A stretch of 64,000 nucleotides of DNA, from positions 1,178,001 through 1,242,000 of the forward strand of contig NZ_CP032317.1 in assembly GCF_003574965.1 (NCBI RefSeq), written 5' to 3'. Below are positions 1-64,000 of the stretch, one piece after another. This stretch comes from Hymenobacter oligotrophus (GTDB taxonomy: Bacteria > Bacteroidota > Bacteroidia > Cytophagales > Hymenobacteraceae). A program made the translations under genes and the position numbers. The notes under the pieces are model-generated. The model did not search any database. It was not told where the DNA came from and worked only from the letters and a program-made list of their open reading frames with translations. Position 1 is the first letter of the stretch. Every line of letters starts with the position of its first letter.

Positions 1-313
1 GCCCAGTAATCAATTGCGGCACGTGCACGCCTAGGTCCAGCGCAGGGAGCCAGTGCTGGTTTTCGGCATCGGTTAGGGCCCGGCCTTCCACGTATACGAT
101 GCGAAAGTAGTGTTCCAGCGCCGTGAGGTGCGCGAGCAATGCCCCCACCGTGTTCCAACCGGGTTGGTACTGCCAGTGCAACTGCTCGGAGCTAATCCGG
201 GCAATGTGCTGCAGCGTGGTTACGCGGGTATCCTCCAACATGGAACGCAGCAGGTTCAAAGCCTGATCTGGTGCGGAGCCCAGGGTTAGGTGAAAGGTAC
301 GCTGAAGAATCAT
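1..313 (-). CDS. DinB-like (DUF664-type) protein, N-terminal part
   Basis: The first 104 residues of a protein that runs off the left edge of the window. The ATG lies at 313. The visible part is helical and contains a segment, QPGWNTVGALLAHLTALEHY, that resembles the first metal-site helix of the DinB/YfiT four-helix-bundle superfamily, where a histidine in such a helix usually binds metal. Members of this superfamily act as thiol transferases, or their role is unknown; no specific reaction can be assigned here. The neighbouring gene at 443 is divergent, so the 129 bases between the two starts should hold both promoters. The family call is moderately sure, the function is not known. Confidence 0.65.
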   Translation of the reverse strand, partial: MILQRTFHLTLGSAPDQALNLLRSMLEDTRVTTLQHIARISSEQLHWQYQPGWNTVGALLAHLTALEHYFRIVYVEGRALTDAENQHWLPALDLGVHVPQLITG

Positions 314-442
314 GTCTCGTGAAGTGCAAAGTCCTGTTGCGCCTGGAGGGTAGCGTCGCATCACTGCCCGCACAGTTCACAATACTACACTTCTGACCCG
401 GCATGGCTTGAACCAAACCCCAAACACGGCATACATTGGGGT

Positions 443-1513
443 ATGAAACACGGCATGTGGATAGGCTTGCTGGGTTGGTTGCTAGCAAGCAGTGCAAACG
501 CCCAAACGTTGGCAGGCATTTGGCAAGGCGTCGAAACCGACCCCGGCGAGCCGGGTGCTACCTGGCCTGCCCTGCTGCGCGTGCAGCAAGGCAAGGGCAA
601 CGCCCTATTTGGCGTATTGTACCAAGAGGCCACCGGCCGCCCCAACGTAACCGTCACGTTTCAGGTACGGGCCACGCGCACGGCCACGGGCATGGCCCTG
701 GAACACGTGCGCAAGCTCAATGAAACCGGTGCCACGCCGTTCAGCTACTGGTGCGATGGCACCATTGCCTTTACTTATGATGCCAAGGAAGAAAAGCTGA
801 CCGGCCGCGCCGCCTACGAGCCCGTAGGCGACTGCGACAACGGCAGCTTTACGCTTTACCGCGTGAAGTTGAAATCGGCAGCCAAGGTAACGGCCGGTAC
901 GCTTACCACCATTCGGGTATCGGGGCGCGACGTGCGCTGGTACGCCGATGCCGACCTGAAGCAGCTCGTGAACACCGGCAACAGCTACCGTACCAAGCTC
1001 AGCAAAACCACTACTTTTTACCTCACGCAAGGCTTTTACCGCACGCGCGAAAGCGCCGTGGTACCCATTACGGTGCAGGCAAGCGGGGCGGCACCCAAGC
1101 CTAAACCCACGCCCGCCCCGGCGCCCAAGCCCACCCCGCCCGATACCACCCGCGCCGCCCCAGCGCCGCTTGTCATCAGCCCGAAACCGGTGGTGCTGCC
1201 GACGGTGCTGTTTAAACTGGGCACCCCCGAGCTGTTGCCCGAAGCCTTGCCGGCCCTAAACCAGCTCGCCGCCGAATTGCAAGCCCGCCCTACCCTGCGC
1301 CTGCTGGTGGCCGGCCACACCGACCGCATCGGTGAGCCCGACAAAAACCAGGCGCTTTCGGAGCAACGGGCCGAGGCGGTAAAGGCATATTTGCTGAAGG
1401 CTGGCGGCGTGGCACCGGAGCGCATCAGCACCGTGGGCTACGGCGACACACGCCCGCTTTACCCCTCGCCCGATGCCCGCAACCGCCGCGTGGAAGTATC
1501 GGAGGCGCCGTAA
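443..1513 (+). CDS. Secreted OmpA-domain protein with novel N-terminal region
   Basis: 356 residues. A signal peptide ends near residue 20 (ASSANAQT). Residues 22-145 form an unrecognised beta-rich region with a Cys pair (Cys104, Cys131) that could be disulfide-linked. Residues 150-212 look like a small Ig-like beta domain. A proline/lysine linker spans about 216-240. Residues 250-356 are an OmpA C-terminal, peptidoglycan-binding domain with GHTD at 291-294 and the NRRVE signature near 347-351. The protein is therefore probably periplasmic or outer-membrane associated and anchored to the cell wall. It lacks a recognisable barrel. It sits 371 bases before a second OmpA-domain gene on the same strand. 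The role of the N-terminal region is unknown. Confidence 0.8.
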   Translation: MKHGMWIGLLGWLLASSANAQTLAGIWQGVETDPGEPGATWPALLRVQQGKGNALFGVLYQEATGRPNVTVTFQVRATRTATGMALEHVRKLNETGATPFSYWCDGTIAFTYDAKEEKLTGRAAYEPVGDCDNGSFTLYRVKLKSAAKVTAGTLTTIRVSGRDVRWYADADLKQLVNTGNSYRTKLSKTTTFYLTQGFYRTRESAVVPITVQASGAAPKPKPTPAPAPKPTPPDTTRAAPAPLVISPKPVVLPTVLFKLGTPELLPEALPALNQLAAELQARPTLRLLVAGHTDRIGEPDKNQALSEQRAEAVKAYLLKAGGVAPERISTVGYGDTRPLYPSPDARNRRVEVSEAP

Positions 1514-1884
1514 GCGCGGGTACTGCGTCTCGGGCAGCCCACCGCATTGGTATTTGGAGCCCAGGGTATTACCCGAGCGTGAGTCGGCTTTCTACTACTT
1601 GTTCTGGGCATTCAGCTTAGCGCAACAACAATGTAACGCACTCCCCAAAAAATTACAGAGCCCAGGCGGTAATCAGATCAACACTATCTGCATTTTACCA
1701 ACTTGTTATTGCATATTATTTATATAATATGTAACATTACTTTCCGCCGCGTGATTTTGCGGCTGGTGGCCGCATTACCTGATGCCTTCCGCACAGTTGG
1801 CCGCCCGCTAACCTTTCGCGGTTAGGCGGGTATACGTGCCTACTCGCCATTGCCCAGCCTACTCCTTCACCCCGACCTCCACCG
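1514..1884. other. Intergenic region with AT-rich promoter-like stretch
   Basis: No convincing gene. Bases about 1670-1745 are strikingly AT-rich for this genome and contain TTGTTATTGCATATTATTTA and further TA steps, so this is the likely promoter zone for the gene at 1885, although no clean TAnnTTTG box is present. A small stem (CCGCC...TAACC / GGTTA...GGCGG, about 1801-1830) lies in the presumed leader. Confidence 0.4.
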
Positions 1885-3606
1885 ATGAAGCAGTTTGTAC
1901 AAACAATTCGGTTGCTTGCGCTGCCTGTGGCATTGCTGCCCGCGCTGCCGCACGCGGCCCATGCCCAAACGCCCGACCGACGGGCCAGCCTAGGGCTCAA
2001 CCTCAGCGCGCTTCAATACCAAGGCGATTTCGGCTCCGATTACTGGAAATTCGACCGCAGCTCGTACGCGCCGGGGCTGGCCGTAAACCTGTACCTCACG
2101 CGCGGCCTCGACCTGAACACGCAAGTGTTTTTTGGGGAGCTGACCGGCAACCGCAACCCCCAAACCCGCTTTACCACCACCTTGGTAAATGCCAACCTAG
2201 GGTTCAAGCTGAAGCTAAACAACGGCTGGGCCTTAAAGGAAAACGCCTTTTTTCAGCCCTACCTGCTGGTGGGCTCGGGGTGGTCGTATGCTAGCCGCAC
2301 GGGCCTGAACGACGGCAACCGCATCGACGAAGACAAGGGCTACGTTGATGTGATGGGCGGAGCGGGCATTAACCTGCGCCTAGGTGGCGGCGTGGGCTTG
2401 TTTGTGCAGAGCACCCAGCACCTGCCTATGGAGGCCAATTTCGACGGCGTACCCGAAAGCAACGTGCCCCGCTGGGCCGACCGCTTTTTGCAGCACACCG
2501 TGGGCCTGACGTTTAACCTGGGCCAGGCAGCCGATGCCGACGAAGACGGCGTAACCGACCGGCAGGACCGCTGCGCCAATACGCCACCGGGCGTGGAAGT
2601 AGACGAAAACGGCTGCCCGCCCGATGCCGATCAGGACGGCTTGGCCGACTACCGCGACAATTGCCCCAACGAACCCGGCACCGCCGACCTGCAAGGTTGC
2701 CCCGATAAGGACGGCGACGGCGTGGCCGATGGCAACGATACCTGCCCCGACGTGGCGGGCACCGAGGACCTAGGCGGCTGCCCCGACGCCGACCGCGACG
2801 GCGTAACCGACCGCGACGACAAATGCCCCGACACGCCCGTGAGCACCCAGGTTGACGCCAACGGCTGCTCGGCCGCTGAAACCCGCAGCACGACCGAACC
2901 CGACTCGGACGCCGACGGCGTGCCCAACAGCACCGACCGTTGCCCCAACAGCGCCGGACCGGCCGCCAACAACGGCTGCCCCGAGCTAAAGGCCGAAACC
3001 CGCCAGCGCCTGCGGGAGGCTACCCAATTTATCGGGTTCGAGCGCAACAAGGCCACGTTGCTGGCCTCGTCGTACGCTACGCTCGATACCGTTGCTCAAA
3101 TCCTGAACCAGTACCCCGATTACACGCTCAGCATAACGGGGCACACCGACAAGCAAGGACCGGCCGCCTTTAACCTGCGCCTTTCGCGCGAGCGGGCCGG
3201 TGCTGCCCGCAACTATTTGGTGGGCAAAGGCGTGGCCGAAGGCCGCATCCAGCAGCGCGGCTACGGCCCGCTCCACCCCGTGGCCGACAACGCCACCGAA
3301 ACCGGCCGCGTGCGCAACCGCCGCGTTGAGTTCGACATGTTCCTGAGCAGCTCGGCCAACCCCGCCGACGCCAAATACGGCCCCGAGCCTACCGCCGTAG
3401 CTCCGGCCAAACCTACGAAAGCAGCACCAGCTAAAAAGGCTACCATTCGCAAGGCGCCGGCCCGCAAAGCACCGGCCCGGAAGCCTGCCGTTGGGCGGCC
3501 GGCTGCCCCGGGCAAAGCGGCACCTAGGGCCAGCGCACCCCGCAAACCGGCTGCCAAGGCTCCGGCCCAAGCGCCCGTTCGCAAGGCCACGCCGCGCAAG
3601 CCGTAA
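1885..3606 (+). CDS. OmpA-family outer membrane protein with TSP3 repeats and basic tail
   Basis: 573 residues. A signal peptide ends near residue 28 (AAHAQT). Residues 30-215 are a predicted beta-barrel or beta-rich outer membrane part. Residues 216-366 carry about five thrombospondin type-3-like calcium repeats (DxDxDGxxDxxDxC). Residues 370-486 are the OmpA peptidoglycan-binding domain, with GHTD at 419-422 and NRRVE near 478-482. This architecture is common in Bacteroidota and links the outer membrane to the cell wall. The unusual part is residues 500-573, a low-complexity Lys/Ala/Pro/Arg tail (KKATIRKAPARKAPARKP-like) similar in composition to histone H1 or the C-terminus of bacterial histone-like proteins. 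The start is chosen because it gives a clean signal peptide. Confidence 0.9.
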   Translation: MKQFVQTIRLLALPVALLPALPHAAHAQTPDRRASLGLNLSALQYQGDFGSDYWKFDRSSYAPGLAVNLYLTRGLDLNTQVFFGELTGNRNPQTRFTTTLVNANLGFKLKLNNGWALKENAFFQPYLLVGSGWSYASRTGLNDGNRIDEDKGYVDVMGGAGINLRLGGGVGLFVQSTQHLPMEANFDGVPESNVPRWADRFLQHTVGLTFNLGQAADADEDGVTDRQDRCANTPPGVEVDENGCPPDADQDGLADYRDNCPNEPGTADLQGCPDKDGDGVADGNDTCPDVAGTEDLGGCPDADRDGVTDRDDKCPDTPVSTQVDANGCSAAETRSTTEPDSDADGVPNSTDRCPNSAGPAANNGCPELKAETRQRLREATQFIGFERNKATLLASSYATLDTVAQILNQYPDYTLSITGHTDKQGPAAFNLRLSRERAGAARNYLVGKGVAEGRIQQRGYGPLHPVADNATETGRVRNRRVEFDMFLSSSANPADAKYGPEPTAVAPAKPTKAAPAKKATIRKAPARKAPARKPAVGRPAAPGKAAPRASAPRKPAAKAPAQAPVRKATPRKP

Positions 3607-3627
3607 GCCACTTGTTAGCACCCAAGC

Positions 3628-3683
3628 ACGGGAGCGAAGTACCAGGGCCGCCAATCAGCGGCAACTGGGTGCTTCGCTCCCGT
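3628..3683. terminator. Inverted repeat after the OmpA/TSP3 gene
   Basis: Perfect 12-bp arms ACGGGAGCGAAG (3628-3639) and CTTCGCTCCCGT (3672-3683) around a 32-base loop, 21 bases after the stop codon. No strong T-run follows. A terminator or mRNA 3' stabiliser is likely. Confidence 0.5.
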
Positions 3684-3760
3684 TTGCATTCAGAGCTTGC
3701 GGCACCTAGGGCGTAAGCAAAGAATGATGCATGCATAACAACTAATTAACATTAATGCCG

Positions 3761-3768
3761 TATCTTTG
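3761..3768 (+). promoter_or_regulatory. Bacteroidota -7 box for the small peptide gene
   Basis: TATCTTTG matches the TAnnTTTG consensus exactly and lies 39 bases upstream of the ATG at 3808, in a locally AT-rich stretch (TAACTAATTAACATTAATG) that could hold the -33 element. It supports the small gene at 3808 as real and separately transcribed. Confidence 0.6.
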
Positions 3769-3807
3769 CACCAAAAAACTGATCATCACTTACATACAAC
3801 ATAGGCT

Positions 3808-3945
3808 ATGAAAAAGACCACCGCCGTTTCGACGTTGTTGCTGCTGGGTGGCCTGGGGTCCTTGGGGCTGTGGGCGGCCCGCGCGCTTAAGTTCAACCTC
3901 CACATTGATTCGCTCGACGAAGACCTGAGCGACTACTGCTGCTAG
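3808..3945 (+). CDS. 45-residue single-pass membrane or exported peptide
   Basis: Encodes 45 residues beginning MKKTTAVSTLLLLGG, a basic start followed by a hydrophobic segment (about residues 8-26) that fits a transmembrane helix or uncleaved signal. The rest, ARALKFNLHIDSLDEDLSDY, is acidic and ends in two cysteines immediately before the stop codon. It is flanked by an exact -7 box at 3761 and a strong terminator at 3979, so it looks like a complete monocistronic unit. No family is recognised. The terminal Cys-Cys could be a metal site, a thiol redox site or a modification point, but this is speculation. Confidence 0.65.
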   Translation: MKKTTAVSTLLLLGGLGSLGLWAARALKFNLHIDSLDEDLSDYCC

Positions 3946-3978
3946 TCGGCCGTACTTTTTGGGTTTGCTACTACTACA

Positions 3979-4015
3979 AGCCGGCCCCGCATTGCGCGGG
4001 GCCGGCTTTTTGTTT
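3979..4015 (+). terminator. Rho-independent terminator of the small peptide gene
   Basis: Stem AGCCGGCCCCGC (3979-3990) and GCGGGGCCGGCT (3996-4007) with a 5-base loop, followed by TTTTGTTTTG. Textbook form. Confidence 0.85.
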
Positions 4016-4281
4016 TGCTCCGCCGTAATAGCGTTTCGAAGTGGTAGCAACTAGTTGGCGCAGTTCAGAAACTGCGCCGGGCGGGCGCAAAAAGAGGAAA
4101 TTCAGCTTAGCCTTTCGGCCGACATCATCGTTGATTTTCAAGTTGTTGCTGCTCGCCATTGTGTGTACCAAGCCGCGCTACTTGTGCTTCGGCCCGCACT
4201 ACCTGCAATTTTTCTGCACCTTCGCCCCGGCAGTCGTATAACGGCTTTTGGCCCGAGTGCCGCTTTACCCAAACCCATACC
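4016..4281. other. Leader region before the FKBP gene
   Basis: No gene supported. A short hairpin, GGCGCAGTT-cagaA-ACTGCGCC (4057-4078), lies here. A reading frame opens at 4159 in phase with the FKBP gene, but its extra residues do not resemble a signal peptide, so it is treated as non-coding. Confidence 0.4.
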
Positions 4282-4908
4282 ATGGAACTGACCTCGCTTA
4301 AGCAGCAAATCAGCTACATCATTGGCCGCGACCTGGCCCGCAACTTCGCCCAGCAAGGGCTCGACCTCGACATTGAAACGCTGGCGCAAAGCCTGAAAGA
4401 AGCCCTCAGCGGCCAGCAAAGCCGCCTTTCGCCGCAGCAAATGCAAGCTGCTATGCAGCAGTTTCAGCAGCAAATGGCCGAGCAGGAGCCCCAGGGCGGC
4501 GGTGGCCAATCGGCTGAGCAAAACAAGGAAGAAGGCGCCGCTTTCCTGGCCCAAAACAAAAACAAAGCGGGCGTGCAAACCCTGCCCAGCGGCCTGCAGT
4601 ACGAAGTGCTGCAGGAGGGTTCGGGCAAAAAGCCTTCGCTGAAAAGCTCGGTAACCACGCACTACCACGGCACCCTCATCGACGGCACCGTGTTCGACAG
4701 CAGCTACGAGCGCGGCCAGCCGGCCACTTTCCCGGTGAACGGCGTAATTGCCGGCTGGACGGAAGCCCTGCAGCTGATGAGCGAAGGCGCGAAGTACCGC
4801 CTCTACATCCCCTCGGAGCTGGCCTACGGCACGCGCGGCGCCGGTTCGGACATTGGCCCGAACGCTACGCTCATCTTCGACGTGGAGCTGCTGAAAGTAA
4901 ACAACTAG
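4282..4908 (+). CDS. FKBP-type peptidyl-prolyl cis-trans isomerase (FklB/Mip-like)
   Basis: 208 residues. Residues 1-70 are the helical dimerisation domain of the FKBP_N family (ISYIIGRDLARNF), then comes a Gln/Gly-rich linker (66-95). Residues 103-206 are the FKBP catalytic fold, with VFDSS (137-141), VIAGW (155-159; VIPGW in most relatives), LAYG and IGPNATLIFDVELL at the end. It catalyses proline isomerisation during protein folding. There is no signal peptide when started at the ATG at 4282, so it is probably cytoplasmic like FklB rather than periplasmic like FkpA. The ATG at 4282 is chosen because the family N-terminus begins there. Confidence 0.9.
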   Translation: MELTSLKQQISYIIGRDLARNFAQQGLDLDIETLAQSLKEALSGQQSRLSPQQMQAAMQQFQQQMAEQEPQGGGGQSAEQNKEEGAAFLAQNKNKAGVQTLPSGLQYEVLQEGSGKKPSLKSSVTTHYHGTLIDGTVFDSSYERGQPATFPVNGVIAGWTEALQLMSEGAKYRLYIPSELAYGTRGAGSDIGPNATLIFDVELLKVNN

Positions 4909-4920
4909 GTGATTTTTGGA

Positions 4921-5086
4921 GGTAACGCGTGACGGGTAACAGATAGCAAGTGCCCAGCCCTAGGTGCAGACGAGTGTGCTCAACCCATACCGGCGATGAG
5001 CAAGGTTGATTAGCTTAACTGCTTCGGCCGCACTAACTGCCCCCAGCAAACGGCCGCTTTCCGCCCGTTACCTGTCACGCATTACC
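4921..5086. repeat. Inverted-repeat-bounded intergenic element
   Basis: GGTAACGCGTGACGGGTAAC (4921-4940) is repeated in inverted form at 5067-5086 with 18 of 20 bases matching. Each arm is itself a near-direct repeat (GGTAAC...GGGTAAC). The interval includes one CCTAGGT motif. It looks like a small MITE- or REP-like element between two genes on the same strand. Confidence 0.45.
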
Positions 5087-5101
5087 TGTCGCCTGCTTCT
5101 C

Positions 5102-5638
5102 ATGGAACCCGTTTCGCATCCCGGTTTCGCGCCGCCCCAGCTGCCGCCAGCCCGGCCGCCCATGCAGAGCCCGGATGGCCGCTGGCTTCTCACCGACGAC
5201 GAACTCACCCTGGAGGGCCGCAGCTACAGCCTGTTGGAGTTGGAGCGCGTTTCGGTGCAGCCGGTGCGTTGGCTGCTTTGGATTATGCTGGGCGCGTTGG
5301 TATTGGGCGGCTTCACGCTGGCCTTTCTGCAAAACTGGATCCGCACGCCCACGGCCATGCTGGGCATGGGCATTGGGGCCTTGCTGCTGGCCTGGGGCCG
5401 GCGCGGCGCCATGCGGGTGCGCTTGCACCACTTGGGCCGCGAGGAAGCCCACCACGCCCTGGGTGGCGAGCTGCAAATCTGGCAGCCCTTGGCCACCGAA
5501 ACCAACGTGCGCATTTACCTGCGCCACCAACGGGCCGCCGCCGAGGCCATGGCCCTGCTGGCGGCCGAGCAAGCCGCCGCAGCTCCCGCCCCTACCGCGC
5601 CCGATGCGGACCTAGGCCCCGGCCCACCCCACTCCTGA
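5102..5638 (+). CDS. Two-TM membrane protein of unknown function
   Basis: 178 residues. Residues 1-22 are proline-rich. Residues 24-52 form a short beta-rich cytoplasmic part (PDGRWLLTDDELTLEGRSYS). Two transmembrane helices lie at about 56-77 and 83-99. The rest is a soluble tail with an Ala-rich helix and a Pro/Ala end. The arrangement resembles DUF6232-like bacterial membrane proteins that carry a PH-like strand region before two helices, but this match is from memory and weak. The gene ends 106 bases before kup and may or may not be linked to it. The ATG at 5102 is preferred over in-frame upstream codons because the sequence before it is an inverted-repeat element. Confidence 0.65.
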   Translation: MEPVSHPGFAPPQLPPARPPMQSPDGRWLLTDDELTLEGRSYSLLELERVSVQPVRWLLWIMLGALVLGGFTLAFLQNWIRTPTAMLGMGIGALLLAWGRRGAMRVRLHHLGREEAHHALGGELQIWQPLATETNVRIYLRHQRAAAEAMALLAAEQAAAAPAPTAPDADLGPGPPHS

Positions 5639-5687
5639 CGAAAGCCTCCCGCGCAGCAACGTTCTTACGCGGCTGCCCGGCGCTTAC

Positions 5688-5695
5688 TACCTTTG
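5688..5695 (+). promoter_or_regulatory. Bacteroidota -7 box upstream of kup
   Basis: TACCTTTG, an exact TAnnTTTG match, 49 bases before the kup start codon at 5745, with TTC at about 5661-5663 as a possible -33 element. Confidence 0.55.
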
Positions 5696-5744
5696 CCCGC
5701 CTCTTTTTGAGGGGGTGTATGTTTATCCATGTTGTCGCGATTGT

Positions 5745-7715
5745 ATGAGTGACACCAAAACTTTGTCCGAGGCTCCGACCACAACCTCGCACCACGCACA
5801 CACCGCCGTATCCACGGCGGGCTTGCTAATTGCCCTAGGCATCATCTACGGCGACATCGGCACCTCGCCCTTGTACGTAATGAAAGCCGTGGTACCGGGC
5901 CGCATCACCACCGACCTGGTGTACGGCGGCATTTCATGCGTGCTCTGGACGCTCACGCTGCAAACCACCATCAAGTACGTGCTGCTCACCCTCAACGCCG
6001 ATAACAACGGCGAAGGCGGCATTTTCTCGCTCTACGCCCTGGTGCGCCGGCGCGGGGGCTGGCTTTCGGCCGTGGCCATTGTGGGCGGCGCCGCCTTGCT
6101 TGCCGACGGCGTAATTACGCCGCCCATTTCGGTGTCGTCGGCCATTGAGGGGCTCGAGCGGGTGTACCCCGAAATCCAAACGGTGCCCATCGTTATTGCC
6201 ATCCTGGTGATGCTGTTTCTGCTGCAAAGCTTCGGCACCCAAATCGTAGGCAAAGCGTTCGGGCCCATCATGTTCCTGTGGTTTTCGATGCTGGCCACCC
6301 TGGGCGTGCTGGGCATTGTGCAGCACCCCGAAATTTTGCGGGCCGCCAACCCCTACTACGCCTACAATCTGCTCGTGAACACGCCGGGCGGTTTTTGGCT
6401 GCTGGGCGCCGTGTTCCTGTGCACCACCGGGGCCGAGGCCTTGTACTCCGACCTAGGGCACTGCGGCAAGGGCAACATCCGCATCAGCTGGGTGTTCGTG
6501 AAAACCTGCCTGCTGCTCAACTACTTCGGGCAAGGCGCATGGCTGATCACCCACCAGGGCGAAATGCTCAACGGCCGCAACCCCTTCTTCGAGATGATGC
6601 CCTCCTGGTTCCTGCTCATCGGCATTGGCATTGCTACCGTGGCAGCCATTATTGCCTCGCAGGCGCTCATCACGGGCTCGTTTACGCTGGTAGCCGAGGC
6701 CATTCGCCTGAACATGTGGCCCAAGGTAAAGCTGAACTACCCCACCGACGTGAAGGGCCAGCTGTACGTGCCCAGCATGAACCGCCTGCTGCTGCTGGGC
6801 TGCATCGCCGTGGTGCTGTACTTCCGCAAGTCCGAAAACATGGAAGCGGCCTACGGCCTGGCCATTACCGTTACCATGCTCATGACTACCCTGCTGCTCT
6901 CGATGTGGCTGCGTACCAAGCGCGTGGCCATGCCGCTGGTGGTGTTGTTTTTGGTGGTGTACCTGGCCATCGAGGGCTCGTTCCTGGTTGCCAACCTCAT
7001 CAAGTTTCCGCACGGCGGCTGGGTATCGGTGGCCATTAGCCTCTGCTTGATTGCGGTGATGTACGTGTGGATGCGCGCCTTCTACATCAAGCGCCGCCTC
7101 ACCGAGTTCGTGAAAGTTGAGCCGTACATGGATGCGCTCAAGCAGCTTTCGGGCGACGAATCGGTGCCGAAATACGCCACACACCTGGTGTTTATGACAT
7201 CGGCCGAGCGCCAAACCGAAATCGAGTCGAAGATCATCTACTCCATCTTCCAAAAGCGCCCCAAACGCGCCGATATCTACTGGTTTGTGCACGTGGATAC
7301 CACCGACGAGCCGTACACCATGGAGTACAAGGTAACCGAGTTGGCCAACGACGACGCCTACCGCATTACCTTCCGTTTGGGCTTCCGGGTCGAGCAGCGC
7401 ATCAACCTATACTTCCGCAAAGTGGTGGAAGACCTGGTGCGCAACAAAGAAGTGGACATCACCTCTCGCTACGAGTCGCTGAGCAAGCAGCACGTAACCG
7501 GCGACTTCCGCTTTGTGGTGCTCGAGAAATTCCTCTCGGTTGAAAACGAGTTCCCCTTCGTCGAGAACCTCGTGATGCAGGCCTACTTCTACATCAAGCA
7601 GTTTATCGCGTCCGAAGACAAGTACTTCGGGCTCGATACCTCGTCGGTGAAAATCGAGAAGGTGCCGCTCATCATCACGCCCCCGAAAACCGTCGATCTG
7701 AAGCGCGTGTACTAA
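5745..7715 (+). CDS. kup: Kup-family potassium uptake transporter
   Basis: 656 residues, the normal length for KUP/HAK/KT transporters, which import K+ with protons across the inner membrane. Family signatures are plain: GDIGTSPLYV at residues 36-45, the NNGEGGIFSLYALVRR stretch near 85-103, and about twelve hydrophobic helices up to about residue 455, followed by a soluble C-terminal domain of about 200 residues. The start at 5745 (MSDTKTLSE) is chosen over an in-frame ATG at 5715 because the promoter box at 5688 and family length fit better. It is followed by its own terminator and is probably monocistronic. Confidence 0.95.
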   Translation: MSDTKTLSEAPTTTSHHAHTAVSTAGLLIALGIIYGDIGTSPLYVMKAVVPGRITTDLVYGGISCVLWTLTLQTTIKYVLLTLNADNNGEGGIFSLYALVRRRGGWLSAVAIVGGAALLADGVITPPISVSSAIEGLERVYPEIQTVPIVIAILVMLFLLQSFGTQIVGKAFGPIMFLWFSMLATLGVLGIVQHPEILRAANPYYAYNLLVNTPGGFWLLGAVFLCTTGAEALYSDLGHCGKGNIRISWVFVKTCLLLNYFGQGAWLITHQGEMLNGRNPFFEMMPSWFLLIGIGIATVAAIIASQALITGSFTLVAEAIRLNMWPKVKLNYPTDVKGQLYVPSMNRLLLLGCIAVVLYFRKSENMEAAYGLAITVTMLMTTLLLSMWLRTKRVAMPLVVLFLVVYLAIEGSFLVANLIKFPHGGWVSVAISLCLIAVMYVWMRAFYIKRRLTEFVKVEPYMDALKQLSGDESVPKYATHLVFMTSAERQTEIESKIIYSIFQKRPKRADIYWFVHVDTTDEPYTMEYKVTELANDDAYRITFRLGFRVEQRINLYFRKVVEDLVRNKEVDITSRYESLSKQHVTGDFRFVVLEKFLSVENEFPFVENLVMQAYFYIKQFIASEDKYFGLDTSSVKIEKVPLIITPPKTVDLKRVY

Positions 7716-7740
7716 CGCCTACGCTCCCTAGGTACTTGAA

Positions 7741-7775
7741 AGCCGCTCCGCCTGCCGGAGCGGCTTTTTTGTTTT
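7741..7775 (+). terminator. Terminator of kup
   Basis: Stem AGCCGCTCCG (7741-7750) and CGGAGCGGCT (7756-7765), followed by TTTTTGTTTTG. Confidence 0.85.
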
Positions 7776-7869
7776 GCAGCGCAGGCCAAGGCTGCACACA
7801 AATCCAACATTACCACGTGTTTATACGTTGCGGCTGATATGTACTTCTTACTTAACCAAACCCTATTCT

Positions 7870-9441
7870 ATGCCCAAATTTACTCTTATAGCGGCTGCGC
7901 TTTTGGCGCTGGCTGCCTGTGCCCGCACGCCCGATGCCGAGCTGGCACAACCCAACCCCGCCCTAGGTGGCGAAGCCCTCAGCACCCAACAGCTTGACGA
8001 GCAGATTTGGGAAAAGGTGAAAGCCACCAACGCGCCCTTCGACTGGAGCCAGGCCACCGACCACGTGGTGTGGAGCGCCTTGCAGCGCTCTGACCAGGTG
8101 CTGAGCGTGGGCTACGCCCCCGCCGACAAATGCAGCCCGCAAGCCGCTTTGCCACCTAGGGCCGGCGCCGATGCTGCCTACCAGCAAGCCCGCGAACAAG
8201 TGCTGCGCCTGATCATCAGCAGCGAGCAGCAAGCCGACCCCAGCCTTGCCGCCGAACAAATTGTGGTGTTTGGCGAAGAAACCCTGCCCGTGCTCAACGT
8301 GCGCGTGCGGCAGCTGAGCACCGTGCAGCGCCTGCGCCGCTCGCCGCTGGTTCGCTACGCCGAGCCCATGGGCTTCGACCCCTATCGGCCGCGCACCAGC
8401 ACCGCCGCCCAACGCAGCCTGAGCAGCAGCGGCTGCGGCTCCAACACCGCCACGCCCAACCTAGTAGCCGGCTCCGACTACACCGTGCTCAGCAACGGCA
8501 GCAAATCCTCCTGGAACCAGGCCGATGTGTACCACGGCGTGCGCGCGGCGTGGTCGCAGAGCACGGGCCAGGGCGTAAAGCTGGTGGTAATTGACACGGG
8601 CGCCTCGGATGCGCAGGAAAACCTCGGCAGCGCATTTAACCAGGGCCTAAGCGAGGGCCGCACCGTGGAGCGGCTGGTAACGCTGCCGCGTACTACCTTT
8701 TTCGGCATACCCACGGGCCCGGTAGAAACGCCCAACGACCCGTGCGGCCACGGCACCAGCATGGCCGGCGCCGCCGCCGCCCCGCGCGGCACCGATGGCG
8801 CCTCGGTGGGCATTGCTTACAACGCCAACCTCGTTTCTATCCGGGCCGCGGCCGACGTGTTTTTGGATGAAAGCCGCGAGGTGAAGGGTGTATCGGATGC
8901 GTTTGTGCTTGCCGGCAACCGCCCCGATGTGCGCATCATCAGCATGAGCATGGGCCGCGTCACGAGCAGCTCGCAAATGGCCGATGCCATTCGGTACGCA
9001 CATGCCAGAGGCAAGCTGATCTTCTGCGCCGCCGGCACTTCGTTTGATTGGTCGGCGGGCTGGGTTGGGGTAATATTCCCGGCTAGCCTGCCCGAGGCAG
9101 TGGCCGTAACCGGCATGAAGGACAACCTTGCCTCGCGCTGCGACGAGTGCCACGTGGGCTCCGATGTAGAGTTTACCGTGGTAATGCAGCGCAGCAACAA
9201 CCTTCGGCCCCTGTCGCTGGCCATGAGCGGCGATGCACCTAGCACCGTGGGCGGTTCGTCGGTCTCAACCGCCTCGATGGCCGGCATGGCGGCCGTGGTG
9301 TGGAGCAAGTACCCCACCGAAACCCGCGAGCAAATAAAGCAGCGCCTGGTAGCCGCCAGCACCAACGCCACCAACCGCAGCCCCAGTTTTGGCTACGGGC
9401 GCGTAAACCTCGCCAAGGCCGTGGGCGTGCTGGTGCAGTAG
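7870..9441 (+). CDS. Subtilisin-like (S8) serine protease lipoprotein
   Basis: 523 residues. The N-terminus is a lipoprotein signal with lipobox LAAC (Cys17), so the enzyme is probably lipid-anchored. Residues 100-170 look like an I9-type propeptide. The S8 catalytic triad is complete: Asp242 (VVIDTGA), His294 (CGHGTSMAG) and Ser469 (STASMAG, in place of the usual GTSMAAP). The protease domain spans about 220-520. Cysteine pairs (188, 292; 423, 426) may form disulfides, which fits an exported protein. The start at 7870 gives the lipobox at the right spacing. It probably degrades external or periplasmic protein. Confidence 0.9.
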   Translation: MPKFTLIAAALLALAACARTPDAELAQPNPALGGEALSTQQLDEQIWEKVKATNAPFDWSQATDHVVWSALQRSDQVLSVGYAPADKCSPQAALPPRAGADAAYQQAREQVLRLIISSEQQADPSLAAEQIVVFGEETLPVLNVRVRQLSTVQRLRRSPLVRYAEPMGFDPYRPRTSTAAQRSLSSSGCGSNTATPNLVAGSDYTVLSNGSKSSWNQADVYHGVRAAWSQSTGQGVKLVVIDTGASDAQENLGSAFNQGLSEGRTVERLVTLPRTTFFGIPTGPVETPNDPCGHGTSMAGAAAAPRGTDGASVGIAYNANLVSIRAAADVFLDESREVKGVSDAFVLAGNRPDVRIISMSMGRVTSSSQMADAIRYAHARGKLIFCAAGTSFDWSAGWVGVIFPASLPEAVAVTGMKDNLASRCDECHVGSDVEFTVVMQRSNNLRPLSLAMSGDAPSTVGGSSVSTASMAGMAAVVWSKYPTETREQIKQRLVAASTNATNRSPSFGYGRVNLAKAVGVLVQ

Positions 9442-9462
9442 CGCAGGCACCTGTCGTTAATG

Positions 9463-9504
9463 GCCACGGCCCGCCCCGATGTGTCGGGGCGGGCCGTGGC
9501 TTTT
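9463..9504 (+). terminator. Terminator between convergent genes
   Basis: 17-bp perfect stem, GCCACGGCCCGCCCCGA (9463-9479) and its complement (9484-9500), with a 4-base loop and TTTT after it on the plus strand. Confidence 0.8.
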
Positions 9505-9525
9505 GTGCGGGCTGTACCTAGGGCG

Positions 9526-10164
9526 TTAGAAGATGCGCTTGCGGGTGTCGAGCTCTTGCAGCATGCGCACGAACTCGGCATCGGCCGCGGCGCGCTGCTC
9601 GGCCCCTAGGTGCTTGGCGCTGCCGATCATAAATGGCTCGTACACCTCCATGCCGCAAAAAGCAAACGTGCCGCGCAGCAAGTGGCTCAGGGTCGATTCG
9701 AGCGTGGGAAGCGTTACGCCGTCCCACAACTCGTTGGGCGTACCCGAGGTCAGCGACACCAGCGCCTTTTTGCCGGCCAGCTCTTTGGTGCCACCGTAAG
9801 CAAAGCCCACGGCCAGCACGCGGTCGATCCAGCCTTTCAGGATGGCCGGCACCGAGTGCCACCACAACGGAAATTGCAGCATCAGCAAATCGGCACGGCG
9901 CAGCTTATCCATCTCAGCGCTAATGGCCGGCTCGAAACTATCGGCCGCCACGCCTGCCCGTTGGGCGGCCTGCAAGTCAAAGAAATCGGCCGCGTAAGCT
10001 GGCTCCAGGTCGGCGGGGCCCGCAATGGCGGCAAAGCGCTGTTGGTACAAGTCCGATACTTCAACGGTGTGGCCGGCAGCGGTTAGGGTTTCAACCGCCA
10101 AGCGGGCCAAGTGCCCGTTGTACGACGCCGGCTCGGGGTGAGCCAGCACAAGCAGAACGTTCAT
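9526..10164 (-). CDS. NAD(P)H:quinone oxidoreductase, flavodoxin-like fold
   Basis: 212 residues. MNVLLVLAHPEPASYNG is the FMN/FAD-binding start of the flavodoxin_2 family (MdaB, KefF, NQO1), and FPLWWHSVPAILKGWIDRV is its second flavin/quinone motif. These enzymes reduce quinones by two electrons with NAD(P)H and protect against redox cycling; some regulate K+ efflux channels. The start at 10164 is chosen over an upstream ATG because the flavodoxin strand begins at residue 2. A KefF role would need a KefC partner, and none is seen here. Confidence 0.88.
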   Translation of the reverse strand: MNVLLVLAHPEPASYNGHLARLAVETLTAAGHTVEVSDLYQQRFAAIAGPADLEPAYAADFFDLQAAQRAGVAADSFEPAISAEMDKLRRADLLMLQFPLWWHSVPAILKGWIDRVLAVGFAYGGTKELAGKKALVSLTSGTPNELWDGVTLPTLESTLSHLLRGTFAFCGMEVYEPFMIGSAKHLGAEQRAAADAEFVRMLQELDTRKRIF

Positions 10165-10241
10165 TATCAGTGCAATAAACCCGCCGGTACACCCAAGGCG
10201 CACCGGCGGGCAGGTATGCGGTGTAGGTTAGGCTAAGCCGC

Positions 10242-12047
10242 TTAGCTCGGCAATTGCAGCCACTTGCGGCGCACCACCAGCTGCTCGGAAGTGGCGTTGT
10301 CGGCCATTTCGATGCGGTATTTGGCAGCCGTGCTGGCCAGCAGCGGGAACGACAACTCGCGCAGCTGCCCATCGCGGGCTACGAGCAGGCGCACGGTGCT
10401 GCCCACCGGCCGCGCGGCCATGTAGCGGTTAATGTCGTCGGTTACGCGCATGCCGTCAAGGGCCAGGAGTTCGTCGCCCACGTTCAGGCCGCCCTGCCAA
10501 GCGCTGCCGTCGCGCAGCACAGTGGTTACCATGGGCCGCCCGTTGTTGGCCGAAACGCTGGCACCTAGGGCCGCTTCGGGTTGGCCGGTGGTGTTTACGA
10601 GGCGCAGGCCGGCGTAACCTAGGGCGCCTTCGTAGTCGAGGCGTACGGTGCCGTACACCGAGCGTTTAAAGAAATCGTCGAAGCGGCGGCCGGCTACCTT
10701 GGCCACGGCATCCTGAAACTCCTCGTCGCGGAAGCCGCGCTTTTGCTTCACGTAGTACTCGTCGTAGAGGTAGCGCATCACGTCGTCGAGGCTCTTTTGG
10801 CCTTTGGTGGCGTTGATGATCATCAGATCGAGCACGGCCCCGATAACCTCGCCTTTGTCGTAGTAGCTAATGCCCGTGTTGACGGAGTTTTCGTTGGGGC
10901 GGTAGTACTTAATCCAGGCGTCGAAGCTCGACTCGGCCGCCGATTGCTCGCGGTTGCCGGGCGTGTTTTCCACGCGCGTAATGCCGGTCGCCAGCTGATC
11001 GAGGTACTGCTGCGGCTTCTGGAAGCCAGCGCGCTGCACAATCACGTTCGAGAAGTACTCGGTGCCGCCCTCGCTCAGCCACAGCATGCGCGTGTAGTTT
11101 TCCTGGTCGTAGTCGAACGGACCTAGGGCAATGGGCCGAATACGCTTTACGTTCCAGAGGTGAAAGTACTCGTGCGCCGCCAAGCCCAGCAGGCCCATGT
11201 AGCCGGCTTCGGAGTTGTAGGCGTTGCGCGACACCTGCAACGTAGTGGAGTACAGGTGCTCCAGGCCTCCGCCGCCGCGCTCCAGGTTGTGCACGATGAA
11301 CAGGTAACGATCGAGCGGATTGCGGCCCACCACTTTCTGGGAGGTTTCGCAGATGCGCTTGAAATCCTGGGTGATGCGCTGCTCGTCGTAGTTGCCGGGG
11401 CCGTACATGGCAATGCGGTGCGGAGTGCCGTTGGCCTCAAATGTCAGCTCCTTGTGGTTGCCAATTTCGATGGGCGAATCGGCCAGCTCGTCGTAATTGC
11501 TCGATTGGAACGTGAACGTCGGGCCGTTGCCGGCGGGCTTTAGGCTGGTCGATACTTTGCTCCAGCCCTGCGCGGGGCGCACCTCCAGCGTGCTCGGCAG
11601 TTGCTGCAGCTGCGCCGGGTACATAAACACGCTCGAGCCGTTGAGGTAGCCGTGCGAGGCATCGATAAAGCTGGTGCGTACGCTTAGCTCGTTGGCGTAC
11701 ACGCGGTAGCGCACCGTAAAGTTCTTCTGCCCTTGGTGCTCAATGCGCCAGGTGTTCTTGTCGATTTTAGTTACGCCGAGGTTTTTGCCGCCCGCGCTAG
11801 CCGCAAAGCCCTCCACGTTTTTGGCAAACTCGCGCACCAGGTACGAGCCCGGCGCCCACACCGGCATTTTCACATCGGTGGTGCGGCCGCCAAAGCCGTT
11901 GAGCTGCATTTCTACCTCGAAGTAGTGCGTTTGCGGCGCCGGCATGGAAAGCACGTAGCGCAGTGCCGGCGCAGCCAGCACGGGCGCGCTGCCCAGCAGC
12001 ACCACAAAGGCGGTGGCACCTAGGCGGCGCTTGGTTGATTGAAGCAT
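10242..12047 (-). CDS. M61 family aminopeptidase with C-terminal PDZ domain
   Basis: 601 residues. A signal peptide lies at about 1-25 (cleavage near LAAPA). Residues 27-200 are the beta-rich N-terminal domain of the M61 family. The metalloprotease core contains GGGGLEH (258-264), the zinc motif HEYFH (292-296) followed by LWNVKRIRP, and the third ligand candidate Glu326 (LSEGG). A PDZ domain occupies about 500-590. The architecture matches M61 glycyl-aminopeptidase-like enzymes that are secreted to the periplasm. The start at 12047 gives the signal peptide; a longer in-frame opening from 12170 adds unlikely sequence. The gene ends 77 bases before the quinone reductase start and could be cotranscribed with it. 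Confidence 0.92.
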   Translation of the reverse strand: MLQSTKRRLGATAFVVLLGSAPVLAAPALRYVLSMPAPQTHYFEVEMQLNGFGGRTTDVKMPVWAPGSYLVREFAKNVEGFAASAGGKNLGVTKIDKNTWRIEHQGQKNFTVRYRVYANELSVRTSFIDASHGYLNGSSVFMYPAQLQQLPSTLEVRPAQGWSKVSTSLKPAGNGPTFTFQSSNYDELADSPIEIGNHKELTFEANGTPHRIAMYGPGNYDEQRITQDFKRICETSQKVVGRNPLDRYLFIVHNLERGGGGLEHLYSTTLQVSRNAYNSEAGYMGLLGLAAHEYFHLWNVKRIRPIALGPFDYDQENYTRMLWLSEGGTEYFSNVIVQRAGFQKPQQYLDQLATGITRVENTPGNREQSAAESSFDAWIKYYRPNENSVNTGISYYDKGEVIGAVLDLMIINATKGQKSLDDVMRYLYDEYYVKQKRGFRDEEFQDAVAKVAGRRFDDFFKRSVYGTVRLDYEGALGYAGLRLVNTTGQPEAALGASVSANNGRPMVTTVLRDGSAWQGGLNVGDELLALDGMRVTDDINRYMAARPVGSTVRLLVARDGQLRELSFPLLASTAAKYRIEMADNATSEQLVVRRKWLQLPS

Positions 12048-12235
12048 GCGTTCAGGGAAAGGTGAGTGAAGTGCGTGCGGAAAGCGAAATGTGCTACAGA
12101 CAACCCCACGCGTTCGGGGGCTGCAATGCCGGCGTGAATATACCCCAGCTCGGCCGTGCGAAACGCACATTGCCCTTACTCCGTTAGCAACTTCAGCCGC
12201 CGCACTTGCAACAACCCCAGTCGGTTGGCACGATT

Positions 12236-12793
12236 ATGCGTTACGTTTGGCTGATGTTTGGAATTTGCATGACCTTGCTGCTAGGCCTGTGGGCTTGGCC
12301 GCGCCTCAGCCCCACGGCCCCCGTACCCGCGTCCGGCGATTTGCCCCGCGTGCGCGCCGTGGTATACCGCGCCACCACCGGCGCCACGCCCGTTACCCGC
12401 CCCGATAGCGTGGTGCGCTTTGCCCTGCGCCAACTCGGCAAGCCCTACTGCTACGCCGGCACCACGCCCCAAGGCGGCTTCGATTGCTCGGGCTTTCTTA
12501 CCTACGTGTACAACCAGTTTGGCGTGGCAGTACCGCACTCCTCGGCCATGCAGTACAAAATTGGCCAGCCGGTAGCGCGGCCGCAAGCCCGCAAAGGCGA
12601 CCTGATCATTTTTACGGGCACGGCACAGGGCAGCACTACGCCTGGGCACGCCGGCATTGTTATTTCGGAGCCCGGCCAGCCGTTGCGCTTTGTGCATTCG
12701 TCCTCGTCGCGCCGCGACCCAGGCGTGAAAATCAGCCAGGTCGACGGCACCGATTACGAGCGGCGCTTTCTGGGGGTGCGGAGGGTACTGTAG
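12236..12793 (+). CDS. NlpC/P60 family cell-wall hydrolase
   Basis: 185 residues. A hydrophobic N-terminal helix (4-22) acts as a signal or anchor. The C40 catalytic residues are in place: Cys84 (GGFDCSGF), His138 (PGHAGIV) and His154 (RFVHSSS). Such enzymes cleave gamma-D-Glu to diamino acid bonds in peptidoglycan stem peptides. The domain fills nearly the whole mature protein, with no SH3 domains, so it is a minimal single-domain form of the Spr/MepS type. It is divergent from the M61 gene and is followed after 52 bases by an unknown secreted protein. Confidence 0.9.
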   Translation: MRYVWLMFGICMTLLLGLWAWPRLSPTAPVPASGDLPRVRAVVYRATTGATPVTRPDSVVRFALRQLGKPYCYAGTTPQGGFDCSGFLTYVYNQFGVAVPHSSAMQYKIGQPVARPQARKGDLIIFTGTAQGSTTPGHAGIVISEPGQPLRFVHSSSSRRDPGVKISQVDGTDYERRFLGVRRVL

Positions 12794-12845
12794 CCGGCTG
12801 CATGCGTAAGTCCTCTCTGGGGGTTGGAATGCGTAATTTACCTCC

Positions 12846-13616
12846 GTGAAAAAACTGCATGCTTTATGTGTGCTCTTGGGGTTAGCCTCTTGGTCGGCAC
12901 GCGCGCAGCAAGCTCGCCCTGCAGGCAAGCCTCAGCGTTTGGTGCTACCCGTGTCCCCAGGTACCGGGCGCGTTACATATTCTGACACCGTGCGCGTACC
13001 CAACGCTACGGCCAAAAACCTACTCAACGCAGCTGCTGACACCTACGCCAAAAACTTTGCTTTCGCCGATTATCAACCTGGTCTTCCAGACTCGGCTCAG
13101 GTGCTGCGCACGCGGCAAAAGGCCGACCCGGGCGAATACCTGATGCTCGGTACGGCAATGATGATGAAACCCGGCGAAGAAATCGTGTACGTAGCTGGGG
13201 TAAGTCCTTTGGCCAATTTAGAAGCCCCTACACCCGTTCGTTACTTGCACTTCGTGTTGCGGCTGCGCGCCGAGCCTGGGGTGTGTTACCTCTCCATCAC
13301 CGAGCTGCACCAACGCACTACCACCATGAAGCGCGAGATGGAGCGGCGCATGGGCGGTTATTCCGCCATGACTCAAGGCCACAAACCAACTACGCCAACG
13401 CGCCCTCCGGCCAGCACACCCATCGAAACGCTTTATGAGACTTGGCTACCCGGCTACAAAGTAGCGCCGGCCAGCAAAACGCCCCCTCAGGCTGGCAAGC
13501 CCACTTTGCAAGACGCCCAGCTGCTGGACCGCACTGCCCGTGGGGTATTGGCTGAGCTTCGGCGGAACCTCATGCGGCAAGGGCGCTCAGCTCCTGCCAG
13601 CGACACGCAAAAATAA
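12846..13616 (+). CDS. Secreted protein with DUF4468-like domain
   Basis: 256 residues, started with GTG at 12846. A signal peptide ends near residue 20 (SARAQQ). Residues 45-170 resemble the DUF4468 (TBP-like fold) family of Bacteroidota exported proteins: an N-terminal helix (NLLNAAADTYAKNF), then strands ending in a region that reads YLHFVLRLRAEPGVCYLSI. Residues 180-200 are a Thr/Pro linker. The C-terminus is helical. The function is unknown. The GTG is preferred because it directly precedes the signal peptide and no ATG is available. Codon use is somewhat less GC-biased than the neighbours. Confidence 0.7.
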   Translation: MKKLHALCVLLGLASWSARAQQARPAGKPQRLVLPVSPGTGRVTYSDTVRVPNATAKNLLNAAADTYAKNFAFADYQPGLPDSAQVLRTRQKADPGEYLMLGTAMMMKPGEEIVYVAGVSPLANLEAPTPVRYLHFVLRLRAEPGVCYLSITELHQRTTTMKREMERRMGGYSAMTQGHKPTTPTRPPASTPIETLYETWLPGYKVAPASKTPPQAGKPTLQDAQLLDRTARGVLAELRRNLMRQGRSAPASDTQK

Positions 13617-13631
13617 GCGCATTGGTGAAGT

Positions 13632-13954
13632 GGGTAGAAACAGCGAGGCCCGGTTGCCTTCACAGGTAACCGGGCCTCTAATCCTGTGGCCATCTTACCA
13701 AGCGACCAGCCCGGGGACACCGGAGTGGTCATCTTAGGCGAAGACCTGCCGTAATGTGGGAGTGCATACGCATCCCCACGACACTTGAGTGTTACGCGCG
13801 TCCGGCGGTGAGGCGGACAACATTACTCAGGCTTGGCAGGATGGATTTGGGACTACTGGACATTGTACACCTCCTTTCTCGTTCGTTAAACATCTCCCCA
13901 GGGGCGCTACCGACGACATGGGTCCGCTAGCCAGGGGCTGTAGCACTCGCTACG
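13632..13954 (-). ncRNA. Candidate structured non-coding RNA, family unknown
   Basis: About 320 bases with no credible protein but dense secondary structure when read on the minus strand. From 5' to 3': GTAGC-gagt-GCTAC; an arm pair CCCCTGG / CGCCCCTGGGG; GTCCG...CGGAC (13800-13818); and a three-way motif at 13750-13796 whose outer arms CGTAA / TTACG enclose two hairpins, ACAC-tcaa-GTGT and GTGGG...CCCAC. The 3' end is an 11-bp stem GAGGCCCGGTT / AACCGGGCCTC (13645-13678) followed by GCTGTTTCT. A promoter-like pair lies just upstream. A short reading frame within it starts behind AGGAGGTGTACAATG but stops after 23 codons. It could instead be the decayed 5' region of a mobile element. It does not resemble tmRNA, RNase P RNA, SRP RNA or 6S RNA as I know them. 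Confidence 0.4.
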
Positions 13955-13959
13955 GTCAT

Positions 13960-13990
13960 TAAAGTTATATGTCATACGTTTGGTTCAAAA
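13960..13990 (-). promoter_or_regulatory. Promoter-like pair for the candidate RNA
   Basis: On the minus strand TTTTG (13990-13986) is followed after 18 bases by TAACTTTA (13967-13960), close to the Bacteroidota TTTG / TAnnTTTG pair and its normal spacing. Predicted transcription start is near 13954. Confidence 0.45.
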
Positions 13991-14199
13991 TAAAAAGCGG
14001 TTTTTTTGAAGCCCTGGGCAGCTTTTCGCAGCATAAGGCTGAATGTCAGCCGATTTATTTTGCCCGCTTGCCAGCTCGCTCCCGCCGGCCCTAGGTATTG
14101 GTACGCTACTTGTCTGGGTAAGCCTAGCCTGCATATTGCAGAGTTAAGTTGCTTTTGTATATTTTTCCCTCCCAACCTCTTTTCACCCCCTATTTAACG

Positions 14200-14643
14200 A
14201 TGAAGAAACTGCTCCTGTGCCTAGCGCTCCTGCTGGGCTTTGTAGGTTTAGCCTCGGCGCAAACCCTCTCCCCGCTTGGCGTGTGGACGAACAGCGAGAA
14301 AAAGGCCACCTTCGAAATTTACCAGTGCGGCAACGGCAAAAAGCTGTGCGGCAAAATTGTTTCGCTGACCACGCCCAACGACCCCAAAACCGGCAAGCCC
14401 AAAACCGACTCGCAAAACCCCAACCCGAAGCTGCGCACCCGTCCGCGCCTGGGCTTGGTTTTTATGGAAAGCTTTGAGTACGACGAGGACAATAAGTGGG
14501 ACGACGGCAAGATTTACGACCCCGAAACGGGCAAAACTTACTCCTGCTACATGAAGATGCTGAACGCTAACACCATGGAAGTGAAGGGCTACATCGGCAT
14601 TTCGATGATTGGCCGCTCGCAGACCTGGACGCGCGTGAAGTAA
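14200..14643 (+). CDS. DUF2147 secreted protein, first of a tandem pair
   Basis: 147 residues. A signal peptide ends near residue 21 (LASAQT). The mature part is a DUF2147 domain: GVWTNSEKKATFEIYQC, LCGKIVSL, GKIYDPETGKTYSCYM and MEVKGYIGISMIGRSQTW, which match the conserved strands of this family. DUF2147 proteins are small exported lipocalin-like barrels of unknown function. Three conserved cysteines (in EIYQC, KLCGK and YSCY) are shared with the next gene. The start gives a clean signal peptide. It is separated from its paralogue by a hairpin terminator. Confidence 0.88.
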   Translation: MKKLLLCLALLLGFVGLASAQTLSPLGVWTNSEKKATFEIYQCGNGKKLCGKIVSLTTPNDPKTGKPKTDSQNPNPKLRTRPRLGLVFMESFEYDEDNKWDDGKIYDPETGKTYSCYMKMLNANTMEVKGYIGISMIGRSQTWTRVK

Positions 14644-14665
14644 GCCCGCTGAACTTACGGCCCTA

Positions 14666-14702
14666 GCCGCCCGTTTCGGAGTACCGAGGCGGGCGGCTTT
14701 TG
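14666..14702 (+). terminator. Terminator between the DUF2147 paralogues
   Basis: GCCGCCCG (14666-14673) pairs with CGGGCGGC (14690-14697), followed by TTTTGCTTT. Confidence 0.75.
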
Positions 14703-14757
14703 CTTTCCGTAGCCCCGCCGTATCTTACCCTTCGCCTTTGACCAAAGCCCTACCCGC

Positions 14758-15240
14758 GTGAAAGCCTTTTGCCGTGTACTTGCCTTGCTGCTAACTGTAG
14801 CGTTGGCACCGTGGGGGCCGCTGTTTGCCCAGCCGGCCACCATGCCCCTAGGTGTGTGGGCTGATGAGCAGGGCGAGAGCCACATCGAGCTGTACCGCTG
14901 CGGCGAGCAGCTGTGCGGCAAAATCGTGAATCTGCAGCGCTCCACCGATGCCGAGGGCCACCCCCGCCTCGACGTACACAACCCCGACCCCAAAAAACGC
15001 AGCCAGCCACACCTAGGGCTGGTGGTGCTGCAAAAACTTACCTACGACGCCGGCAGCAACCGCTGGGACGGCGGCGAAATCTATGACCCCGAGAACGGCC
15101 GCACCTACTCCTGTTTCGTGCGCCAGCTCGGCCCCGATAAGCTCGAGGTAAAAGGCTACATCGGATTTGCCCTGGTGGGCCGTTCGCAGTACTGGACGCG
15201 CGTGCGCAAATCGGGCGCCGAAGAAGCCGCCCCGCGCTAA
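14758..15240 (+). CDS. DUF2147 secreted protein, second of a tandem pair
   Basis: 160 residues from a GTG start at 14758; no ATG is available before the signal peptide (FCRVLALLLTVALAPWG; cleavage near FAQPA). It is clearly paralogous to the preceding protein: GVWADEQGESHIELYRC, LCGKIVNLQ, GGEIYDPENGRTYSCFV and LEVKGYIGFALVGRSQYW align with the same segments and keep the cysteines. It differs in a short charged C-terminal extension. The pair points to a local duplication followed by divergence. The function is unknown. Confidence 0.86.
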   Translation: MKAFCRVLALLLTVALAPWGPLFAQPATMPLGVWADEQGESHIELYRCGEQLCGKIVNLQRSTDAEGHPRLDVHNPDPKKRSQPHLGLVVLQKLTYDAGSNRWDGGEIYDPENGRTYSCFVRQLGPDKLEVKGYIGFALVGRSQYWTRVRKSGAEEAAPR

Positions 15241-15286
15241 GCCGCCAAAACTATTTGGCAGAGCGGGTGTTTTTGGCCTGTTCGAC

Positions 15287-15892
15287 GTGCTTTATACCAG
15301 CTTGTTCCGCTTCCTCCAACAACTATTACACGGCCAGCCTTCGCCTACCGACTGGCACCCGCTCCAACGCTCGGCCGCGGAGCTAAAGGCCTATGCCCAG
15401 TGGGTGCAGCAGCAAGTTTACCTCAACTGGCTCAACCCCTACTTCAAAGCCTACCACTACACCAAGGCCGGCCTGCCGCCCGGGCCCCAGGGCTTGCGCG
15501 TGCAGTTGGTTGAGGGGTGCGGACAGCACGGCGCCTTGCTGTTCTACGACCCCAGCATCGGACCGCACAACTTTCGGCACTTGTTCGATCTGATCCGCGA
15601 CCGGACCCTGCCGCTCGGCTACCACCTTGCCACCTCCGACGAGCGCGTGCGCAAGCACCCCCGGTATACCGAAACCATCGCCAAGCACTTCCTAAAGCCC
15701 AACCCCACCAGCTGCCCCGCCACCGGCCGCTGCGAGCAGCGCTTTGGCACCGTTGCCGTCGATTTGATTAGCCTGAACGGGCATCCGGGGTTTATTCGGG
15801 TGGTGTGCAACCCCATTCAGGACGCCATGTTTTGCCCAGCCGAGTCGTTCGATAAGCTGATGGAGGACGTGTTTCACGTGCCCCTGGCGTAA
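15287..15892 (+). CDS. Unknown soluble protein
   Basis: 201 residues if started at GTG 15287, the first plausible start after the upstream stop at 15240. The reading frame is open further upstream but would overlap the preceding gene. The protein has no signal peptide or transmembrane segment. Its N-terminal third is helical (LYTSLFRFLQQLL; AYAQWVQQQVYLNWLNPYF). Its middle carries VQLVEGCGQHGALLFYDPS and its end reads GTVAVDLISLNGHPGFIRVV. Two cysteines lie in NPTSCPATGRCEQRF. No family is recognised. The codon composition is like its neighbours, so it is very likely a real gene. Confidence 0.6.
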   Translation: MLYTSLFRFLQQLLHGQPSPTDWHPLQRSAAELKAYAQWVQQQVYLNWLNPYFKAYHYTKAGLPPGPQGLRVQLVEGCGQHGALLFYDPSIGPHNFRHLFDLIRDRTLPLGYHLATSDERVRKHPRYTETIAKHFLKPNPTSCPATGRCEQRFGTVAVDLISLNGHPGFIRVVCNPIQDAMFCPAESFDKLMEDVFHVPLA

Positions 15893-15951
15893 CTAGGCTG
15901 GCGCTTACTGGCCCTAGGTGCCGCTTTGGCCCGGAGCCGGACCGGGGCCGA

Positions 15952-17970
15952 TTACTCGACTTTCAGGAAGCGCGCCCACTGGCTGCCAGTGCTCAGGCGC
16001 ACAAAGTATACGCCGGCTGCCAGGCCCCGCACGTTCACAACGGGGTTGCCGGGCTGCAGCGTTTGGCGCAGGGCTACCCGTCCGCGGGCATCCACCACCA
16101 GCACTTCGGCGGGTTGCCGCAACCCCGCTTGCACCACCAGGTTATCGGTGGCAGGGTTGGGCAACAGTTGCAGGCCGTCGGCCTCGGGCTCGGCGGTGCT
16201 GGCGTGGTCGAGTATCCACTGGTTGGGGTCTACCTCAACGCCCGTAACGAGCTGGCCGGCGGGTACCGGTACCTCAAAGCTTTGCACCGGCTGGGTTTGG
16301 CGCAGTCGTACTACCCCCGATTGCCCCGAGGCGTAGCGAATAAGGTAGTCTACCTCGGTGTCGAAAAACGGCGTTACGCTGGCCATGCTAACGGTTTCGG
16401 TTACGCGCAGCGACAGGGTGCTGCCGGCTTGGCGCCACGTGGCCCGGAACGTGGGGTAGCCCTCGCCGCGGTACCACTGGTCGAAAAAGAATTGCAGCGA
16501 GCGGCCGGCTTCCTGCTCAAAAACGCGCTGCAAGTCGCGGGTACGGGCCGTGCGGTTGGCGTAGGTGCTTTGGTAAGTGCGCAAAGCCCTGAAAAACTTG
16601 GCGTCGTCGTTGAGCAGGTAGCGCAGCATGTGCACCACCATCGCGCCTTTTTTGTAGCTCAGGCGCGAGCTGAAGATGCGGCCGACATTGGTGGTGTCGT
16701 TGGCGCGCACCGAGCCGCCGGGCTGAAACACGTTGGCGCGCGTAACCGGGTCGAGGGTAAAGCGGGCGGCGGTGCTGGCCTGGTCGATCCACTGGCGGGC
16801 TTCGGCGGCCGAGGCAAAGCGCGACAAGGCCAGGTATTCGCCGTAGCTAGCAAAGCCTTCGTTTAGCCAAATATCTTCCCAGGCGCCGCAGGTTACGTTG
16901 TCGCCAAACCACTGATGAAACAGCTCGTGGGCCGTGAGCGTGAAGTTGAAGCGGTCCTGCGTGGTCATGGTTTGGTGCTCCATGCCCCCGCCGATGGGCG
17001 CCATGGCGTGCCCGTACTTTTCGGCGGCAAACGGATACAAGCCCACTAAGCCCGAGAAGTGCTCGATGAATCCCGGTGTGCGGTCGATTTCGGCCCTGAA
17101 GTTGTCGAGCGTGGCTTGGTTGTAGACGTAGTTGACAACCGGAATGCGCGGCCCGCCCACGGGGTTGGCGTAGTTTACGTACTCCACGTAAGGCGCCACC
17201 GCCACCGAAATAAGGTAATAAGCAATGGGGTAGCGCGAGTGCCATTCGTAGCGGCTGCGGCCGTTGGGCAAGGGCGTGATGCGCTTCAGCAGCCCGTTGG
17301 AGCCCACTTTGTTGGTGCTGGCCGTGGTAACCCACACCGCGCACGAATCGGCCTTATCGGTGAGCACCTGCTTGCACGGAAACCACTCGTGCGCGCTGTA
17401 CGGCTCTGATAAGCTCCAGGTAACCCCCGCGCCCGCCACCACGGCCGTGTTCAGGGCGTTGCCAATGGCGGCGGTGTTGCCGTTGGGGGCCGTGCCGCGG
17501 TAGTAAATGCGCGCCTCGAACGAGGCGCCCGGCGCTACGGCCTGCGGCAGGGCGGCAGTTACGTCGTGGCCGGCGCGGCGCCAGCCCGCGCTGCGCCGGC
17601 CCACCACCACCGAGTCGATAAGGTAGCCGCTGCCGTTGGCGTTGCGGTTGTAAAGCTCAAAGGCCAGCGAATCGAGCGGCTGCGCAGTTTTGTTGCGGGC
17701 CCGCAGCACCACATGGCCGCTCACGTCGCGCGAGTTGTTTTGCAGGGCTAGGTCGAGCTTGTAAAACGCCACGTCGTATCGCTCCATTTTCTCGCGGTGG
17801 CGCAGCGTGGCGCTCGGCCGGCCGAGCGCGGTGCTCGTCAGGCGCGTGCGTGCGCATGCCTCGCCGCCCGCGGCCAAATCGGCCGCGCTCAGGCGCGTGG
17901 CGGCTGTTTGCGCGCCGGCTGGCACCGCAACACCTAGGGCCAGCAACATCAGGGTAGCGGATATGCGCAT
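15952..17970 (-). CDS. M1 family aminopeptidase with type IX secretion sorting domain
   Basis: 672 residues. A signal peptide ends near residue 20 (PAGAQT). The M1 beta-sandwich N-domain is followed by the catalytic core: GGGMEH (327-332, the GxMEN-like exopeptidase motif) and the zinc site HELFH (348-352) with Glu371 eighteen residues later (WLNEGFASYGE). Residues about 598-672 are a type A T9SS C-terminal sorting domain (LLPNPATDNLVV; GLAAGVYFVRL), so the enzyme is expected at the cell surface or outside. It would trim N-terminal residues from external peptides. Head-to-head distance to the next gene is 181 bases. Confidence 0.93.
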   Translation of the reverse strand: MRISATLMLLALGVAVPAGAQTAATRLSAADLAAGGEACARTRLTSTALGRPSATLRHREKMERYDVAFYKLDLALQNNSRDVSGHVVLRARNKTAQPLDSLAFELYNRNANGSGYLIDSVVVGRRSAGWRRAGHDVTAALPQAVAPGASFEARIYYRGTAPNGNTAAIGNALNTAVVAGAGVTWSLSEPYSAHEWFPCKQVLTDKADSCAVWVTTASTNKVGSNGLLKRITPLPNGRSRYEWHSRYPIAYYLISVAVAPYVEYVNYANPVGGPRIPVVNYVYNQATLDNFRAEIDRTPGFIEHFSGLVGLYPFAAEKYGHAMAPIGGGMEHQTMTTQDRFNFTLTAHELFHQWFGDNVTCGAWEDIWLNEGFASYGEYLALSRFASAAEARQWIDQASTAARFTLDPVTRANVFQPGGSVRANDTTNVGRIFSSRLSYKKGAMVVHMLRYLLNDDAKFFRALRTYQSTYANRTARTRDLQRVFEQEAGRSLQFFFDQWYRGEGYPTFRATWRQAGSTLSLRVTETVSMASVTPFFDTEVDYLIRYASGQSGVVRLRQTQPVQSFEVPVPAGQLVTGVEVDPNQWILDHASTAEPEADGLQLLPNPATDNLVVQAGLRQPAEVLVVDARGRVALRQTLQPGNPVVNVRGLAAGVYFVRLSTGSQWARFLKVE

Positions 17971-18151
17971 AGCGTGTGTGAATTAGCGGCGGCGCGGTTG
18001 CCGCCCGTTTTCCAACCAATGACCCGCCTCGCCGCGGCCGGGCTGCAATCTTAACGCTCTTAGGCTACGCAATAAGCCACTGATTGTGTTATCTTTTGCT
18101 ACGCAAGCCGGTGCTGGCCGGCGTTTCGCCACTACCTATTCGCCGCTTTGT

Positions 18152-20389
18152 ATGATCTGGTACCGCTACGCATGGCTTGGGTTGTTGCTGCTGCTGCTGG
18201 CACCTAGGGCCAGGGCCACGCATATTGTGGGCGGCGAGCTGGATTTGCAGCACCAATCGGGCAACCAATACCGCCTCACGCTCACGTTGTATTTCGACGC
18301 AGTAAATGGCAGCTCCGGAGCGCTCGACAACGACGCCACGGCCGGCATTTTTGAACGCGGCACCAACCGGCGCGTGCGCGACGTGACCCTGCCGCTGGTA
18401 GGCAACACGTTTGTGCCGTACACCAGTGTGGCCTGCGCCATTGGCTCGCTCAGCACGCGCAAGCTGGTCTACTCCAGCCTCATCGAGATGACGCCCGCGC
18501 AGTACGGCGCAGCCAGCGGTTACTACGTGGCCGTGGAGCGCTGCTGCCGCAACGGCGTCATCAACAACATTGTGCTGCCCGGCGACGCCGGCCAAACCTA
18601 CTACCTCGAGTTTCCGGCGGTGGTGCGCAACGGGCAAGCGTTTCGCAACTCGTCGCCGCGCATCTTTCCGCCCCTAAGCGACTATGCCTGCATCAACGAG
18701 CTGTTCTACTTCGACTTTGGCGGGCAGGACGCCGACGGCGACTCGCTGGTGTACGAAATGGCCACGCCCCTCAACGGCCACGCCAACACCCTTACGCCGC
18801 GCCCCGGGCAGGCCCAGCCCGCCCCCTACCGCGAAATAACCTGGCAAACAGGCCTGAGCGTGAGCAACCAAATGCCCGGCGCACCCACGCTCTCGGTTGA
18901 CCGCAGCACCGGCCGCCTCACGGTGCGGCCCACGCGCCAGGGCTTGTTTGTGTTTGCCGTGAAGTGCCTGGAGTACCGCCGCGGCGTGAAAATTGGCGAA
19001 GTGCGCCGCGATTTTCAGCTGCTGGTAATCAGCTGCCCGCGCAACCAAACCCCGCAGCTTACGGTGCGCCCGCCCGGCCCCCCCCGCGGCACCTACCGCG
19101 AGGGCCGCGACACGCTGCGGCTGCTACCGGGCCAAAACCGCTGCCTTCGCCTCAACTTCACCGACATCGACCCCGCCTCGGCCCTGCAGCTCGAGTTGCG
19201 GGCCATAAACTTTGCCCAAAACCTGGTGCCGGCGCCCACCTTGCGGCAGGGTACAGTGCGGGCGCCGGGACAGCCCGATACGCTCACGTCCGAAATTTGC
19301 TTTCCGGCGTGTTTCAGCAGCGGCGGCAAGGTGTTTCTGCTCGATGTGATTGTGGCCGACAACGGTTGCAGCTTGCCCCGCCGCGACACCGTGCGCGTGG
19401 CTTTTACGGCCGATGCCCCGCCCAACCAATTGCCCACCGTAGCGCTGGTGGGCGGCCCCGCCACGCTGCCGGTGCAAGCCCAAGTTGGCGACGTGCTGGA
19501 GTTTGAGGTGCAGGGCCTCGATGCTGACCTCGACGCCGTAACCCTGGAGCTTACCGGCCGCGGCTTTACGCCGGCCCAGGTAGGCGCGCAGCTGGTGGCC
19601 GTGAGCAGCGCCCCCGGGCGCACCGTGGCCCGGTTTCGGTGGCAGGTTGATTGCCGGGCCGTGGAGCGTGGCCTGCACGAGTTTCAGCTGGTGGCCGCGG
19701 CCAACCCCTGCCAGCAACGGCAAGCCAGCGCCACCTTGCTGCTGCCGGTGCAGGTAAATTACCGCAACACCGCTCCCAGGCTGGCTAGCACGTTTCCGCC
19801 GGCCTCGCCCAACCCCGCCGACCCGCCCGTGCTGATACGCCTGCCCATAGGTGGCGTGTACGAGGCCACCCTCGACGGCACCGACGCCGACCTCGACGGG
19901 CTTACCCTTACGGCCGTGGGCACCAACTTCGAGCTGGCGGCCATGGGCATGAGCATGAGCAGCCGCGGCGCGCCGGGCTCGACCACGGGCAAGTTTGTGT
20001 GGCAGGCAACGTGTGCCGGCGTGGGGCAAGAGCCGCTGGAGGTTACGTTTACGCTTGCCGACAACACCTGCCGCCCGGTGCCGCAGCAACGGGTGGTGCA
20101 TTTTGCGGTGGAGCGCCCCACGGCACCCGAGTTTGTGCCGCCCAACGTGTTCACGCCCAACAACGACGGCCGCAACGACTACTTTGAGTTGCCCACCTTG
20201 CCCCCCGATTTCTGCGAGCAGCGCTTTGCTTCCGTTTCGGTGTTTAGCCGCTGGGGCAACAAAGTGTACCAGTCGGCCGACCGCGCTTTCCGTTGGAACG
20301 GCAAGGGCGTGCCCGAAGGCGTGTACTACTACCTGGTGGAGTACACCGACGGGCGCTCCTTTAAGGGCACCGTTACGGTAATTCCCTAG
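18152..20389 (+). CDS. Large secreted protein with gliding-motility-associated C-terminal (type B T9SS) domain
   Basis: 745 residues. A signal peptide lies at 1-25 (LLLLLLAPRARATHIVGG; cleavage near ARA). The mature protein is beta-rich. Near residue 30 it begins THIVGGELDLQH, the usual opening of a large family of Bacteroidota adhesin-like proteins. Residues about 430-650 hold two Ig/cadherin-like repeats with the motif DADLDxVTLELTG and DADLDGLTLTAVG. The last 85 residues are the gliding motility-associated C-terminal domain: PPNVFTPNNDGRNDYFEL, VFSRWGNKVYQS, PEGVYYYLVEY. This domain directs export by the type IX system with a SprF partner. It is probably an adhesin or gliding-related surface protein. 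Confidence 0.88.
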   Translation: MIWYRYAWLGLLLLLLAPRARATHIVGGELDLQHQSGNQYRLTLTLYFDAVNGSSGALDNDATAGIFERGTNRRVRDVTLPLVGNTFVPYTSVACAIGSLSTRKLVYSSLIEMTPAQYGAASGYYVAVERCCRNGVINNIVLPGDAGQTYYLEFPAVVRNGQAFRNSSPRIFPPLSDYACINELFYFDFGGQDADGDSLVYEMATPLNGHANTLTPRPGQAQPAPYREITWQTGLSVSNQMPGAPTLSVDRSTGRLTVRPTRQGLFVFAVKCLEYRRGVKIGEVRRDFQLLVISCPRNQTPQLTVRPPGPPRGTYREGRDTLRLLPGQNRCLRLNFTDIDPASALQLELRAINFAQNLVPAPTLRQGTVRAPGQPDTLTSEICFPACFSSGGKVFLLDVIVADNGCSLPRRDTVRVAFTADAPPNQLPTVALVGGPATLPVQAQVGDVLEFEVQGLDADLDAVTLELTGRGFTPAQVGAQLVAVSSAPGRTVARFRWQVDCRAVERGLHEFQLVAAANPCQQRQASATLLLPVQVNYRNTAPRLASTFPPASPNPADPPVLIRLPIGGVYEATLDGTDADLDGLTLTAVGTNFELAAMGMSMSSRGAPGSTTGKFVWQATCAGVGQEPLEVTFTLADNTCRPVPQQRVVHFAVERPTAPEFVPPNVFTPNNDGRNDYFELPTLPPDFCEQRFASVSVFSRWGNKVYQSADRAFRWNGKGVPEGVYYYLVEYTDGRSFKGTVTVIP

Positions 20390-20409
20390 GTGCCCAAAGC
20401 CGCAAACAG

Positions 20410-20447
20410 CCAAAAGGGCCGCCGGCACACGCCGGCGGCCCTTTTGG
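20410..20447. terminator. Bidirectional terminator between convergent genes
   Basis: A 17-bp perfect stem, CCAAAAGGGCCGCCGGC (20410-20426) and its complement (20431-20447), loop ACAC. The T-tract is built into the arms on both strands. Confidence 0.8.
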
Positions 20448-20464
20448 CGCAGCCCAAGGCCGCG

Positions 20465-21109
20465 CTAAAACAAAAATAGAAACAACATAAACAGCGCCAC
20501 CCACAAGCCGTCGATGAAGTGCCAGTAGGTGTTCAGCAAACGCAGTTGCAGGCGGCGGTAGGGGTTGCGGATAAACACCAGCGTGCGGACGCCGTCGCGG
20601 GCGGCGTACACGGTGCGCACCAGCAGCACAAGCAAAAACAGCATGCCTCCGAGCAAGTGCACAATGTGCAGGGCCGAAATCAGGTACACGTACGTGCCCG
20701 ACGGCTCGCCCGTGAAAAAGATGCCTTGCTGGTTGAGCTCGCGCCAACCCAGCAACTGCAGGCCGGCAAAAATGCACCCCAAAATAAGCGTCGAACTCAG
20801 GCAGCGCGTCAGGCCGGCCACGTTGTCCTCGCGGTAAAGGCGCTGGGCTTGGCTGAGCACGTAGCTGCTGGCCACCAGCACCACCGTGCTCAGCGAAAAC
20901 CACCTAGGGAACGGGTGCACACTGCCCACCGAGCCGTTGTTGGCCCTGTTTTGAATGTAGAGCGCCACCAAAATGGCAAACAGCACCGTTACGCCCACCA
21001 GGCTTAGGTACAGCAGCATCATCAGCGGAGGCACTTTTTCGATGCGTGCGAAGGCCGGCGCTGGCCGCCCCGCTCCCACTTTGTCCTTACGTTCCTTGTC
21101 TGAATTCAT
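20465..21109 (-). CDS. Cytochrome c oxidase subunit III-like protein
   Basis: 214 residues with five predicted transmembrane helices (about 28-50, 70-88, 100-118, 136-160, 186-210), the number typical of short bacterial heme-copper oxidase subunit III proteins. Family-like segments include ALHIVHLLGGMLFLLVLLV and LNTYWHFIDGLWVALFMLF, the latter close to the conserved YWHFVDxxW motif. It would assemble with oxidase subunits I and II in the inner membrane. No other oxidase subunit is encoded nearby, so it is an isolated copy; it could also be an accessory paralogue. Confidence 0.85.
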   Translation of the reverse strand: MNSDKERKDKVGAGRPAPAFARIEKVPPLMMLLYLSLVGVTVLFAILVALYIQNRANNGSVGSVHPFPRWFSLSTVVLVASSYVLSQAQRLYREDNVAGLTRCLSSTLILGCIFAGLQLLGWRELNQQGIFFTGEPSGTYVYLISALHIVHLLGGMLFLLVLLVRTVYAARDGVRTLVFIRNPYRRLQLRLLNTYWHFIDGLWVALFMLFLFLF

Positions 21110-21257
21110 GGCCTGAAGCAGTGGCTAATGCACCGCCTGCCTAAGACCGCCAGAAGCGCAAATGGTTTTGCGGGCGTTTTGCGAGAGGTGCTTCTAACAA
21201 GGTACGCAAAAACGAGGGCGGCGGCCAGCCGATTCGGCGCTTTTTCGCCCGGCCGCC

Positions 21258-21599
21258 TCAGCCCCTGAAAAACGCGCCAATCTTCCCCAGAACGGCGTTT
21301 AGCGTGATTTTTGGGCCGCGCCCGGCGCCAAACGTTACCCAAGTTTTGCCCGCCACGCGCAAATCGAGCACCAGCCCAAGGCGCAGCATCAAGTCGTTGA
21401 GCTGCTGCAAGGGGTCGGGCGCGCCGGGCGGTTTGGGCTTTTTGGGCCCGCTATTTTTGCCCGCGCCCGTAAGCTCGTCGAGCACCTGCGCGCTGGGTAA
21501 GTTGAGGATGATGTACGTGCCGGCGGCGGCCAACTGGATGTCGTTGCCGTTCCAGGTTATCACCAACCGGGCCTCTAGGTCGAGCTCCTTAGCCACCAA
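21258..21599 (-). CDS. Small unknown protein, second gene of an overlapping pair
   Basis: 113 residues. It begins MVAKELDLEARLVITWNGND and is mostly beta-rich, with a lysine/proline/glycine linker (GPKKPKPPGAPD, about 51-62) that divides it into two parts. There is no signal peptide. The start codon lies inside the end of the upstream gene (11-base overlap, 21589-21599), so the two are surely cotranscribed and probably translationally coupled. Function not recognised. Both proteins seem to share a pattern of a short amphipathic strand region, and they may form a complex. Confidence 0.55.
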   Translation of the reverse strand: MVAKELDLEARLVITWNGNDIQLAAAGTYIILNLPSAQVLDELTGAGKNSGPKKPKPPGAPDPLQQLNDLMLRLGLVLDLRVAGKTWVTFGAGRGPKITLNAVLGKIGAFFRG

Positions 21600-21831
21600 T
21601 GCCGGGGTTGGGGTTGGCGGCGGGCAGCTGCGCAGGAGGCGGGTTGTCGCCTTTGGTGCGGATGCGCACCGAGCCGTTGATGCGCAGCGTGGTGGTGGCG
21701 GCGGGGTTTTTGGGGTTGGGCAGCTGCACTTCCATTTGCTCGAAGGTACAGGCCAGCTCTACCCCGCCCGAAAGCTTGGAGAGCAGCGAAGCGGCCATAT
21801 CGGCCCAATTGGATTGCGAAGAATCGGCCAT
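21589..21831 (-). CDS. Small unknown protein, first gene of an overlapping pair
   Basis: 80 residues starting MADSSQSNWADMAASLLSKL. The N-terminal 25 residues could be an amphipathic helix; the middle is beta-rich (VELACTFEQMEVQLPNP; TLRINGSVRI), and the tail is a Pro/Ala-rich disordered end. There is no export signal. It overlaps the following gene by 11 bases. No family is recognised. The start at 21831 is chosen over an in-frame ATG four codons upstream because both are possible and this one begins a better helix. Confidence 0.5.
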   Translation of the reverse strand: MADSSQSNWADMAASLLSKLSGGVELACTFEQMEVQLPNPKNPAATTTLRINGSVRIRTKGDNPPPAQLPAANPNPGIGG

Positions 21832-22000
21832 GCGAAGCGGCAAAAATTAAATGCGTTGATGCGAAACAGCCGCAAGAAAGGAACTGGGCCGCAGACCACC
21901 ATACGCAAGCCCCGGCCCGAGTGGTGCATTATCCTAGGTCGCGGATTTGCGTATGCAGGCTGGGCCCCAAGCCCATCCGTTGTACCCCACAGCCCCAACC

Positions 22001-22822
22001 ATGCCAAACAACCTATTGCGCCAGCTGCTGTTGCCCGCGGCGGCGCTGGGCCTGCTCGCCGCCTGCACCCGGCCCGATACGGCGCCGCCCGTTGAGGCTG
22101 CGGCTGCGTCCCCCGCCGCCGAGGTGCAAACCGCCTCGCCCACTGCCTCGCCCGATTGCGGCCACCCCTTTGGCTTGTACCCCGAAACCGAGCTTACGTA
22201 CCAGCTCACCAACGAAAAGCGCCAGCCCCAAGGCATTCAGATATTGAAGGTGGCTACGATTGGTGAGAAACCCGCGGAGAAAAAAGCACCGGCTTATACG
22301 CAAGTGCTGCTCAAAAGCACGCTCTACGACAACAACAACCGCCTGCAGCTCAACGACGAGTTTCAGTACCTGTGCCGCAACGACACCGTGCTGACCGATG
22401 GCCGCCTGCTGCTTGACCCCGGCATGCTGCGCTCCTTCCGCGACCGGCGCTTTGCGTTTGAGCCGGTGCCGCTGGCCTGGCCCAACCAGCCCACCGCCGG
22501 CGCGCTGCCCGGCGGCAGCCTTACGGTACAGGTAAGCAGCCCCAGCGTGGACATTGCCAAGGTGATGACCAGCGTTACGAACCGCCGCGTAAGCGGCCCC
22601 GAAAACGTAACCGTGCCCGCCGGCACCTTTAGCTGCTACAAGGTGGAGTCGCGCTACGAGTACGTAACGCAAGCCCGCCCCGACCTGATCCGGCGCACCG
22701 TAAAGCAAGTTGTGGATTACTACGCGCCCAATGTGGGCATTGTGCGCACCGAAATGCGCGACCCCGACGGCGAACTGGACCACTCGGCCGAGCTGATAAA
22801 GCGTGCCCCCGGCCGCCGCTAA
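22001..22822 (+). CDS. Lipoprotein, DUF3108/TapB-like
   Basis: 273 residues. The lipobox LLAAC is at about residues 18-22, followed by an Ala/Pro/Thr-rich linker to about residue 52. The mature domain (about 55-265) is beta-rich and carries segments typical of the DUF3108-type lipid-binding-like fold: TYQLTNEKRQPQG, VPAGTFSCYKVESRYEYVT and VVDYYAPNVGIVRTEM. The phrase 'VPAGTFxCYKV...YxxPxxGxV' recurs in the family. The protein is presumably anchored in the outer or inner membrane. Function unknown. The start at 22001 places the lipobox correctly. Confidence 0.75.
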   Translation: MPNNLLRQLLLPAAALGLLAACTRPDTAPPVEAAAASPAAEVQTASPTASPDCGHPFGLYPETELTYQLTNEKRQPQGIQILKVATIGEKPAEKKAPAYTQVLLKSTLYDNNNRLQLNDEFQYLCRNDTVLTDGRLLLDPGMLRSFRDRRFAFEPVPLAWPNQPTAGALPGGSLTVQVSSPSVDIAKVMTSVTNRRVSGPENVTVPAGTFSCYKVESRYEYVTQARPDLIRRTVKQVVDYYAPNVGIVRTEMRDPDGELDHSAELIKRAPGRR

Positions 22823-22837
22823 CGTGCTGCAATTGCG

Positions 22838-22845
22838 TATGTTTG
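22838..22845 (+). promoter_or_regulatory. Bacteroidota -7 box for the DUF4920 gene
   Basis: TATGTTTG matches TAnnTTTG and is 30 bases upstream of the ATG at 22876. No clear -33 element is visible because it would lie in the end of the upstream gene. Confidence 0.45.
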
Positions 22846-22875
22846 CGGCACGTTGCTAACCCTTAGTTGCTGCCC

Positions 22876-23373
22876 ATGAAACGCACCCTTTCGGCCCTTG
22901 CCATTACCCTGCTTGCCCTAGGTACCTGCCAGGCCCAAACCGCCCCCAGCAAAGCCACCGCCAGCAAGGCGGGCGCTGCAGCGGGCAAAACCTACGGCGC
23001 GGCCACCACTGCCGAGGGCGCACAGCCCATTGCGGCGCTGCCCACCGTGCTTGGCACCCGCGACTCGGTGCAGGTAAAGCTGGTAGGCCAGATTAGCGAA
23101 GTGTGCCAGAAAAAGGGCTGCTGGATGAAAATGCAGACCGCCGACGGCAAGCAAATGCAGGTGCGCTTCAAGAATTACGGCTTTTTTGTGCCCGCCGACC
23201 TGAAAGGCAAAACCGTGGTGGTAGACGGCTGGGCCCGCCGCGAGGTGATGCCCGTGGCCAAGCTGCAGCACTACGCACAGGACGCCGGCAAATCGGCTAA
23301 AGAAGTGGCCGCCATTACCAAAGACGAGCAGCAAATCAATTTTGTAGCCACCGGCGTACTCGTGAAAGAGTAA
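22876..23373 (+). CDS. DUF4920 exported protein
   Basis: 165 residues. A signal peptide ends near residue 20 (GTCQAQT), then a 30-residue Ala/Lys/Ser linker. The remainder is a DUF4920 domain, an OB-like barrel of Bacteroidota exported proteins. The segment SVQVKLVGQISEVCQKKGCWMKM holds the characteristic CQKKGCW pair of cysteines, followed by VRFKNYGFFVPADLKGKTVVVDGWA. The cysteines suggest metal binding or redox activity, but no reaction is established. It has its own promoter box and a terminator. Confidence 0.85.
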   Translation: MKRTLSALAITLLALGTCQAQTAPSKATASKAGAAAGKTYGAATTAEGAQPIAALPTVLGTRDSVQVKLVGQISEVCQKKGCWMKMQTADGKQMQVRFKNYGFFVPADLKGKTVVVDGWARREVMPVAKLQHYAQDAGKSAKEVAAITKDEQQINFVATGVLVKE

Positions 23374-23408
23374 GTACCTGGCCGCCCGGTTTTTGTAGAT
23401 GATTGTAG

Positions 23409-25529
<2,121 letters not shown>

Positions 25530-25643
25530 CGATTAGTTGGTGACGCCACCTGCTGCGGACACAACTTAATATAGCGCGGCACGAATTTGTGCGCCCGCGT
25601 TGTTTACCTTGGCAAAGCCTCACTTTCCTTTCCAACTACGGCC

Positions 25644-26024
25644 ATGCAAAAGCTGTTCTCCCTTGCCTTGTTGCTGCTGGTGCTGGGTTGCTCCAGCCCG
25701 TCGTCGGCGCAGGCACCGCGCACCACCACGCCCCAAGAAACCCAGCAACTCCTCGCGCAATCGGGTGTGGTGCTGCTCGATGTGCGCACGCCCGTTGAGT
25801 TTGGCGCCGGCCACCTCAAAGGGGCCCGCAACGTCAATTTCCTATCTACCGACTTTCCCGATGTGGTAGCTAAGCTCGATCCCAACGCCACCTACGTGCT
25901 GTACTGCGCTTCGGGCAACCGCTCAGGCAAAGCCGCCGCCCTGATGCAGGAAAAAGGCTTTAAGAACGTGGTAAACGCTGGCGGTTTTAATTCGCTGAAA
26001 GAAGCCGGCCTGCCCACCGAGTAA
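25644..26024 (+). CDS. Rhodanese-domain lipoprotein
   Basis: 126 residues. A lipobox (LVLGC, Cys16) makes it a likely lipoprotein of the periplasm or surface. Residues 28-124 are a single rhodanese domain: VVLLDVRTPVEFGAGHLKGA, then the active-site loop CASGNRSG with Cys88. Single-domain rhodaneses transfer sulfane sulfur to thiols or cyanide; the physiological acceptor is not evident. The start at 25644 places the signal properly. It follows ligA by 114 bases and is probably transcribed alone. Confidence 0.9.
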   Translation: MQKLFSLALLLLVLGCSSPSSAQAPRTTTPQETQQLLAQSGVVLLDVRTPVEFGAGHLKGARNVNFLSTDFPDVVAKLDPNATYVLYCASGNRSGKAAALMQEKGFKNVVNAGGFNSLKEAGLPTE

Positions 26025-26046
26025 CCCAAGCCTTTGCCCATCTGTC

Positions 26047-26216
26047 ATGTCGAGCAAAGCGAGACATCTGACGGGCTGACGCATAAAACTACCGTCATCC
26101 TGAGGCGCCAGCCGAAGGACCTTCCCACGCCTGCTGACACCGGATAGTATCCACTCACCTTCTCCTTATGGGGAAGGGGTCACCACGTGATAAGCTCCTT
26201 CCTTCGTCAGGATGAC
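26047..26216. repeat. Cluster of dispersed intergenic repeats
   Basis: Contains fragments of three families that recur elsewhere in the window: TGTCATGTCGAGC...GAGACATCT (also 40985-41013 and 41184-41212); GTCATCCTGAGGCGCCAGCC with GAAGGACCTT (also 41025-41060 and 60730-60760); and CCTGCTGAC...GGATAGTATCCACTC with CCTTCTCCTT (inverted copy at about 41090-41150). The end, CTCCTTCCTTCGTCAGGATGACA (26191-26213), is a half copy of the hairpin repeat at 28253-28335. No coding potential. Confidence 0.65.
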
Positions 26217-26244
26217 AAGAACAAGCGTTGCCGACGCTGCCTGC

Positions 26245-26290
26245 CGCACAAAAAAGCCCGGCCACCTAGGTGGCCGGGCTTTTTTGTGCG
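26245..26290. terminator. 46-bp perfect palindromic bidirectional terminator
   Basis: CGCACAAAAAAGCCCGGCC followed by ACCTAGGT and the exact complement: a perfect 46-bp palindrome with A- and T-tracts at the two ends, so it can stop transcription in both directions. The iterated motif CCTAGG forms the exact centre. It lies 11 bases after the stop codon of the minus-strand deacetylase gene. Confidence 0.85.
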
Positions 26291-26301
26291 ATGCCCGTAG
26301 G

Positions 26302-27234
26302 CTATTTACCGTCGAAGCTTTGCACCATGCTGTTGTGCAGGGTTTTGGGGCTCCAGTAACCCGAGGCGATAATGCGGCGGATGGTGAACAGCGGGTCTTG
26401 CTCGTCGCGCTTTTCGGCCAGCACAAACGCCGACACCATGCCGCGCTTTTTAAGCTCCGGAATGGCTTCCTTGTTCCAGAGGCCGAAGGGGTACGCGAAG
26501 TACTTGATTTCCTTGCCGGTAATTTCCTGCAGGGTTTTGGTCGGCTTCTCAATTTGCGTTACCCAATCCTCGCCCTGGTACTTCTTCACGTTGTGGTGGT
26601 CCCAGGTGTGCGAGCCGATAACGTGGCCTTCGTCGGAGAGCTGCTTTACCTGCGCCTTGCTCATGTAGTTCGGCCGACCTAGGCTCACCGTCATCACGAA
26701 GAACACGCCCTTAAAGCCGTGCTTGTCCATCTCGGGCTTGGCCACGGTAAACTGGTCGAGGTCGGTGTCGTCGAAGGTCAGCATCACCGGTTTTTCGGGC
26801 AGCTTGGCGCCGGTGGTCAGGTAGGCGTACAGCTGATCGGGCAGAATGGTGTGGTAGCCCGAATCGGCCAGCATCTGCATCTGCTTCTTGAACTCCGCTA
26901 CCGGAACAATGTAATCCTTAGCGCCTTTTGAATCCTTGGCGCGCCAGTCGCGAATTTGGTGGTAGCACAAAATTGGCACCTGCGGACGGGCCAGAATTTC
27001 GGTTGCCGAGGCAATTTTACCGGCCGGAATGCTACTGGGGTCGGGGGCGGTGGTTTGGGCTGCGGCCTGCTCGGCCTCGGTGGTAGCGGCAGCGCCCGAC
27101 ATGGCCGTGGCCGCGGCCTCGTTCGTGGGCGAAGCACCTTCGGTGGCCGAAGCTTTTTCGGTGTTACAGGCGGGCAAGGCAATGCCAGCGGCTACGGCGG
27201 CGCCGAGCAGAAGTGAGGAGAAGCGGTGAGACAT
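26302..27234 (-). CDS. Polysaccharide deacetylase (NodB-type) lipoprotein
   Basis: 310 residues. Lipobox ALPAC (Cys23) followed by an Ala/Thr/Glu-rich linker to about residue 70. The carbohydrate esterase 4 domain follows, with the catalytic/metal Asp pair in TFDD (155-156), the metal histidines His209 and His213 (SHTWDH), and YFAYPFG (about 243-249). The enzyme removes acetyl groups from a cell-wall or extracellular polysaccharide using a divalent metal. It is probably surface or periplasm anchored. The divergent dapA gene starts 124 bases away, so the interval holds two promoters. Confidence 0.9.
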   Translation of the reverse strand: MSHRFSSLLLGAAVAAGIALPACNTEKASATEGASPTNEAAATAMSGAAATTEAEQAAAQTTAPDPSSIPAGKIASATEILARPQVPILCYHQIRDWRAKDSKGAKDYIVPVAEFKKQMQMLADSGYHTILPDQLYAYLTTGAKLPEKPVMLTFDDTDLDQFTVAKPEMDKHGFKGVFFVMTVSLGRPNYMSKAQVKQLSDEGHVIGSHTWDHHNVKKYQGEDWVTQIEKPTKTLQEITGKEIKYFAYPFGLWNKEAIPELKKRGMVSAFVLAEKRDEQDPLFTIRRIIASGYWSPKTLHNSMVQSFDGK

Positions 27235-27309
27235 GCGGAGGAAAAGCGACCCAGAAGGCCAGAATGGAGGAAATCAAACCCGGAAACCAACCGAACACGG
27301 CCGCTTTTG

Positions 27310-27317
27310 TACCTTCG
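27310..27317 (+). promoter_or_regulatory. -7 box upstream of dapA
   Basis: TACCTTCG, one base away from TAnnTTTG, 41 bases before the dapA start. The same variant appears upstream of dnaG. Confidence 0.4.
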
Positions 27318-27358
27318 CGCGGCCGGTTCTACTTACAAAACAACGGTTTCTGCTCCTC

Positions 27359-28225
27359 ATGGACAAATTTCGCGGTACGGGCGTTGCGCTCGTTACGCCC
27401 TTCGCTCCCACCGATTTCTCGGTTGATTACCCCGCCCTGCGTCGTCTGCTCGATTTTGTAATCGAAGGCGGCGTCGAGTACATCGTTATTAACGGCACCA
27501 CGGCCGAGTCGCCGACTACCTCGGCCGAAGAAAAGGCCGAAATCCTGCGCGTAGCCAAGGAGCACGTAGCCGGCCGCGTACCGTTGGTGTACGGCATCGG
27601 CGGCAACGACACCGCCGCCGTGGAGCGCACCATCCGCAACACCGACCTTACCGGCGTCGACGCTATCCTGTCGGCCTCGCCATACTACAACAAACCCTCG
27701 CAGCGCGGCATTGTGGCACACTACCAGCGCCTGGCCGATGCCTCGCCGGTACCGGTTATCCTTTACAACGTTCCCGGTCGCACGTCATCGAACATGACGG
27801 CCGAAACGACCCTTACGCTGGCCCAGCACCCGAACATCATCGGCATCAAGGAAGCCAGCGGCAACATGGAGCAGTGCATGCAGATAGCCGCCGGCAAGCC
27901 CGCCGACTTCTTGCTCATTTCAGGCGACGACGTGCTGACTTCCTCTTTGGTGAGCTTCGGCGGCGTGGGCGTCATCTCGGTACTGGCCAACGCCTTCCCC
28001 AAGCCCTTCACCGACATGGTGCGCCAGGCCTTGGCCGGCGACTTTGCCGCTTCCACCAAACGCCTGTTTGAGCTGCTCCCGCTGAACCCGCTCATGTACG
28101 AAGAGAGCAACCCCGTTGGGGTGAAGGCGGCGCTGGAGTTGCTGGGCATCTGCTCGGGCGCCGTGCGCCTCCCACTGGTAGAGGCTTCGGAAGGTTTAAA
28201 GCAGCGCATCAAGCAACTGTTGTAG
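27359..28225 (+). CDS. dapA: 4-hydroxy-tetrahydrodipicolinate synthase
   Basis: 288 residues, a complete DHDPS TIM barrel. It condenses pyruvate with aspartate semialdehyde in the lysine and diaminopimelate pathway. The Schiff-base lysine is Lys164 (NIIGIKEASG), with Tyr136 (VILYNVPGR) and Tyr109/110 (SASPYYNKPS) in the catalytic network; GTTAESPT (46-53) is the pyruvate-binding loop. The start at 27359 follows the promoter box. The frame is open further upstream, but that stretch overlaps the presumed promoter. Monocistronic, followed by a repeat hairpin. Confidence 0.96.
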   Translation: MDKFRGTGVALVTPFAPTDFSVDYPALRRLLDFVIEGGVEYIVINGTTAESPTTSAEEKAEILRVAKEHVAGRVPLVYGIGGNDTAAVERTIRNTDLTGVDAILSASPYYNKPSQRGIVAHYQRLADASPVPVILYNVPGRTSSNMTAETTLTLAQHPNIIGIKEASGNMEQCMQIAAGKPADFLLISGDDVLTSSLVSFGGVGVISVLANAFPKPFTDMVRQALAGDFAASTKRLFELLPLNPLMYEESNPVGVKAALELLGICSGAVRLPLVEASEGLKQRIKQLL

Positions 28226-28252
28226 CCCTCCCTTACTGCCGTTGAGCACCTG

Positions 28253-28335
28253 TCATCCTGACGAAGGAAGGACCTTATCACGTGAGATAGAATTTTACTA
28301 TCTGGCGCGATAAGGTCCTTCCTTCGTCAGGATGA
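28253..28335. repeat. Hairpin repeat, family A
   Basis: 27-bp perfect arms, 28253-28279 (TCATCCTGACGAAGGAAGGA and on) and 28309-28335, with an inner hairpin AGATAG-aatttta-CTATCT. A copy with about nine of ten bases identical lies at 60567-60650, and a half copy ends near 26213. It sits between convergent genes, where it may also end transcription. Confidence 0.75.
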
Positions 28336-28356
28336 TAGGCCTGTTGTGTCAGCTGA

Positions 28357-29094
28357 TTACCACCCACTAGCCAGCACATCAGCTACGTGCAGCGTGCGCA
28401 GCGGCAGCTTTTCCTTCCGAATGTAGGCATCCAGGTGCATTAGGCAGCTGGTATCGGTGCTGATTAGGTACTCGGCGCCGGTAGCCAGCGCGTGCTCTAC
28501 TTTTTGCTGGGCCATGGCTACCGAAATCGGCTCGAACTTAACGGCGAAGGTGCCGCCGAAGCCGCAGCAGGTTTCGGTTTCGGCCATTTCGAGGCGCTCC
28601 AAGCCGGCTACCGAGTCGAGCAGCTGGCGCGGCTCCTCGCGGATGTGGCACTCGCGTAGGGCCGAGCACGAATCGTGGTAGGTGTACTTGCCCGCTAGCT
28701 CAGCCCCCGCTATGCTGGTAACACCCAACACGCCAACCAGAAACTCCGTGAACTCAAACACCCGCCGCTGCAAGGCCGGGAACTCGCCGCACTGCTTCGA
28801 GCCTTCGAGCAGCTCGCCGTAGTGGTTGCGCACCATGCCCACGCACGAGGCCGACGGGCCCACCACGTATCGCTCGGGCGCGCCGGCAAAGTCGTTCAGG
28901 AATTTTTCGGCTACCTGCTGGCTCTCCTGGCGGTAGCCCGCGTTGTAGGCCGGCTGTCCGCAACAGGTTTGGTTAGGGTTGTAGCTTACCTGGCAACCAA
29001 CGCTTTCCAACACTTTCACCATGTTCATGGCGGTTTCGGGGAAAAGCTGATCGACAAAGCAAGGCACGAAAAGGTCGACGAGGGCAGCGGGCAT
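28357..29094 (-). CDS. LutA/YkgE-like (Fe-S)-binding protein
   Basis: 245 residues with two cysteine-rich CCG domains: residues 8-90 (VPCFVDQLFPE; NQTCCGQPAYNAG) and about 130-215 (YHDSCSALRE; ETCCGFGGTFAVKF). These motifs bind iron-sulfur clusters or join heterodisulfide-like sites in LutA, GlcF and HdrB. In lactate oxidation LutA works with LutB and LutC, which are not in this window. The gene is 111 bases after the HMG-CoA lyase gene on the same strand, so the pair may be cotranscribed, though the link between the two functions is unclear. Start at 29094 (MPAALVDLF) gives the family N-terminus. Confidence 0.88.
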   Translation of the reverse strand: MPAALVDLFVPCFVDQLFPETAMNMVKVLESVGCQVSYNPNQTCCGQPAYNAGYRQESQQVAEKFLNDFAGAPERYVVGPSASCVGMVRNHYGELLEGSKQCGEFPALQRRVFEFTEFLVGVLGVTSIAGAELAGKYTYHDSCSALRECHIREEPRQLLDSVAGLERLEMAETETCCGFGGTFAVKFEPISVAMAQQKVEHALATGAEYLISTDTSCLMHLDAYIRKEKLPLRTLHVADVLASGW

Positions 29095-29205
29095 AGGTGG
29101 TAAGTAGGAAAATCGGTAGGTAAGGGTCTGCCTCACCTAGGGCGCCGCAACTCATGAAGGCATGGGTTGCGCAACGCACGGCAGGTGCAAACGCTGGTTT
29201 ACGGC

Positions 29206-30057
29206 TTAATGCCCAACAAACACCCGCTGGCTGAGGCGCTGGGCTTCGCGGAAGGCTTCCATGTGTAGGCCCGTGGGCACGCCGGCGGCTTCGAGGTAAG
29301 TCACCAGGTTTTCGGTGGCCATGTTGCCGGTGAGCTGGTCGGCCGCCATGGGGCAACCGCCAATGCCACCTAGGGCGCCGTCGAAACGGCGGCAACCGGC
29401 CTCGAAAGCGGCATCTACCTTCTCGCGCCAGGTTGTGGGCGTAGTGTGCAGGTGGGCGCCAAACTCGATGTTGGGGAAAGCCGGTATCAGCTCGCGGAAC
29501 GGCGGAATGATGGTTTCGGGCGTGGAGGCCCCGATGGTGTCGGACAACGCCACCACGCGCACACCTAGGGCGGCCAGTTTTTCGGTGAACTCGCCTAGCA
29601 CTGCGGGGTTCCACGGGTCGCCGTAGGGGTTGCCGAAACCCATGCTCAGGTATACCACCAGCGTTTTGCCGCCTTGCTCGCAACGGTTCTGCATGTCGGC
29701 CACTTCGGTGAGGGCCTCGGCAATGCTTTTGTTGGTGTTGCGCTGCTGAAACGTTTCGGATACCGACAGCGGAAAGCCGATGTATTGAATTTCGGAGTAG
29801 CCCAGAGCGGTTTCGGCGCCGCGCAGGTTGGCCACAATGGCCAGCAGCTTGGTGCGGGTGCTACTCAAATCGAGGCCGGCCAGCACCTCGGCCGTGTCGC
29901 GCAGCTGCGGAATGGCTTTCGGCGACACAAACGAGCCGAAATCAAGCGTATCGAAGCCCACGCGCAGCAGAGCGTTGAGGTACTCGGTTTTGGTTTCGGT
30001 CGGGATAAACTCCGTCCAGCCTTGCATGGCGTCGCGGGGGCACTCGATTAATTTCAT
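29206..30057 (-). CDS. Hydroxymethylglutaryl-CoA lyase
   Basis: 283 residues, a TIM-barrel HMGL-like enzyme. The signature GGIGGCPMA with catalytic Cys235 is present, as are Arg8-Asp9 (CPRDAMQGW, in place of the usual PRDGLQ) and the metal ligands His202 and His204 (FGAHLH). It would cleave HMG-CoA to acetoacetate and acetyl-CoA, the last step of leucine breakdown. The change GL to AM in the N-terminal motif is a minor oddity. The start at 30057 matches the family and has a -7 box 30 bases upstream. Confidence 0.92.
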   Translation of the reverse strand: MKLIECPRDAMQGWTEFIPTETKTEYLNALLRVGFDTLDFGSFVSPKAIPQLRDTAEVLAGLDLSSTRTKLLAIVANLRGAETALGYSEIQYIGFPLSVSETFQQRNTNKSIAEALTEVADMQNRCEQGGKTLVVYLSMGFGNPYGDPWNPAVLGEFTEKLAALGVRVVALSDTIGASTPETIIPPFRELIPAFPNIEFGAHLHTTPTTWREKVDAAFEAGCRRFDGALGGIGGCPMAADQLTGNMATENLVTYLEAAGVPTGLHMEAFREAQRLSQRVFVGH

Positions 30058-30086
30058 GGGTAGCAGAGCGGGTAGGAAACGTGGGG

Positions 30087-30094
30087 CAAAGGTA
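30087..30094 (-). promoter_or_regulatory. Bacteroidota -7 box for the HMG-CoA lyase gene
   Basis: On the minus strand TACCTTTG, an exact TAnnTTTG match, 30 bases upstream of the start codon. Confidence 0.55.
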
Positions 30095-30131
30095 ACGGCC
30101 CTCCCGACATCTGCCCGCCGCTTTGCCGCCC

Positions 30132-31109
30132 CTACCGGCGCACCACCCCGAAGCGTTGGCCCTGCACGTCGAGGATAATGGTGCGGCCGGCAAAGGGTTC
30201 GTTGCCCAGCATCCCGCCCATGCCGCTGAAGCGCATCAGTGCCGATTGCCACCAGCTGGTGCCCTCGATGTATGTAACTGTGCCGAGCGGCAATGCGGCG
30301 GGCCCTAGGTGCAAACGGGCAAGGGTGGGCGCGGTGTAGGCGGTAAGCGTTTTGCCCCACGAGCTTACCGCGCGGGTTTGTACCGGTGCCGCGGGTTGCG
30401 CCAACTGTTGCCAGCGGCTTTGGCTGGTGAGCAATGCAAAAGCACTCGTGCCGGTGTCGAAAAGCAGTTTGCTATTCTCGCTCCGCAAGCCCGCGTTCAG
30501 CAGCACGCGGCGGCTGTCGAAAGCCAACGGAACGAAATCGGCGCGGCGAGCCAGGCTATCGGGGGTGCGCGGCAGCAGGCTAAACCGCTGGCGGGCATAA
30601 TCCACGACCAGCACCCTGCCTTCGAGCACGTCGGCCCCGAGCGTACCGATGATAAACGGCTGGGTGCTGTCGGGGGGCAAGGCGCGGGCACCGTAGCGCA
30701 GCACCGGCAGCCGGCGGGCCAGCACTTGTCCGTCGCCTAGGGCAAACCGGAAGTTCCGGACCGAATCGGCCTGCAGCAATAGCGCCCGACGCGTGGCGGG
30801 GTAACGGGCGCGTAGGGCGGCCAGGGGGTGTTGGTACAGTACCGTGTACGGCGCGCCCGTATCGAATTGCAGGTAGCACGTGCGGGCGCAGCCGGGCAGC
30901 CGCACTGGCACCAACTGGTAGGCGTGCGCGGCCACGGGCTTGGCCGAGCTATCGGCCCGCCACACAAACGTGCAGCTTGCCGGCAGGCCGGTTACGGCCA
31001 GTTGGTTGGCCCCCGGCTCAAATTTGCTGCGGAAGTACAAGTAGCCGGCCCCACCGCTCGCCAGGAGCAGTAGGGTTAGCAGCAGTAAGGCGGTGCGAAG
31101 GGTTTTCAT
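30132..31109 (-). CDS. Membrane-anchored or exported pepsin/retropepsin-like aspartic protease homologue with two DTG motifs
   Basis: 325 residues. One N-terminal hydrophobic segment (6-24) anchors or exports it. Two aspartic-protease motifs are visible: Asp83 in LQFDTGAPYTV and Asp218 in LLFDTGTSAF. The first is followed by FIIGTLGADVLEGR (152-165), the hydrophobic-hydrophobic-Gly element that completes each lobe's psi loop in this fold. Two motifs in one chain suggest a bilobed enzyme, rather than the single-motif retropepsin form that dimerises. Peptidase activity is inferred, not shown. The promoter box is 30 bases upstream. It could have a role in regulated proteolysis of membrane proteins. 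Confidence 0.75.
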   Translation of the reverse strand: MKTLRTALLLLTLLLLASGGAGYLYFRSKFEPGANQLAVTGLPASCTFVWRADSSAKPVAAHAYQLVPVRLPGCARTCYLQFDTGAPYTVLYQHPLAALRARYPATRRALLLQADSVRNFRFALGDGQVLARRLPVLRYGARALPPDSTQPFIIGTLGADVLEGRVLVVDYARQRFSLLPRTPDSLARRADFVPLAFDSRRVLLNAGLRSENSKLLFDTGTSAFALLTSQSRWQQLAQPAAPVQTRAVSSWGKTLTAYTAPTLARLHLGPAALPLGTVTYIEGTSWWQSALMRFSGMGGMLGNEPFAGRTIILDVQGQRFGVVRR

Positions 31110-31138
31110 CAGGAGGCAGGCGCTGGTTGTTTGTTGGC

Positions 31139-31146
31139 CAAACGTA
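31139..31146 (-). promoter_or_regulatory. Bacteroidota -7 box for the aspartic protease gene
   Basis: On the minus strand TACGTTTG, an exact TAnnTTTG match, 30 bases upstream of the ATG at 31109; the same spacing is seen for the HMG-CoA lyase gene. Confidence 0.5.
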
Positions 31147-31231
31147 CCGGCCCGCCCCGTTCATGCTTGCGTCATTTACCCGCCATTTCGCCGCCACTAC
31201 TCTTAACTAGCTGAGGAACTTTAATTTGCAT

Positions 31232-31852
31232 TCACAAACCAACAGGGTAAACATCCAGCCGGCCCTGCCGGAGACGCCGGGCGTAGTAGGCTACCACCGT
31301 CACATTGAGGACGTAGGATAGCACGAACAAGGCCACAAACCCACCGGCAAAAACCGGGCGCTGGTAGTGCGCCGCTACCCAATTGCCGAACGCCAGCAGC
31401 AGGTAGGCAAAAAAGCACCCCACCTGCCACAACAACTGAAAGCCGAGTACGCGACTTCCTACCTCGGCCACGTGGAGAATGTGGTGGCGGCGGGCACGCC
31501 AGAGCAGCAACGGCACCACCACATTGAGCAGCGGAAAGATGAGCAGGCTAAGGGCGCTCAGGTTTAGCAATTGCAGAAATTGCGGGTCGGCGCGCAGGGC
31601 TGCGGCGGCCGGGGCCGGCTCCCTAGGTGCGTGGCTTGGCGGCGTGGGCAGCAACTGCGGCTCCGAGCAAAAGTCCTCGAGGCTTACGCCCAGCGCCGCG
31701 GCCAGGGCCTGCAGCGTGTGGCCCCGCGGCACGGTGTCGCCCTGCTCCACCCGCTGAATGGTGCGCAGGCTCACGCCCGAGTGCTCGGCCAACACCTCTT
31801 GCGAGTAACCTTTGCTTTTGCGAATGGCAGCAATGCGGGCGGCAGAAAACAT
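31232..31852 (-). CDS. HTH-Xre regulator fused to DUF4870 membrane domain
   Basis: 206 residues from ATG 31852. Residues 3-60 are a Cro/C1-type helix-turn-helix (IAAIRKSKGYSQEVLAEHSG; VSLRTIQRVEQG). A Pro/Ala linker follows (about 66-90). The C-terminal 110 residues are a DUF4870-like domain with four likely transmembrane helices (LSALSLLIFPLLNVVVPLLLW; LLWQVGCFFAYLLLAFGNWV; AGGFVALFVLSYVLNVTVVA). A DNA-binding domain tied to a membrane domain suggests a membrane-tethered regulator that reads a membrane or cell-surface signal. It is divergent from the M23 gene, with only 103 bases between starts, and may control that gene or itself. The start at 31873 is an alternative. Confidence 0.82.
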   Translation of the reverse strand: MFSAARIAAIRKSKGYSQEVLAEHSGVSLRTIQRVEQGDTVPRGHTLQALAAALGVSLEDFCSEPQLLPTPPSHAPREPAPAAAALRADPQFLQLLNLSALSLLIFPLLNVVVPLLLWRARRHHILHVAEVGSRVLGFQLLWQVGCFFAYLLLAFGNWVAAHYQRPVFAGGFVALFVLSYVLNVTVVAYYARRLRQGRLDVYPVGL

Positions 31853-31955
31853 AGCGGGCGGTGAATGGGCCATTAATATTACCGTTTCGGCTGCTGATAA
31901 CCGCCAACTCAACAGCCGCCGAACCCTGCGCCCGGCTCCGGTGTTGATTTCGGAT

Positions 31956-33311
31956 ATGGATATGCGCGCCTTAACCACGCGCCGGCTTTCGGGCTGGCTT
32001 TTCTACTGCTGCCTCTCGATCGGGCTGGTTTCCTGCGGCAAGCAGCAAACGCTGCAAGGCATCTTCAGCCAGCCCCGCACCCCCCACGAGGCCTACGCCC
32101 GCAAGCTGCGCCAAGCCCGCCTCGACCAAACCGCCCTGGGCAAAGATTGGCTGACCGCTGCCGACCGGGCCCTGCGCGACTCGCTGGTGGTAAGCCTGCC
32201 GTTTAAGGAAACCGGTATTTTTCGGGCCGATCAGGCATATGCCGCGTCGTACCGCTACGCCGTGCGGGCCGGCGAAAAAATCAGCATCACGCTTACGTTG
32301 CAGCCGGCCTCAGCCGATGTGCATGTGTTTTTGGATGCCTTTGAGCTTGACCCCGACGACCGGCGCCTGCGCCCCTTGGCCTCGGCCGATACCGTGGCGC
32401 GCTCCTTTAGCTACGTAGCCGAAGACGACCGCCAGCACTTGCTGCGGGTGCAGCCCGAATTGCTGCGCAGCGGGCGTTTTACCATCCGCATTCAGCGGGC
32501 GCCCTCGCTGGCTTTCCCGGTGCAGGGCAAAAACGACGTGGCCGTGGGGTCGTTTTGGGGGGCCGAGCGCGACCGGGGTGCGCGCCGCCACGAGGGCATC
32601 GATATTTTTGCTAAGCGCGGCACGCCTGCCGTAGCCGCAGCTCCGGGCATGATTACCCGCGTGAACGAAACGCCCCTAGGTGGTTTGGTGGTGTGGCTGG
32701 CCGATGCCCAGCACGGGCAGCACATTTACTACGCCCACCTGGATAAGCAGCTGGTGCAACCGGGGCAGTTGGTAAAAATCGGCGACACGCTGGGCCTGGT
32801 GGGCAACACCGGCAACGCCCGCGGCACCAAACCGCACCTGCACTTTGGCGTGTACCGCAGCGGCCGCGGCGCCGTGGACCCCTACCCCTTTGTGCGCCGC
32901 CCCGACGCCGAGCCCGCCGCCCCGCGCACCGCGCCCGAGCGCCTAGGTCAGTGGGTACGCCTAACGGCCGGCAACACCGCCCTGCGCCCCGTGCCCACCG
33001 AGGCGCGTGCCAAGCAGGCCGCCATGCCCAAAAACACGCCGCTGCTGGTGGTGGGCGCCACCGCCGGTTGGTTGCGCGTGCAGGCCCCAAATGGCAAGCT
33101 GGGCTACGTACCCGCCAAAGCCGTAGCCACCGAGGCTCTGCGCCGCGAGGCCCTGGCCACCCACGCCGACTTGCTTACGCACCCCACCCCGGCCGCGGCT
33201 CCGCTCGATACCTTGCCGGCCAACACCCGCGTAGCGGTGCTGGGCGAGTGGAGCGGCTACCGCTTGGTGCGCAACGCTGCGGGGCAAATTGGCTGGGTAC
33301 GGCCTACTTAG
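31956..33311 (+). CDS. M23 (LytM) metallopeptidase lipoprotein with SH3 domains
   Basis: 451 residues. A lipoprotein signal has the lipobox GLVSC (Cys27) when started at 31956; an alternative ATG lies six bases on. Residues 30-185 are a helical and beta-rich unknown N-domain. The M23 zinc site is complete: His212 and Asp216 (RRHEGID), His261 (YYAHLD) and His294/His296 (PHLHFG). Two SH3-like domains follow at about 330-385 and 395-451 (GWLRVQAPNGKLGYV; SGYRLVRNAAGQIGWV). It probably cleaves peptidoglycan cross-links from the outer or inner leaflet. It is followed by a very long palindromic terminator. Confidence 0.92.
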   Translation: MDMRALTTRRLSGWLFYCCLSIGLVSCGKQQTLQGIFSQPRTPHEAYARKLRQARLDQTALGKDWLTAADRALRDSLVVSLPFKETGIFRADQAYAASYRYAVRAGEKISITLTLQPASADVHVFLDAFELDPDDRRLRPLASADTVARSFSYVAEDDRQHLLRVQPELLRSGRFTIRIQRAPSLAFPVQGKNDVAVGSFWGAERDRGARRHEGIDIFAKRGTPAVAAAPGMITRVNETPLGGLVVWLADAQHGQHIYYAHLDKQLVQPGQLVKIGDTLGLVGNTGNARGTKPHLHFGVYRSGRGAVDPYPFVRRPDAEPAAPRTAPERLGQWVRLTAGNTALRPVPTEARAKQAAMPKNTPLLVVGATAGWLRVQAPNGKLGYVPAKAVATEALRREALATHADLLTHPTPAAAPLDTLPANTRVAVLGEWSGYRLVRNAAGQIGWVRPT

Positions 33312-33322
33312 GTGGCGAGCTG

Positions 33323-33383
33323 CTGCCAACGCCAAACGGCCCGCTCCACAACCTAGGTGGGGCGGGCCGTTTGGCGTTGGCAG
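33323..33383. terminator. Long palindromic terminator with the CCTAGG motif in its loop
   Basis: 22-bp perfect arms (33323-33344 and 33362-33383) with a 17-base loop that contains ACCTAGGT. It lies between convergent genes; there is no long T-run, so it may act mainly as an mRNA end stabiliser. Confidence 0.65.
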
Positions 33384-33393
33384 GGCCGAATAG

Positions 33394-33999
33394 TTACTCG
33401 GCAATTACCACGGCTTTGTTGAGTTTGCGGGCGTAGGCAATGCGTTTTTCGCGGCCCGAAGCATCGGTGTAATCGAAGCCCACGGCGCGCTTGTCGGTTT
33501 GCACGGCGCTCCAGCCTTCGGCATCTATCTCGGAGGGCGGAGCGGTAACGGTGCGCGGAATGGCGGGCGAGGTGAATTTGTCTTCGGCGAAAAACATATT
33601 CATGCCCTGCAGTATGGCCAGTTCGCGGGCCCGTACCGAGCCGGCCTGCGGGTCGTCTTGCAAGGTGCGCTCATCAATAAGCGACTTGGCCGGCATGATT
33701 TCGTTGCGCAGCGTGTCGCCCTTGGCCGAGATGATCAGGAAGCGGGCGTTGGCGTCTAAGATCTTCGGGCCTTGCAGCAGCAGCACAAAGTTGTCTTTGC
33801 TTTTGGGGTCGGAAAAGCTGCGCTGCACGGCCACCGTGCGCAGCACCGTGCGGCTGTTGAGGCGGCTACGGCTGGCTTCGGGCTTGGGCGTGTACAGCTT
33901 GTCGGCGTTGCTGGAGGTGCCCACTTCGCGGTCGGTCGTGACGCACGAGGCTTGCACCAGCAGCAGCAGTAAGGCAATAGGAGCGACTATTTTTTTCAT
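33394..33999 (-). CDS. Hypothetical lipoprotein
   Basis: 201 residues. Lipobox VQASC (Cys19) gives a lipid-anchored envelope protein. The mature part starts with a Ser/Thr/Lys linker, then a single beta-rich domain (TVLRTVAVQRSFSDPKSKD; FVLLLQGPKILDANARFLI; KGDTLRNEIMP) followed by helices. No family is recognised. The region near VLRTVAVQRSFS...DNFVLLLQG hints at an Ig-like or C2-like sandwich, but this is only pattern-based. Start at 33999 is chosen for the lipobox. A TACTTTCG box about 30 bases upstream (34029-34036) is a variant promoter. Confidence 0.65.
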   Translation of the reverse strand: MKKIVAPIALLLLLVQASCVTTDREVGTSSNADKLYTPKPEASRSRLNSRTVLRTVAVQRSFSDPKSKDNFVLLLQGPKILDANARFLIISAKGDTLRNEIMPAKSLIDERTLQDDPQAGSVRARELAILQGMNMFFAEDKFTSPAIPRTVTAPPSEIDAEGWSAVQTDKRAVGFDYTDASGREKRIAYARKLNKAVVIAE

Positions 34000-34141
34000 G
34001 GGTGTGGAGTAGAGAGAAGGGAGGCAAACGAAAGTAGGAGCGCCAGGGCCTCGGCGGGCGTCGTAAGCCGAAAATTTCATACCGGCTTTGCTTGCTCCAC
34101 GTACGCAGGCACGGGGGGGCATGGTTGCACCTCAACAGCTA

Positions 34142-34861
34142 TTAGAAGAGGCCTATTTCGAGGCCCGCCTGCCACGGGGGCAACTCGGGGTATCTGGCTG
34201 CCCGCTCGCCCCGGAAAGTACCCGACAGGCGGTAGCGCACCACGGCGGCGTAGCGGTTGGCCCCCACCCGCCCCGCCAGCCCGAAAGCCCAAGGCTGCAC
34301 GTACGGCAGCCCGTGCGCTACCGCATTCAGGCGCCTCGCGGTGCTGGCGCTGGGTTTGTCCTCGGTACGGTGCGCGGTGCCGATTATGCGCCCGCCCCAG
34401 GCACCCGCATCCAGGTACCGGCCCACGATATTACCCCGCCGCCCGGCGTTCAGGCGCAACCAGGCTTCGAGGTCGGCGCGCTGCAGCACCAACGATTCGC
34501 GGTGGTGCAGTTCGGGCGTGGGCAGCACTTTATCGGCGTTTTGGGCGAGGCTGTACTGCAGGCGGGCATAACGCGCATCAAAGCCCAAGGCCAGGTGCTC
34601 GGCCAGGCGGTGCTTTTGCCGCAAGCCCAAGGTGAGCTCGGCCGAAGCGGCCGGGCGCAGCTCGGCGCCCTGCTGCGCGGGTTGGCCCAGCACAAAGGCG
34701 TAGCCCACGTACAGGTGGCGGAAAAGCTGGCGGTTGGGCCCGTACCGTTGCCGCACCGTATCGGCGGCTACATCGGTGCTGAGCAGCGGCCGTTGGGCGG
34801 CGGCCGAAAACGCGGCGCCGAGCAGCAGGCCGGTTAACAGCCCGGGTAAAAGGTGCCTCAT
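34142..34861 (-). CDS. Putative outer membrane beta-barrel protein
   Basis: 239 residues. A signal peptide ends near residue 22 (FSAAAQR). The mature chain alternates hydrophobic and polar residues with Tyr/Phe belts (LYVGYAFVLG; LTLGLRQKH; LALGFDARYARL; ALGFDARYAR...LRLNAGRRGN) and ends in LEIGLF, a C-terminal phenylalanine typical of Bam-assembled barrels. Function unknown. Its ATG overlaps the stop codon of the upstream subtilase gene by ATGA (34858-34861), so the two are translationally coupled and probably act together in the envelope. Confidence 0.72.
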   Translation of the reverse strand: MRHLLPGLLTGLLLGAAFSAAAQRPLLSTDVAADTVRQRYGPNRQLFRHLYVGYAFVLGQPAQQGAELRPAASAELTLGLRQKHRLAEHLALGFDARYARLQYSLAQNADKVLPTPELHHRESLVLQRADLEAWLRLNAGRRGNIVGRYLDAGAWGGRIIGTAHRTEDKPSASTARRLNAVAHGLPYVQPWAFGLAGRVGANRYAAVVRYRLSGTFRGERAARYPELPPWQAGLEIGLF

Positions 34862-36645
34862 GGCAAAGGGTAATGAAGCGTGAAGCCGCGGTAATGCACG
34901 CGCAGCACGTCGCCGGGTTGCCAGGCACCGGTGGGCAGTTGCAGCACGGCGCGCTGGCTTACCTCCAGCACCTCGTAGCGGCGCAGGCGGCCGGCGGCGT
35001 CGGCTAGTTGCCAGTAGCAGTATTCGGGGTTGGGCGGGGGTAGCGGAATGCCATCGGGCGCGGCCGGAGCGGGCTGCGCGGTGGCGGTGCGCTCTTTGCC
35101 TGCCCGCGGCACTTCCAGCCGCCCATCGGCCGTCGCGGCCCTAGGTGCCGCGACGGCCGAGTCGGTGCGCAGCGGCAAAGGCCGGAGCACCAGCGTGGCC
35201 TCAGGCCGGATAACTACCTCAACGCCCTCGGTCGTGGTTACCGCATCGAGCGTGGGGCGGGCAGTTGCTGCGCTGGGCTGCAGGCATTTGACGGCTTGCG
35301 GCAAACCGTAGCCGTGGGCGTAGTCAAAATACGGGTACAACCGCCCCGACTGCTCCAGCACGTGAAACAGCTCCATGGCTTTCAGGCCGCGCTGCTGCTG
35401 CCACACGCAGGCGGCCAGGCCTGCCACCAGCGGGCTGGCAAACGAAGTGCCTTCGGTGCGCTCGTAGCGCCCACCCGGCACGGCGGCTACCACGCTGCCA
35501 AAGGCCGCCACGTTGGGCTTGCGGCGGCCCCCGGCGGCAGGCCCGCGCGAGCTGTATTCGGTGGCCAGCCAAGTGTCGGCATCGAGGCCGCCCACGGCCA
35601 ATACCGAGTCGGCATCGGCGGGGGTGCCTACCGTGCGCCAGCGGGGGTCGTCGCCGTCGTTGCCGGCGGCGCACACCACCAGCATGCCTTTGCGCACGGC
35701 CATGGCAGCGGCCCGCGCTACCAGCGAGGTGCGCCCGTTCATTTGCTCCCGGAAGTAACGGGTATCGGTGTAACCTAGGGAGGAGTTTAGGATATCCGCC
35801 CCGTTGCGGTCGGCCCACTCGGCGGCGGCCAGCCAAGCTTCTTCCTCGCCAAAGGTTTCGCGGCCGGTGCGCTCGGTGCGGGCCAGCAGGTACTCGGCTT
35901 GCGGTGCCAGGCCCAGCGGCGTGCCATCGGGCAAAGCCCCCGCCAGGCACGAAAGCACCTCGGTGCCGTGCATGCCGCCGCCGTACACAAACTCGCTTTT
36001 TTTGATGAAATCGTAGGTAGCCACCACGCGGCGCTCCTGCTGCAGGTGCGCCAGGCCGGGGTGGCGGCTGGCCCCCGTAAACCCTACATCCAGAATAGCG
36101 ACCCGAATGCCGCGGCCATTGAGGCCGGCCTTGCGCAGGGCTTCGGCACCTAGGGAGCTGGTTTGGCGGTGGGCCAGCTGCCGGTCATCGGCCGTTAGCT
36201 CATCGGCCAAGCCCACTGTGGGCAAACGCCGAGCAGCAGGCCGCAACTCGGCGGCGGGCATGGGCTCTACGGCGCGCACCCCCGGCAAGCGCCGCAGCGC
36301 CGCTACTTGGTGGGGCTTGGCCCAGCAGGCCACCGCATTAAACCATCGGCTGCTGCCGGCTACCGAATCAACGCTTTGCTGCACTTGCCGCAAATAGTCG
36401 GGGCGCAGCGGGAAGTCGGTGGAGTCGGACAGCGGCAGGCCCTGGCGGCGGCGGCGCGCCAAAGCCGGGGCCGAAAAGTATGCCTCGGCCCGAAAGCTAA
36501 CGCCCCGTTTGTCGCGCAAAAACACCCAATACTTAGCGGGCTGGGGCGTGGCGGTTTGTGTTGCTGCCGGCTCCGGAGCCGATGCCCCCGGCAGGACCAG
36601 CGGCGCGGCGCCAAGCAGGGCAGATAACAGTGGGAGTAGCAGCAA
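34858..36645 (-). CDS. Subtilisin-like (S8) serine protease, exported
   Basis: 595 residues if started at TTG 36645, which begins a clean signal peptide (LLLPLLSALLGAAPLVL). No ATG is available there; the only in-frame ATG (36765) would put 40 non-signal residues ahead of the hydrophobic core and would leave very little room to the divergent gene. An I9-like propeptide spans about 35-150. The catalytic triad is complete: Asp186 (AILDVG), His226 (GGMHGTEV), Ser401 (GTSFASP). After the protease domain comes a Pro/Ala-rich linker and a small beta domain. It is coupled to the barrel-like protein downstream and is a plausible partner or processing enzyme of it. Confidence 0.85.
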   Translation of the reverse strand: MLLLPLLSALLGAAPLVLPGASAPEPAATQTATPQPAKYWVFLRDKRGVSFRAEAYFSAPALARRRRQGLPLSDSTDFPLRPDYLRQVQQSVDSVAGSSRWFNAVACWAKPHQVAALRRLPGVRAVEPMPAAELRPAARRLPTVGLADELTADDRQLAHRQTSSLGAEALRKAGLNGRGIRVAILDVGFTGASRHPGLAHLQQERRVVATYDFIKKSEFVYGGGMHGTEVLSCLAGALPDGTPLGLAPQAEYLLARTERTGRETFGEEEAWLAAAEWADRNGADILNSSLGYTDTRYFREQMNGRTSLVARAAAMAVRKGMLVVCAAGNDGDDPRWRTVGTPADADSVLAVGGLDADTWLATEYSSRGPAAGGRRKPNVAAFGSVVAAVPGGRYERTEGTSFASPLVAGLAACVWQQQRGLKAMELFHVLEQSGRLYPYFDYAHGYGLPQAVKCLQPSAATARPTLDAVTTTEGVEVVIRPEATLVLRPLPLRTDSAVAAPRAATADGRLEVPRAGKERTATAQPAPAAPDGIPLPPPNPEYCYWQLADAAGRLRRYEVLEVSQRAVLQLPTGAWQPGDVLRVHYRGFTLHYPLP

Positions 36646-36803
36646 CGGAAATGCAGTAGTTGAGGCCCGAAAAATACAGTAGTTCGGGGCTCCCGGCAAA
36701 CATCGGCCCCTGCGCGGCCATAACAACTTGCCGCGGCCGGGCTGCGTACGCTGCGGCAAGCGCATTGCTGCCGAGCTGCGCTTGTGCCTAAACCTACTCC
36801 GCT

Positions 36804-37634
36804 ATGAAAACCACCCTTCGCAACCTATTGCCGGCCACCGCTTTGGTAGCCGCGCTGGCCTTTACCCCGGGCTGCGTTTCGCAGAAAAAATACACCGCCC
36901 TGCAAACCCAAAATACCGAGCTGACCCGCTCGCGCGATCAACTTCAGGCCGAAAAGAACGCCTTGGAGCAGGAAAAAAACCGTTCCGAAGAAGAATTGCG
37001 CCAACGCCTGGTATCGCGCAGCCAGCAAGTAAACCGCCTGAACGAAACTTTGAGCGGCGCCGAAAAGGAAAATTCCCAGCTTTCGGCCGATTTGAAAGAA
37101 CGCGAACAACGGCTGGCCGAGCTGCAAACCAAGCTGGCCGAGAAAGACCGCGCCGTGCAAGCACTGCGCAAGCGCGTAGCCGATGCGTTGCTCGGCTTCA
37201 ACGCACAGGATTTGCAAGTAAACCTGCGCAACGGCAAGGTGTACGTGTCGTTGTCGGAGCAGCTGCTGTTTAAGTCGGGCTCTACCAAAGTCGATCCGCG
37301 CGGGCAAGACGCCTTGCGCAAATTGGCCACGGCCCTGAAGGGCAACCAAGACGTAAACGTGCTCGTGGAAGGCCACACCGACAACGTGCCCATCCTGAAA
37401 GGCACGGCCGGCATTCGCGACAACTGGGATTTGAGCGTGCTGCGCGCCACCGAAATCACGCGCATTCTCACCGAATCGGGCATGGCTCCGGGCCAGGTTA
37501 CGCCCTCGGGCCGTTCGCAATACGCCCCCATCGCCCAAAACGACACGCCCCCCAACAAGGCCCTAAACCGCCGCACCGAGATTATTCTCACGCCCAAGCT
37601 CGACGAGCTGTTTCAGATTTTGGAGCAAAACTAA
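36804..37634 (+). CDS. OmpA-domain lipoprotein with coiled coil
   Basis: 276 residues. Lipobox TPGC (Cys24) followed by a coiled coil from about 30 to 125 (heptads in QTQNTELTRSRDQLQAEKNA). Residues about 150-272 are an OmpA peptidoglycan-binding domain (LLFKSGSTKVDPRG; EGHTDNVPI; NRRTEI). The layout, lipid anchor, spacer rod and wall-binding domain, is that of a Pal/MotB-like or gliding-associated tether between outer membrane and cell wall. The start is the only good ATG and gives the lipobox. It has its own strong terminator. Confidence 0.9.
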   Translation: MKTTLRNLLPATALVAALAFTPGCVSQKKYTALQTQNTELTRSRDQLQAEKNALEQEKNRSEEELRQRLVSRSQQVNRLNETLSGAEKENSQLSADLKEREQRLAELQTKLAEKDRAVQALRKRVADALLGFNAQDLQVNLRNGKVYVSLSEQLLFKSGSTKVDPRGQDALRKLATALKGNQDVNVLVEGHTDNVPILKGTAGIRDNWDLSVLRATEITRILTESGMAPGQVTPSGRSQYAPIAQNDTPPNKALNRRTEIILTPKLDELFQILEQN

Positions 37635-37650
37635 CCTAGGCAGCTGCCGC

Positions 37651-37692
37651 AAAAACGCCGCGCGTCCGACAAAGGCGCGCGGCGTTTTTGTG
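37651..37692 (+). terminator. Terminator of the OmpA lipoprotein gene
   Basis: AAAAACGCCGCGCG (37651-37664) pairs with CGCGCGGCGTTTTT (37676-37689); the T-run is part of the stem. A CCTAGG lies just upstream at 37635. Confidence 0.8.
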
Positions 37693-37707
37693 TACCGACC
37701 TCCGGGC

Positions 37708-38289
37708 CTACGGTTGCCCTTGCCCTAGGTGAAACTCCTGCACGGGCTGCCATTGCCGCCCATCGTGCCGAAACAGCACCAGCGCGGTAACCGCAAAGGT
37801 GGCCGCGTAGCTGCGCTGCTCGAAATCCTGCTTGAGCGCGGGCACTTGCTCCGGCGGCAAGTCGCGGGTGGCAAGCGTCATGTGCGGCGTAAAGGGCCGC
37901 TTTTCGTGCGGAATGGTTGGCAGCTCGGCCTTGCAGAAGCGCACCAACGCGGCGTGCAAATGCTTTAGCGCTTCGGCCTCCGACACGTGCACAAACAAGG
38001 TGCGGTTGCCAAACCAAGCAAAATTGTGCAGCCCCACCTCTACCGCCTGGTGCTCGGCCGCGAAGCGGGCCAAGGCCGGCAAGGCTTGGGGCTCGAACTC
38101 GGCCGGCACCAGCCGAAAAGGCGGAATAAGCGTGATGTGCGGCGGCAGGCGCACGGCGTTGCGCGAACCGGTGCGGCGGTGCACCTCCTGCTTCAGGGCC
38201 CACACTTCCGAAAACACGGGCTCGGGCGGCAAGGTGGCCAGCAGGTAAAGCGACGGCGGCGTGCGACTGGATGTTTGCTGTTCGTTCAC
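37708..38289 (-). CDS. 2'-5' RNA ligase / cyclic phosphodiesterase family protein
   Basis: 193 residues. The 2H phosphoesterase fold is marked by two HxT motifs: His51-Ile-Thr53 (PPHITLI) and His136-Met-Thr138 (FTPHMTLA). Bacterial LigT-type proteins hydrolyse or form 2'-5' or 2',3'-cyclic phosphodiesters in RNA; the natural substrate is usually unknown. The length is normal. It lies 47 bases downstream of the M28 gene end on the same strand. Confidence 0.88.
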   Translation of the reverse strand: MNEQQTSSRTPPSLYLLATLPPEPVFSEVWALKQEVHRRTGSRNAVRLPPHITLIPPFRLVPAEFEPQALPALARFAAEHQAVEVGLHNFAWFGNRTLFVHVSEAEALKHLHAALVRFCKAELPTIPHEKRPFTPHMTLATRDLPPEQVPALKQDFEQRSYAATFAVTALVLFRHDGRQWQPVQEFHLGQGQP

Positions 38290-38336
38290 AGCCTCTCCAA
38301 CGCACGCCGCCGGCTTGGGGGTTACAGCCCTAGGTG

Positions 38337-39731
38337 CTACAGGCCGTATTTGCTCAGCAGGTAAATAAGGCTGGCCATGGCCGCGCCGCCCAGCTCCAGC
38401 TCGCGCTTGTGCACCTTGTCAAAGTTATCGGCGGCGGTGTGGTGGATGTCGAAGTAGCGCTGCGAGTCGCAGTCGTAGCCGATTAACACCTTGGCTTGGT
38501 CCTTCAGCGGGCCGATATCGGTGCCGCCGTGGCCGGGCTGCAGGTTGCCGGCGTTGTAGGGCTGCAGCAGCGGGCTCCACTTTTGCATTTGCGTTACGGT
38601 GGCCTTGTTGTTGGTTTCGAGGCCGAAGCCGCGCGGCGTAAAGCCCCCACCATCCGACTCGATGGCCGCCAGGTGCTTTTCGCCGGCAGCTTTGGCCAGC
38701 TCGGCGTACTTAATGCCGCCGCGGTTGCCGTTTTCTTCGTTCATGAACAGCACAGCGCGCACCGTGCGCTCGGGGCGCAGGCCCGAGGCCAGCAGCAGGC
38801 GCAGCGCCTCAATGCTCTGCACGCAGCCGGTGCCGTCGTCGTGGGCGCCCTGGGCCAGGTCCCACGAGTCGAGGTGGCCGCCAACGGTGATGATTTCGTC
38901 GGGGTATTTGCTGCCCTTGATTTCGCCTACCACGTTGTAGGATTTTACATCGGGCAGGGTTTGGCAACCCATTTCCAGCTCAAACGTCAGGCCGGGGGTT
39001 TGCTTTAGCTGCTCGCTGAGGCGGTTGGCGGCCAGGGTGCTCAATGCTGCGGCCGGCACCTGGGTTACGCCGTCTTCGTAGCGCATGGTGCCGGTGTGGG
39101 GGTTGTCGTCGAGGGCGCTGGTGAGGGAGCGTACCAATGCCCCTACCGCACCGCGCTTGGCGGCCTCCACTGCGCCGCTGCGGCGCTGGTCGCCGGCGGC
39201 GCTGTACGCGGCGCCGGGCTCGATGAGGCGGTCGTCGAAGGGCCGGTTGAAAAACACGAACTTGCCCTTCACCTTTTCGGTGGGCAAATCGCGCAGCTCC
39301 TGCATGCTGCGCACCTCAATTACCTCCGCCTTCAGCTTGCCCTTGGTACCCACCGAACCACCTAGGGCGCACACGGCTACGCTTTGGTTGCCTTTGCCGG
39401 CCTTAAAGCTACCCTTCTCTTTAGGGCCGCGCACCCAGTGCGGCACCATTACCTCTTGCAGGTACACGCGGTCGAAGCCCAGCTTCTCCATGGTTTGCTT
39501 GCCCCACTGCACGGCCTGCTCGGCCTGCGGCGAGCCACTCAGGCGCCCGCCGATGTTTTGGCACAAGTAGCGCAGGTTTTCGTAGCTCTGGCCGCGGAGC
39601 AAGGCCTCGTCGTAAATTTTGCGGATGTTGGCCGAGTCGGATTTGGCATCGGCGGTTTGGGCCGTAGCCGGCGCAGCCAGCCCGGCTGCAAGCAGCACGG
39701 CCGCCGCGGCGGTAAGAAAACGGTGGAGCAT
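38337..39731 (-). CDS. M28 family metallopeptidase with PA domain
   Basis: 464 residues. A signal peptide ends near residue 24 (APATAQT). Residues about 110-255 contain a PA (protease-associated) insert. The two-zinc site of the M28 family is complete: His286 (GGHLDSWD), bridging Asp298 (HDDGTG), Glu332/Glu333 (NEENG), Asp360 (ESDGG) and His431 (HHTAAD). It should act as an exported aminopeptidase or dipeptidase. The ATG at 39731 is chosen over one nine codons upstream because it directly precedes the signal sequence. The ligT-like gene lies just downstream. Confidence 0.93.
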   Translation of the reverse strand: MLHRFLTAAAAVLLAAGLAAPATAQTADAKSDSANIRKIYDEALLRGQSYENLRYLCQNIGGRLSGSPQAEQAVQWGKQTMEKLGFDRVYLQEVMVPHWVRGPKEKGSFKAGKGNQSVAVCALGGSVGTKGKLKAEVIEVRSMQELRDLPTEKVKGKFVFFNRPFDDRLIEPGAAYSAAGDQRRSGAVEAAKRGAVGALVRSLTSALDDNPHTGTMRYEDGVTQVPAAALSTLAANRLSEQLKQTPGLTFELEMGCQTLPDVKSYNVVGEIKGSKYPDEIITVGGHLDSWDLAQGAHDDGTGCVQSIEALRLLLASGLRPERTVRAVLFMNEENGNRGGIKYAELAKAAGEKHLAAIESDGGGFTPRGFGLETNNKATVTQMQKWSPLLQPYNAGNLQPGHGGTDIGPLKDQAKVLIGYDCDSQRYFDIHHTAADNFDKVHKRELELGGAAMASLIYLLSKYGL

Positions 39732-39831
39732 GGAAAGTACAGTGGATGGAAACGCCAACCGGGCGCCACGGGCACAGACACCTTACACACCACCGCAGTT
39801 GCGCAGCTGGAGCGGTGGCAGCGGCGGCAAC

Positions 39832-39883
39832 AAATAAAAGCCCGGCGCGGCTCCCAACCAAACCGGTGGGAGCCGCGCCGGGC
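39832..39883 (-). terminator. Terminator of the universal stress protein gene
   Basis: Read on the minus strand: GCCCGGCGCGGCTCCCA (39883-39867), a 10-base loop and its exact complement (39856-39840), followed by TTTTATTT. Confidence 0.8.
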
Positions 39884-39903
39884 GCCGGGCAAAGCCGCGT
39901 GGG

Positions 39904-40770
39904 CTATACCAAGGGCACAAACAACTCGTCGGCGGGCTGGGGCTTGCCGGCCACGGCCGCCTCGGTATCGGCGGCGGGCAGCAGCAGCACGGGCACGGTG
40001 GTGTTGCGCAGCACGCGCGCCGTAACGCTGCGGTGAAAGAGCTGGCCCAACAAGCTGCGTCGGCGGGCTACCATCACCAGCAGGCTGCCGCGCTGCTCGT
40101 TTAGTACGCGCAGAATGCCATCCTCGGGCGCGCTCACCACGGGTTGCTGAAAGCTAAGGCGCTGCTCGCCGCGCAGCAAGCCGCTGGCCTGCACTTGCTG
40201 AAGGGCTGCTATACTGGCTTTGGCCGCCGAGCCAACTGTGTTGACCACCGCCAGCTCGGGCGCCCAGGTGCTGAGCACCTCGTTAAACAAACCCGCTGCG
40301 GGCGCCGGCACCGCAAAGGCTTCGCCGTCGACGGCCAGCACCACGCGGTACGGCGGCGCAAGGGCCGCCGAGGCCGGCACCAGCATAATGGGGCAGGTGT
40401 TGTAGCGCAAGGTGTTCAGGGCGCGGTTGGCCAGCAGCGCCTCGAAGTAGCTGTTGGTTTGGGTGAGGCCCAGCACCAGCAGCATGGGGTTGTAGCGCTC
40501 GATGATGGCGTCGATGTCCTCGTCGAAATTGCCGTCGATAATGGCCGCGGAAGTGGGCACCAGCATGTCGTCGGCCAGGGCTTGCAGCTTAGCGGGCAAG
40601 GTGCGGCGTACTTCGGCCGAGGTTTCGGTGGCGTTGCTGGGCAACGTCAGCTCTTGGCTAAGGTGCAGCAGCACCACGCGGGCGCCCAGCGGGGCAGCAA
40701 CTTGGGCGGCGTAACGGCGGGCCTGCTCGGCGGCCGGCGACAAATCGGTAAGAACAACGATGGTGTCCAT
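39904..40770 (-). CDS. Tandem universal stress protein
   Basis: 288 residues made of two UspA domains in tandem: residues 1-135 (MDTIVVLTDLSPAAEQARRY; ARVVLLHLSQE; CPIMLVPA) and about 140-280 (YRVVLAVDGEAF; SLLVMVARRRS; VPVLLLPA). The second domain lacks a clear GxxG-9-GS/T nucleotide motif, and the first also appears degenerate, so ATP binding is uncertain. Such proteins modulate stress and energy status in the cytoplasm. The ATG at 40770 fits the family start. The 3' end has a strong terminator; upstream lies a large intergenic region with repeats. Confidence 0.88.
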   Translation of the reverse strand: MDTIVVLTDLSPAAEQARRYAAQVAAPLGARVVLLHLSQELTLPSNATETSAEVRRTLPAKLQALADDMLVPTSAAIIDGNFDEDIDAIIERYNPMLLVLGLTQTNSYFEALLANRALNTLRYNTCPIMLVPASAALAPPYRVVLAVDGEAFAVPAPAAGLFNEVLSTWAPELAVVNTVGSAAKASIAALQQVQASGLLRGEQRLSFQQPVVSAPEDGILRVLNEQRGSLLVMVARRRSLLGQLFHRSVTARVLRNTTVPVLLLPAADTEAAVAGKPQPADELFVPLV

Positions 40771-40984
40771 GGCGGGGTAGTTCCTGGTTTCAGGTATGCC
40801 CCAAAGGTGCGGCTCCCGCCCAGCTTGCCCCATGACGGATATCAGCCCCGCGGCATGACATTTCTCAACCGGGACATAGTATCCGCAAGCCCCCAGCAAC
40901 TTGCCTTTATCGGTCCTGCTTCAGTTGAGTGGGAGTAGAAGTTAGGAGAACGAAGCAATTGGTTAAAAACGCCTCCCCAGAACC

Positions 40985-41212
40985 GTCATGTCGAGCTTGT
41001 CGAGACATCTCGCCGGATGGCATTGTCATCCTGAGGCGTCAGCCGAAGGACCTTATCACGTTGGAACCCCATCCCCCAACCCCTTCCTCAAAAGGAGAAG
41101 GGGAGTGGATACTATCCAACGTCAGCAGGCATGAGAAGGTCCTTCGCTTTGCTCAGGACGACAACGCTATGCGGCGTCAGCACGCGAGATGTCTCGACAA
41201 GCTCGACATGAC
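40985..41212. repeat. Nested inverted-repeat element, families B, A-like and C
   Basis: The outer arms are a perfect 29-bp inverted repeat (40985-41013, GTCATGTCGAGCTTGTCGAG and on; 41184-41212). Inside are imperfect inverted arms TTGTCATCCTGAGG...GAAGGACCTT (left) and AAGGTCCTTCG...CTCAGGACGACAA (right), and inside these the family C segment GGAGAAGGGGAGTGGATACTATCC. Parts of all three recur near 26047-26216. The rest of the 40771-41464 interval holds only the terminator at 41366 and no gene. Confidence 0.75.
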
Positions 41213-41365
41213 ATTCAGAGGGTCGGCATGACGAGTAGTAAGGCCAGCTGCTTCAACTGCGCCAAGCAAAACCACCTACGGAAGCTGTGTTTTAACAGCC
41301 CCACTCTTCATCCGCCGCTCCCCGCAAGGCAATGCCGGCCAAGCATTCGCACAGCCAATCATGCA

Positions 41366-41414
41366 AGTACAAAAACAAGAGGCCGCAGATCGGGCATCCC
41401 GATCCGCGGCCTCT
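41366..41414 (-). terminator. Terminator of the histidine phosphatase gene
   Basis: Read on the minus strand: AGAGGCCGC (41414-41406 complement), inner stem GATCGGG/CCCGATC, then the matching arm and TTGTTTTTG (about 41378-41366). Confidence 0.75.
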
Positions 41415-41464
41415 GCGCTGCTTGGCTCCTTACCCCTTGGCTGACCTAGGGAATTGCTTACAGT

Positions 41465-42007
41465 TTATTTGCCTCCGCCGTAACGCTTGGCGGTAGCCGT
41501 GGCTGGGCCGCCGCTGGCGGGCATTTTCACCTCGAGCAAGTAGCTAAACTCGTCGTCGGCGATGGCGGGCACGGGGCGCGGGGCACCTAGGGCTTCCACG
41601 GTTTCGAGGATGGTATTGGAGTGCCCCACTACCAGCACGGCTTTGCCCTGGGGCGTTTGCCGAATGCGGGCTGCCAGCGCAGCCAAACCGGGTCCGTTGG
41701 CTTCGTAAGGCTCGATGGTGCGCTTTTTCGCTTCGGCCAGCGGAGTGGCGGTGTCCTTGGTGCGGCGTGTGTTGGTTGAGTACACGGCCACGATGGGCGC
41801 TTTGCGCAGCACCTCGGCCAAAGCGCGGGCGCGGGCTTGGCCAGCTTCCGTCAGGGGCGGGTCTTGCGGGTTTTGCTCGGTGGCTTTTTCGGCGTGGCGC
41901 ACCACGTACACCGTGGTGATTTTGGGCTTGGCTGCCTCGGGGGCGGTAGAGGCTACGGTGCCAAACAGCAGCGGCAACAGGCACAGGGTGCGGAGCGCAG
42001 AGAACAT
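41465..42007 (-). CDS. Exported histidine phosphatase family protein
   Basis: 180 residues. A signal peptide ends near residue 20-22 (TVASTAPEA). The catalytic RHAEK with His38 (VVRHAEK) and the second His in VVGHSN (about 129) mark a branch-1 histidine phosphatase of the SixA/phosphoglycerate mutase group. It is shorter than metabolic mutases and exported, so it is probably a phosphatase of unknown substrate. Clean start with the terminator downstream. The DUF1028 gene is upstream on the same strand with a 57-base gap. Confidence 0.9.
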   Translation of the reverse strand: MFSALRTLCLLPLLFGTVASTAPEAAKPKITTVYVVRHAEKATEQNPQDPPLTEAGQARARALAEVLRKAPIVAVYSTNTRRTKDTATPLAEAKKRTIEPYEANGPGLAALAARIRQTPQGKAVLVVGHSNTILETVEALGAPRPVPAIADDEFSYLLEVKMPASGGPATATAKRYGGGK

Positions 42008-42064
42008 AAACGTGGGTTTTCGGCAGTGGAACTCAACAGACGCAACTGCCTAGCGGAAGACGCA

Positions 42065-43063
42065 TTACTTTAAGCTCAAAATTTGTTGCAGCTCCGGCGC
42101 CGATACCGTCAGCAGGCCCACTTTAGGCAGGCGCGCGGTGAGGGTGCGCCAGTTGGGGTCTTGTTTGAAAATGGGTTTCAGCATCTTTTTGGCCTCGGCT
42201 ACCTGGCCTTTGTTGGCCAGCGTAATGGCGTGCCAGTAGCGCATTTCGAGATTTTGCGGGAAAGCCTGCTCGGCCGTTTGGTACTCGCGCACGGCCGTGG
42301 GCATGTCGTTTTTCTCCACGGCCAGGTCGCCGGCGTTCATGTGGTCGTAGGCGCGGTGCAGCTTCAGCAGGCGGCGCAGCTCTTTCAACGGCTCGGGGTT
42401 GTCGTCCACGCGCAAATCCACGAGGCGGTCGTCCCAGGGCGTTTGGCTGGCACTGGCGCCCACCACCAGCAAAGCAGCCGATTGCCGGCCGCGAATGTCG
42501 CCACCTTGGGCCTGGGCAGCATCGAGGGCGGCCAGTACGCGCTCGGCCAGCGGCTGCCCTTCGCTTTGCTCAAAGGCTTTCGCCATGGCTGGCCATACCT
42601 TGTCCGAAACCATCATGTTGGCTTGCACCGAAAACTGCTTGCCCGTAATGTGGCCGGCCATATCGACGCACTTTTTGCCGGTGTGCGCGGCCACGTTGCC
42701 TTTGCTATCCACGATGGCCACCTGGCGCACGTCGCGGCCTTCGTCGGTCGAGAGCAGCTCGTCGAGGGCTTGCTGAGCCGTTTTGCCGCTCTTCAGCAAC
42801 GCCAACCCGCGCATCCCGAACGACTTGTTGGTGAACGACTGCGTAGCTACAGCCCCCACCCCAGCCTCGGCCCACGATACGGCCGTGCCCACCGAAAACC
42901 AGTGGCTTTGCACGGCCACAGCCATTTCGCCGGTTTTGGGGTCGCGGGCTACAATGGAGTAGGTGTACGCAAACGGCTCTTGTTTAGAGAAGACCTGCTG
43001 AGCGTAGCCGGCTACGCTCAGCAACAAAACGCCAAATAAGGTAAGTAAGCTGCGGTGGAACAT
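42065..43063 (-). CDS. DUF1028 exported Ntn-hydrolase-like protein with C-terminal helical part
   Basis: 332 residues. A signal peptide ends near residue 21 (SVAGYAQQ). Residues 27-220 are a DUF1028 domain: AYTYSIVARDPKTGEMAVAV, WFSVGTAVSWAEAGVGAVATQ, SFTNKSFGMRGLALLKSG and a C-terminal core DRLVDLRVDDNPEPL. The domain has the Ntn-hydrolase alpha-beta-beta-alpha look. Residues about 245-330 are helical and TPR-like (AVREYQTAEQAFPQN; EMRYWHAITLANKG). The function is unknown; a proteolytically activated hydrolase has been proposed for the family. The start is set by the signal peptide. Confidence 0.85.
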   Translation of the reverse strand: MFHRSLLTLFGVLLLSVAGYAQQVFSKQEPFAYTYSIVARDPKTGEMAVAVQSHWFSVGTAVSWAEAGVGAVATQSFTNKSFGMRGLALLKSGKTAQQALDELLSTDEGRDVRQVAIVDSKGNVAAHTGKKCVDMAGHITGKQFSVQANMMVSDKVWPAMAKAFEQSEGQPLAERVLAALDAAQAQGGDIRGRQSAALLVVGASASQTPWDDRLVDLRVDDNPEPLKELRRLLKLHRAYDHMNAGDLAVEKNDMPTAVREYQTAEQAFPQNLEMRYWHAITLANKGQVAEAKKMLKPIFKQDPNWRTLTARLPKVGLLTVSAPELQQILSLK

Positions 43064-43248
43064 GGTTGAGGCTGATGAGGGAATGAGGAGGTAAAATGGT
43101 AGTTGATGCGGCGCTGAAGATAGAAGCCCGGCGCTCATCGGCAATTACAACGTTGCCTAGGTACCAATCCGGGCCGAAAGCAAGAACACGCGCCTGCCAA
43201 GTAAGCAAGCGCGTGCAGTGCCCGAAGTGGCGCGGCCCTAGGTGCCGC

Positions 43249-44121
43249 TTAGCCTTGCGGGTTGGCCGGGCCGTAGTCGCCGGGGCTCACGGGGTGCGGG
43301 TGGGCCGGCTCGGCGGGTGTGGGGCGGCCTGGCAGCTGCATTTCCCAGGCCGAGTTCAGGCTTTGCAGGTGCTGGTGCGCGGTGAGGTCGAATTGGCAAG
43401 GCACAATGCTGATGTAGTTATGCGCCAGCGCCCATTCGTCGGTATCCTCGCCTTGGTCTTGGTTGAGGAAGTTGCCAAGCACCCAGTAGTACGGCCGGTT
43501 GTAGGGGTCCTGGCGGGTGTCGAACTCTTCCTGCCACTTGGCTTTGGCTTGGCGGCACAGCCGGGCGCCCACAATCGGGTCGTCAGATTTTTTGGGGATG
43601 TTCACGTTCAGGGCCGTGCCAGCCGGAATACCCTTAGCTAGGGCTTCGCGGGCAATGTGTTCAATCCACGGCTCGGCGTGCGAGAAGTCGGCCTGATGCG
43701 AGAAGTCGCATAAAGAGAAGCCAATAGCCGGCAGTCCTTCAATTGCCGCTTCAATAGCCGCCGACATGGTACCGGAGTAGATTACGTTGACGGAAGCATT
43801 GGAGCCGTGGTTAACTCCCGACACCACCAAGTCGGGCCGGCGGTCTTTCAGCACCAAGTGCTTGGCAATTTTGACGCAGTCGGCGGGGGTGCCCGAGCAG
43901 GTGTAGGCTTCCAGGCCCGCGAACAGGTAGCTGCGGTCGAGGCGCAGCGGCTCGGCCAGGGTAATGGCGTGGCCCATGCCCGATTGCGGCGAGGCCGGTG
44001 CTACCACCACCACTTCGCCCAAGCACTGCATTACGCGCACCAGCACGGCAATGCCGGGCGCGGCGATGCTGTCGTCGTTGGAAATCAGAATCAGAGGGCG
44101 AGAAGAGGCATCGTTACTCAC
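43249..44121 (-). CDS. surE: 5'-nucleotidase / stationary-phase survival protein SurE
   Basis: 290 residues from GTG 44121. SurE removes 5' or 3' phosphate from nucleotides and short polyphosphates. The metal-binding start LILISNDDSIAAPG (Asp16-Asp17), ASPQSGMGHAITL and VSGVNHGSNASVNVIYSGT are canonical. A reading frame from ATG 44160 is open, but the -7 box TACCTTTG at 44158-44165 overlaps it, so the ATG cannot be in the transcript; the GTG gives the usual SurE N-terminus. The C-terminus has a Pro/His-rich tail (about 25 residues) beyond the family core. Family members are often 250 residues, so this one is slightly long. Confidence 0.93.
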   Translation of the reverse strand: MSNDASSRPLILISNDDSIAAPGIAVLVRVMQCLGEVVVVAPASPQSGMGHAITLAEPLRLDRSYLFAGLEAYTCSGTPADCVKIAKHLVLKDRRPDLVVSGVNHGSNASVNVIYSGTMSAAIEAAIEGLPAIGFSLCDFSHQADFSHAEPWIEHIAREALAKGIPAGTALNVNIPKKSDDPIVGARLCRQAKAKWQEEFDTRQDPYNRPYYWVLGNFLNQDQGEDTDEWALAHNYISIVPCQFDLTAHQHLQSLNSAWEMQLPGRPTPAEPAHPHPVSPGDYGPANPQG

Positions 44122-44157
44122 GGCAAAGGCTTGGTTGGTCGGCACTAAATACGGCGG

Positions 44158-44165
44158 CAAAGGTA
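44158..44165 (-). promoter_or_regulatory. Bacteroidota -7 box for surE
   Basis: On the minus strand TACCTTTG at 44165-44158. It overlaps the only upstream ATG of surE and so decides that the GTG at 44121 is the start, 37 bases downstream. Confidence 0.55.
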
Positions 44166-44260
44166 GGCGCGGCTACCACAACGCGGCATTAAGGCTGGTG
44201 TACCGGGCCTAGGTAGTTGCGCGCAGGATGGCCGCAGGCAGGGTAAAGGAGCGGGTTGTG

Positions 44261-44268
44261 TAGGTTTG
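44261..44268 (+). promoter_or_regulatory. -7 box 5 bases before a start codon (possible leaderless mRNA)
   Basis: TAGGTTTG matches TAnnTTTG and ends only 4 bases before the ATG at 44273. Transcription normally starts about 5-8 bases after this box, so the mRNA would begin at or near the ATG. Confidence 0.4.
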
Positions 44269-44272
44269 CGCC

Positions 44273-44923
44273 ATGCTACGTACTACCACCTACGCTGCAG
44301 CGGCGGCGCTCTTGCTCGCCTCCTGCCAGCCCGACCGACAACCCGCCACCGAACAAGCCACGGCGCCTGCCCAGCCAACCGCCCCCAGCCCTACTGCCGA
44401 TTCGGCCACCGCACCCGCCGGTAGCCTGCCCGCTGCAGCGCCCACGGATAGCTCTTTCCTGATTCGGCGCGGCTACGTGGGCCCCTTGCGGCTGAACATG
44501 AAAGAAGGGGCGCTGCTGGCCGCCGTACCCGCGCGCAGCCTCCGCAAAACCACCCGCACCCTCGAGGGCATTACCTACCCCGTGTACGAGTACCGCCCCC
44601 CCGGTACGCCCGCCTCCGCCGAGCCCCTGCTGCTCGAAATGGTAGGCGACGAGGAAGAAGGCTACCGGCTGTGGCGCGTGCAGGTGCGCGATGGGCGCTA
44701 CCGCACGGCCGAGGCTATTGGCGTAGGCGGCACCTACGGCGAGGCGCGCCGGGCCTACGGCATCCAAACCATCGAGCGTACGGAGGCGGGCTTGGTAGCG
44801 GTTTCGGAGCGGCTGAACGCCAGTTGGGTTCTCGACGCGAAGAACCTGCCGGCCAGCGCTCAATTGCGCAAAGACGATATTCCGGCGGCTACACCAATCG
44901 TCGGGGTTATACTTTTCCGCTAG
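44273..44923 (+). CDS. Hypothetical lipoprotein
   Basis: 216 residues. Lipobox LLASC (Cys18) after a short hydrophobic signal, then a low-complexity Pro/Ala/Thr region to about residue 58. The mature domain (60-216) begins FLIRRGYVGPLRLNMKEGAL, a pattern seen in Bacteroidota lipoproteins whose first segment contains RRGYVGPL, but I do not recognise a named family. The rest is beta-rich. Context gives no function. The ATG at 44273 is the only start that keeps the lipobox. Confidence 0.65.
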   Translation: MLRTTTYAAAAALLLASCQPDRQPATEQATAPAQPTAPSPTADSATAPAGSLPAAAPTDSSFLIRRGYVGPLRLNMKEGALLAAVPARSLRKTTRTLEGITYPVYEYRPPGTPASAEPLLLEMVGDEEEGYRLWRVQVRDGRYRTAEAIGVGGTYGEARRAYGIQTIERTEAGLVAVSERLNASWVLDAKNLPASAQLRKDDIPAATPIVGVILFR

Positions 44924-45042
44924 GGTGCTAGGCCAGGGCGTGAGATTCAGCAAACGATTATGTACTTTGGCGGCGAAGGCTCTGCTTACAGCACGCACAG
45001 TCGGGCAGCGCCAACCGTCTACCACACCGCTATACTCCCCTG

Positions 45043-45477
45043 ATGCCGCTGTTTGAAAACCGTTACCGCTACGCCGACCTAGGGTTGCTGATCCTGCGCG
45101 TGGGCTTGGGCGTGATGTTCACCATACATGGCTACCCCAAGCTGATGGGCGGCCCCGAAAAATGGGTTGCCGTGGGCGGTGCCATGAAGCATTTTGGCAT
45201 TACGGTGGCCCCGGCCGCTTGGGGCTTTGCCGCCGCCGTTGCCGAAACCATTGGCGGGCAACTGTTGGCGCTGGGGTTGCTGTTTCGGGTGGCCTGTGCC
45301 ATGCTGTTCCTTACCATGGTGGTGGCCGCCTTTTCGCACATTGCCACGGGCGAAGGCTTCGGGGGGTACTCCCACGCCGTCGAGTCGGGGATTGTATTCC
45401 TAGGTCTGCTGTTCATCGGCCCAGGCAAATACAGCGCCGACCAGGTGTTGTTTCCGCCGCGTCGTCGCTTGTACTAA
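45043..45477 (+). CDS. DoxX-family membrane protein
   Basis: 144 residues, four transmembrane helices (about 15-35, 55-75, 78-98, 110-130). Conserved DoxX features are LGLLILRVGLGVMFTIHGYPKL at the start and the GFAAAVAETIGGQLLALGL and YSHAVESGIVFLGLLFIGPG segments. The family includes membrane components near quinol oxidases and thiosulfate:quinone oxidoreductases and many uncharacterised members; no specific activity can be assigned. The start gives the family N-terminus. A bidirectional hairpin lies 50 bases downstream. Confidence 0.88.
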   Translation: MPLFENRYRYADLGLLILRVGLGVMFTIHGYPKLMGGPEKWVAVGGAMKHFGITVAPAAWGFAAAVAETIGGQLLALGLLFRVACAMLFLTMVVAAFSHIATGEGFGGYSHAVESGIVFLGLLFIGPGKYSADQVLFPPRRRLY

Positions 45478-45526
45478 TGCTTGATACCAAAAGCACCAGC
45501 TTGTTGCTTTACAAATAATTAAAACT

Positions 45527-45563
45527 CAACAAAGCCTGCGCGCCGCGTAGGCTTTGTTGTTTC
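45527..45563 (+). terminator. Terminator after the DoxX gene
   Basis: CAACAAAGCC (45527-45536) pairs with GGCTTTGTTG (45550-45559), followed by TTTC. On the minus strand it is followed by GAGTTTTAA, so it may also act there. Confidence 0.65.
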
Positions 45564-45666
45564 ACCGGCCCACGCCATCGGCCACCGAGTTGCTGCACTA
45601 GCTGCACTATGTGCATCTGGTTTCGTGCAAGCTTGGCATCTTGCCGCCTCCAACCTCCACTGCCCA

Positions 45667-47427
45667 ATGCTCACCACGCTGCTACTGGCCGCTAACCTAC
45701 TGGCCTCCTCCCCTGCCGATACCAAGCCCGACTGGCGCACCCCCTTCGAAAAAGGCAACGGAAACACCACCACTACCCACGCCGAGTGCATTGCTTACTA
45801 CCAGCGGCTGGCAGCGGCCTACCCCGAAATTAAGGTGCGCGAAACGGGCTCGACTGATGTAGGCCTGCCCCTGCACGAGGTGGTGATTTCGGCCGACGGC
45901 GACGCCGACCCGGCCAGCACCCGCCAGAAAAACCGGCGCGTGCTGCTCATCCAAAACGGCATTCACCCGGGCGAGCCGGAGGGCATTGATGCGTCGATGA
46001 TGCTGGCCCGCGACCTGGTGCAGCAGAAAAAGCTACGCCCCTTGCTTCAGAACGTAACGGTGGTCATCATCCCGATCTACAACGTCGATGGGTCATTGAA
46101 CCGCAACTCCACCACCCGGGCCAACCAAAACGGACCTAGGGAATACGGCTTCCGCGGCAACGCCCGTAACCTCGACCTCAACCGCGACTACATTAAGCAG
46201 GATTCGCGCAATGCCCGCTCCTTTGCCGAGCTGTTCCGGAAGTGGCAACCCGAGGTGTTCGTGGACACCCACACCTCCAACGGCGCCGACTACCAATACA
46301 CCATGACGCTGATTGCCACGCAGAAGGACAAGCTGCACTCGGCCGTAAGCGAGTACCTAACCAAGCGCCTGCTGCCCGCGCTGTACGGCGGCATGGAGAA
46401 GAAAAAGTGGCCCCTTACGCCCTACGTCGATTTTGAGGGCCGCACGCCCGATGCCCGCGGCTTGCAAGGTTTTCTGGAAACGCCGCGCTACTCCACCGGC
46501 TACACCACGCTCTTCAATACGGTTGGCTTCGTGACGGAAACGCACATGCTGAAGGCTTATAAACCGCGCGTACAGGCCACCTACGACTTCCTGCACTTGC
46601 TGCTAAGCCAAGTGAACACCGACGCGGCCGCCATTGCCACGGCCCGCGCCGAAGCCGACCGCCAAACCGCTGCCCAACGGCAATTCGCGCTGGCCTGGCA
46701 GCTCGACACTACCCAAGCCGAAACCTTCACCTTCCGGGGGTACCAAGGCAAAACCAAGCCGAGCGAGGTAAGCGGCCAACCGCGCCTGTACTACGACCGC
46801 CAAGCGCCCTTCACCAAAGCCATACCCTACTACAACACCTTCCGGCCCAGTGTGCAAGCCAGCGCACCTAGGGCGTACTTGGTGCCGCAGGCCTGGGGCG
46901 AGGTAATTGAGCGGCTCCAACGCGGCGGCCTGCGTTTGCAACGCCTCACCCGCGACACTACCCTCACCACCGAGGTGTACTTCATCGAGGACTACAAAAC
47001 CGGCCAGCGCCCCTACGAGGGCCACTACGTGCACAACCAGGTGCGCGTACGCCCCGAGCAACGCAGCGTGGCCTTCCGCCGCGGCGACTACGTGGTGTGG
47101 CTGAACCAGCCCCAAAACCGCTTAGCCGTGGAAACCCTGGAGCCGCAAGCCACCGACTCGTACTTCGCCTGGGGCTTTTTCGACAGCATTTTGCAGCAAA
47201 AGGAGTATTTCTCGGATTACGTATTTGAAGACGTAGCCGCCGAGCTGCTGCGCCAAAAGCCCGAACTACGCCAACAGCTCGAAGCCCGCAAAAAGGCCGA
47301 TCCGGCCTTTGCCAAAAGTGCCGCCGCTCAGCTCGATTGGGTATATCGGCAGTCGGCTAACTACGAGCCTACGCACCTGCGCTACCCCGTAGCCCGTTGG
47401 CAAGGCGGCAACCTGCCCGTCGAATAA
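45667..47427 (+). CDS. M14 family metallocarboxypeptidase-like protein
   Basis: 586 residues. A short signal peptide lies at 1-15 (LLLAANLLASSPAD). The zinc carboxypeptidase site is clear: His100 and Glu103 (NGIHPGEPEG), and His202 (DTHTSNG); the catalytic Glu is probably in FVTETHM (about 297-301). Residues 310-480 and the rest form an extra C-terminal domain with Tyr/Phe-rich patches (FTFRGYQGKTKPSEV; YYDRQAPFTKAIPYYNTF) that may bind carbohydrate or peptide. It probably trims C-terminal residues of external peptides. The start is the first ATG with a signal. Confidence 0.9.
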   Translation: MLTTLLLAANLLASSPADTKPDWRTPFEKGNGNTTTTHAECIAYYQRLAAAYPEIKVRETGSTDVGLPLHEVVISADGDADPASTRQKNRRVLLIQNGIHPGEPEGIDASMMLARDLVQQKKLRPLLQNVTVVIIPIYNVDGSLNRNSTTRANQNGPREYGFRGNARNLDLNRDYIKQDSRNARSFAELFRKWQPEVFVDTHTSNGADYQYTMTLIATQKDKLHSAVSEYLTKRLLPALYGGMEKKKWPLTPYVDFEGRTPDARGLQGFLETPRYSTGYTTLFNTVGFVTETHMLKAYKPRVQATYDFLHLLLSQVNTDAAAIATARAEADRQTAAQRQFALAWQLDTTQAETFTFRGYQGKTKPSEVSGQPRLYYDRQAPFTKAIPYYNTFRPSVQASAPRAYLVPQAWGEVIERLQRGGLRLQRLTRDTTLTTEVYFIEDYKTGQRPYEGHYVHNQVRVRPEQRSVAFRRGDYVVWLNQPQNRLAVETLEPQATDSYFAWGFFDSILQQKEYFSDYVFEDVAAELLRQKPELRQQLEARKKADPAFAKSAAAQLDWVYRQSANYEPTHLRYPVARWQGGNLPVE

Positions 47428-47527
47428 CCTCCTAACCCGCGGCGGTACGCTACTGCCCCACAAGTAGTTAGCTAGCCAGGCTTAGCAGCTCCGAGTTACC
47501 TCAACTTACCCTTTCAATTCTCCACCC

Positions 47528-48439
47528 GTGGTTGCCGAATCTGTTCTTGAGCTCCAGCAGCTTAGCAAGCGTTACGGCCGCACCAAGGCCGTGCAAGATC
47601 TTACCTTATCGGTGCCGCGGGGCAGCGTGTACGGTTTGCTGGGGCCCAACGGCAGCGGCAAAACCACCACCCTGGGCATTGCCCTAGGTGTGCTGCATGC
47701 CACGGCCGGCACGGTGCGCTGGTTTGGCCAGGCACCCAGCGCAACCGCCCGGCGCCGAATTGGGGCGCTGCTCGAAACGCCCAACTTCTTTCCGTACCTG
47801 AGCGCCCGCCAAAACCTTCAAATCGCGGCCGACATCAAAGGCGCTGATGAAGCGGCGATTCAGGCCGCCTTGCAAACCGTAGAACTGGCCAACCGCCAGC
47901 ACGAGCCGGTACGCGGGTTTTCGCTCGGCATGAAACAGCGCCTTGCCTTGGCCTCGGCGCTGCTCGGCCAACCCGAGGTGCTGGTGCTCGACGAGCCCAC
48001 CAACGGCCTCGACCCCACCGGCATTGCCGACGTGCGTGCCCTAATCCAACGCTTAGCTGCCCAAGGCAAAACCATTATCCTGGCCAGCCACTTGCTCGAT
48101 GAGGTGCAGAAGGTGTGTACCCACGTGGGCGTGATGCACCAGGGCCAGCTACGTGCAGCTGGCGCGGTCAGCGCTATTCTGGCTGCCACCGACCGCGTGC
48201 ACCTGCGCCTAGGTGCCGAGGCTGCACCTGGGGTGTTGGCCCAAGCCCTTGCTGCCCTGCCCTTTGTGCACGATGTGCAAACGTTGGCCAACGGCGCCTG
48301 CAGCCTCGCACTCGCCAGCGGCCACTCCGCTGCCGACGTCAATCGGGCCCTTTTTGCGCAGGGCTTGGCACTGGCCCACCTCAGCACCGAGCAACGCAGC
48401 CTCGAAGCCGAGTTCCTGCAGATCATCCAGAAATCCTAA
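47528..48439 (+). CDS. ABC transporter ATP-binding protein
   Basis: 303 residues from a GTG at 47528, consistent with the family N-terminus. Walker A GPNGSGKTT (about 38-46), the signature FSLGMKQRL and Walker B LVLDEPTNGLDP are intact. It is an ATPase of the ABC-2/CcmA type, followed 16 bases later by a permease gene, so the pair forms an exporter. The residues after about 220 form a small C-terminal domain with an Ala-rich region. The transported substrate is unknown. It is the first gene of a short operon that may also include the next two genes. Confidence 0.93.
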   Translation: MVAESVLELQQLSKRYGRTKAVQDLTLSVPRGSVYGLLGPNGSGKTTTLGIALGVLHATAGTVRWFGQAPSATARRRIGALLETPNFFPYLSARQNLQIAADIKGADEAAIQAALQTVELANRQHEPVRGFSLGMKQRLALASALLGQPEVLVLDEPTNGLDPTGIADVRALIQRLAAQGKTIILASHLLDEVQKVCTHVGVMHQGQLRAAGAVSAILAATDRVHLRLGAEAAPGVLAQALAALPFVHDVQTLANGACSLALASGHSAADVNRALFAQGLALAHLSTEQRSLEAEFLQIIQKS

Positions 48440-48455
48440 CCCGGCACCGCTTCCC

Positions 48456-49223
48456 ATGCTCCGAACCGAACTCCGCAAGCTGCTACCCTACCGCACTGCC
48501 TGGGTTATTATGTTGCTGTTCACGGCTTTGCTAGCGGCTACCATAGCCGGTGCGGGCGGCGTAACGGTAAATGGCCAAACCCTAGGTGCTGCCCTGTATG
48601 CCTTGCCGGGCATGTGGGCCAAGCTTGCCTACATAGCGGGTTATTTCTCCTTGTTGCCCGCTTTCCTGCTGATCATGCTGATTACCGACGAGTTTCAGTA
48701 CCGCACCTTCCGGCAGCAGCTCATCGATGGCACCCCGCGCGAGCAGTTGTTGCTTGATAAGCTGGTGGTGGCGCTGCTACTCACGCTGTGGGGCATGCTG
48801 TCGGTGCTGGTGGCGGGGGTATTCTTCGGCCTAACGCGCAACCCCGAGGCAACTTTTGGCAATGTGTTTAGCGGGGCTGCCGAGCCCCTGCTGCTCTACG
48901 GCATCCAACTGCTGGGTTACCTTTCGATTGCGGCGGTGCTGGCCTTGCTCATCCGCAAAAGCACTCCGGCTATTGTGGCGCTGCTGCTGTACGTATGGGT
49001 AGTAGAGCGCCTGGTCCGGTACTTTCTGCCCGATGCCATTGATCGGTTTTTGCCGATCAAGGCGCTTGATATGCTCACGCCCTCCCCGTTTGCGCAGGCT
49101 CTCGATACCATGCTTGGGCCCACGGGCGCCTTGCCTCCGGCGCAGGCAGCGGTGGTGGCCCTAGGTTATATTGGGCTGTGCTGGCTGCTGGGCGCATTTT
49201 TACTGCGCACCCGCGACCTTTAG
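48456..49223 (+). CDS. ABC transporter permease (ABC-2 type)
   Basis: 255 residues with six predicted transmembrane helices. It starts MLRTELRKLLPYRTAW, the typical opening of ABC-2 permeases such as those paired with CcmA ATPases, and contains TDEFQYRTFRQQLIDG in a cytoplasmic loop. It lies 16 bases after the ATPase gene and is certainly its partner. The substrate may be a lipid, drug or peptide; nothing decides this. The start is set by family alignment, and the frame open further upstream belongs to the ATPase. Confidence 0.9.
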   Translation: MLRTELRKLLPYRTAWVIMLLFTALLAATIAGAGGVTVNGQTLGAALYALPGMWAKLAYIAGYFSLLPAFLLIMLITDEFQYRTFRQQLIDGTPREQLLLDKLVVALLLTLWGMLSVLVAGVFFGLTRNPEATFGNVFSGAAEPLLLYGIQLLGYLSIAAVLALLIRKSTPAIVALLLYVWVVERLVRYFLPDAIDRFLPIKALDMLTPSPFAQALDTMLGPTGALPPAQAAVVALGYIGLCWLLGAFLLRTRDL

Positions 49224-49261
49224 ACCCTACCTTTACGGCCTCACTATTCCTTTTTGTTGGT

Positions 49262-50038
49262 ATGCGTTTAGCAGCTTTACTCACGGGCACTTTGCTCTCC
49301 GTTTCGCTTGCAGCGGCTGCGCAGGCCCCCGGCACGCCCGAGGCCGACCTGAGAGCGGGCCGCGAACTGCTGGCTGCCAAAAACTTCGACAACGCGGCCC
49401 GCCGCTTCGAAGCCGCGAGCCGTAGCTCGCCCAACAACGCCGAAGTGCAGCTGCTCTTAGGCCAGTGCTACACCGAGCTCGGCCGCTACGCCGAGGCCCG
49501 CACGGTGCTTAGCAAAGCCACGGCCCTCGACGCCGCCCTTAAACCCCGGGCCGAGGAATACCTAGCCTTGGCCGACACCCGCGAGAAGGCCGCCTTGGGT
49601 GCGCGCAGCAAGGCCGAAACCGAAGCCGCCGCCGTGCGGGCCCGCGCCGCCGCCGCCCTCAAGGCCCGCGCCGAAGCCGAGTCAGCCGCCAAAAATGCGG
49701 CTTTCAGCGCCCCGGTGGCCGCGGCCCCGCTGGTGTACGGCGTGTACACCTGCTCCTTCGATAACTGGGACGCCGCCAGCCAGCGCTTCACCTCCGTGCC
49801 CAAGGGCGCTTTCGAGCTGAACGCCAACGGCACCTACCGCTACCTCGATGGCAGTGCCAGCGGCCGTTACACCTACAACGCCCAAACGCGCCAGCTTAGC
49901 TGGATAACCGGCTACTTTGCCGAAGCCGGCAAACCCAAAACCACCTTCGCTCCCGGCGACAAGGTGTCGCAGCTGAACATTGAGTTCGGTGCCGACAAAG
50001 GCTCGCAACGCTGGTCGTGCGGGTGCAACAGCAAGTAG
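49262..50038 (+). CDS. Secreted TPR protein with Ala-rich coiled coil
   Basis: 258 residues. A signal peptide ends near residue 20 (LAAAAQAPG). Residues 28-95 are tetratricopeptide-like (LRAGRELLAAKNFDNAARRF; LLLGQCYTELGRYAEARTVL). Residues 100-165 are an Ala/Glu/Arg-rich coiled coil. The last 90 residues form a beta-rich domain (LVYGVYTCSFDNWDAASQRF; GTYRYLDGSASGRYTYNA) ending in CGCNSK. The role is unknown; it follows the ABC permease by 38 bases and may be a secreted partner. The 3' end overlaps a long terminator stem. Confidence 0.75.
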   Translation: MRLAALLTGTLLSVSLAAAAQAPGTPEADLRAGRELLAAKNFDNAARRFEAASRSSPNNAEVQLLLGQCYTELGRYAEARTVLSKATALDAALKPRAEEYLALADTREKAALGARSKAETEAAAVRARAAAALKARAEAESAAKNAAFSAPVAAAPLVYGVYTCSFDNWDAASQRFTSVPKGAFELNANGTYRYLDGSASGRYTYNAQTRQLSWITGYFAEAGKPKTTFAPGDKVSQLNIEFGADKGSQRWSCGCNSK

Positions 50039-50095
50039 CCCCCAATCAAAAGCCCTAGGTTATTTACCTAGGGCTTTTGATTGGGGGCTACTTGC
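50031..50095. terminator. 30-bp perfect hairpin that includes the stop codon and two CCTAGG motifs
   Basis: Arms 50031-50060 and 50066-50095, thirty bases each, perfect, with a 5-base loop TATTT. The left arm contains the last codon and TAG stop of the TPR gene (50036-50038) and CCCTAGGT; the right arm contains ACCTAGGG. It lies between convergent genes and is T-rich in the loop only. Confidence 0.75.
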
Positions 50096-50108
50096 TTACT
50101 AGCTTTTG

Positions 50109-50879
50109 CTAATCGTTCTTGGCGCTGGCTGCCAGCGAGTTCGAGTAGGCTATGATTTGCGCCAGGTGGTGCGGGAATACAAAGGTTAGTTTGTTGGCCC
50201 GGGCGTACTGAATCAGCTGCTTGGCTTGCTGGCCGTAGTGTTTTTTTAGTTGGCTTTTGGGGTGCACCAGCTGCACAAATTTATCCTTGGTGTAGAGGTA
50301 CAGCTTGGGCCTAGTACCGCCGGCCAGCGCCAGAACGCCGCGGGCATTTGTTCCGGAGAGGCCCGGGCCACCAAGCACCAACGTTTCGCGCTGCAACAAG
50401 CTTACCGGGCCGGTCGTCAGCTCCTCGAAAAACATGGGCATGGGCCGCGGGGAGTACGCCGTTGGCTTTTTTTGCCAATAATACGTGCGGTAAATGCGTA
50501 CCTGCGTAGTATCAAACTTGCCCAAATGGTGCCTCGGTATGAATGCCGAATGGGCAACCCCCATCCCCCACTGCGAGCCACCAAATGCCGGCCGGTTAAT
50601 CTGGGTGCCAGTCCGACCGGGGGCGTAATGCGACAGGTTACCCTTTACCGCAAATACCGAAATGGAAGAGGCCGGAAAGGTTTTGATGGCACCGTCGGGC
50701 ATGGTTACCATCAGCACATTTTTGTCGACGTGCAGCACCAACGGGCCGCGCAGGGTGTCGCCGGTGGTGGTGATTACCGTGGAGCCGGCAAAGTGCTGTA
50801 TCAGCTGCGTTTGGGCATAAACCCGAGCGCTGCATAAAGCCAAACCGCTAAGCAATAATAAAGTAACTATTTGACGCAT
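50109..50879 (-). CDS. Secreted protein of a tandem paralogue pair, unknown function
   Basis: 256 residues. A signal peptide ends near residue 22 (ARVYAQTQ). Its first third, QLIQHFAGSTVITTTGDTLRGPLVLH, is clearly homologous to QFEAATVVLTSGDTLRGPAALH in the neighbouring gene at 51002-51817. After that, both carry a motif of a beta-strand ending KTFPASSISVFAVKG or RTVPALAVAGFATRG, then a Tyr/Arg/Phe-rich segment (YRTYYW; FRTFRWNRG), FFEEL or FFEQL, and a Leu/Arg/Glu-rich end. The family is unknown to me. The proteins are probably outer envelope proteins. Confidence 0.7.
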   Translation of the reverse strand: MRQIVTLLLLSGLALCSARVYAQTQLIQHFAGSTVITTTGDTLRGPLVLHVDKNVLMVTMPDGAIKTFPASSISVFAVKGNLSHYAPGRTGTQINRPAFGGSQWGMGVAHSAFIPRHHLGKFDTTQVRIYRTYYWQKKPTAYSPRPMPMFFEELTTGPVSLLQRETLVLGGPGLSGTNARGVLALAGGTRPKLYLYTKDKFVQLVHPKSQLKKHYGQQAKQLIQYARANKLTFVFPHHLAQIIAYSNSLAASAKND

Positions 50880-51001
50880 ACGCTGGCTTGGTATTGAGGT
50901 ATTGAAGGTAAAAACGTAATTATACCAAGCTCAACAATAATGCCATACCGCGTGGCGGTAAGCTTTGCGCGGCTGCTGCGTTGCCAAATGGCAGTGTGCA
51001 C

Positions 51002-51817
51002 CTAGGGAGCCGGCTGCCGCAGGGCGTTGGCGTAATTTACAATAAACGCCAGTTCGTGCGCATCGCCGAAACTGAGGCGGTGCTCCTTGGCATACCGCTC
51101 GATGCGCTCGGCCTCGGGCTTGAAATACGCCAGCAAATCGCGCTTCGGGTTGCGCAGCATCAGCAGGTTGCCCTCGGGCGTGCCCAGAAAGAACTGGTCG
51201 CGGATGGTGGTGTAATAGCCCATGGTGCCGCGCGGCAAAGCACCAATGGGCGCGTTGGCATAGTACGGCCGAAACATGGGGTCGGCGGCCGATACGGGCC
51301 GTTCCATCAGCGATTCGCGGCGCAACAGCAGCACCGGCCCGCGGCTTAGCTGCTCGAAAAACGCGGGCGAGCGGAAATCGGAGTAGTCGTTGCCGCGGTT
51401 CCAGCGAAACGTACGGAACTCGCGCACCCGGGCGGTATCGGGGCGCTGGCGGCGGGCTTGCATGGGCAGCGGCCCCCAGCTCGGGTTGCCGAAGAAATAC
51501 CCCCGCCGGGCGTCGTAAAAATCGTAGTACTGATCGAAATAGCCGGCCGGTTGCTGTTTTTCGCCGCGGGTGGCAAAGCCGGCCACCGCCAGGGCGGGCA
51601 CGGTGCGCACGGAGTGGTCGGGCAGGTTCACGAGCAGCACGTCGCGGTCGGTGTGCAGGGCGGCGGGCCCGCGCAAGGTGTCCCCCGACGTGAGTACCAC
51701 TGTGGCGGCCTCGAACTGCTGCACCAAATTGCGTTGGGCCTCTGCGCCTTGCGCAGCAAACAAGCCAACGGCACTAAGCGCCCCCAACAGGCGCGCGGGT
51801 AGGCGAAGCGTTTTCAT
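51002..51817 (-). CDS. Secreted protein of a tandem paralogue pair, unknown function
   Basis: 271 residues. A signal peptide ends near residue 28 (GAEAQRN). It is the paralogue of the preceding (downstream) gene; the shared motif is TSGDTLRGPAALHTD, followed by FATRGEKQQ and FRTFRWNRG, FEQLSRGPVLLLRRESL. It carries a longer Tyr/Asp-rich insert (DQYYDFYDARRGYFFG). It has the same orientation as the next gene and a 122-base gap. The ATG at 51817 provides the signal sequence. The duplication is old, since only the framework motifs match. Confidence 0.7.
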   Translation of the reverse strand: MKTLRLPARLLGALSAVGLFAAQGAEAQRNLVQQFEAATVVLTSGDTLRGPAALHTDRDVLLVNLPDHSVRTVPALAVAGFATRGEKQQPAGYFDQYYDFYDARRGYFFGNPSWGPLPMQARRQRPDTARVREFRTFRWNRGNDYSDFRSPAFFEQLSRGPVLLLRRESLMERPVSAADPMFRPYYANAPIGALPRGTMGYYTTIRDQFFLGTPEGNLLMLRNPKRDLLAYFKPEAERIERYAKEHRLSFGDAHELAFIVNYANALRQPAP

Positions 51818-51878
51818 AGCCGTATTAAGATACGCAGAAAATGCTTCGCCTACCCGCGCCGGGGTTGCTTGCTCGGGC

Positions 51879-53132
51879 TTACTCGGCCGGCAGTGCCTCG
51901 GCCGCCGTTTGGGCCGGGTGCGGGCCGCGGTCCTTGGTCAGGATGGTGTGGCCGAGCTTGTCGCGCTTGGTGGTGAGGTACCGCTCGTTGTGCTCGTTGG
52001 GCGCCACTTCAATGGCCACGGTATCCACAATCTCGAGGCCGTAGCCGATAAGGCCGGTGCGCTTGCGCGGATTGTTGGTGAGCAAGCGCAGCTTGTGCAG
52101 CCCTAAGTCGCGCAGGATTTGGGCCCCCACGCCGTAGTCGCGCTCGTCCATGCCAAAGCCCAGCTCCAGGTTGGCCTCCACGGTGTCGCGGCCTTGCTCC
52201 TGCAGCTTGTAGGCCCGCAATTTGTTGAGCAGGCCAATGCCCCGGCCCTCCTGGTTCATGTACAGCAGCACGCCCTTGCCCTCGCGCTCAATTTGCTGCA
52301 TGGCGTGGTGCAGTTGCGGGCCGCAGTCGCAGCGGCACGAGCCGAAGATGTCGCCGGTTACGCACGAGGAGTGCACGCGCACCAGCACCGGCTCATCGCC
52401 CGAAATATCGCCTTTTACCAGCGCCAGGTGCTGGGCGCCGGTGCTGCGCTGGGTGTAGGCAATCAGGTCGAAGTCGCCCCACTGGGTGGGCATCTTCACC
52501 GAAATTTCGCGGTCGATGAGGCTTTCCTGCTTGAGGCGGTACTGAATCAGGTCTTGCACCGAAATCAGCTTGAGGCCCCAGCGGTTGGCAATTTCGCGCA
52601 GCTCGGGCAAGCGGGCCATTTCGCCGTCTTCCTTCAGAATTTCAACCAGCACGCCGGCCGGCTCAAACCCAGCCAAGCGGGCCAGGTCGATGGCTGCCTC
52701 GGTGTGGCCGGCGCGGCGCAGCACGCCGTCTTTGCGGGCTTTCAGCGGAAAAATGTGCCCCGGTTTGCCCAGCTCCTCGGGCTTGGTGTCGGGGTCGATG
52801 AGGGCCAGAATGGTTTTGCTGCGGTCGGAAGCCGAAATGCCGGTGGTTACGCCGTTTTTCAGCAAATCGACCGAAACGGTGAAGGGCGTGGCGTGCAGGG
52901 CCGTGTTGCGGCCCACCATTAGCTCAAGGCCCAGCTCTTCGCAGCGGTCTTCGATAAGCGGGGCGCACACCAGGCCGCGGCCGTGGGTGGCCATGAAGTT
53001 GATGACTTCGGGCGTGGCGCAACGGGCCGCACAAATAAAGTCGCCTTCATTTTCGCGGTCTTCGTCGTCCACAACTACTACCACTTTACCGGCGCGGATG
53101 TCGGCAATGGCGTCTTCGATGGGGTCAAGCAT
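51879..53132 (-). CDS. ribBA: Bifunctional 3,4-dihydroxy-2-butanone-4-phosphate synthase / GTP cyclohydrolase II
   Basis: 417 residues: RibB domain 1-200 and RibA domain about 205-390. It makes the butanone phosphate and the pyrimidine precursor for riboflavin. RibB motifs are [12 protein letters not shown] near the start and [14 protein letters not shown]. The RibA zinc site is [15 protein letters not shown], with three cysteines, and QEGRGIGL is the phosphate-binding loop. A short unique C-terminal tail (about 400-417) follows. Length is normal. The start at 53132 is standard. No other rib genes are nearby. Confidence 0.97.
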
Positions 53133-53399
53133 GGCTTGCTAAATATGAGCGGCCGGCCTCGGAGAACCGGTCGGAAGTTGGTTTCGGGCTGACAACTATC
53201 AGCGGCCGGGCGAAGTTACACAGGCGCCGCCTTTGTCATCGTTTGCCGCCTGGTTTCGGTTCCCGAAAACGCCTCGGGGCGAGGCTTTGCTTAGGAGCGT
53301 GTGGGCTGTAGCGCGAAAATCCGTTGCCTACGCCGACCTTCGGTACCGCGCCACTTCTTCGCGCCCTAGGTGCCCGGCAGCTTGCCACCGCAAACACCC

Positions 53400-54589
53400 T
53401 CAGCGGGCCTGCTGAAAGCGCTGCGTAGGCTGCCACACCGTGGTGCGAATGCCGCGCAGGTAGCGCCAGAAACCCAAAGCCAGCGCGGCGTTCATGCTGT
53501 AGAAGTGCGTGATAAAGCGCAACAACCGCAGGTGCACGCCCGCGCGTTTCAGGGCTCTGTCGAGCAGCAGCAAGGTGGGCAGTGCCAGTTGCCCCAGCAG
53601 CATGAGGGCGTAAACCCAATGTGCCCCCCGGGCCACCAGCAGCGCGTTGGCACCTAGGGCCAGCAACAGCAGCAGCGGCGTAAGCCAGCGCAATACTTTG
53701 TGCGACCAGAACGCAAACGGAACACCGCGCCACACCGGCCACAGCAAACTGGCAAACTCGCCTAGGTTCTGAAAGTTGCCGGCTGCAATGCGGGCCTTGC
53801 GCCGAAACTCCTCGGGCAGGTGGTCCGACACGTCCTCGTAGCACACCGCGTTTAGCTCGTTAATGGCTTGGTACCCATCGCGCAGCACGGCCATGGTAAT
53901 GTAAAAGTCATCGACCAGAAACGCCGCCGGGGCTGGGTGGTAGCAGGCGCGGCGCACAGCAAAGCAGCCGCCAAATGCCCCCATCATGCCGCCCCACACC
54001 ACGCCCTCTTGGTACTTGATGAGGTTTTCGCGCTCGAGGTACGCCTTCTCCTGGCCCGAAATACCCTCGGCGTGGTGCTCGGGGTTGATGATGTTGCCGC
54101 CCACTAGCCCGATGCGCGGGTTGTGAAAATGCTTTACCAGGTGATAGAGCGTGTCGGGGGCAAAAAACACGTTGGCATCGGTGAGCACCAGCACGGGCGC
54201 CGTGGCCTGCCGCGACAGGGCATCGATTACGCCGGGTTTGCCTTGCCGTTGGGTGTACGCTTCGAAGCGCAGCTGCGGAAATTCACCTTGAAGCTGCCTT
54301 ACCAGGGCATTGGTGCGGTCGGAGGAGCAATCGGAACCGATGTAGAAGGTGAGCCGATCGAGCGGATACGTGGTCCGGAAGGTACTGCGGATCTTTTCTT
54401 CGATTACCTGCTCCTCGTTGTGCACGGCCAGCAGCACATCCACCGCCGGCAGCTCGTGGCTTAGCGGAGCATACACCTCTTGGTTTTGCTTCCGGCCTTT
54501 AGCGAAGCGGTTCAGCAGCAACGGAAACAGCACGTAGGTGTGCGCCACCAACACGATGCTCGCCCACAACAGTATGGCCAGGGCTAGGT

Positions 54590-54593
<4 letters not shown>
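53400..54593 (-). CDS. Family 2 glycosyltransferase, membrane-bound
   Basis: 397 residues. Transmembrane helices lie at about 5-28 (ILLWASIVLVAHTYVLFPLLL) and several near 290-390. The GT2 core between has VDVLLAVHNEEQVIEEK, GSDCSSDRTNALV and the DxD-like LTDANVFF, plus GGNIINPEHHAEG. It should transfer a sugar from a nucleotide donor to a lipid or polysaccharide at the membrane. Its ATG overlaps the stop codon of the upstream glycosyltransferase gene by 4 bases (54590-54593), so the two genes are coupled. Confidence 0.9.
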
Positions 54594-55810
<1,217 letters not shown>

Positions 55811-55834
55811 AATTAGGCACAGCGGTTCAGCTGC

Positions 55835-55842
55835 CAAAGGTA
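55835..55842 (-). promoter_or_regulatory. Bacteroidota -7 box for the glycosyltransferase pair
   Basis: On the minus strand TACCTTTG, exact match; transcription is predicted to begin about 18 bases before the TTG start at 55810. Confidence 0.55.
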
Positions 55843-55974
55843 ACGAGCCAAAGCGAACGGAAGCGCCCAGCCGGTGCCAGTGTAGCCACTCGCCGACACA
55901 CCGCGAAAAATGTACCGCTCGCCTCACGCGTTATGCCAGCGGCGGCCATTTGTCCAAAACCGCCGCCCCCACGC

Positions 55975-56997
55975 CTAACCCCGGTACTCGATTACGGAGC
56001 GCCGAATTTGCTCATCGGTACCAAGGAGCAGCAGCACGTCGCCGGGGCCGGGGCGCGTATCGGGGCTGGGGCTTACCAGAAATTGCCCGGCCGAGTCTTT
56101 CAGGCCAATAACGGTGGCACCGGTACGCGAGCGGATGTCCAGCTCGCGGATGGAGCGGCCACGCAGCTCGGTGCGTAAGTCGGTAAACGTGAGCTCCTCC
56201 AGGCGCAGGCGGTTTGGCCCGAGGCCGTTGATCATGTCCAAGAACCGGATGACCTCGGGGCGCATCACCAGGTTGGCCATGTGCGAGCCGCCAATCTCGT
56301 CGGGCATTACCACGGAGTCGGCACCGGCGCGCAGCAGCTTGCTTTCGGAGGTTTTCAGCGAAGCGCGCGAAATGATTTTCAGGCGCGGGTTCAGCTCGCG
56401 GGCCGTGAGCGTCACGAACACGTTGTCGGCATCTTTGGGCAGGGCCGAGATCAGGGCGCGGGCCCGCTCGATGCCGGCCTGGCGCAGGGTTTCATCCGCG
56501 GTAGCGTCGCCGAATACCACCGGCACGGCAATGTCGCCCAGGGCTTCCACGGCTTGGCGCATCAGCTCCTGGCTTTGCTCCACCACCACTACCTTGGCGC
56601 CGCTGGCGCGCAGCTCATGAAACGCCTTGCTGCCGTTGCGCCCAAAGCCACACACTATTACGTGGTCCTGAAAAGCGCGAATTTCCTGATCCGTCATAAA
56701 CATCTTGAACAAGTTGCGCAGCTCACCGTCGAACAAGTACTGCGTGAGCACCGACACCAAGTAGGCCACCACCACCAGGTTGTACAGGATGTAAACCGAC
56801 ACAAACAGCCGGCCGTCGTCGGACATGGGCCGCACCTCCCCAAACCCGGTGGTGGAGATGGTGATGATGGTCATGTAAAACGCCTCGAGCCAATTGTAAC
56901 GCTCGATGAGCATGAAGCCCGCCATGCCCATGCCCAAACTGAGCACCGACAAAATGACGGCGAGCATAAGGCGGCTTAGGTTAGCGCGTTTCCACAT
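55975..56997 (-). CDS. Two-TM potassium channel with RCK (TrkA-N/TrkA-C) domains
   Basis: 340 residues. Two transmembrane helices (about 9-30, 62-85) flank a pore helix and the selectivity filter TTGFGE (49-54), which differs from the classic TVGYGD. Residues 110-225 are a TrkA-N Rossmann domain (VIVCGFGRNGSKAFHELRAS) and the C-terminus (about 250-335) a TrkA-C domain. The arrangement is MthK-like: a ligand-gated K+ channel tuned by nucleotides or ions. The start at 56997 (MWKRANLSRL) is preferred; the frame open upstream is proline-rich. Confidence 0.9.
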   Translation of the reverse strand: MWKRANLSRLMLAVILSVLSLGMGMAGFMLIERYNWLEAFYMTIITISTTGFGEVRPMSDDGRLFVSVYILYNLVVVAYLVSVLTQYLFDGELRNLFKMFMTDQEIRAFQDHVIVCGFGRNGSKAFHELRASGAKVVVVEQSQELMRQAVEALGDIAVPVVFGDATADETLRQAGIERARALISALPKDADNVFVTLTARELNPRLKIISRASLKTSESKLLRAGADSVVMPDEIGGSHMANLVMRPEVIRFLDMINGLGPNRLRLEELTFTDLRTELRGRSIRELDIRSRTGATVIGLKDSAGQFLVSPSPDTRPGPGDVLLLLGTDEQIRRSVIEYRG

Positions 56998-57145
56998 AAT
57001 GCGTGGCACGAAGGTAGCGGGCGGCGCGGCTTGTGCGTACGCGCGGCCGTTGGGTTTTGGGTTCTCGCAGAGGTGCGCTGAGGCAGGGAGTACTCGCCGC
57101 AATTTGCTTATCTCGCAGCCGCGTTCCGATTTGTATCAACCCGTT

Positions 57146-58327
57146 ATGCTAATGGCACTCAAACCACAACGCGCCCTGCTTGCGTTGGCCGGCTTGTATG
57201 TTCTGTACCTGGCCGGTGGGCTTGTGCTAGCCTCGCAAGCGGTTATCGACCGGGTGTATTTTTTTCCTGGCTATTCTATTAAACGCCCGATGCCCGATGA
57301 ATCGGGTTTTTCGCCCGACGGGCCCGTGGTGCAAAACTTGTCCGGGGGTGTGGCCCTTAGCCGCCGCATTGTGCCCGGAAACCTAGGCAGCGTGGTACGC
57401 ATCGACACGCTGCGCTCGGCCTCCGACTCGCTTACCTGCTTTGTGCAGGAAACCGGCCTGGCATTCCGTTTCCCGCGGCACGCGTTTCCGGCTGCCGAAC
57501 CGGCCGAGTACCCCGCGCCCGCCCGCATGCTGGTGGTGTCGGATATCGAGGGCAACTTCAAAGGGTTGCAGCAGTTGCTGCAGGGCGCCGGCGTGGTGGA
57601 CGCGCAAGCCCGCTGGCGCTTTGGCGCGGGCCACCTCGTATTTGTGGGCGATATGTTCGACCGCGGCCTGCAGGTAACCGAGTGCCTGTGGCTGCTCTAC
57701 AAGCTGGAGCACGAGGCCGCGCAGGCCGGCGGCAAGGTGCACTTCATCCTGGGCAACCACGAGGTGATGAACCTGACCGGCCACTACAAATACCTGCGCC
57801 GCAAATACCGCCACAACGCCGATTCGCTTGGCCTCGACTACGCCCGCTGGTACGCTCCCGATACCGAGTTAGGCCGCTGGCTGCGCTCCAAAAACGTAGT
57901 GGAGCGCATCGGGCCCACGCTGTTCGTGCACGGCGGCCTCAGCCCCGAGGTTGCCGCGCTACGCCTGCCCCTTGTGCAGCTCAACGCGCTTACGCGCCGT
58001 AGCCTCGATGCATCTCAACACGCCGCGCCCCGCCCCGCCGAGCAGCTGGTGCGCAACCCCAAGCTCAGCCCCGATTGGTACCGCGGCATCGCGCAGGAAG
58101 AAGCCCCGGCGGCGCACGTAGCGGCGGTGCTGCGGCAATACGGCGCTACGCGAATGGTTATTGCCCACACGCCCGTCGAAGAAATTACCCCGCTTTACAA
58201 CGGGCAGGTTGTTGCTATTGACTTACCGCACCAAGAGCATACGAAACAAGGATTTGGGCAGGCGCTGTGGGTCGAAGGCGGAAGGTTTTCGGTCGTCGAC
58301 AACCTAGGGCGCAAGCAGGCATTGTAG
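57146..58327 (+). CDS. Metallophosphoesterase (calcineurin-like), membrane-anchored
   Basis: 393 residues. A hydrophobic helix (12-32) anchors or exports it. The phosphoesterase motifs are LVVSDIEGNFKG (where the usual DxHG is DIEGN), VGDMFDRG, LGNHEVMNL, VHGGLSP and AHTPVE. All five blocks of the fold are present, so activity is likely. It may remove phosphate from a nucleotide, peptide or lipid. The ATG at 57146 is preferred; an alternative ATG lies two codons further on. Divergent from the channel gene, with 148 bases between starts. Confidence 0.88.
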   Translation: MLMALKPQRALLALAGLYVLYLAGGLVLASQAVIDRVYFFPGYSIKRPMPDESGFSPDGPVVQNLSGGVALSRRIVPGNLGSVVRIDTLRSASDSLTCFVQETGLAFRFPRHAFPAAEPAEYPAPARMLVVSDIEGNFKGLQQLLQGAGVVDAQARWRFGAGHLVFVGDMFDRGLQVTECLWLLYKLEHEAAQAGGKVHFILGNHEVMNLTGHYKYLRRKYRHNADSLGLDYARWYAPDTELGRWLRSKNVVERIGPTLFVHGGLSPEVAALRLPLVQLNALTRRSLDASQHAAPRPAEQLVRNPKLSPDWYRGIAQEEAPAAHVAAVLRQYGATRMVIAHTPVEEITPLYNGQVVAIDLPHQEHTKQGFGQALWVEGGRFSVVDNLGRKQAL

Positions 58328-58392
58328 GCACCTGCGGCAGGTTCTCACGCAGGTTGCGCGGAGGTTCGCAGAGGCGGGCCCGCGCAGTGTTT

Positions 58393-60432
58393 CTACCGCG
58401 ATATAATGGTACCCAGCAGCCCCGCCAGCTGCATATCCAATTGCTTCAGGCTCTTAAAAATCGACATCTGCGCGAAGTATTCCTCCACGTTGTTCGGGTC
58501 GAGCGAGTTCATGGTGTTGAGGCAGTCGGTCAGCTCGCGCTCCACGTTGCACTTGTTCAGGCGCAGAATGGCGTTGTCGCAGGCTTCCTGCAGCATATCC
58601 AGCTCGCGCGGCACGTAAATGCTGTGCGTAATCCAGTTGGGGCTCAGTTCGTGCGGCTCGGTCACCAAATCGGTAATCACGGCCCGGATGTCGCTGCGCT
58701 CGTGGCGCACCAGCTCCCGGGCATCGGGAAAGCGCCCCGCACCTAGGGCTTCGCGGCACAGATGCATCAGGTCGGCGTAAATGGGCGTCCGGAAGGGCGT
58801 TTCGTCGGTTTGGCTTAGCAGGTACTCGGCCACGGTGTGCTCGTTGGCCAGCTGCTGCGCCGGGTAGTTCAGGATGAGGCGTACCACCTCCTTCTCGCAG
58901 GCTTGCTGAACGTCGGGTATCGGCTCGGCCTCCACCACGTCCTCCGTAGGCTCGTCGCCCATGAAGCCATATGCCTCGTCGGGCATGGCATCGTCGGGCT
59001 GCGGGCGCGGCGGTTGCTGACCCAGGCCCGTAAGCTGGCCGCCGGGCTGCACGGCCGCGGTGCTGCTTTGGCTGCGGGTGCTGCTGGCAGCTCCGCCCCC
59101 CGACGACCTAGGCACTCCCTGCTTCACGAGCTTGTTGTACTCGGAAATCAGCACCTGCTCGTCGATGTGGAAGGTGCCGGCGGTTTGCTGCAAAAACACC
59201 TGCCGCTTCAGCGGGTCGGGCACTTTGGCGATGCTCTGCAGCACGTCGCGAATGGCCTCGGCTTTCTTTACCGGGTCGTTGGCGGCTTCGCGGGCCGCGA
59301 GCTTGGTTTTAAAGGAGATAAAGTCCTGGCTGTTGGCCTCCACGAACTCCTGGAAGCGCTTGTCGCCCACCTTGCGGATGTAGCTGTCGGGGTCGTCGCC
59401 GTCGGGGAACAACACCACGCGCACGTTCAGGCCGTTCTCCAGAATAATATCGAGGCCGCGCAAAGCTGCCCGAATACCGGCCGCGTCGCCGTCGTACAGC
59501 ACCGTTACGTTGTCGGTGTAGCGGGCAATCAGCCTGATCTGGCCTTCGGTGAGCGAGGTGCCCGACGAGGCCACCACGTTTTTGATGCCGCCTTGGTGCA
59601 GGCTGATGACATCGAGGTAGCCCTCCACGAGGTAGCACAGCTCCTCCTGCCGAATGGCCTGCTTGGCCTGGTACAGGCCGTACAGCACGTCGGATTTGTG
59701 GTAAATCTCCGACTCGGGCGAGTTCAGGTACTTGGCCCCGGCTTTTTCGTCGCGGCGCAAGGTACGGGCACCGAAGCCCACCACGCGGCCCGAAATGTTG
59801 TGGATCGGGAACATCACGCGGCCCCGGAAACGGTCGTAGCGGCGGCCGTCTTCCTCGCGCTTAATCACGAGGCCGGTTTTTTCGAGGTACTTCGCGTCGA
59901 AACCCGCTTTCTGGGCCTCGTTGAGCACGTCGTCCCACTTATCGAGCGAGTAGCCGAGCTCGAAGGTCTCGATGGTAGCCTGGTTCAGGCCGCGCTCCTT
60001 GAGGTAGGCCCAGCCGATGCTCTCCCCTTCTTCCGACTCCTGCAGCAGCTTTTTGTAGCGGTTTTTTGCCCAATCCGACACGATGTACTGCGAGTCGCGT
60101 TCGTTTTGGGCCAGCTGCTGCTCCGGCGTCTTTTCTTCTTCCTTAATCTCGATGCCGTACTTCTTGGCCAGCCACTTAATGGCCTCGGGGTAGCTCACCG
60201 ATTCCACGTCCATCACGAAGCGCACCACGTCGCCGGCTTTGCCGCAGCCAAAGCACTTGTAAATGCCCTTGGCCGGCGCCACCGAAAACGACGGCGACTT
60301 TTCGTGGTGAAAAGGGCAACAGGCCCACAAGTTCTGGCCTTTTTTCTTGAGCGTGACAAAGTCGCCTACTACCTCCACAATGTCGGCGTAGTGCAAAACT
60401 TGGTCGATGGTTTCTTTCGGAATGAGGGCCAC
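58393..60432 (-). CDS. dnaG: DNA primase
   Basis: 679 residues from GTG 60432. A TTG at 60447 is an alternative, but it is very near the predicted transcription start and would add LSSAV; the family start is MxLIPKETI. The CHC2-type zinc site is Cys39, His42, Cys60 and Cys63. The TOPRIM domain lies at about 250-340 (LVEGYLDVI; YDGDAAGIRAA). The C-terminal third after about residue 445 includes a low-complexity Gly/Ser/Gln linker and a helical helicase-interaction domain. It makes primers for replication. All expected parts are present. Confidence 0.96.
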   Translation of the reverse strand: MALIPKETIDQVLHYADIVEVVGDFVTLKKKGQNLWACCPFHHEKSPSFSVAPAKGIYKCFGCGKAGDVVRFVMDVESVSYPEAIKWLAKKYGIEIKEEEKTPEQQLAQNERDSQYIVSDWAKNRYKKLLQESEEGESIGWAYLKERGLNQATIETFELGYSLDKWDDVLNEAQKAGFDAKYLEKTGLVIKREEDGRRYDRFRGRVMFPIHNISGRVVGFGARTLRRDEKAGAKYLNSPESEIYHKSDVLYGLYQAKQAIRQEELCYLVEGYLDVISLHQGGIKNVVASSGTSLTEGQIRLIARYTDNVTVLYDGDAAGIRAALRGLDIILENGLNVRVVLFPDGDDPDSYIRKVGDKRFQEFVEANSQDFISFKTKLAAREAANDPVKKAEAIRDVLQSIAKVPDPLKRQVFLQQTAGTFHIDEQVLISEYNKLVKQGVPRSSGGGAASSTRSQSSTAAVQPGGQLTGLGQQPPRPQPDDAMPDEAYGFMGDEPTEDVVEAEPIPDVQQACEKEVVRLILNYPAQQLANEHTVAEYLLSQTDETPFRTPIYADLMHLCREALGAGRFPDARELVRHERSDIRAVITDLVTEPHELSPNWITHSIYVPRELDMLQEACDNAILRLNKCNVERELTDCLNTMNSLDPNNVEEYFAQMSIFKSLKQLDMQLAGLLGTIISR

Positions 60433-60456
60433 GGCAGAGCTGAGCAATAAGGCCTG

Positions 60457-60464
60457 CGAAGGTA
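60457..60464 (-). promoter_or_regulatory. -7 box variant for dnaG
   Basis: On the minus strand TACCTTCG, one base off TAnnTTTG, 25 bases before GTG 60432. It supports the GTG start. Confidence 0.4.
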
Positions 60465-60470
60465 CGAATG

Positions 60471-60868
60471 AACTCCCCTCCTCAGATGAGGAGGGGACGC
60501 GGCAGCTTTAGCTGCCGCTGGGGTGGTTGACAATCGTTGCTGACGTTGGCCGCCTTTGTTTAACCTGTCATCCTGACGAAGGAAGGACCTTATCACGTGG
60601 GGTAGAATTTACTATCTGGCGCAATAAGGTCCTTCCTTCGTCAGGATGACAAGTAACACTTAGCACCAGCACGCATGATGTTTCGGCATGCTCGACAGGA
60701 CAGGGCCTAGGAAAATCGCGCGGACGCAATAAGGTCCTTCGGCTAGCGCCTCAGGAAGACAACGTAAGCAGTTTTTGTCCACGTTTTTAACAACGTCAGC
60801 AACGATGGTCAACCACCCCAGCCGCCGCTAAAGCGGCGGCATCCCCTCCTCATCTGAGGAGGGGAGTT
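60471..60868. repeat. Nested palindromic element with 77-bp inverted ends (MITE-like)
   Basis: Arms 60471-60547 and 60792-60868, both exactly 77 bases, match in 71 of 77 positions. Each arm contains TCCCCTCCTCA-ga-TGAGGAGGGGA (11-bp stem) and a second hairpin with loop TTTA whose stem differs between arms by paired changes (GCGGCAGC / GCTGCCGC against GCCGCCGC / GCGGCGGC), then GGTGGTTGAC-xATCGTTGCTGACGTT. Inside is an intact copy of hairpin repeat family A (60567-60650) and a degenerate one (about 60728-60760). No transposase and no obvious target duplication. It fills the whole gap between divergent dnaG and mrp. Confidence 0.75.
60567..60650. repeat. Inner copy of hairpin repeat family A
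   Basis: GTCATCCTGACGAAGGAAGG and on, then the complement after a short core. It is almost the same as 28253-28335, with an inner segment GGGGTAGAATTTACTATCTGG in place of GAGATAGAATTTTACTATCTGG. Its position within the outer arms indicates one element inserted in another or a composite unit. Confidence 0.7.
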
Positions 60869-60941
60869 TGTTGTTCTTGGCCGTCGAGCAAACTCTGGCC
60901 GGCTTTTGCGGGTTTTCCGCATTAGCCCACCGATTCGGAAT

Positions 60942-60949
60942 TACCTTTG
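60942..60949 (+). promoter_or_regulatory. Bacteroidota -7 box for mrp
   Basis: TACCTTTG, exact match, 34 bases upstream of the ATG at 60984. A TTTTCC at 60913-60918 is a candidate -33 element. Confidence 0.55.
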
Positions 60950-60983
60950 CCGACGCGGCGGCCAAGCCCGCCCCTCTACTCCC

Positions 60984-62081
60984 ATGAGCATTACCCAAGA
61001 AGCTGTACTGAAAGCCCTGAGCTACGTGGAGGAACCCGACCTAGGGAAAGACCTCGTGACGCTCAATATGATTGAAGACGTGCAGATTGACGGCCAGAAG
61101 GTTTCCTTCACCGTGATTCTGACCACGCCCGCCTGCCCGCTCAAAGACCTCATCCGCAACGCCTGCGTGCGCGCCATCCAAACGATGGTTGACAAGGACG
61201 CAGAGGTGACGGTGAACATGACCTCGCGCGTGACGACCATGCGCCAGAACCGCGACATCCTGCCCGGCGTGAAGAACATCGTGGCCATTGCCTCGGGCAA
61301 AGGCGGCGTGGGCAAAAGCACCGTTACGGCCAACCTGGCCGTGGCCCTGGCCCGCTCGGGTGCCAAAGTAGGCATTGTGGACGCCGATATTTCCGGCCCC
61401 TCGATGCCGGTAATGTTCGGCGTGGAGGACGCCCGCCCGCACGTATTCCAGACCCCCGACGGCCGCAACCTCATTGAGCCCATCGAGCGGTTCGGTGTGA
61501 AAATCATGAGCATTGGCTTTTTGGCCCCGGCCGAATCGGCCATTGTGTGGCGCGGCCCCATGGCTTCGTCGGCCCTAAAGCAGTTTATCACCGAAGTTGA
61601 TTGGGGCGAGCTGGACTACCTGCTGCTCGATATGCCGCCCGGCACCTCGGACATTCACCTGACGATGGTGCAAACGGTGCCCGTTACCGGCGCCGTAATT
61701 GTAACCACGCCGCAAAAAGTAGCCCTGGCCGACGCACAGAAGGGTTTGCAGATGTTCCGCCAGCCGCAAATCAACGTGCCGGTGCTGGGCGTTATCGAGA
61801 ACATGGCGTGGTTTACGCCCGCCGAGCTGCCCGAAAACAAGTACTACATCTTCGGGCAAGGCGGCGGCCACGAGCTGGCGCGCAAGCACGATGTGCCGCT
61901 GCTGGGCGAAATTCCGCTGGTACAGGGCATTCGCGAAAACGGCGACGCCGGCATTCCGGTGGTGTTGCAAAGCACCTCGGCGGTGGCCCCGGCGTTCGAG
62001 CAGCTGGCCGAAAATCTGGCGCAGCAGGTGTCTATCCGCAACAACATCGCGCCGCGCACGCAGGTAGTTGAAGTAAAGTAA
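60984..62081 (+). CDS. Mrp/ApbC-family iron-sulfur cluster carrier ATPase
   Basis: 365 residues. Residues 1-80 are the MIP18 (DUF59) domain (SITQEAVLKALSYVEEPDLGKDL). The P-loop ATPase follows: deviant Walker A SGKGGVGKST with Lys106 and Lys111, then DADISGPSMP and DMPPGTSDIHL. These enzymes carry Fe-S clusters to apoproteins. The C-terminal CxxC that binds the cluster in many relatives is absent here (ENMAWFTPAELPENKYY in its place). The start at 60984 is supported by the promoter box. A NifU-like gene follows after 59 bases. Confidence 0.93.
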   Translation: MSITQEAVLKALSYVEEPDLGKDLVTLNMIEDVQIDGQKVSFTVILTTPACPLKDLIRNACVRAIQTMVDKDAEVTVNMTSRVTTMRQNRDILPGVKNIVAIASGKGGVGKSTVTANLAVALARSGAKVGIVDADISGPSMPVMFGVEDARPHVFQTPDGRNLIEPIERFGVKIMSIGFLAPAESAIVWRGPMASSALKQFITEVDWGELDYLLLDMPPGTSDIHLTMVQTVPVTGAVIVTTPQKVALADAQKGLQMFRQPQINVPVLGVIENMAWFTPAELPENKYYIFGQGGGHELARKHDVPLLGEIPLVQGIRENGDAGIPVVLQSTSAVAPAFEQLAENLAQQVSIRNNIAPRTQVVEVK

Positions 62082-62140
62082 AGCCGACCCGTTTGCGGCG
62101 AAAGTGCGAACTTCGCAATCAGGTCAAGTGTCTAGTAACT

Positions 62141-62470
62141 ATGTCAGCGTCTGCCACTCTCCTCGAACATCCCTTGCTGCCCCGCATCGAGCAAGCCCTC
62201 GACAGCATCCGGCCGTACCTCGAAGCCGATGGCGGCAACGTGCGCGTACTCGAGATTACCGACGATATGGTGCTCCGCTTGGAGCTGATGGGTGCCTGCG
62301 GTACCTGCCCCATGTCGCCCATGACGCTGAAAGCCGGTGTTAGCGAATCGGTTAAAAAGGCCGTACCGGAAATTGTGGCCGTGGAAGCCGTAAACGGCAT
62401 TACGGCACCGCAGCCAGCCGGCCAGGTTGGCCGCCCTGTGCAGCCGAACCCGGTGCCTACGCCTAATTAA
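62141..62470 (+). CDS. NifU C-terminal-like Fe-S scaffold protein
   Basis: 109 residues. The NifU/Nfu C-terminal domain is intact: LEADGGNVRVLEI and the CxxC site GACGTCPMSP with Cys53 and Cys56, followed by GVSESVKKAVPEIVAVEAV. It should hold or transfer a [4Fe-4S] cluster. The tail is Pro/Gln-rich. Its location directly after the Mrp carrier gene indicates a joint Fe-S assembly unit. The start at 62141 gives the family N-terminus; the open frame upstream has no start that fits. Confidence 0.92.
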   Translation: MSASATLLEHPLLPRIEQALDSIRPYLEADGGNVRVLEITDDMVLRLELMGACGTCPMSPMTLKAGVSESVKKAVPEIVAVEAVNGITAPQPAGQVGRPVQPNPVPTPN

Positions 62471-62500
62471 TATTCGTTTTTCGGAAGTACTAATAGAAAA

Positions 62501-62549
62501 GCGCCCCGCTTCTGCCGATTTCGGCGGAGGCGGGGCGCGCTCGTGTTAG
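62501..62549. terminator. Terminator at the boundary of the AT-rich region
   Basis: GCGCCCCGC (62501-62509) pairs with GCGGGGCGC (62530-62538), with an inner hairpin CCGAtttCGG. On the minus strand it is followed by TTTTCTATTA, so it could also stop transcription coming from the deiminase gene. Confidence 0.65.
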
Positions 62550-62695
62550 TGAATTTAGTCAACGGATTGCGGCAAGGCGTTGTGGGAGATTTTTAGCACT
62601 ACTATCCATACGAAGCACTAATGTTGAGTCTTGCACAAATGTCCCTACGAAGCACGTCAGCCCCCATAACGCCAAACCGCTGTTACCTGCTGTTT

Positions 62696-63544
62696 TTATT
62701 TGTCTGTCTTTATGTTCCAAGTTATGCAGTTCAGTATTCCTCCGTCATAAGCTATTTCGTTGCTTTCGATAGTCTGAATGTTTTGTCCTGCGAAAATCGT
62801 CTCAAGTTGTTTTACGGCTAAGTCATCCTCTCTGATGCCAAAGGTTGGAATGATTACCGTATTTTCCATTTGCAAATAGTTGATGTAGCCGCCATTTGCG
62901 TGGTCTATACTTTCATTGTCATATACTTTATAAGGAATTTTTATGTACTCAAGTCCTGTGTTGTGAATAGCAATTTCAAAAGCTCTATAAAACCATTCTT
63001 TCTCTTTTTTATGTTTATAGTTATTGATGACAACCGTATTTTCGTTTATAAACCGAATCATACCGTCTGAATGACCTGTGAAGTCGCCCGGTTGTTGGGA
63101 AACAAAGTAGAGTTTGTAATCTGTAAGAGTTCGTATAGCTTTTTTATCAATTGCTTGCGTTCATACTGTGGATTGTCAACAAAAATACGGTCAGTCATAA
63201 TGACTTTATTTGTCCAATGTGTTACGTTACCACCGTCAAGGATGATATCTGTTTTTATTGTGTTAATACAGATATGACTACAAATTGCATCAACGTCTGA
63301 AATTGTTTTTAGAAGTTTCTTTGTCTGTAAGTATGAAGGATTATAAGTGAACCGAGCAAACTTGTTCAACTCGGTCTGAATAGGCATATAGTCAACCGCC
63401 CACACATCTTTTGTTTTAGGAAGCAGCGCAAAATTGATATTGCAATCGGTCAGCACCTTTTCAAACCGATTGTAAAAGTCGGGATATTTTTTTTGGTAAA
63501 GTGTCCGCTAAATATAGAAAATTAGTTTGGCTGTCAATTATCAT
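62696..63544 (-). pseudogene. Frameshifted agmatine deiminase / peptidylarginine deiminase family gene
   Basis: The gene begins at ATG 63544 (MIIDSQTNFLYLADTLPKK) and ends at 62696. Two frameshifts split it. The first is in a run of eight A residues (about 63488-63496): with seven A residues the frame reads ADTLPKKYPDFYNRFEKVL. The second lies near 63115-63125, after KLYELLQI, and restores the family motif QQPGDFTGHSDGMIRFI. Other signatures are VWAVDYMP, the substrate loop DGGNVTHWTNK and the catalytic Cys motif GGILNCITWN near the C-terminus. About 280 residues if rejoined, a bit shorter than typical agmatine deiminases. The base composition is much AT-richer than the rest of the window. 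It may be a real pseudogene or the product of sequencing error in homopolymers. Confidence 0.8.
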
Positions 63545-64000
63545 TTGCCTGGGTTAATTAAGAAAGCATAGTTTAGTTGATCAGCTCCGTTTTCCTTTGC
63601 GTTTTTTCCTAAGCCTATACGGGTTCTTTTAATAATTTGTGATTTCGGAAAATTATGTTCAACAATTTGTGTTTTTATCGATTGAGTGAACGCATTATTT
63701 TCACTGAAAAGCTTCATAGCACAAACCATCGGTCCTTTTATAATTGTTTTCCTGTCAATATCATATATACTTCTTAGCAAGATGCCACCATAACCTCCTG
63801 TTTCGTCATTTTTGAGAGCAATGTCAACCCCTGAATAATGAAAAAACCAATCGCCCGCTTTGGGGTCAACGTGTCTACGCTTGTATGTACTGTTGTCAGC
63901 ATGATTTGGTGAATTCCAATAAAATTCAATTTCTATTAACCTATATAAAGCGTTATTTGTCTGAATGGCATAACTATCAAATAATTTTTGAGCTATGCTC
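63541..64000 (-). CDS. Unknown conserved protein, C-terminal part
   Basis: The C-terminal 152 residues of a protein that runs off the right edge. The reading goes on upstream past TTG 63780 with good coding sequence: TNNALYRLIEIEFYWNSPNH, HVDPKAGDWFFHYSGVDIAL, ETGGYGGILLRSIYD, and the end NYAFLINPGK. It looks like a conserved soluble Bacteroidota protein, perhaps distantly like an alkyladenine glycosylase-type fold, but this is not secure. Its stop overlaps the deiminase ATG by ATGA (63541-63544), so the two were translationally coupled. AT-rich like its neighbour. Confidence 0.65.
   Translation of the reverse strand, partial: SIAQKLFDSYAIQTNNALYRLIEIEFYWNSPNHADNSTYKRRHVDPKAGDWFFHYSGVDIALKNDETGGYGGILLRSIYDIDRKTIIKGPMVCAMKLFSENNAFTQSIKTQIVEHNFPKSQIIKRTRIGLGKNAKENGADQLNYAFLINPGK

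Follow-up and report, generated by a model that had tools for sequence, protein, structure and literature searches.

An iterated CTAG-centred word in Hymenobacter chromosomes as a possible lineage-specific DNA recognition signal

Results and discussion

Occurrence of the word in the window and the genome

The window analysed here, a 64,000-nucleotide stretch of Hymenobacter oligotrophus DNA, carries 53 exact copies of the octamer ACCTAGGG, 31 on the forward strand and 22 as the complement CCCTAGGT, which lie in genes such as ligA as well as between convergent ORFs (Table 1). It is the most frequent 8-mer of the window, where Markov models of order 0, 1, 2 and 3 predict only 2.5, 1.3, 1.1 and 1.8 copies, so that the excess persists at third order. 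An earlier note on this DNA had tallied these copies, together with 79 of CCTAGG, and both counts proved exact; its remark that the octamer is often extended by C likewise holds on both sides (C before in 35 and after in 36 of the 53).

Table 1. Coordinates of all exact matches to the octamer in the window
Feature	Position	Strand	Basis	Remark
ACCTAGGG site	2195..2202	+	exact match	
ACCTAGGG site	3522..3529	+	exact match	
ACCTAGGG site	3704..3711	+	exact match	
ACCTAGGG site	4958..4965	-	exact match	
ACCTAGGG site	6451..6458	+	exact match + alignment	outgroup consensus ACCTGGGC
ACCTAGGG site	7726..7733	-	exact match	
ACCTAGGG site	7961..7968	-	exact match + alignment	retained in G007 and G004
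ACCTAGGG site	8154..8161	+	exact match	
ACCTAGGG site	9516..9523	+	exact match	
ACCTAGGG site	9604..9611	-	exact match + alignment	retained in G007 and G004
ACCTAGGG site	10563..10570	+	exact match	
ACCTAGGG site	10617..10624	+	exact match + alignment	outgroup consensus GCCCAGCG
ACCTAGGG site	11121..11128	+	exact match	
ACCTAGGG site	14089..14096	-	exact match	
ACCTAGGG site	14846..14853	-	exact match + alignment	G007 and outgroups read GCCCAGGG
ACCTAGGG site	15011..15018	+	exact match	
ACCTAGGG site	15912..15919	-	exact match	
ACCTAGGG site	17932..17939	+	exact match	
ACCTAGGG site	18202..18209	+	exact match	
ACCTAGGG site	20384..20391	-	exact match	
ACCTAGGG site	20902..20909	+	exact match	
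ACCTAGGG site	22916..22923	-	exact match	
ACCTAGGG site	24416..24423	-	exact match + alignment	outgroup consensus AGCGCGGG
ACCTAGGG site	24889..24896	+	exact match + alignment	lies in ligA; ACCTGGGC is the outgroup consensus; by codon reading, two synonymous changes within Leu-Gly
ACCTAGGG site	29135..29142	+	exact match	
ACCTAGGG site	29368..29375	+	exact match	
ACCTAGGG site	29563..29570	+	exact match + alignment	outgroup consensus GCCCAGCG
ACCTAGGG site	30303..30310	-	exact match	
ACCTAGGG site	31621..31628	-	exact match	
ACCTAGGG site	32674..32681	-	exact match	
ACCTAGGG site	35139..35146	-	exact match	
ACCTAGGG site	35773..35780	+	exact match	
ACCTAGGG site	36148..36155	+	exact match	
ACCTAGGG site	37723..37730	-	exact match	
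ACCTAGGG site	38328..38335	-	exact match	
ACCTAGGG site	39360..39367	+	exact match	
ACCTAGGG site	41444..41451	+	exact match + alignment	without aligned base in all five compared relatives
ACCTAGGG site	41585..41592	+	exact match	
ACCTAGGG site	43236..43243	-	exact match	
ACCTAGGG site	45077..45084	+	exact match	
ACCTAGGG site	46134..46141	+	exact match + alignment	three outgroups read GCCCGAGC, five changes
ACCTAGGG site	46866..46873	+	exact match	
ACCTAGGG site	47682..47689	-	exact match	
ACCTAGGG site	48580..48587	-	exact match	
ACCTAGGG site	49159..49166	-	exact match	
ACCTAGGG site	50053..50060	-	exact match + alignment	left arm, inverted pair between convergent ORFs; ACCCAGGG in G004
ACCTAGGG site	50066..50073	+	exact match + alignment	right arm, inverted pair between convergent ORFs; ACCCAGGG in G004
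ACCTAGGG site	51000..51007	+	exact match	
ACCTAGGG site	53364..53371	-	exact match	
ACCTAGGG site	53652..53659	+	exact match + alignment	retained in G007 and G004
ACCTAGGG site	58302..58309	+	exact match	
ACCTAGGG site	58741..58748	+	exact match	
ACCTAGGG site	61039..61046	+	exact match	

The word is not confined to this contig stretch: the 4.19-Mb genome from which the window derives (G000) contains 2,980 copies, 1,493 and 1,487 in the two orientations, and the reversed word 0 and 1 times. Letters of G000 were examined for 800 kb, for the window and for smaller contigs totalling 85 kb. Across the 800 kb the excess is about 44-fold over the order-2 expectation; CCTAGG is 30-fold commoner than in motif-poor kin. 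The best context is nearly saturated, as 610 of 721 instances of ACCTNGGG are the motif, compared with 1 of 44 in motif-poor kin. The enrichment is larger than first described, and both genome-wide iteration and asymmetric flanks are upheld. The reported absence of CCCTAGGG holds in the window (0 copies) and nearly so in G000 (13 against 610 of ACCTAGGG in 800 kb), but not in the relative G072, where this octameric palindrome is the commonest form (237 of 546 CCTAGG).

Coding context and origin of the sites

Genic sites sit in Leu-Gly and Pro-Arg reading frames, frame 0 of the motif being excluded simply because a stop codon would result, a pattern that might suggest that codon choice for these dipeptides makes the motif. 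We give this explanation practically no chance, as it is already refuted by the context dependence of CTA and by the higher intergenic density: Leu-Gly encoded with CTN uses CTA in 681 of 1,016 cases after C and 42 of 662 after G (14 of 91 after A, 11 of 45 after T), and with genes called as ORFs picked by third-position GC, sites per kb number 4.65 between convergent genes, 2.94 between tandem genes, 1.73 between divergent genes and 1.12 inside genes. The suggestion that protein sequence is adapted to the motif went too far, since it often appears unchanged; codon reading indicates that the outgroup octamers GCCCAGCG and ACCTGGGC can reach the motif by synonymous changes. In 800 kb of G000, ACCTAGGG is found 125 times in sense and 243 times in antisense, and ACCTAGGC 141 and 102 times, skews that we put down to codon constraints as the putative cause. 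An RNA-level signal was rejected, both senses being present (53 sense and 72 antisense sites in three regions).

Sites substitute for outgroup octamers that differ at about 3 of 8 bases, and the flanks are continuous around them where relatives align, which led us to reject an inserted element. The site-creating changes comprise 67 transitions and 64 transversions, compared with 1146 and 1346 in the background. Once present, sites are conserved: among sites that could be aligned, one sister species retains 40 of 52 and another 31 of 49, where about 21 and 18 are expected, and retention likewise exceeds that of matched Leu-Gly octamers (21/33 versus 6/19 and 22/32 versus 5/19).

Patchy distribution and dialects

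Among 204 Hymenobacteraceae genomes, CCTAGG occurs 5,325-8,806 times in nine, 1,209-2,331 times in four and at most 888 times in the other 191, and no octamer of comparable strength stands out in the motif-poor G001-G003 or G005. The CTAG core is constant and the flanks vary by lineage (CACCTAGGGC, AACCTAGGTT, GCCCTAGGGC, GCCTAGGC), the preferred half-site flanks being, by dialect, AC/CC, AC, CC, AG+AC, GC and GG/CG, in a comparison where many site sets derive from related genomes and are thus non-independent. G000 and G004 share one dialect. In the window's clade, as delimited by nucleotide identity, the two flanks of CTAG differ and the site is therefore not an octameric palindrome; the dialect of G030 is palindromic (ACCTAGGT). 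A chromosomal CTAG word present in thousands of copies with lineage-specific spelling looks like a previously unrecognised signal telling chromosomal DNA from other DNA. In agreement with the earlier note, no description in this phylum was found in the literature searched on the motif, on Bacteroidetes uptake sequences or signals, or on over-represented CTAG.

CTAG avoidance also differs by lineage: of 40 Hymenobacteraceae loci, most have observed/expected ratios of about 0.1-0.35, one has 0.58 and seven have 0.85-1.4. This could favour a mutation or repair bias writing CCTAGG, either Vsr-like or through relief of the avoidance. We consider such a bias very improbable: sites arise by all kinds of substitution, the 44-fold and 30-fold excesses are no return to parity, spacing in G000 is even, and Vsr (PF03852) is absent from seven of the nine motif-rich genomes. 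Its presence in just two of these nine, and in 3 of 12 other genomes, led us to reject Vsr as the common cause.

Site architecture, spacing and plasmids

Sites in the window's clade are asymmetric and are accompanied, some 26 bp upstream, by a weak box: in 800 kb of G000, 60 of the 610 sites have TGCC at -26, against 4.9 expected, and in G007 and G004 a comparable stretch rich in C and T lies between about -27 and -23. No such box was seen in G072 or G030, which have palindromic dialects, and a stem-loop as its basis was rejected for want of Watson-Crick covariation. As the earlier note had held, there is no Chi- or KOPS-like polarity along 800 kb: 320 sites are forward and 290 reverse, and every one of the ten 80-kb blocks contains both orientations, as assessed by block rather than by mapped replichore.

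Spacing in G000 is even, with a variance/mean of 0.70 at 2 kb that none of 1,000 Poisson simulations reached and that compares with 0.95-1.25 for four control words; sites show mild mutual repulsion up to about 500 bp, and the evenness is weaker in G072. CCTAGG pairs 33 bp apart number 11 in G000 against 1.6 expected and were not seen in G072 (546 sites) or in smaller samples; of the 21 pairs spaced by less than 60 bp in 800 kb of G000, 14 are arranged head-to-head. The plasmid contigs of G000, confirmed by plasmid-type genes, hold 0 copies of ACCTAGGG in 84.9 kb, and those of G007 hold 1 in the 200 kb examined; in G123, contigs C6 (unclassified) and C7 have densities of 0.30/kb, which is intermediate, and 0.15/kb. 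The bare plasmids may be mere recent arrivals.

These features could reflect chromosome organisation or segregation, in which a nucleoid or condensin-like protein would bind CTAG sites occurring roughly every 0.7 kb and would need even coverage of the chromosome but not of other DNA. The even spacing and repulsion, the nearly bare plasmids, the palindromic core and the 33-bp pairs, which suggest a symmetric complex, are consistent with this; however, such functions are usually conserved, and the full signal occurs in only nine of 204 relatives. Further, an orientation pattern is absent along 800 kb, and the convergent-gene enrichment equally fits a merely tolerated signal. On balance we view this alternative as possible but unlikely.

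The patchy distribution, suggestive of an acquired determinant, and the near restriction of sites to the chromosome could also point to a self-marker sparing the chromosome from an acquired nuclease or from plasmid/phage defence, as Chi does from RecBCD. Yet the bare plasmids share the same cells, Chi-like orientation polarity is missing and no nuclease was identified, making this improbable.

A HIP1-type origin, through a cognate DNA methyltransferase acting together with methylation-dependent repair (the Elhai model), is suggested by the shape of the motif, which like the HIPs described in PMC4390886 is an iterated octamer built on a 4-bp palindrome and takes alternate forms in related genomes. 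Protein families were searched in 21 to 27 of the 204 genomes. Among PF00145, PF01555, PF02384 and PF02086, G000 has one PF02384 match only and G004 one PF01555 match only, so that these two genomes of one dialect have none of the four families in common and the model is not supported; PF02086 occurs in 0 of 13 motif-enriched genomes (nine high, four intermediate) and 5 of 14 others. We accordingly rejected these methylases as the common cause on family distribution. A scan of 864 kb of G000 for amino-methylase motifs gave five ORFs, none with a SAM-binding pattern. A methylase would also reach the plasmids, which are nearly bare, and the asymmetric flanks and upstream box argue against it as well, leaving little probability for such an origin. 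Of the roles that had been listed for the motif, methylation and a HIP1-like mutational product are thus not supported, and an uptake signal or nucleoid site remain.

A putative chromosomal recognition signal

Most probably the chromosomal word serves a putative CTAG reader, be it in uptake or in organisation of the chromosome. We tentatively propose that the motif works throughout the genome as a lineage-specific signal for DNA recognition built on CTAG, preferably of an uptake type, though we hold this well short of probable. The retention of CTAG while flanks change and the bipartite asymmetric site argue for it by analogy with DUS and USS; genome-wide occurrence, patchiness across the family, equal orientations, convergent-gene enrichment, head-to-head pairs, even spacing, conservation, bare plasmids and mixed substitution types also argue for it. 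A putative sequence-specific reader of double-stranded DNA would recognise CTAG with lineage-specific flanks, binding asymmetrically in the window's clade, where a second, weak contact would lie some 26 bp upstream; a gene for this reader was not found. Signal-bearing chromosomal alleles would be favoured site by site, with an effective scaled strength that at equilibrium would be about ln(610/13.7) = 3.8. In the preferred form, kin DNA with the word would be preferentially taken in or recombined, causing the word to accumulate on the chromosome by selection or molecular drive, and plasmids, which would not recombine with kin chromosomes, would stay bare. We infer a single reader family beneath all dialects and an advantage acting via DNA exchange. 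With still less assurance, we posit that, through a CTAG-reading protein family of drifting flank specificity, the word serves some Bacteroidota lineages as a chromosome identity tag. It would be a signal for uptake or self-recognition that works without pili, has at least five dialects and was apparently acquired repeatedly within a single family.

Against the uptake reading, none of 21 genomes gave a match to PF00437, the ATPase family of type IV pili and type II secretion, while a control search was positive in 14 of 14. The known uptake route is therefore missing, the word is not a member of the known uptake systems, and uptake through type IV pili was rejected for lack of this ATPase. ComEC (PF03772), found in all 27 genomes examined, is equally present in motif-poor ones and explains nothing. 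The lack of the upstream box in G072 and G030 and of the 33-bp pairing in G072, the less even spacing in G072, the possibly recent arrival of the plasmids and the intermediate density of contig C6 also count against uptake, and no report of competence in Hymenobacter was found in the literature searched.

Comparison with known iterated words

The density of DUS and USS is about one site per kb. Their dialects share invariant inner cores, USS being discontinuous and up to 32 nt long and DUS pairs occurring at terminators, according to passages in PMC3630211 and PMC12616744. Judged by these passages, the DUS of Neisseriaceae and USS of Pasteurellaceae resemble the CTAG word in having dialects around an invariant core, a placement in permissive intergenic DNA and inverted pairs located at terminators, and USS also in a weaker, discontinuous element about two helical turns away; DUS and USS are lacking from genomic islands as the CTAG word is nearly absent from plasmid contigs. 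In contrast, the CTAG word lacks the pilus ATPase match, has a palindromic core and reaches full strength in nine of 204 family genomes.

Few features of bacterial DNA are as strange as iterated genome words, and a function for HIP1 has yet to be settled. In the present family, relatives carry either thousands of sites or next to none, with spelling varying by group; consequently gene content should allow the determinant to be mapped, and gains and losses should allow the function to be tested. An uptake signal, if true, would be one without type IV pili, and a chromosome-organising signal one whose specificity drifts.

HIP1 occurs once per 1,131 bp in Synechocystis and is replaced by other palindromes in some cyanobacterial relatives, as parts of PMC4390886 and PMC6604393 report. 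Insofar as these parts describe them, HIP1 and its alternates are, like the CTAG word, highly iterated octamers around a 4-bp palindrome; the CTAG word differs in its phylum, in having no methylase common to two same-dialect genomes (four families searched), in having an asymmetric, two-part site within the window's clade and in being nearly absent from the plasmid contigs of two strains. With Chi it shares shortness, over-representation and, in the window's clade, a non-palindromic form, but it differs in being without strand polarity and in having a palindromic core and palindromic dialects in relatives.

Abundance of the motif in the window and across the family

The high iteration of CCTAGG claimed in the earlier note was upheld, with 79 copies in the window, including 31 of ACCTAGGG, its commonest 8-mer, and 22 of the complement CCCTAGGT. 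The octamer excess survives Markov models (2.5, 1.3, 1.1 and 1.8 copies expected at orders 0, 1, 2 and 3 versus 31 + 22), and the C extension of the flanks, which had also been proposed, is real on both sides of the window sites. The iteration likewise holds genome-wide, as the source genome of H. oligotrophus (G000; 4,188,814 bases, 4 contigs) contains 1,493 + 1,487 copies, and 0 + 1 of a reversed-word control. Within the genus, three of eight genomes carry 2,808-3,106 copies of the octamer and the remaining five 8-20. Among 204 genomes of Hymenobacteraceae from six genera, nine have more than 300 copies of ACCTAGGG, the next-highest having 90; these belong to two genera (3/8 genomes of g1 and 6/120 of g4). 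The same nine contain 5,325-8,806 CCTAGG cores, and the other 195 contain 1,209-2,331 (four genomes), 507-888 (eight) or 54-468 (183), with at most 465 in every genome of the remaining four genera. As a control for these family counts the reversed word has a flaw, since many of the genomes have few GGATCC to begin with. Family members contain between 0 and 645 GGATCC each, and words that include GATC are heavily depleted in the window (both-strand counts: CGATCG 8 versus 54.5 expected, GCGATC 1 versus 39.6), which suggests a separate lineage-specific avoidance. Literature searches, limited to open papers, found no published description of the motif.

The octamer almost saturates its best context: A is present at 610 of the 721 ACCTNGGG contexts in 800 kb of G000, versus only 1/44 in 280 kb of motif-poor relatives. 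For palindromic contexts with A, counts by place are 237/304 CCCTNGGG in G072 and 38/45 ACCTNGGT in G030, two further motif-rich genomes; the corresponding strand counts, with A-sites tallied on both strands, are 474/541 and 76/83. Most one-base variants at positions 1-7 in G000 occur about as often as expected or less; A5C (64 versus 36), G7A (20 versus 6.6), T4C (41 versus 29) and A1G (42 versus 28) are in moderate excess. Position 8 is loose (C 336 versus 29 expected, A 71 versus 6). If the sites are at equilibrium, the ratio 610/13.7 would imply that each site is under selection or drive with a scaled strength of about 3.8.

Dialects of the motif

The spelling differs among motif-rich genomes, with no single form common to all. 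The window's clade (G000, G004 and G007) uses CACCTAGGGC; 800 kb of G000 has, besides the 610 ACCTAGGG, 336 ACCTAGGC, 71 ACCTAGGA, 17 ACCTAGGT and 13 CCCTAGGG, and the scarcity of the last two relative to the first indicates dependence between the two flanks. The form in G030 is the palindromic ACCTAGGT (38 in 60 kb versus 0.8 expected), G036 and G123 use A(C/G)CTAG(C/G)T forms, and G088 and G104 a mixture. In G072, which uses CCCTAGGG and CCCTAGGC, flank pairs over 400 kb match independent half-sites (C/C 237 versus 226 expected, C/G 186 versus 201). Three of the four intermediate genomes were read for dialect, with G041 left out: GCCTAGGC is preferred in G043 and G137, and also in H. fodinae, and no clear octamer was found in the 40 kb read of G129.

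In most of 40 loci from named Hymenobacteraceae (L086-L124 and L133, with L094 and L095, two ends of one contig, giving identical counts) the observed/expected ratio of CTAG is about 0.1-0.35; one locus has 0.58 and seven have 0.85-1.4. Two of these seven, H. mucosus (L102) and YC55 (L104), showed no strong CTAG flank preference; there, unlike in most relatives, CTAG avoidance has been lost without an iterated signal. Two loci both titled Hymenobacter sp. BT559, L114 and L110, differ sharply in dialect, with one CCTAGG in one and 41 in the other in 22 kb; one of the two may be mislabelled or come from a different organism. L114 prefers GGCTAGCC and CCCTAGCG forms.

Origin and maintenance of sites

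Of the sites that align in syntenic DNA, G007 has 40 of 52 unchanged and G004 31 of 49, versus about 21 and 18 for random octamers. None is common with the outgroups (0/32 in G001, 0/27 in G002, 0/33 in G003 and 0/24 in G005 aligned). Compared with codon-matched Leu-Gly octamers lacking the word, motif sites are kept more often in both G007 (21/33 versus 6/19) and G004 (22/32 versus 5/19); seven other CCTAGG octamers were kept in 0/7 and 1/7 cases. At 46 reconstructable sites, a non-independent set combined from three related genomes, the outgroup octamer lies at a mean distance of 2.85 from the motif (distance 1 in two only), versus 1.29 for random octamers with similar flank divergence. The changes creating sites include both transitions (67; background 1146) and transversions (64; background 1346), and some are silent by codon reading, e.g. 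GCG CTG GGC to GCC CTA GGT. Together these data indicate that sites were built by ordinary mutations and then kept, not written by a single mutational chemistry.

Anatomy and chromosomal placement

The site in the window's clade has a second part, a weak GSTSCY consensus spanning -28 to -23 that is strongest in intergenic DNA (T 0.48 at -26 and C 0.55 at -24; n=186). TGCC occurs exactly at -26 in 60/610 ACCTAGGG sites of G000 versus 4.9 expected, and in 41/242 intergenic and 28/611 genic sites. A similar C/T-rich stretch precedes sites in G007 and G004, displaced by about one base in the latter; the bases of the box were compared with their mirror bases and do not covary. G072 has a weak T/C bias at -16 instead of a box at -26, G088 and G104 have T at -27/-26, and no upstream box was seen in 60 kb of G030. 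CCTAGG pairs at 33-bp distance number 11 versus 1.6 expected, and 14 of 21 close pairs (<60 bp) are head-to-head.

Site density is 4.65 per kb between convergent genes, 2.94 between tandem genes, 1.73 between divergent genes and 1.12 within genes; three control words show the opposite placement, being denser inside genes than outside. At the inverted pair in the table, G004 shows the same T-to-C change in both arms, which stay complementary, and this suggests that the pair may be used as a terminator. The skews of genic sites tabulated with it are probably due to codon constraint.

Coordinates of an inverted motif pair and of the region surveyed for sense of genic sites
Feature	Sequence	Position	Observation
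Inverted motif pair	window	50053-50073	between convergent ORFs
Genic sites (L166-L205)	G000 C1	1-800000	ACCTAGGG antisense 243, sense 125; ACCTAGGC sense 141, antisense 102

Chromosomal density over 800 kb of G000 is 0.76 ACCTAGGG and 1.42 CCTAGG per kb. Its contigs C2-C4 (84,907 bases), which carry plasmid-type genes (a Rep3 initiator on C2, TraM and DUF4138 on C3, a TraG-type coupling protein and a relaxase on C4), contain no ACCTAGGG and three CCTAGG. Contigs C2 and C3 of G007, classed as plasmids on size alone, have one ACCTAGGG and 17 CCTAGG in the 200 kb read. C6 of G123 is intermediate (18 CCTAGG in 60 kb; C7 has 3 in 20 kb and the main contig 45 in 60 kb). The simplest account is a putative reader, a sequence-specific DNA-binding protein recognizing CTAG plus lineage-specific flanks, which would act on the chromosomal alleles that carry them.

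Nearly as likely as the uptake-type reading discussed below is a reader of CTAG sites that organizes the chromosome. Spacing in G000 is more even than random, with variance/mean of 0.70, 0.67 and 0.60 at 2, 5 and 10 kb; values this low arose in 0, 0.1 and 0.5% of Poisson simulations, respectively. The departure is not significant at 20 or 40 kb. For four control words the ratio at 2 kb is 0.95-1.25. Spacing in G072 is even at 2 kb only (0.81, a value that 1.7% of simulations reached) and becomes clustered by 40 kb (2.07); evenness thus does not extend generally to larger scales. The mixed orientation reported for the window was sustained, both senses occurring in all ten 80-kb blocks of G000.

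Candidate genes and known systems

For a reader acting on chromosomal alleles, the closest functional parallel is the uptake sequence. Passages of PMC3630211, PMC7371117 and PMC12616744 describe for the uptake sequences of Neisseriaceae (DUS) and Pasteurellaceae (USS) the features on which the parallel rests, namely dialects around an invariant inner core, absence from genomic islands, inverted pairs at terminators and, in USS, a discontinuous second element. However, the motif does not qualify as DUS/USS, since no match to the pilus ATPase (T2SSE, PF00437) was found in the genomes examined here (0/21). By shape the nearest known system is HIP1, the iterated octamer of cyanobacteria, as portrayed in parts of PMC4390886 and PMC6604393, but its association with a methylase fails here for the families tested (PF00145, PF01555, PF02384 and PF02086), none of which is common to G000 and G004 despite their same dialect. 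Searches covered 21 genomes (nine motif-rich) or 27 (13 motif-enriched, including four intermediate): PF00145 occurs in 2/9 motif-rich genomes, PF01555 in 4/9, Vsr (PF03852) in 2/9, PF02384 in 8/9 versus 10/12 others, PF02086 in 0/13 motif-enriched genomes versus 5/14 others, and ComEC in 27/27.

Other dispersed words

The short dispersed words GTCATGCTGA and AGATGCTTCG occur six times each in 60 kb versus 0.1 expected (L075-L080; G072 and G088), and CATCCTGA 13 times in the window versus 0.6 expected, which hints at a distinct family of small interspersed repeats.
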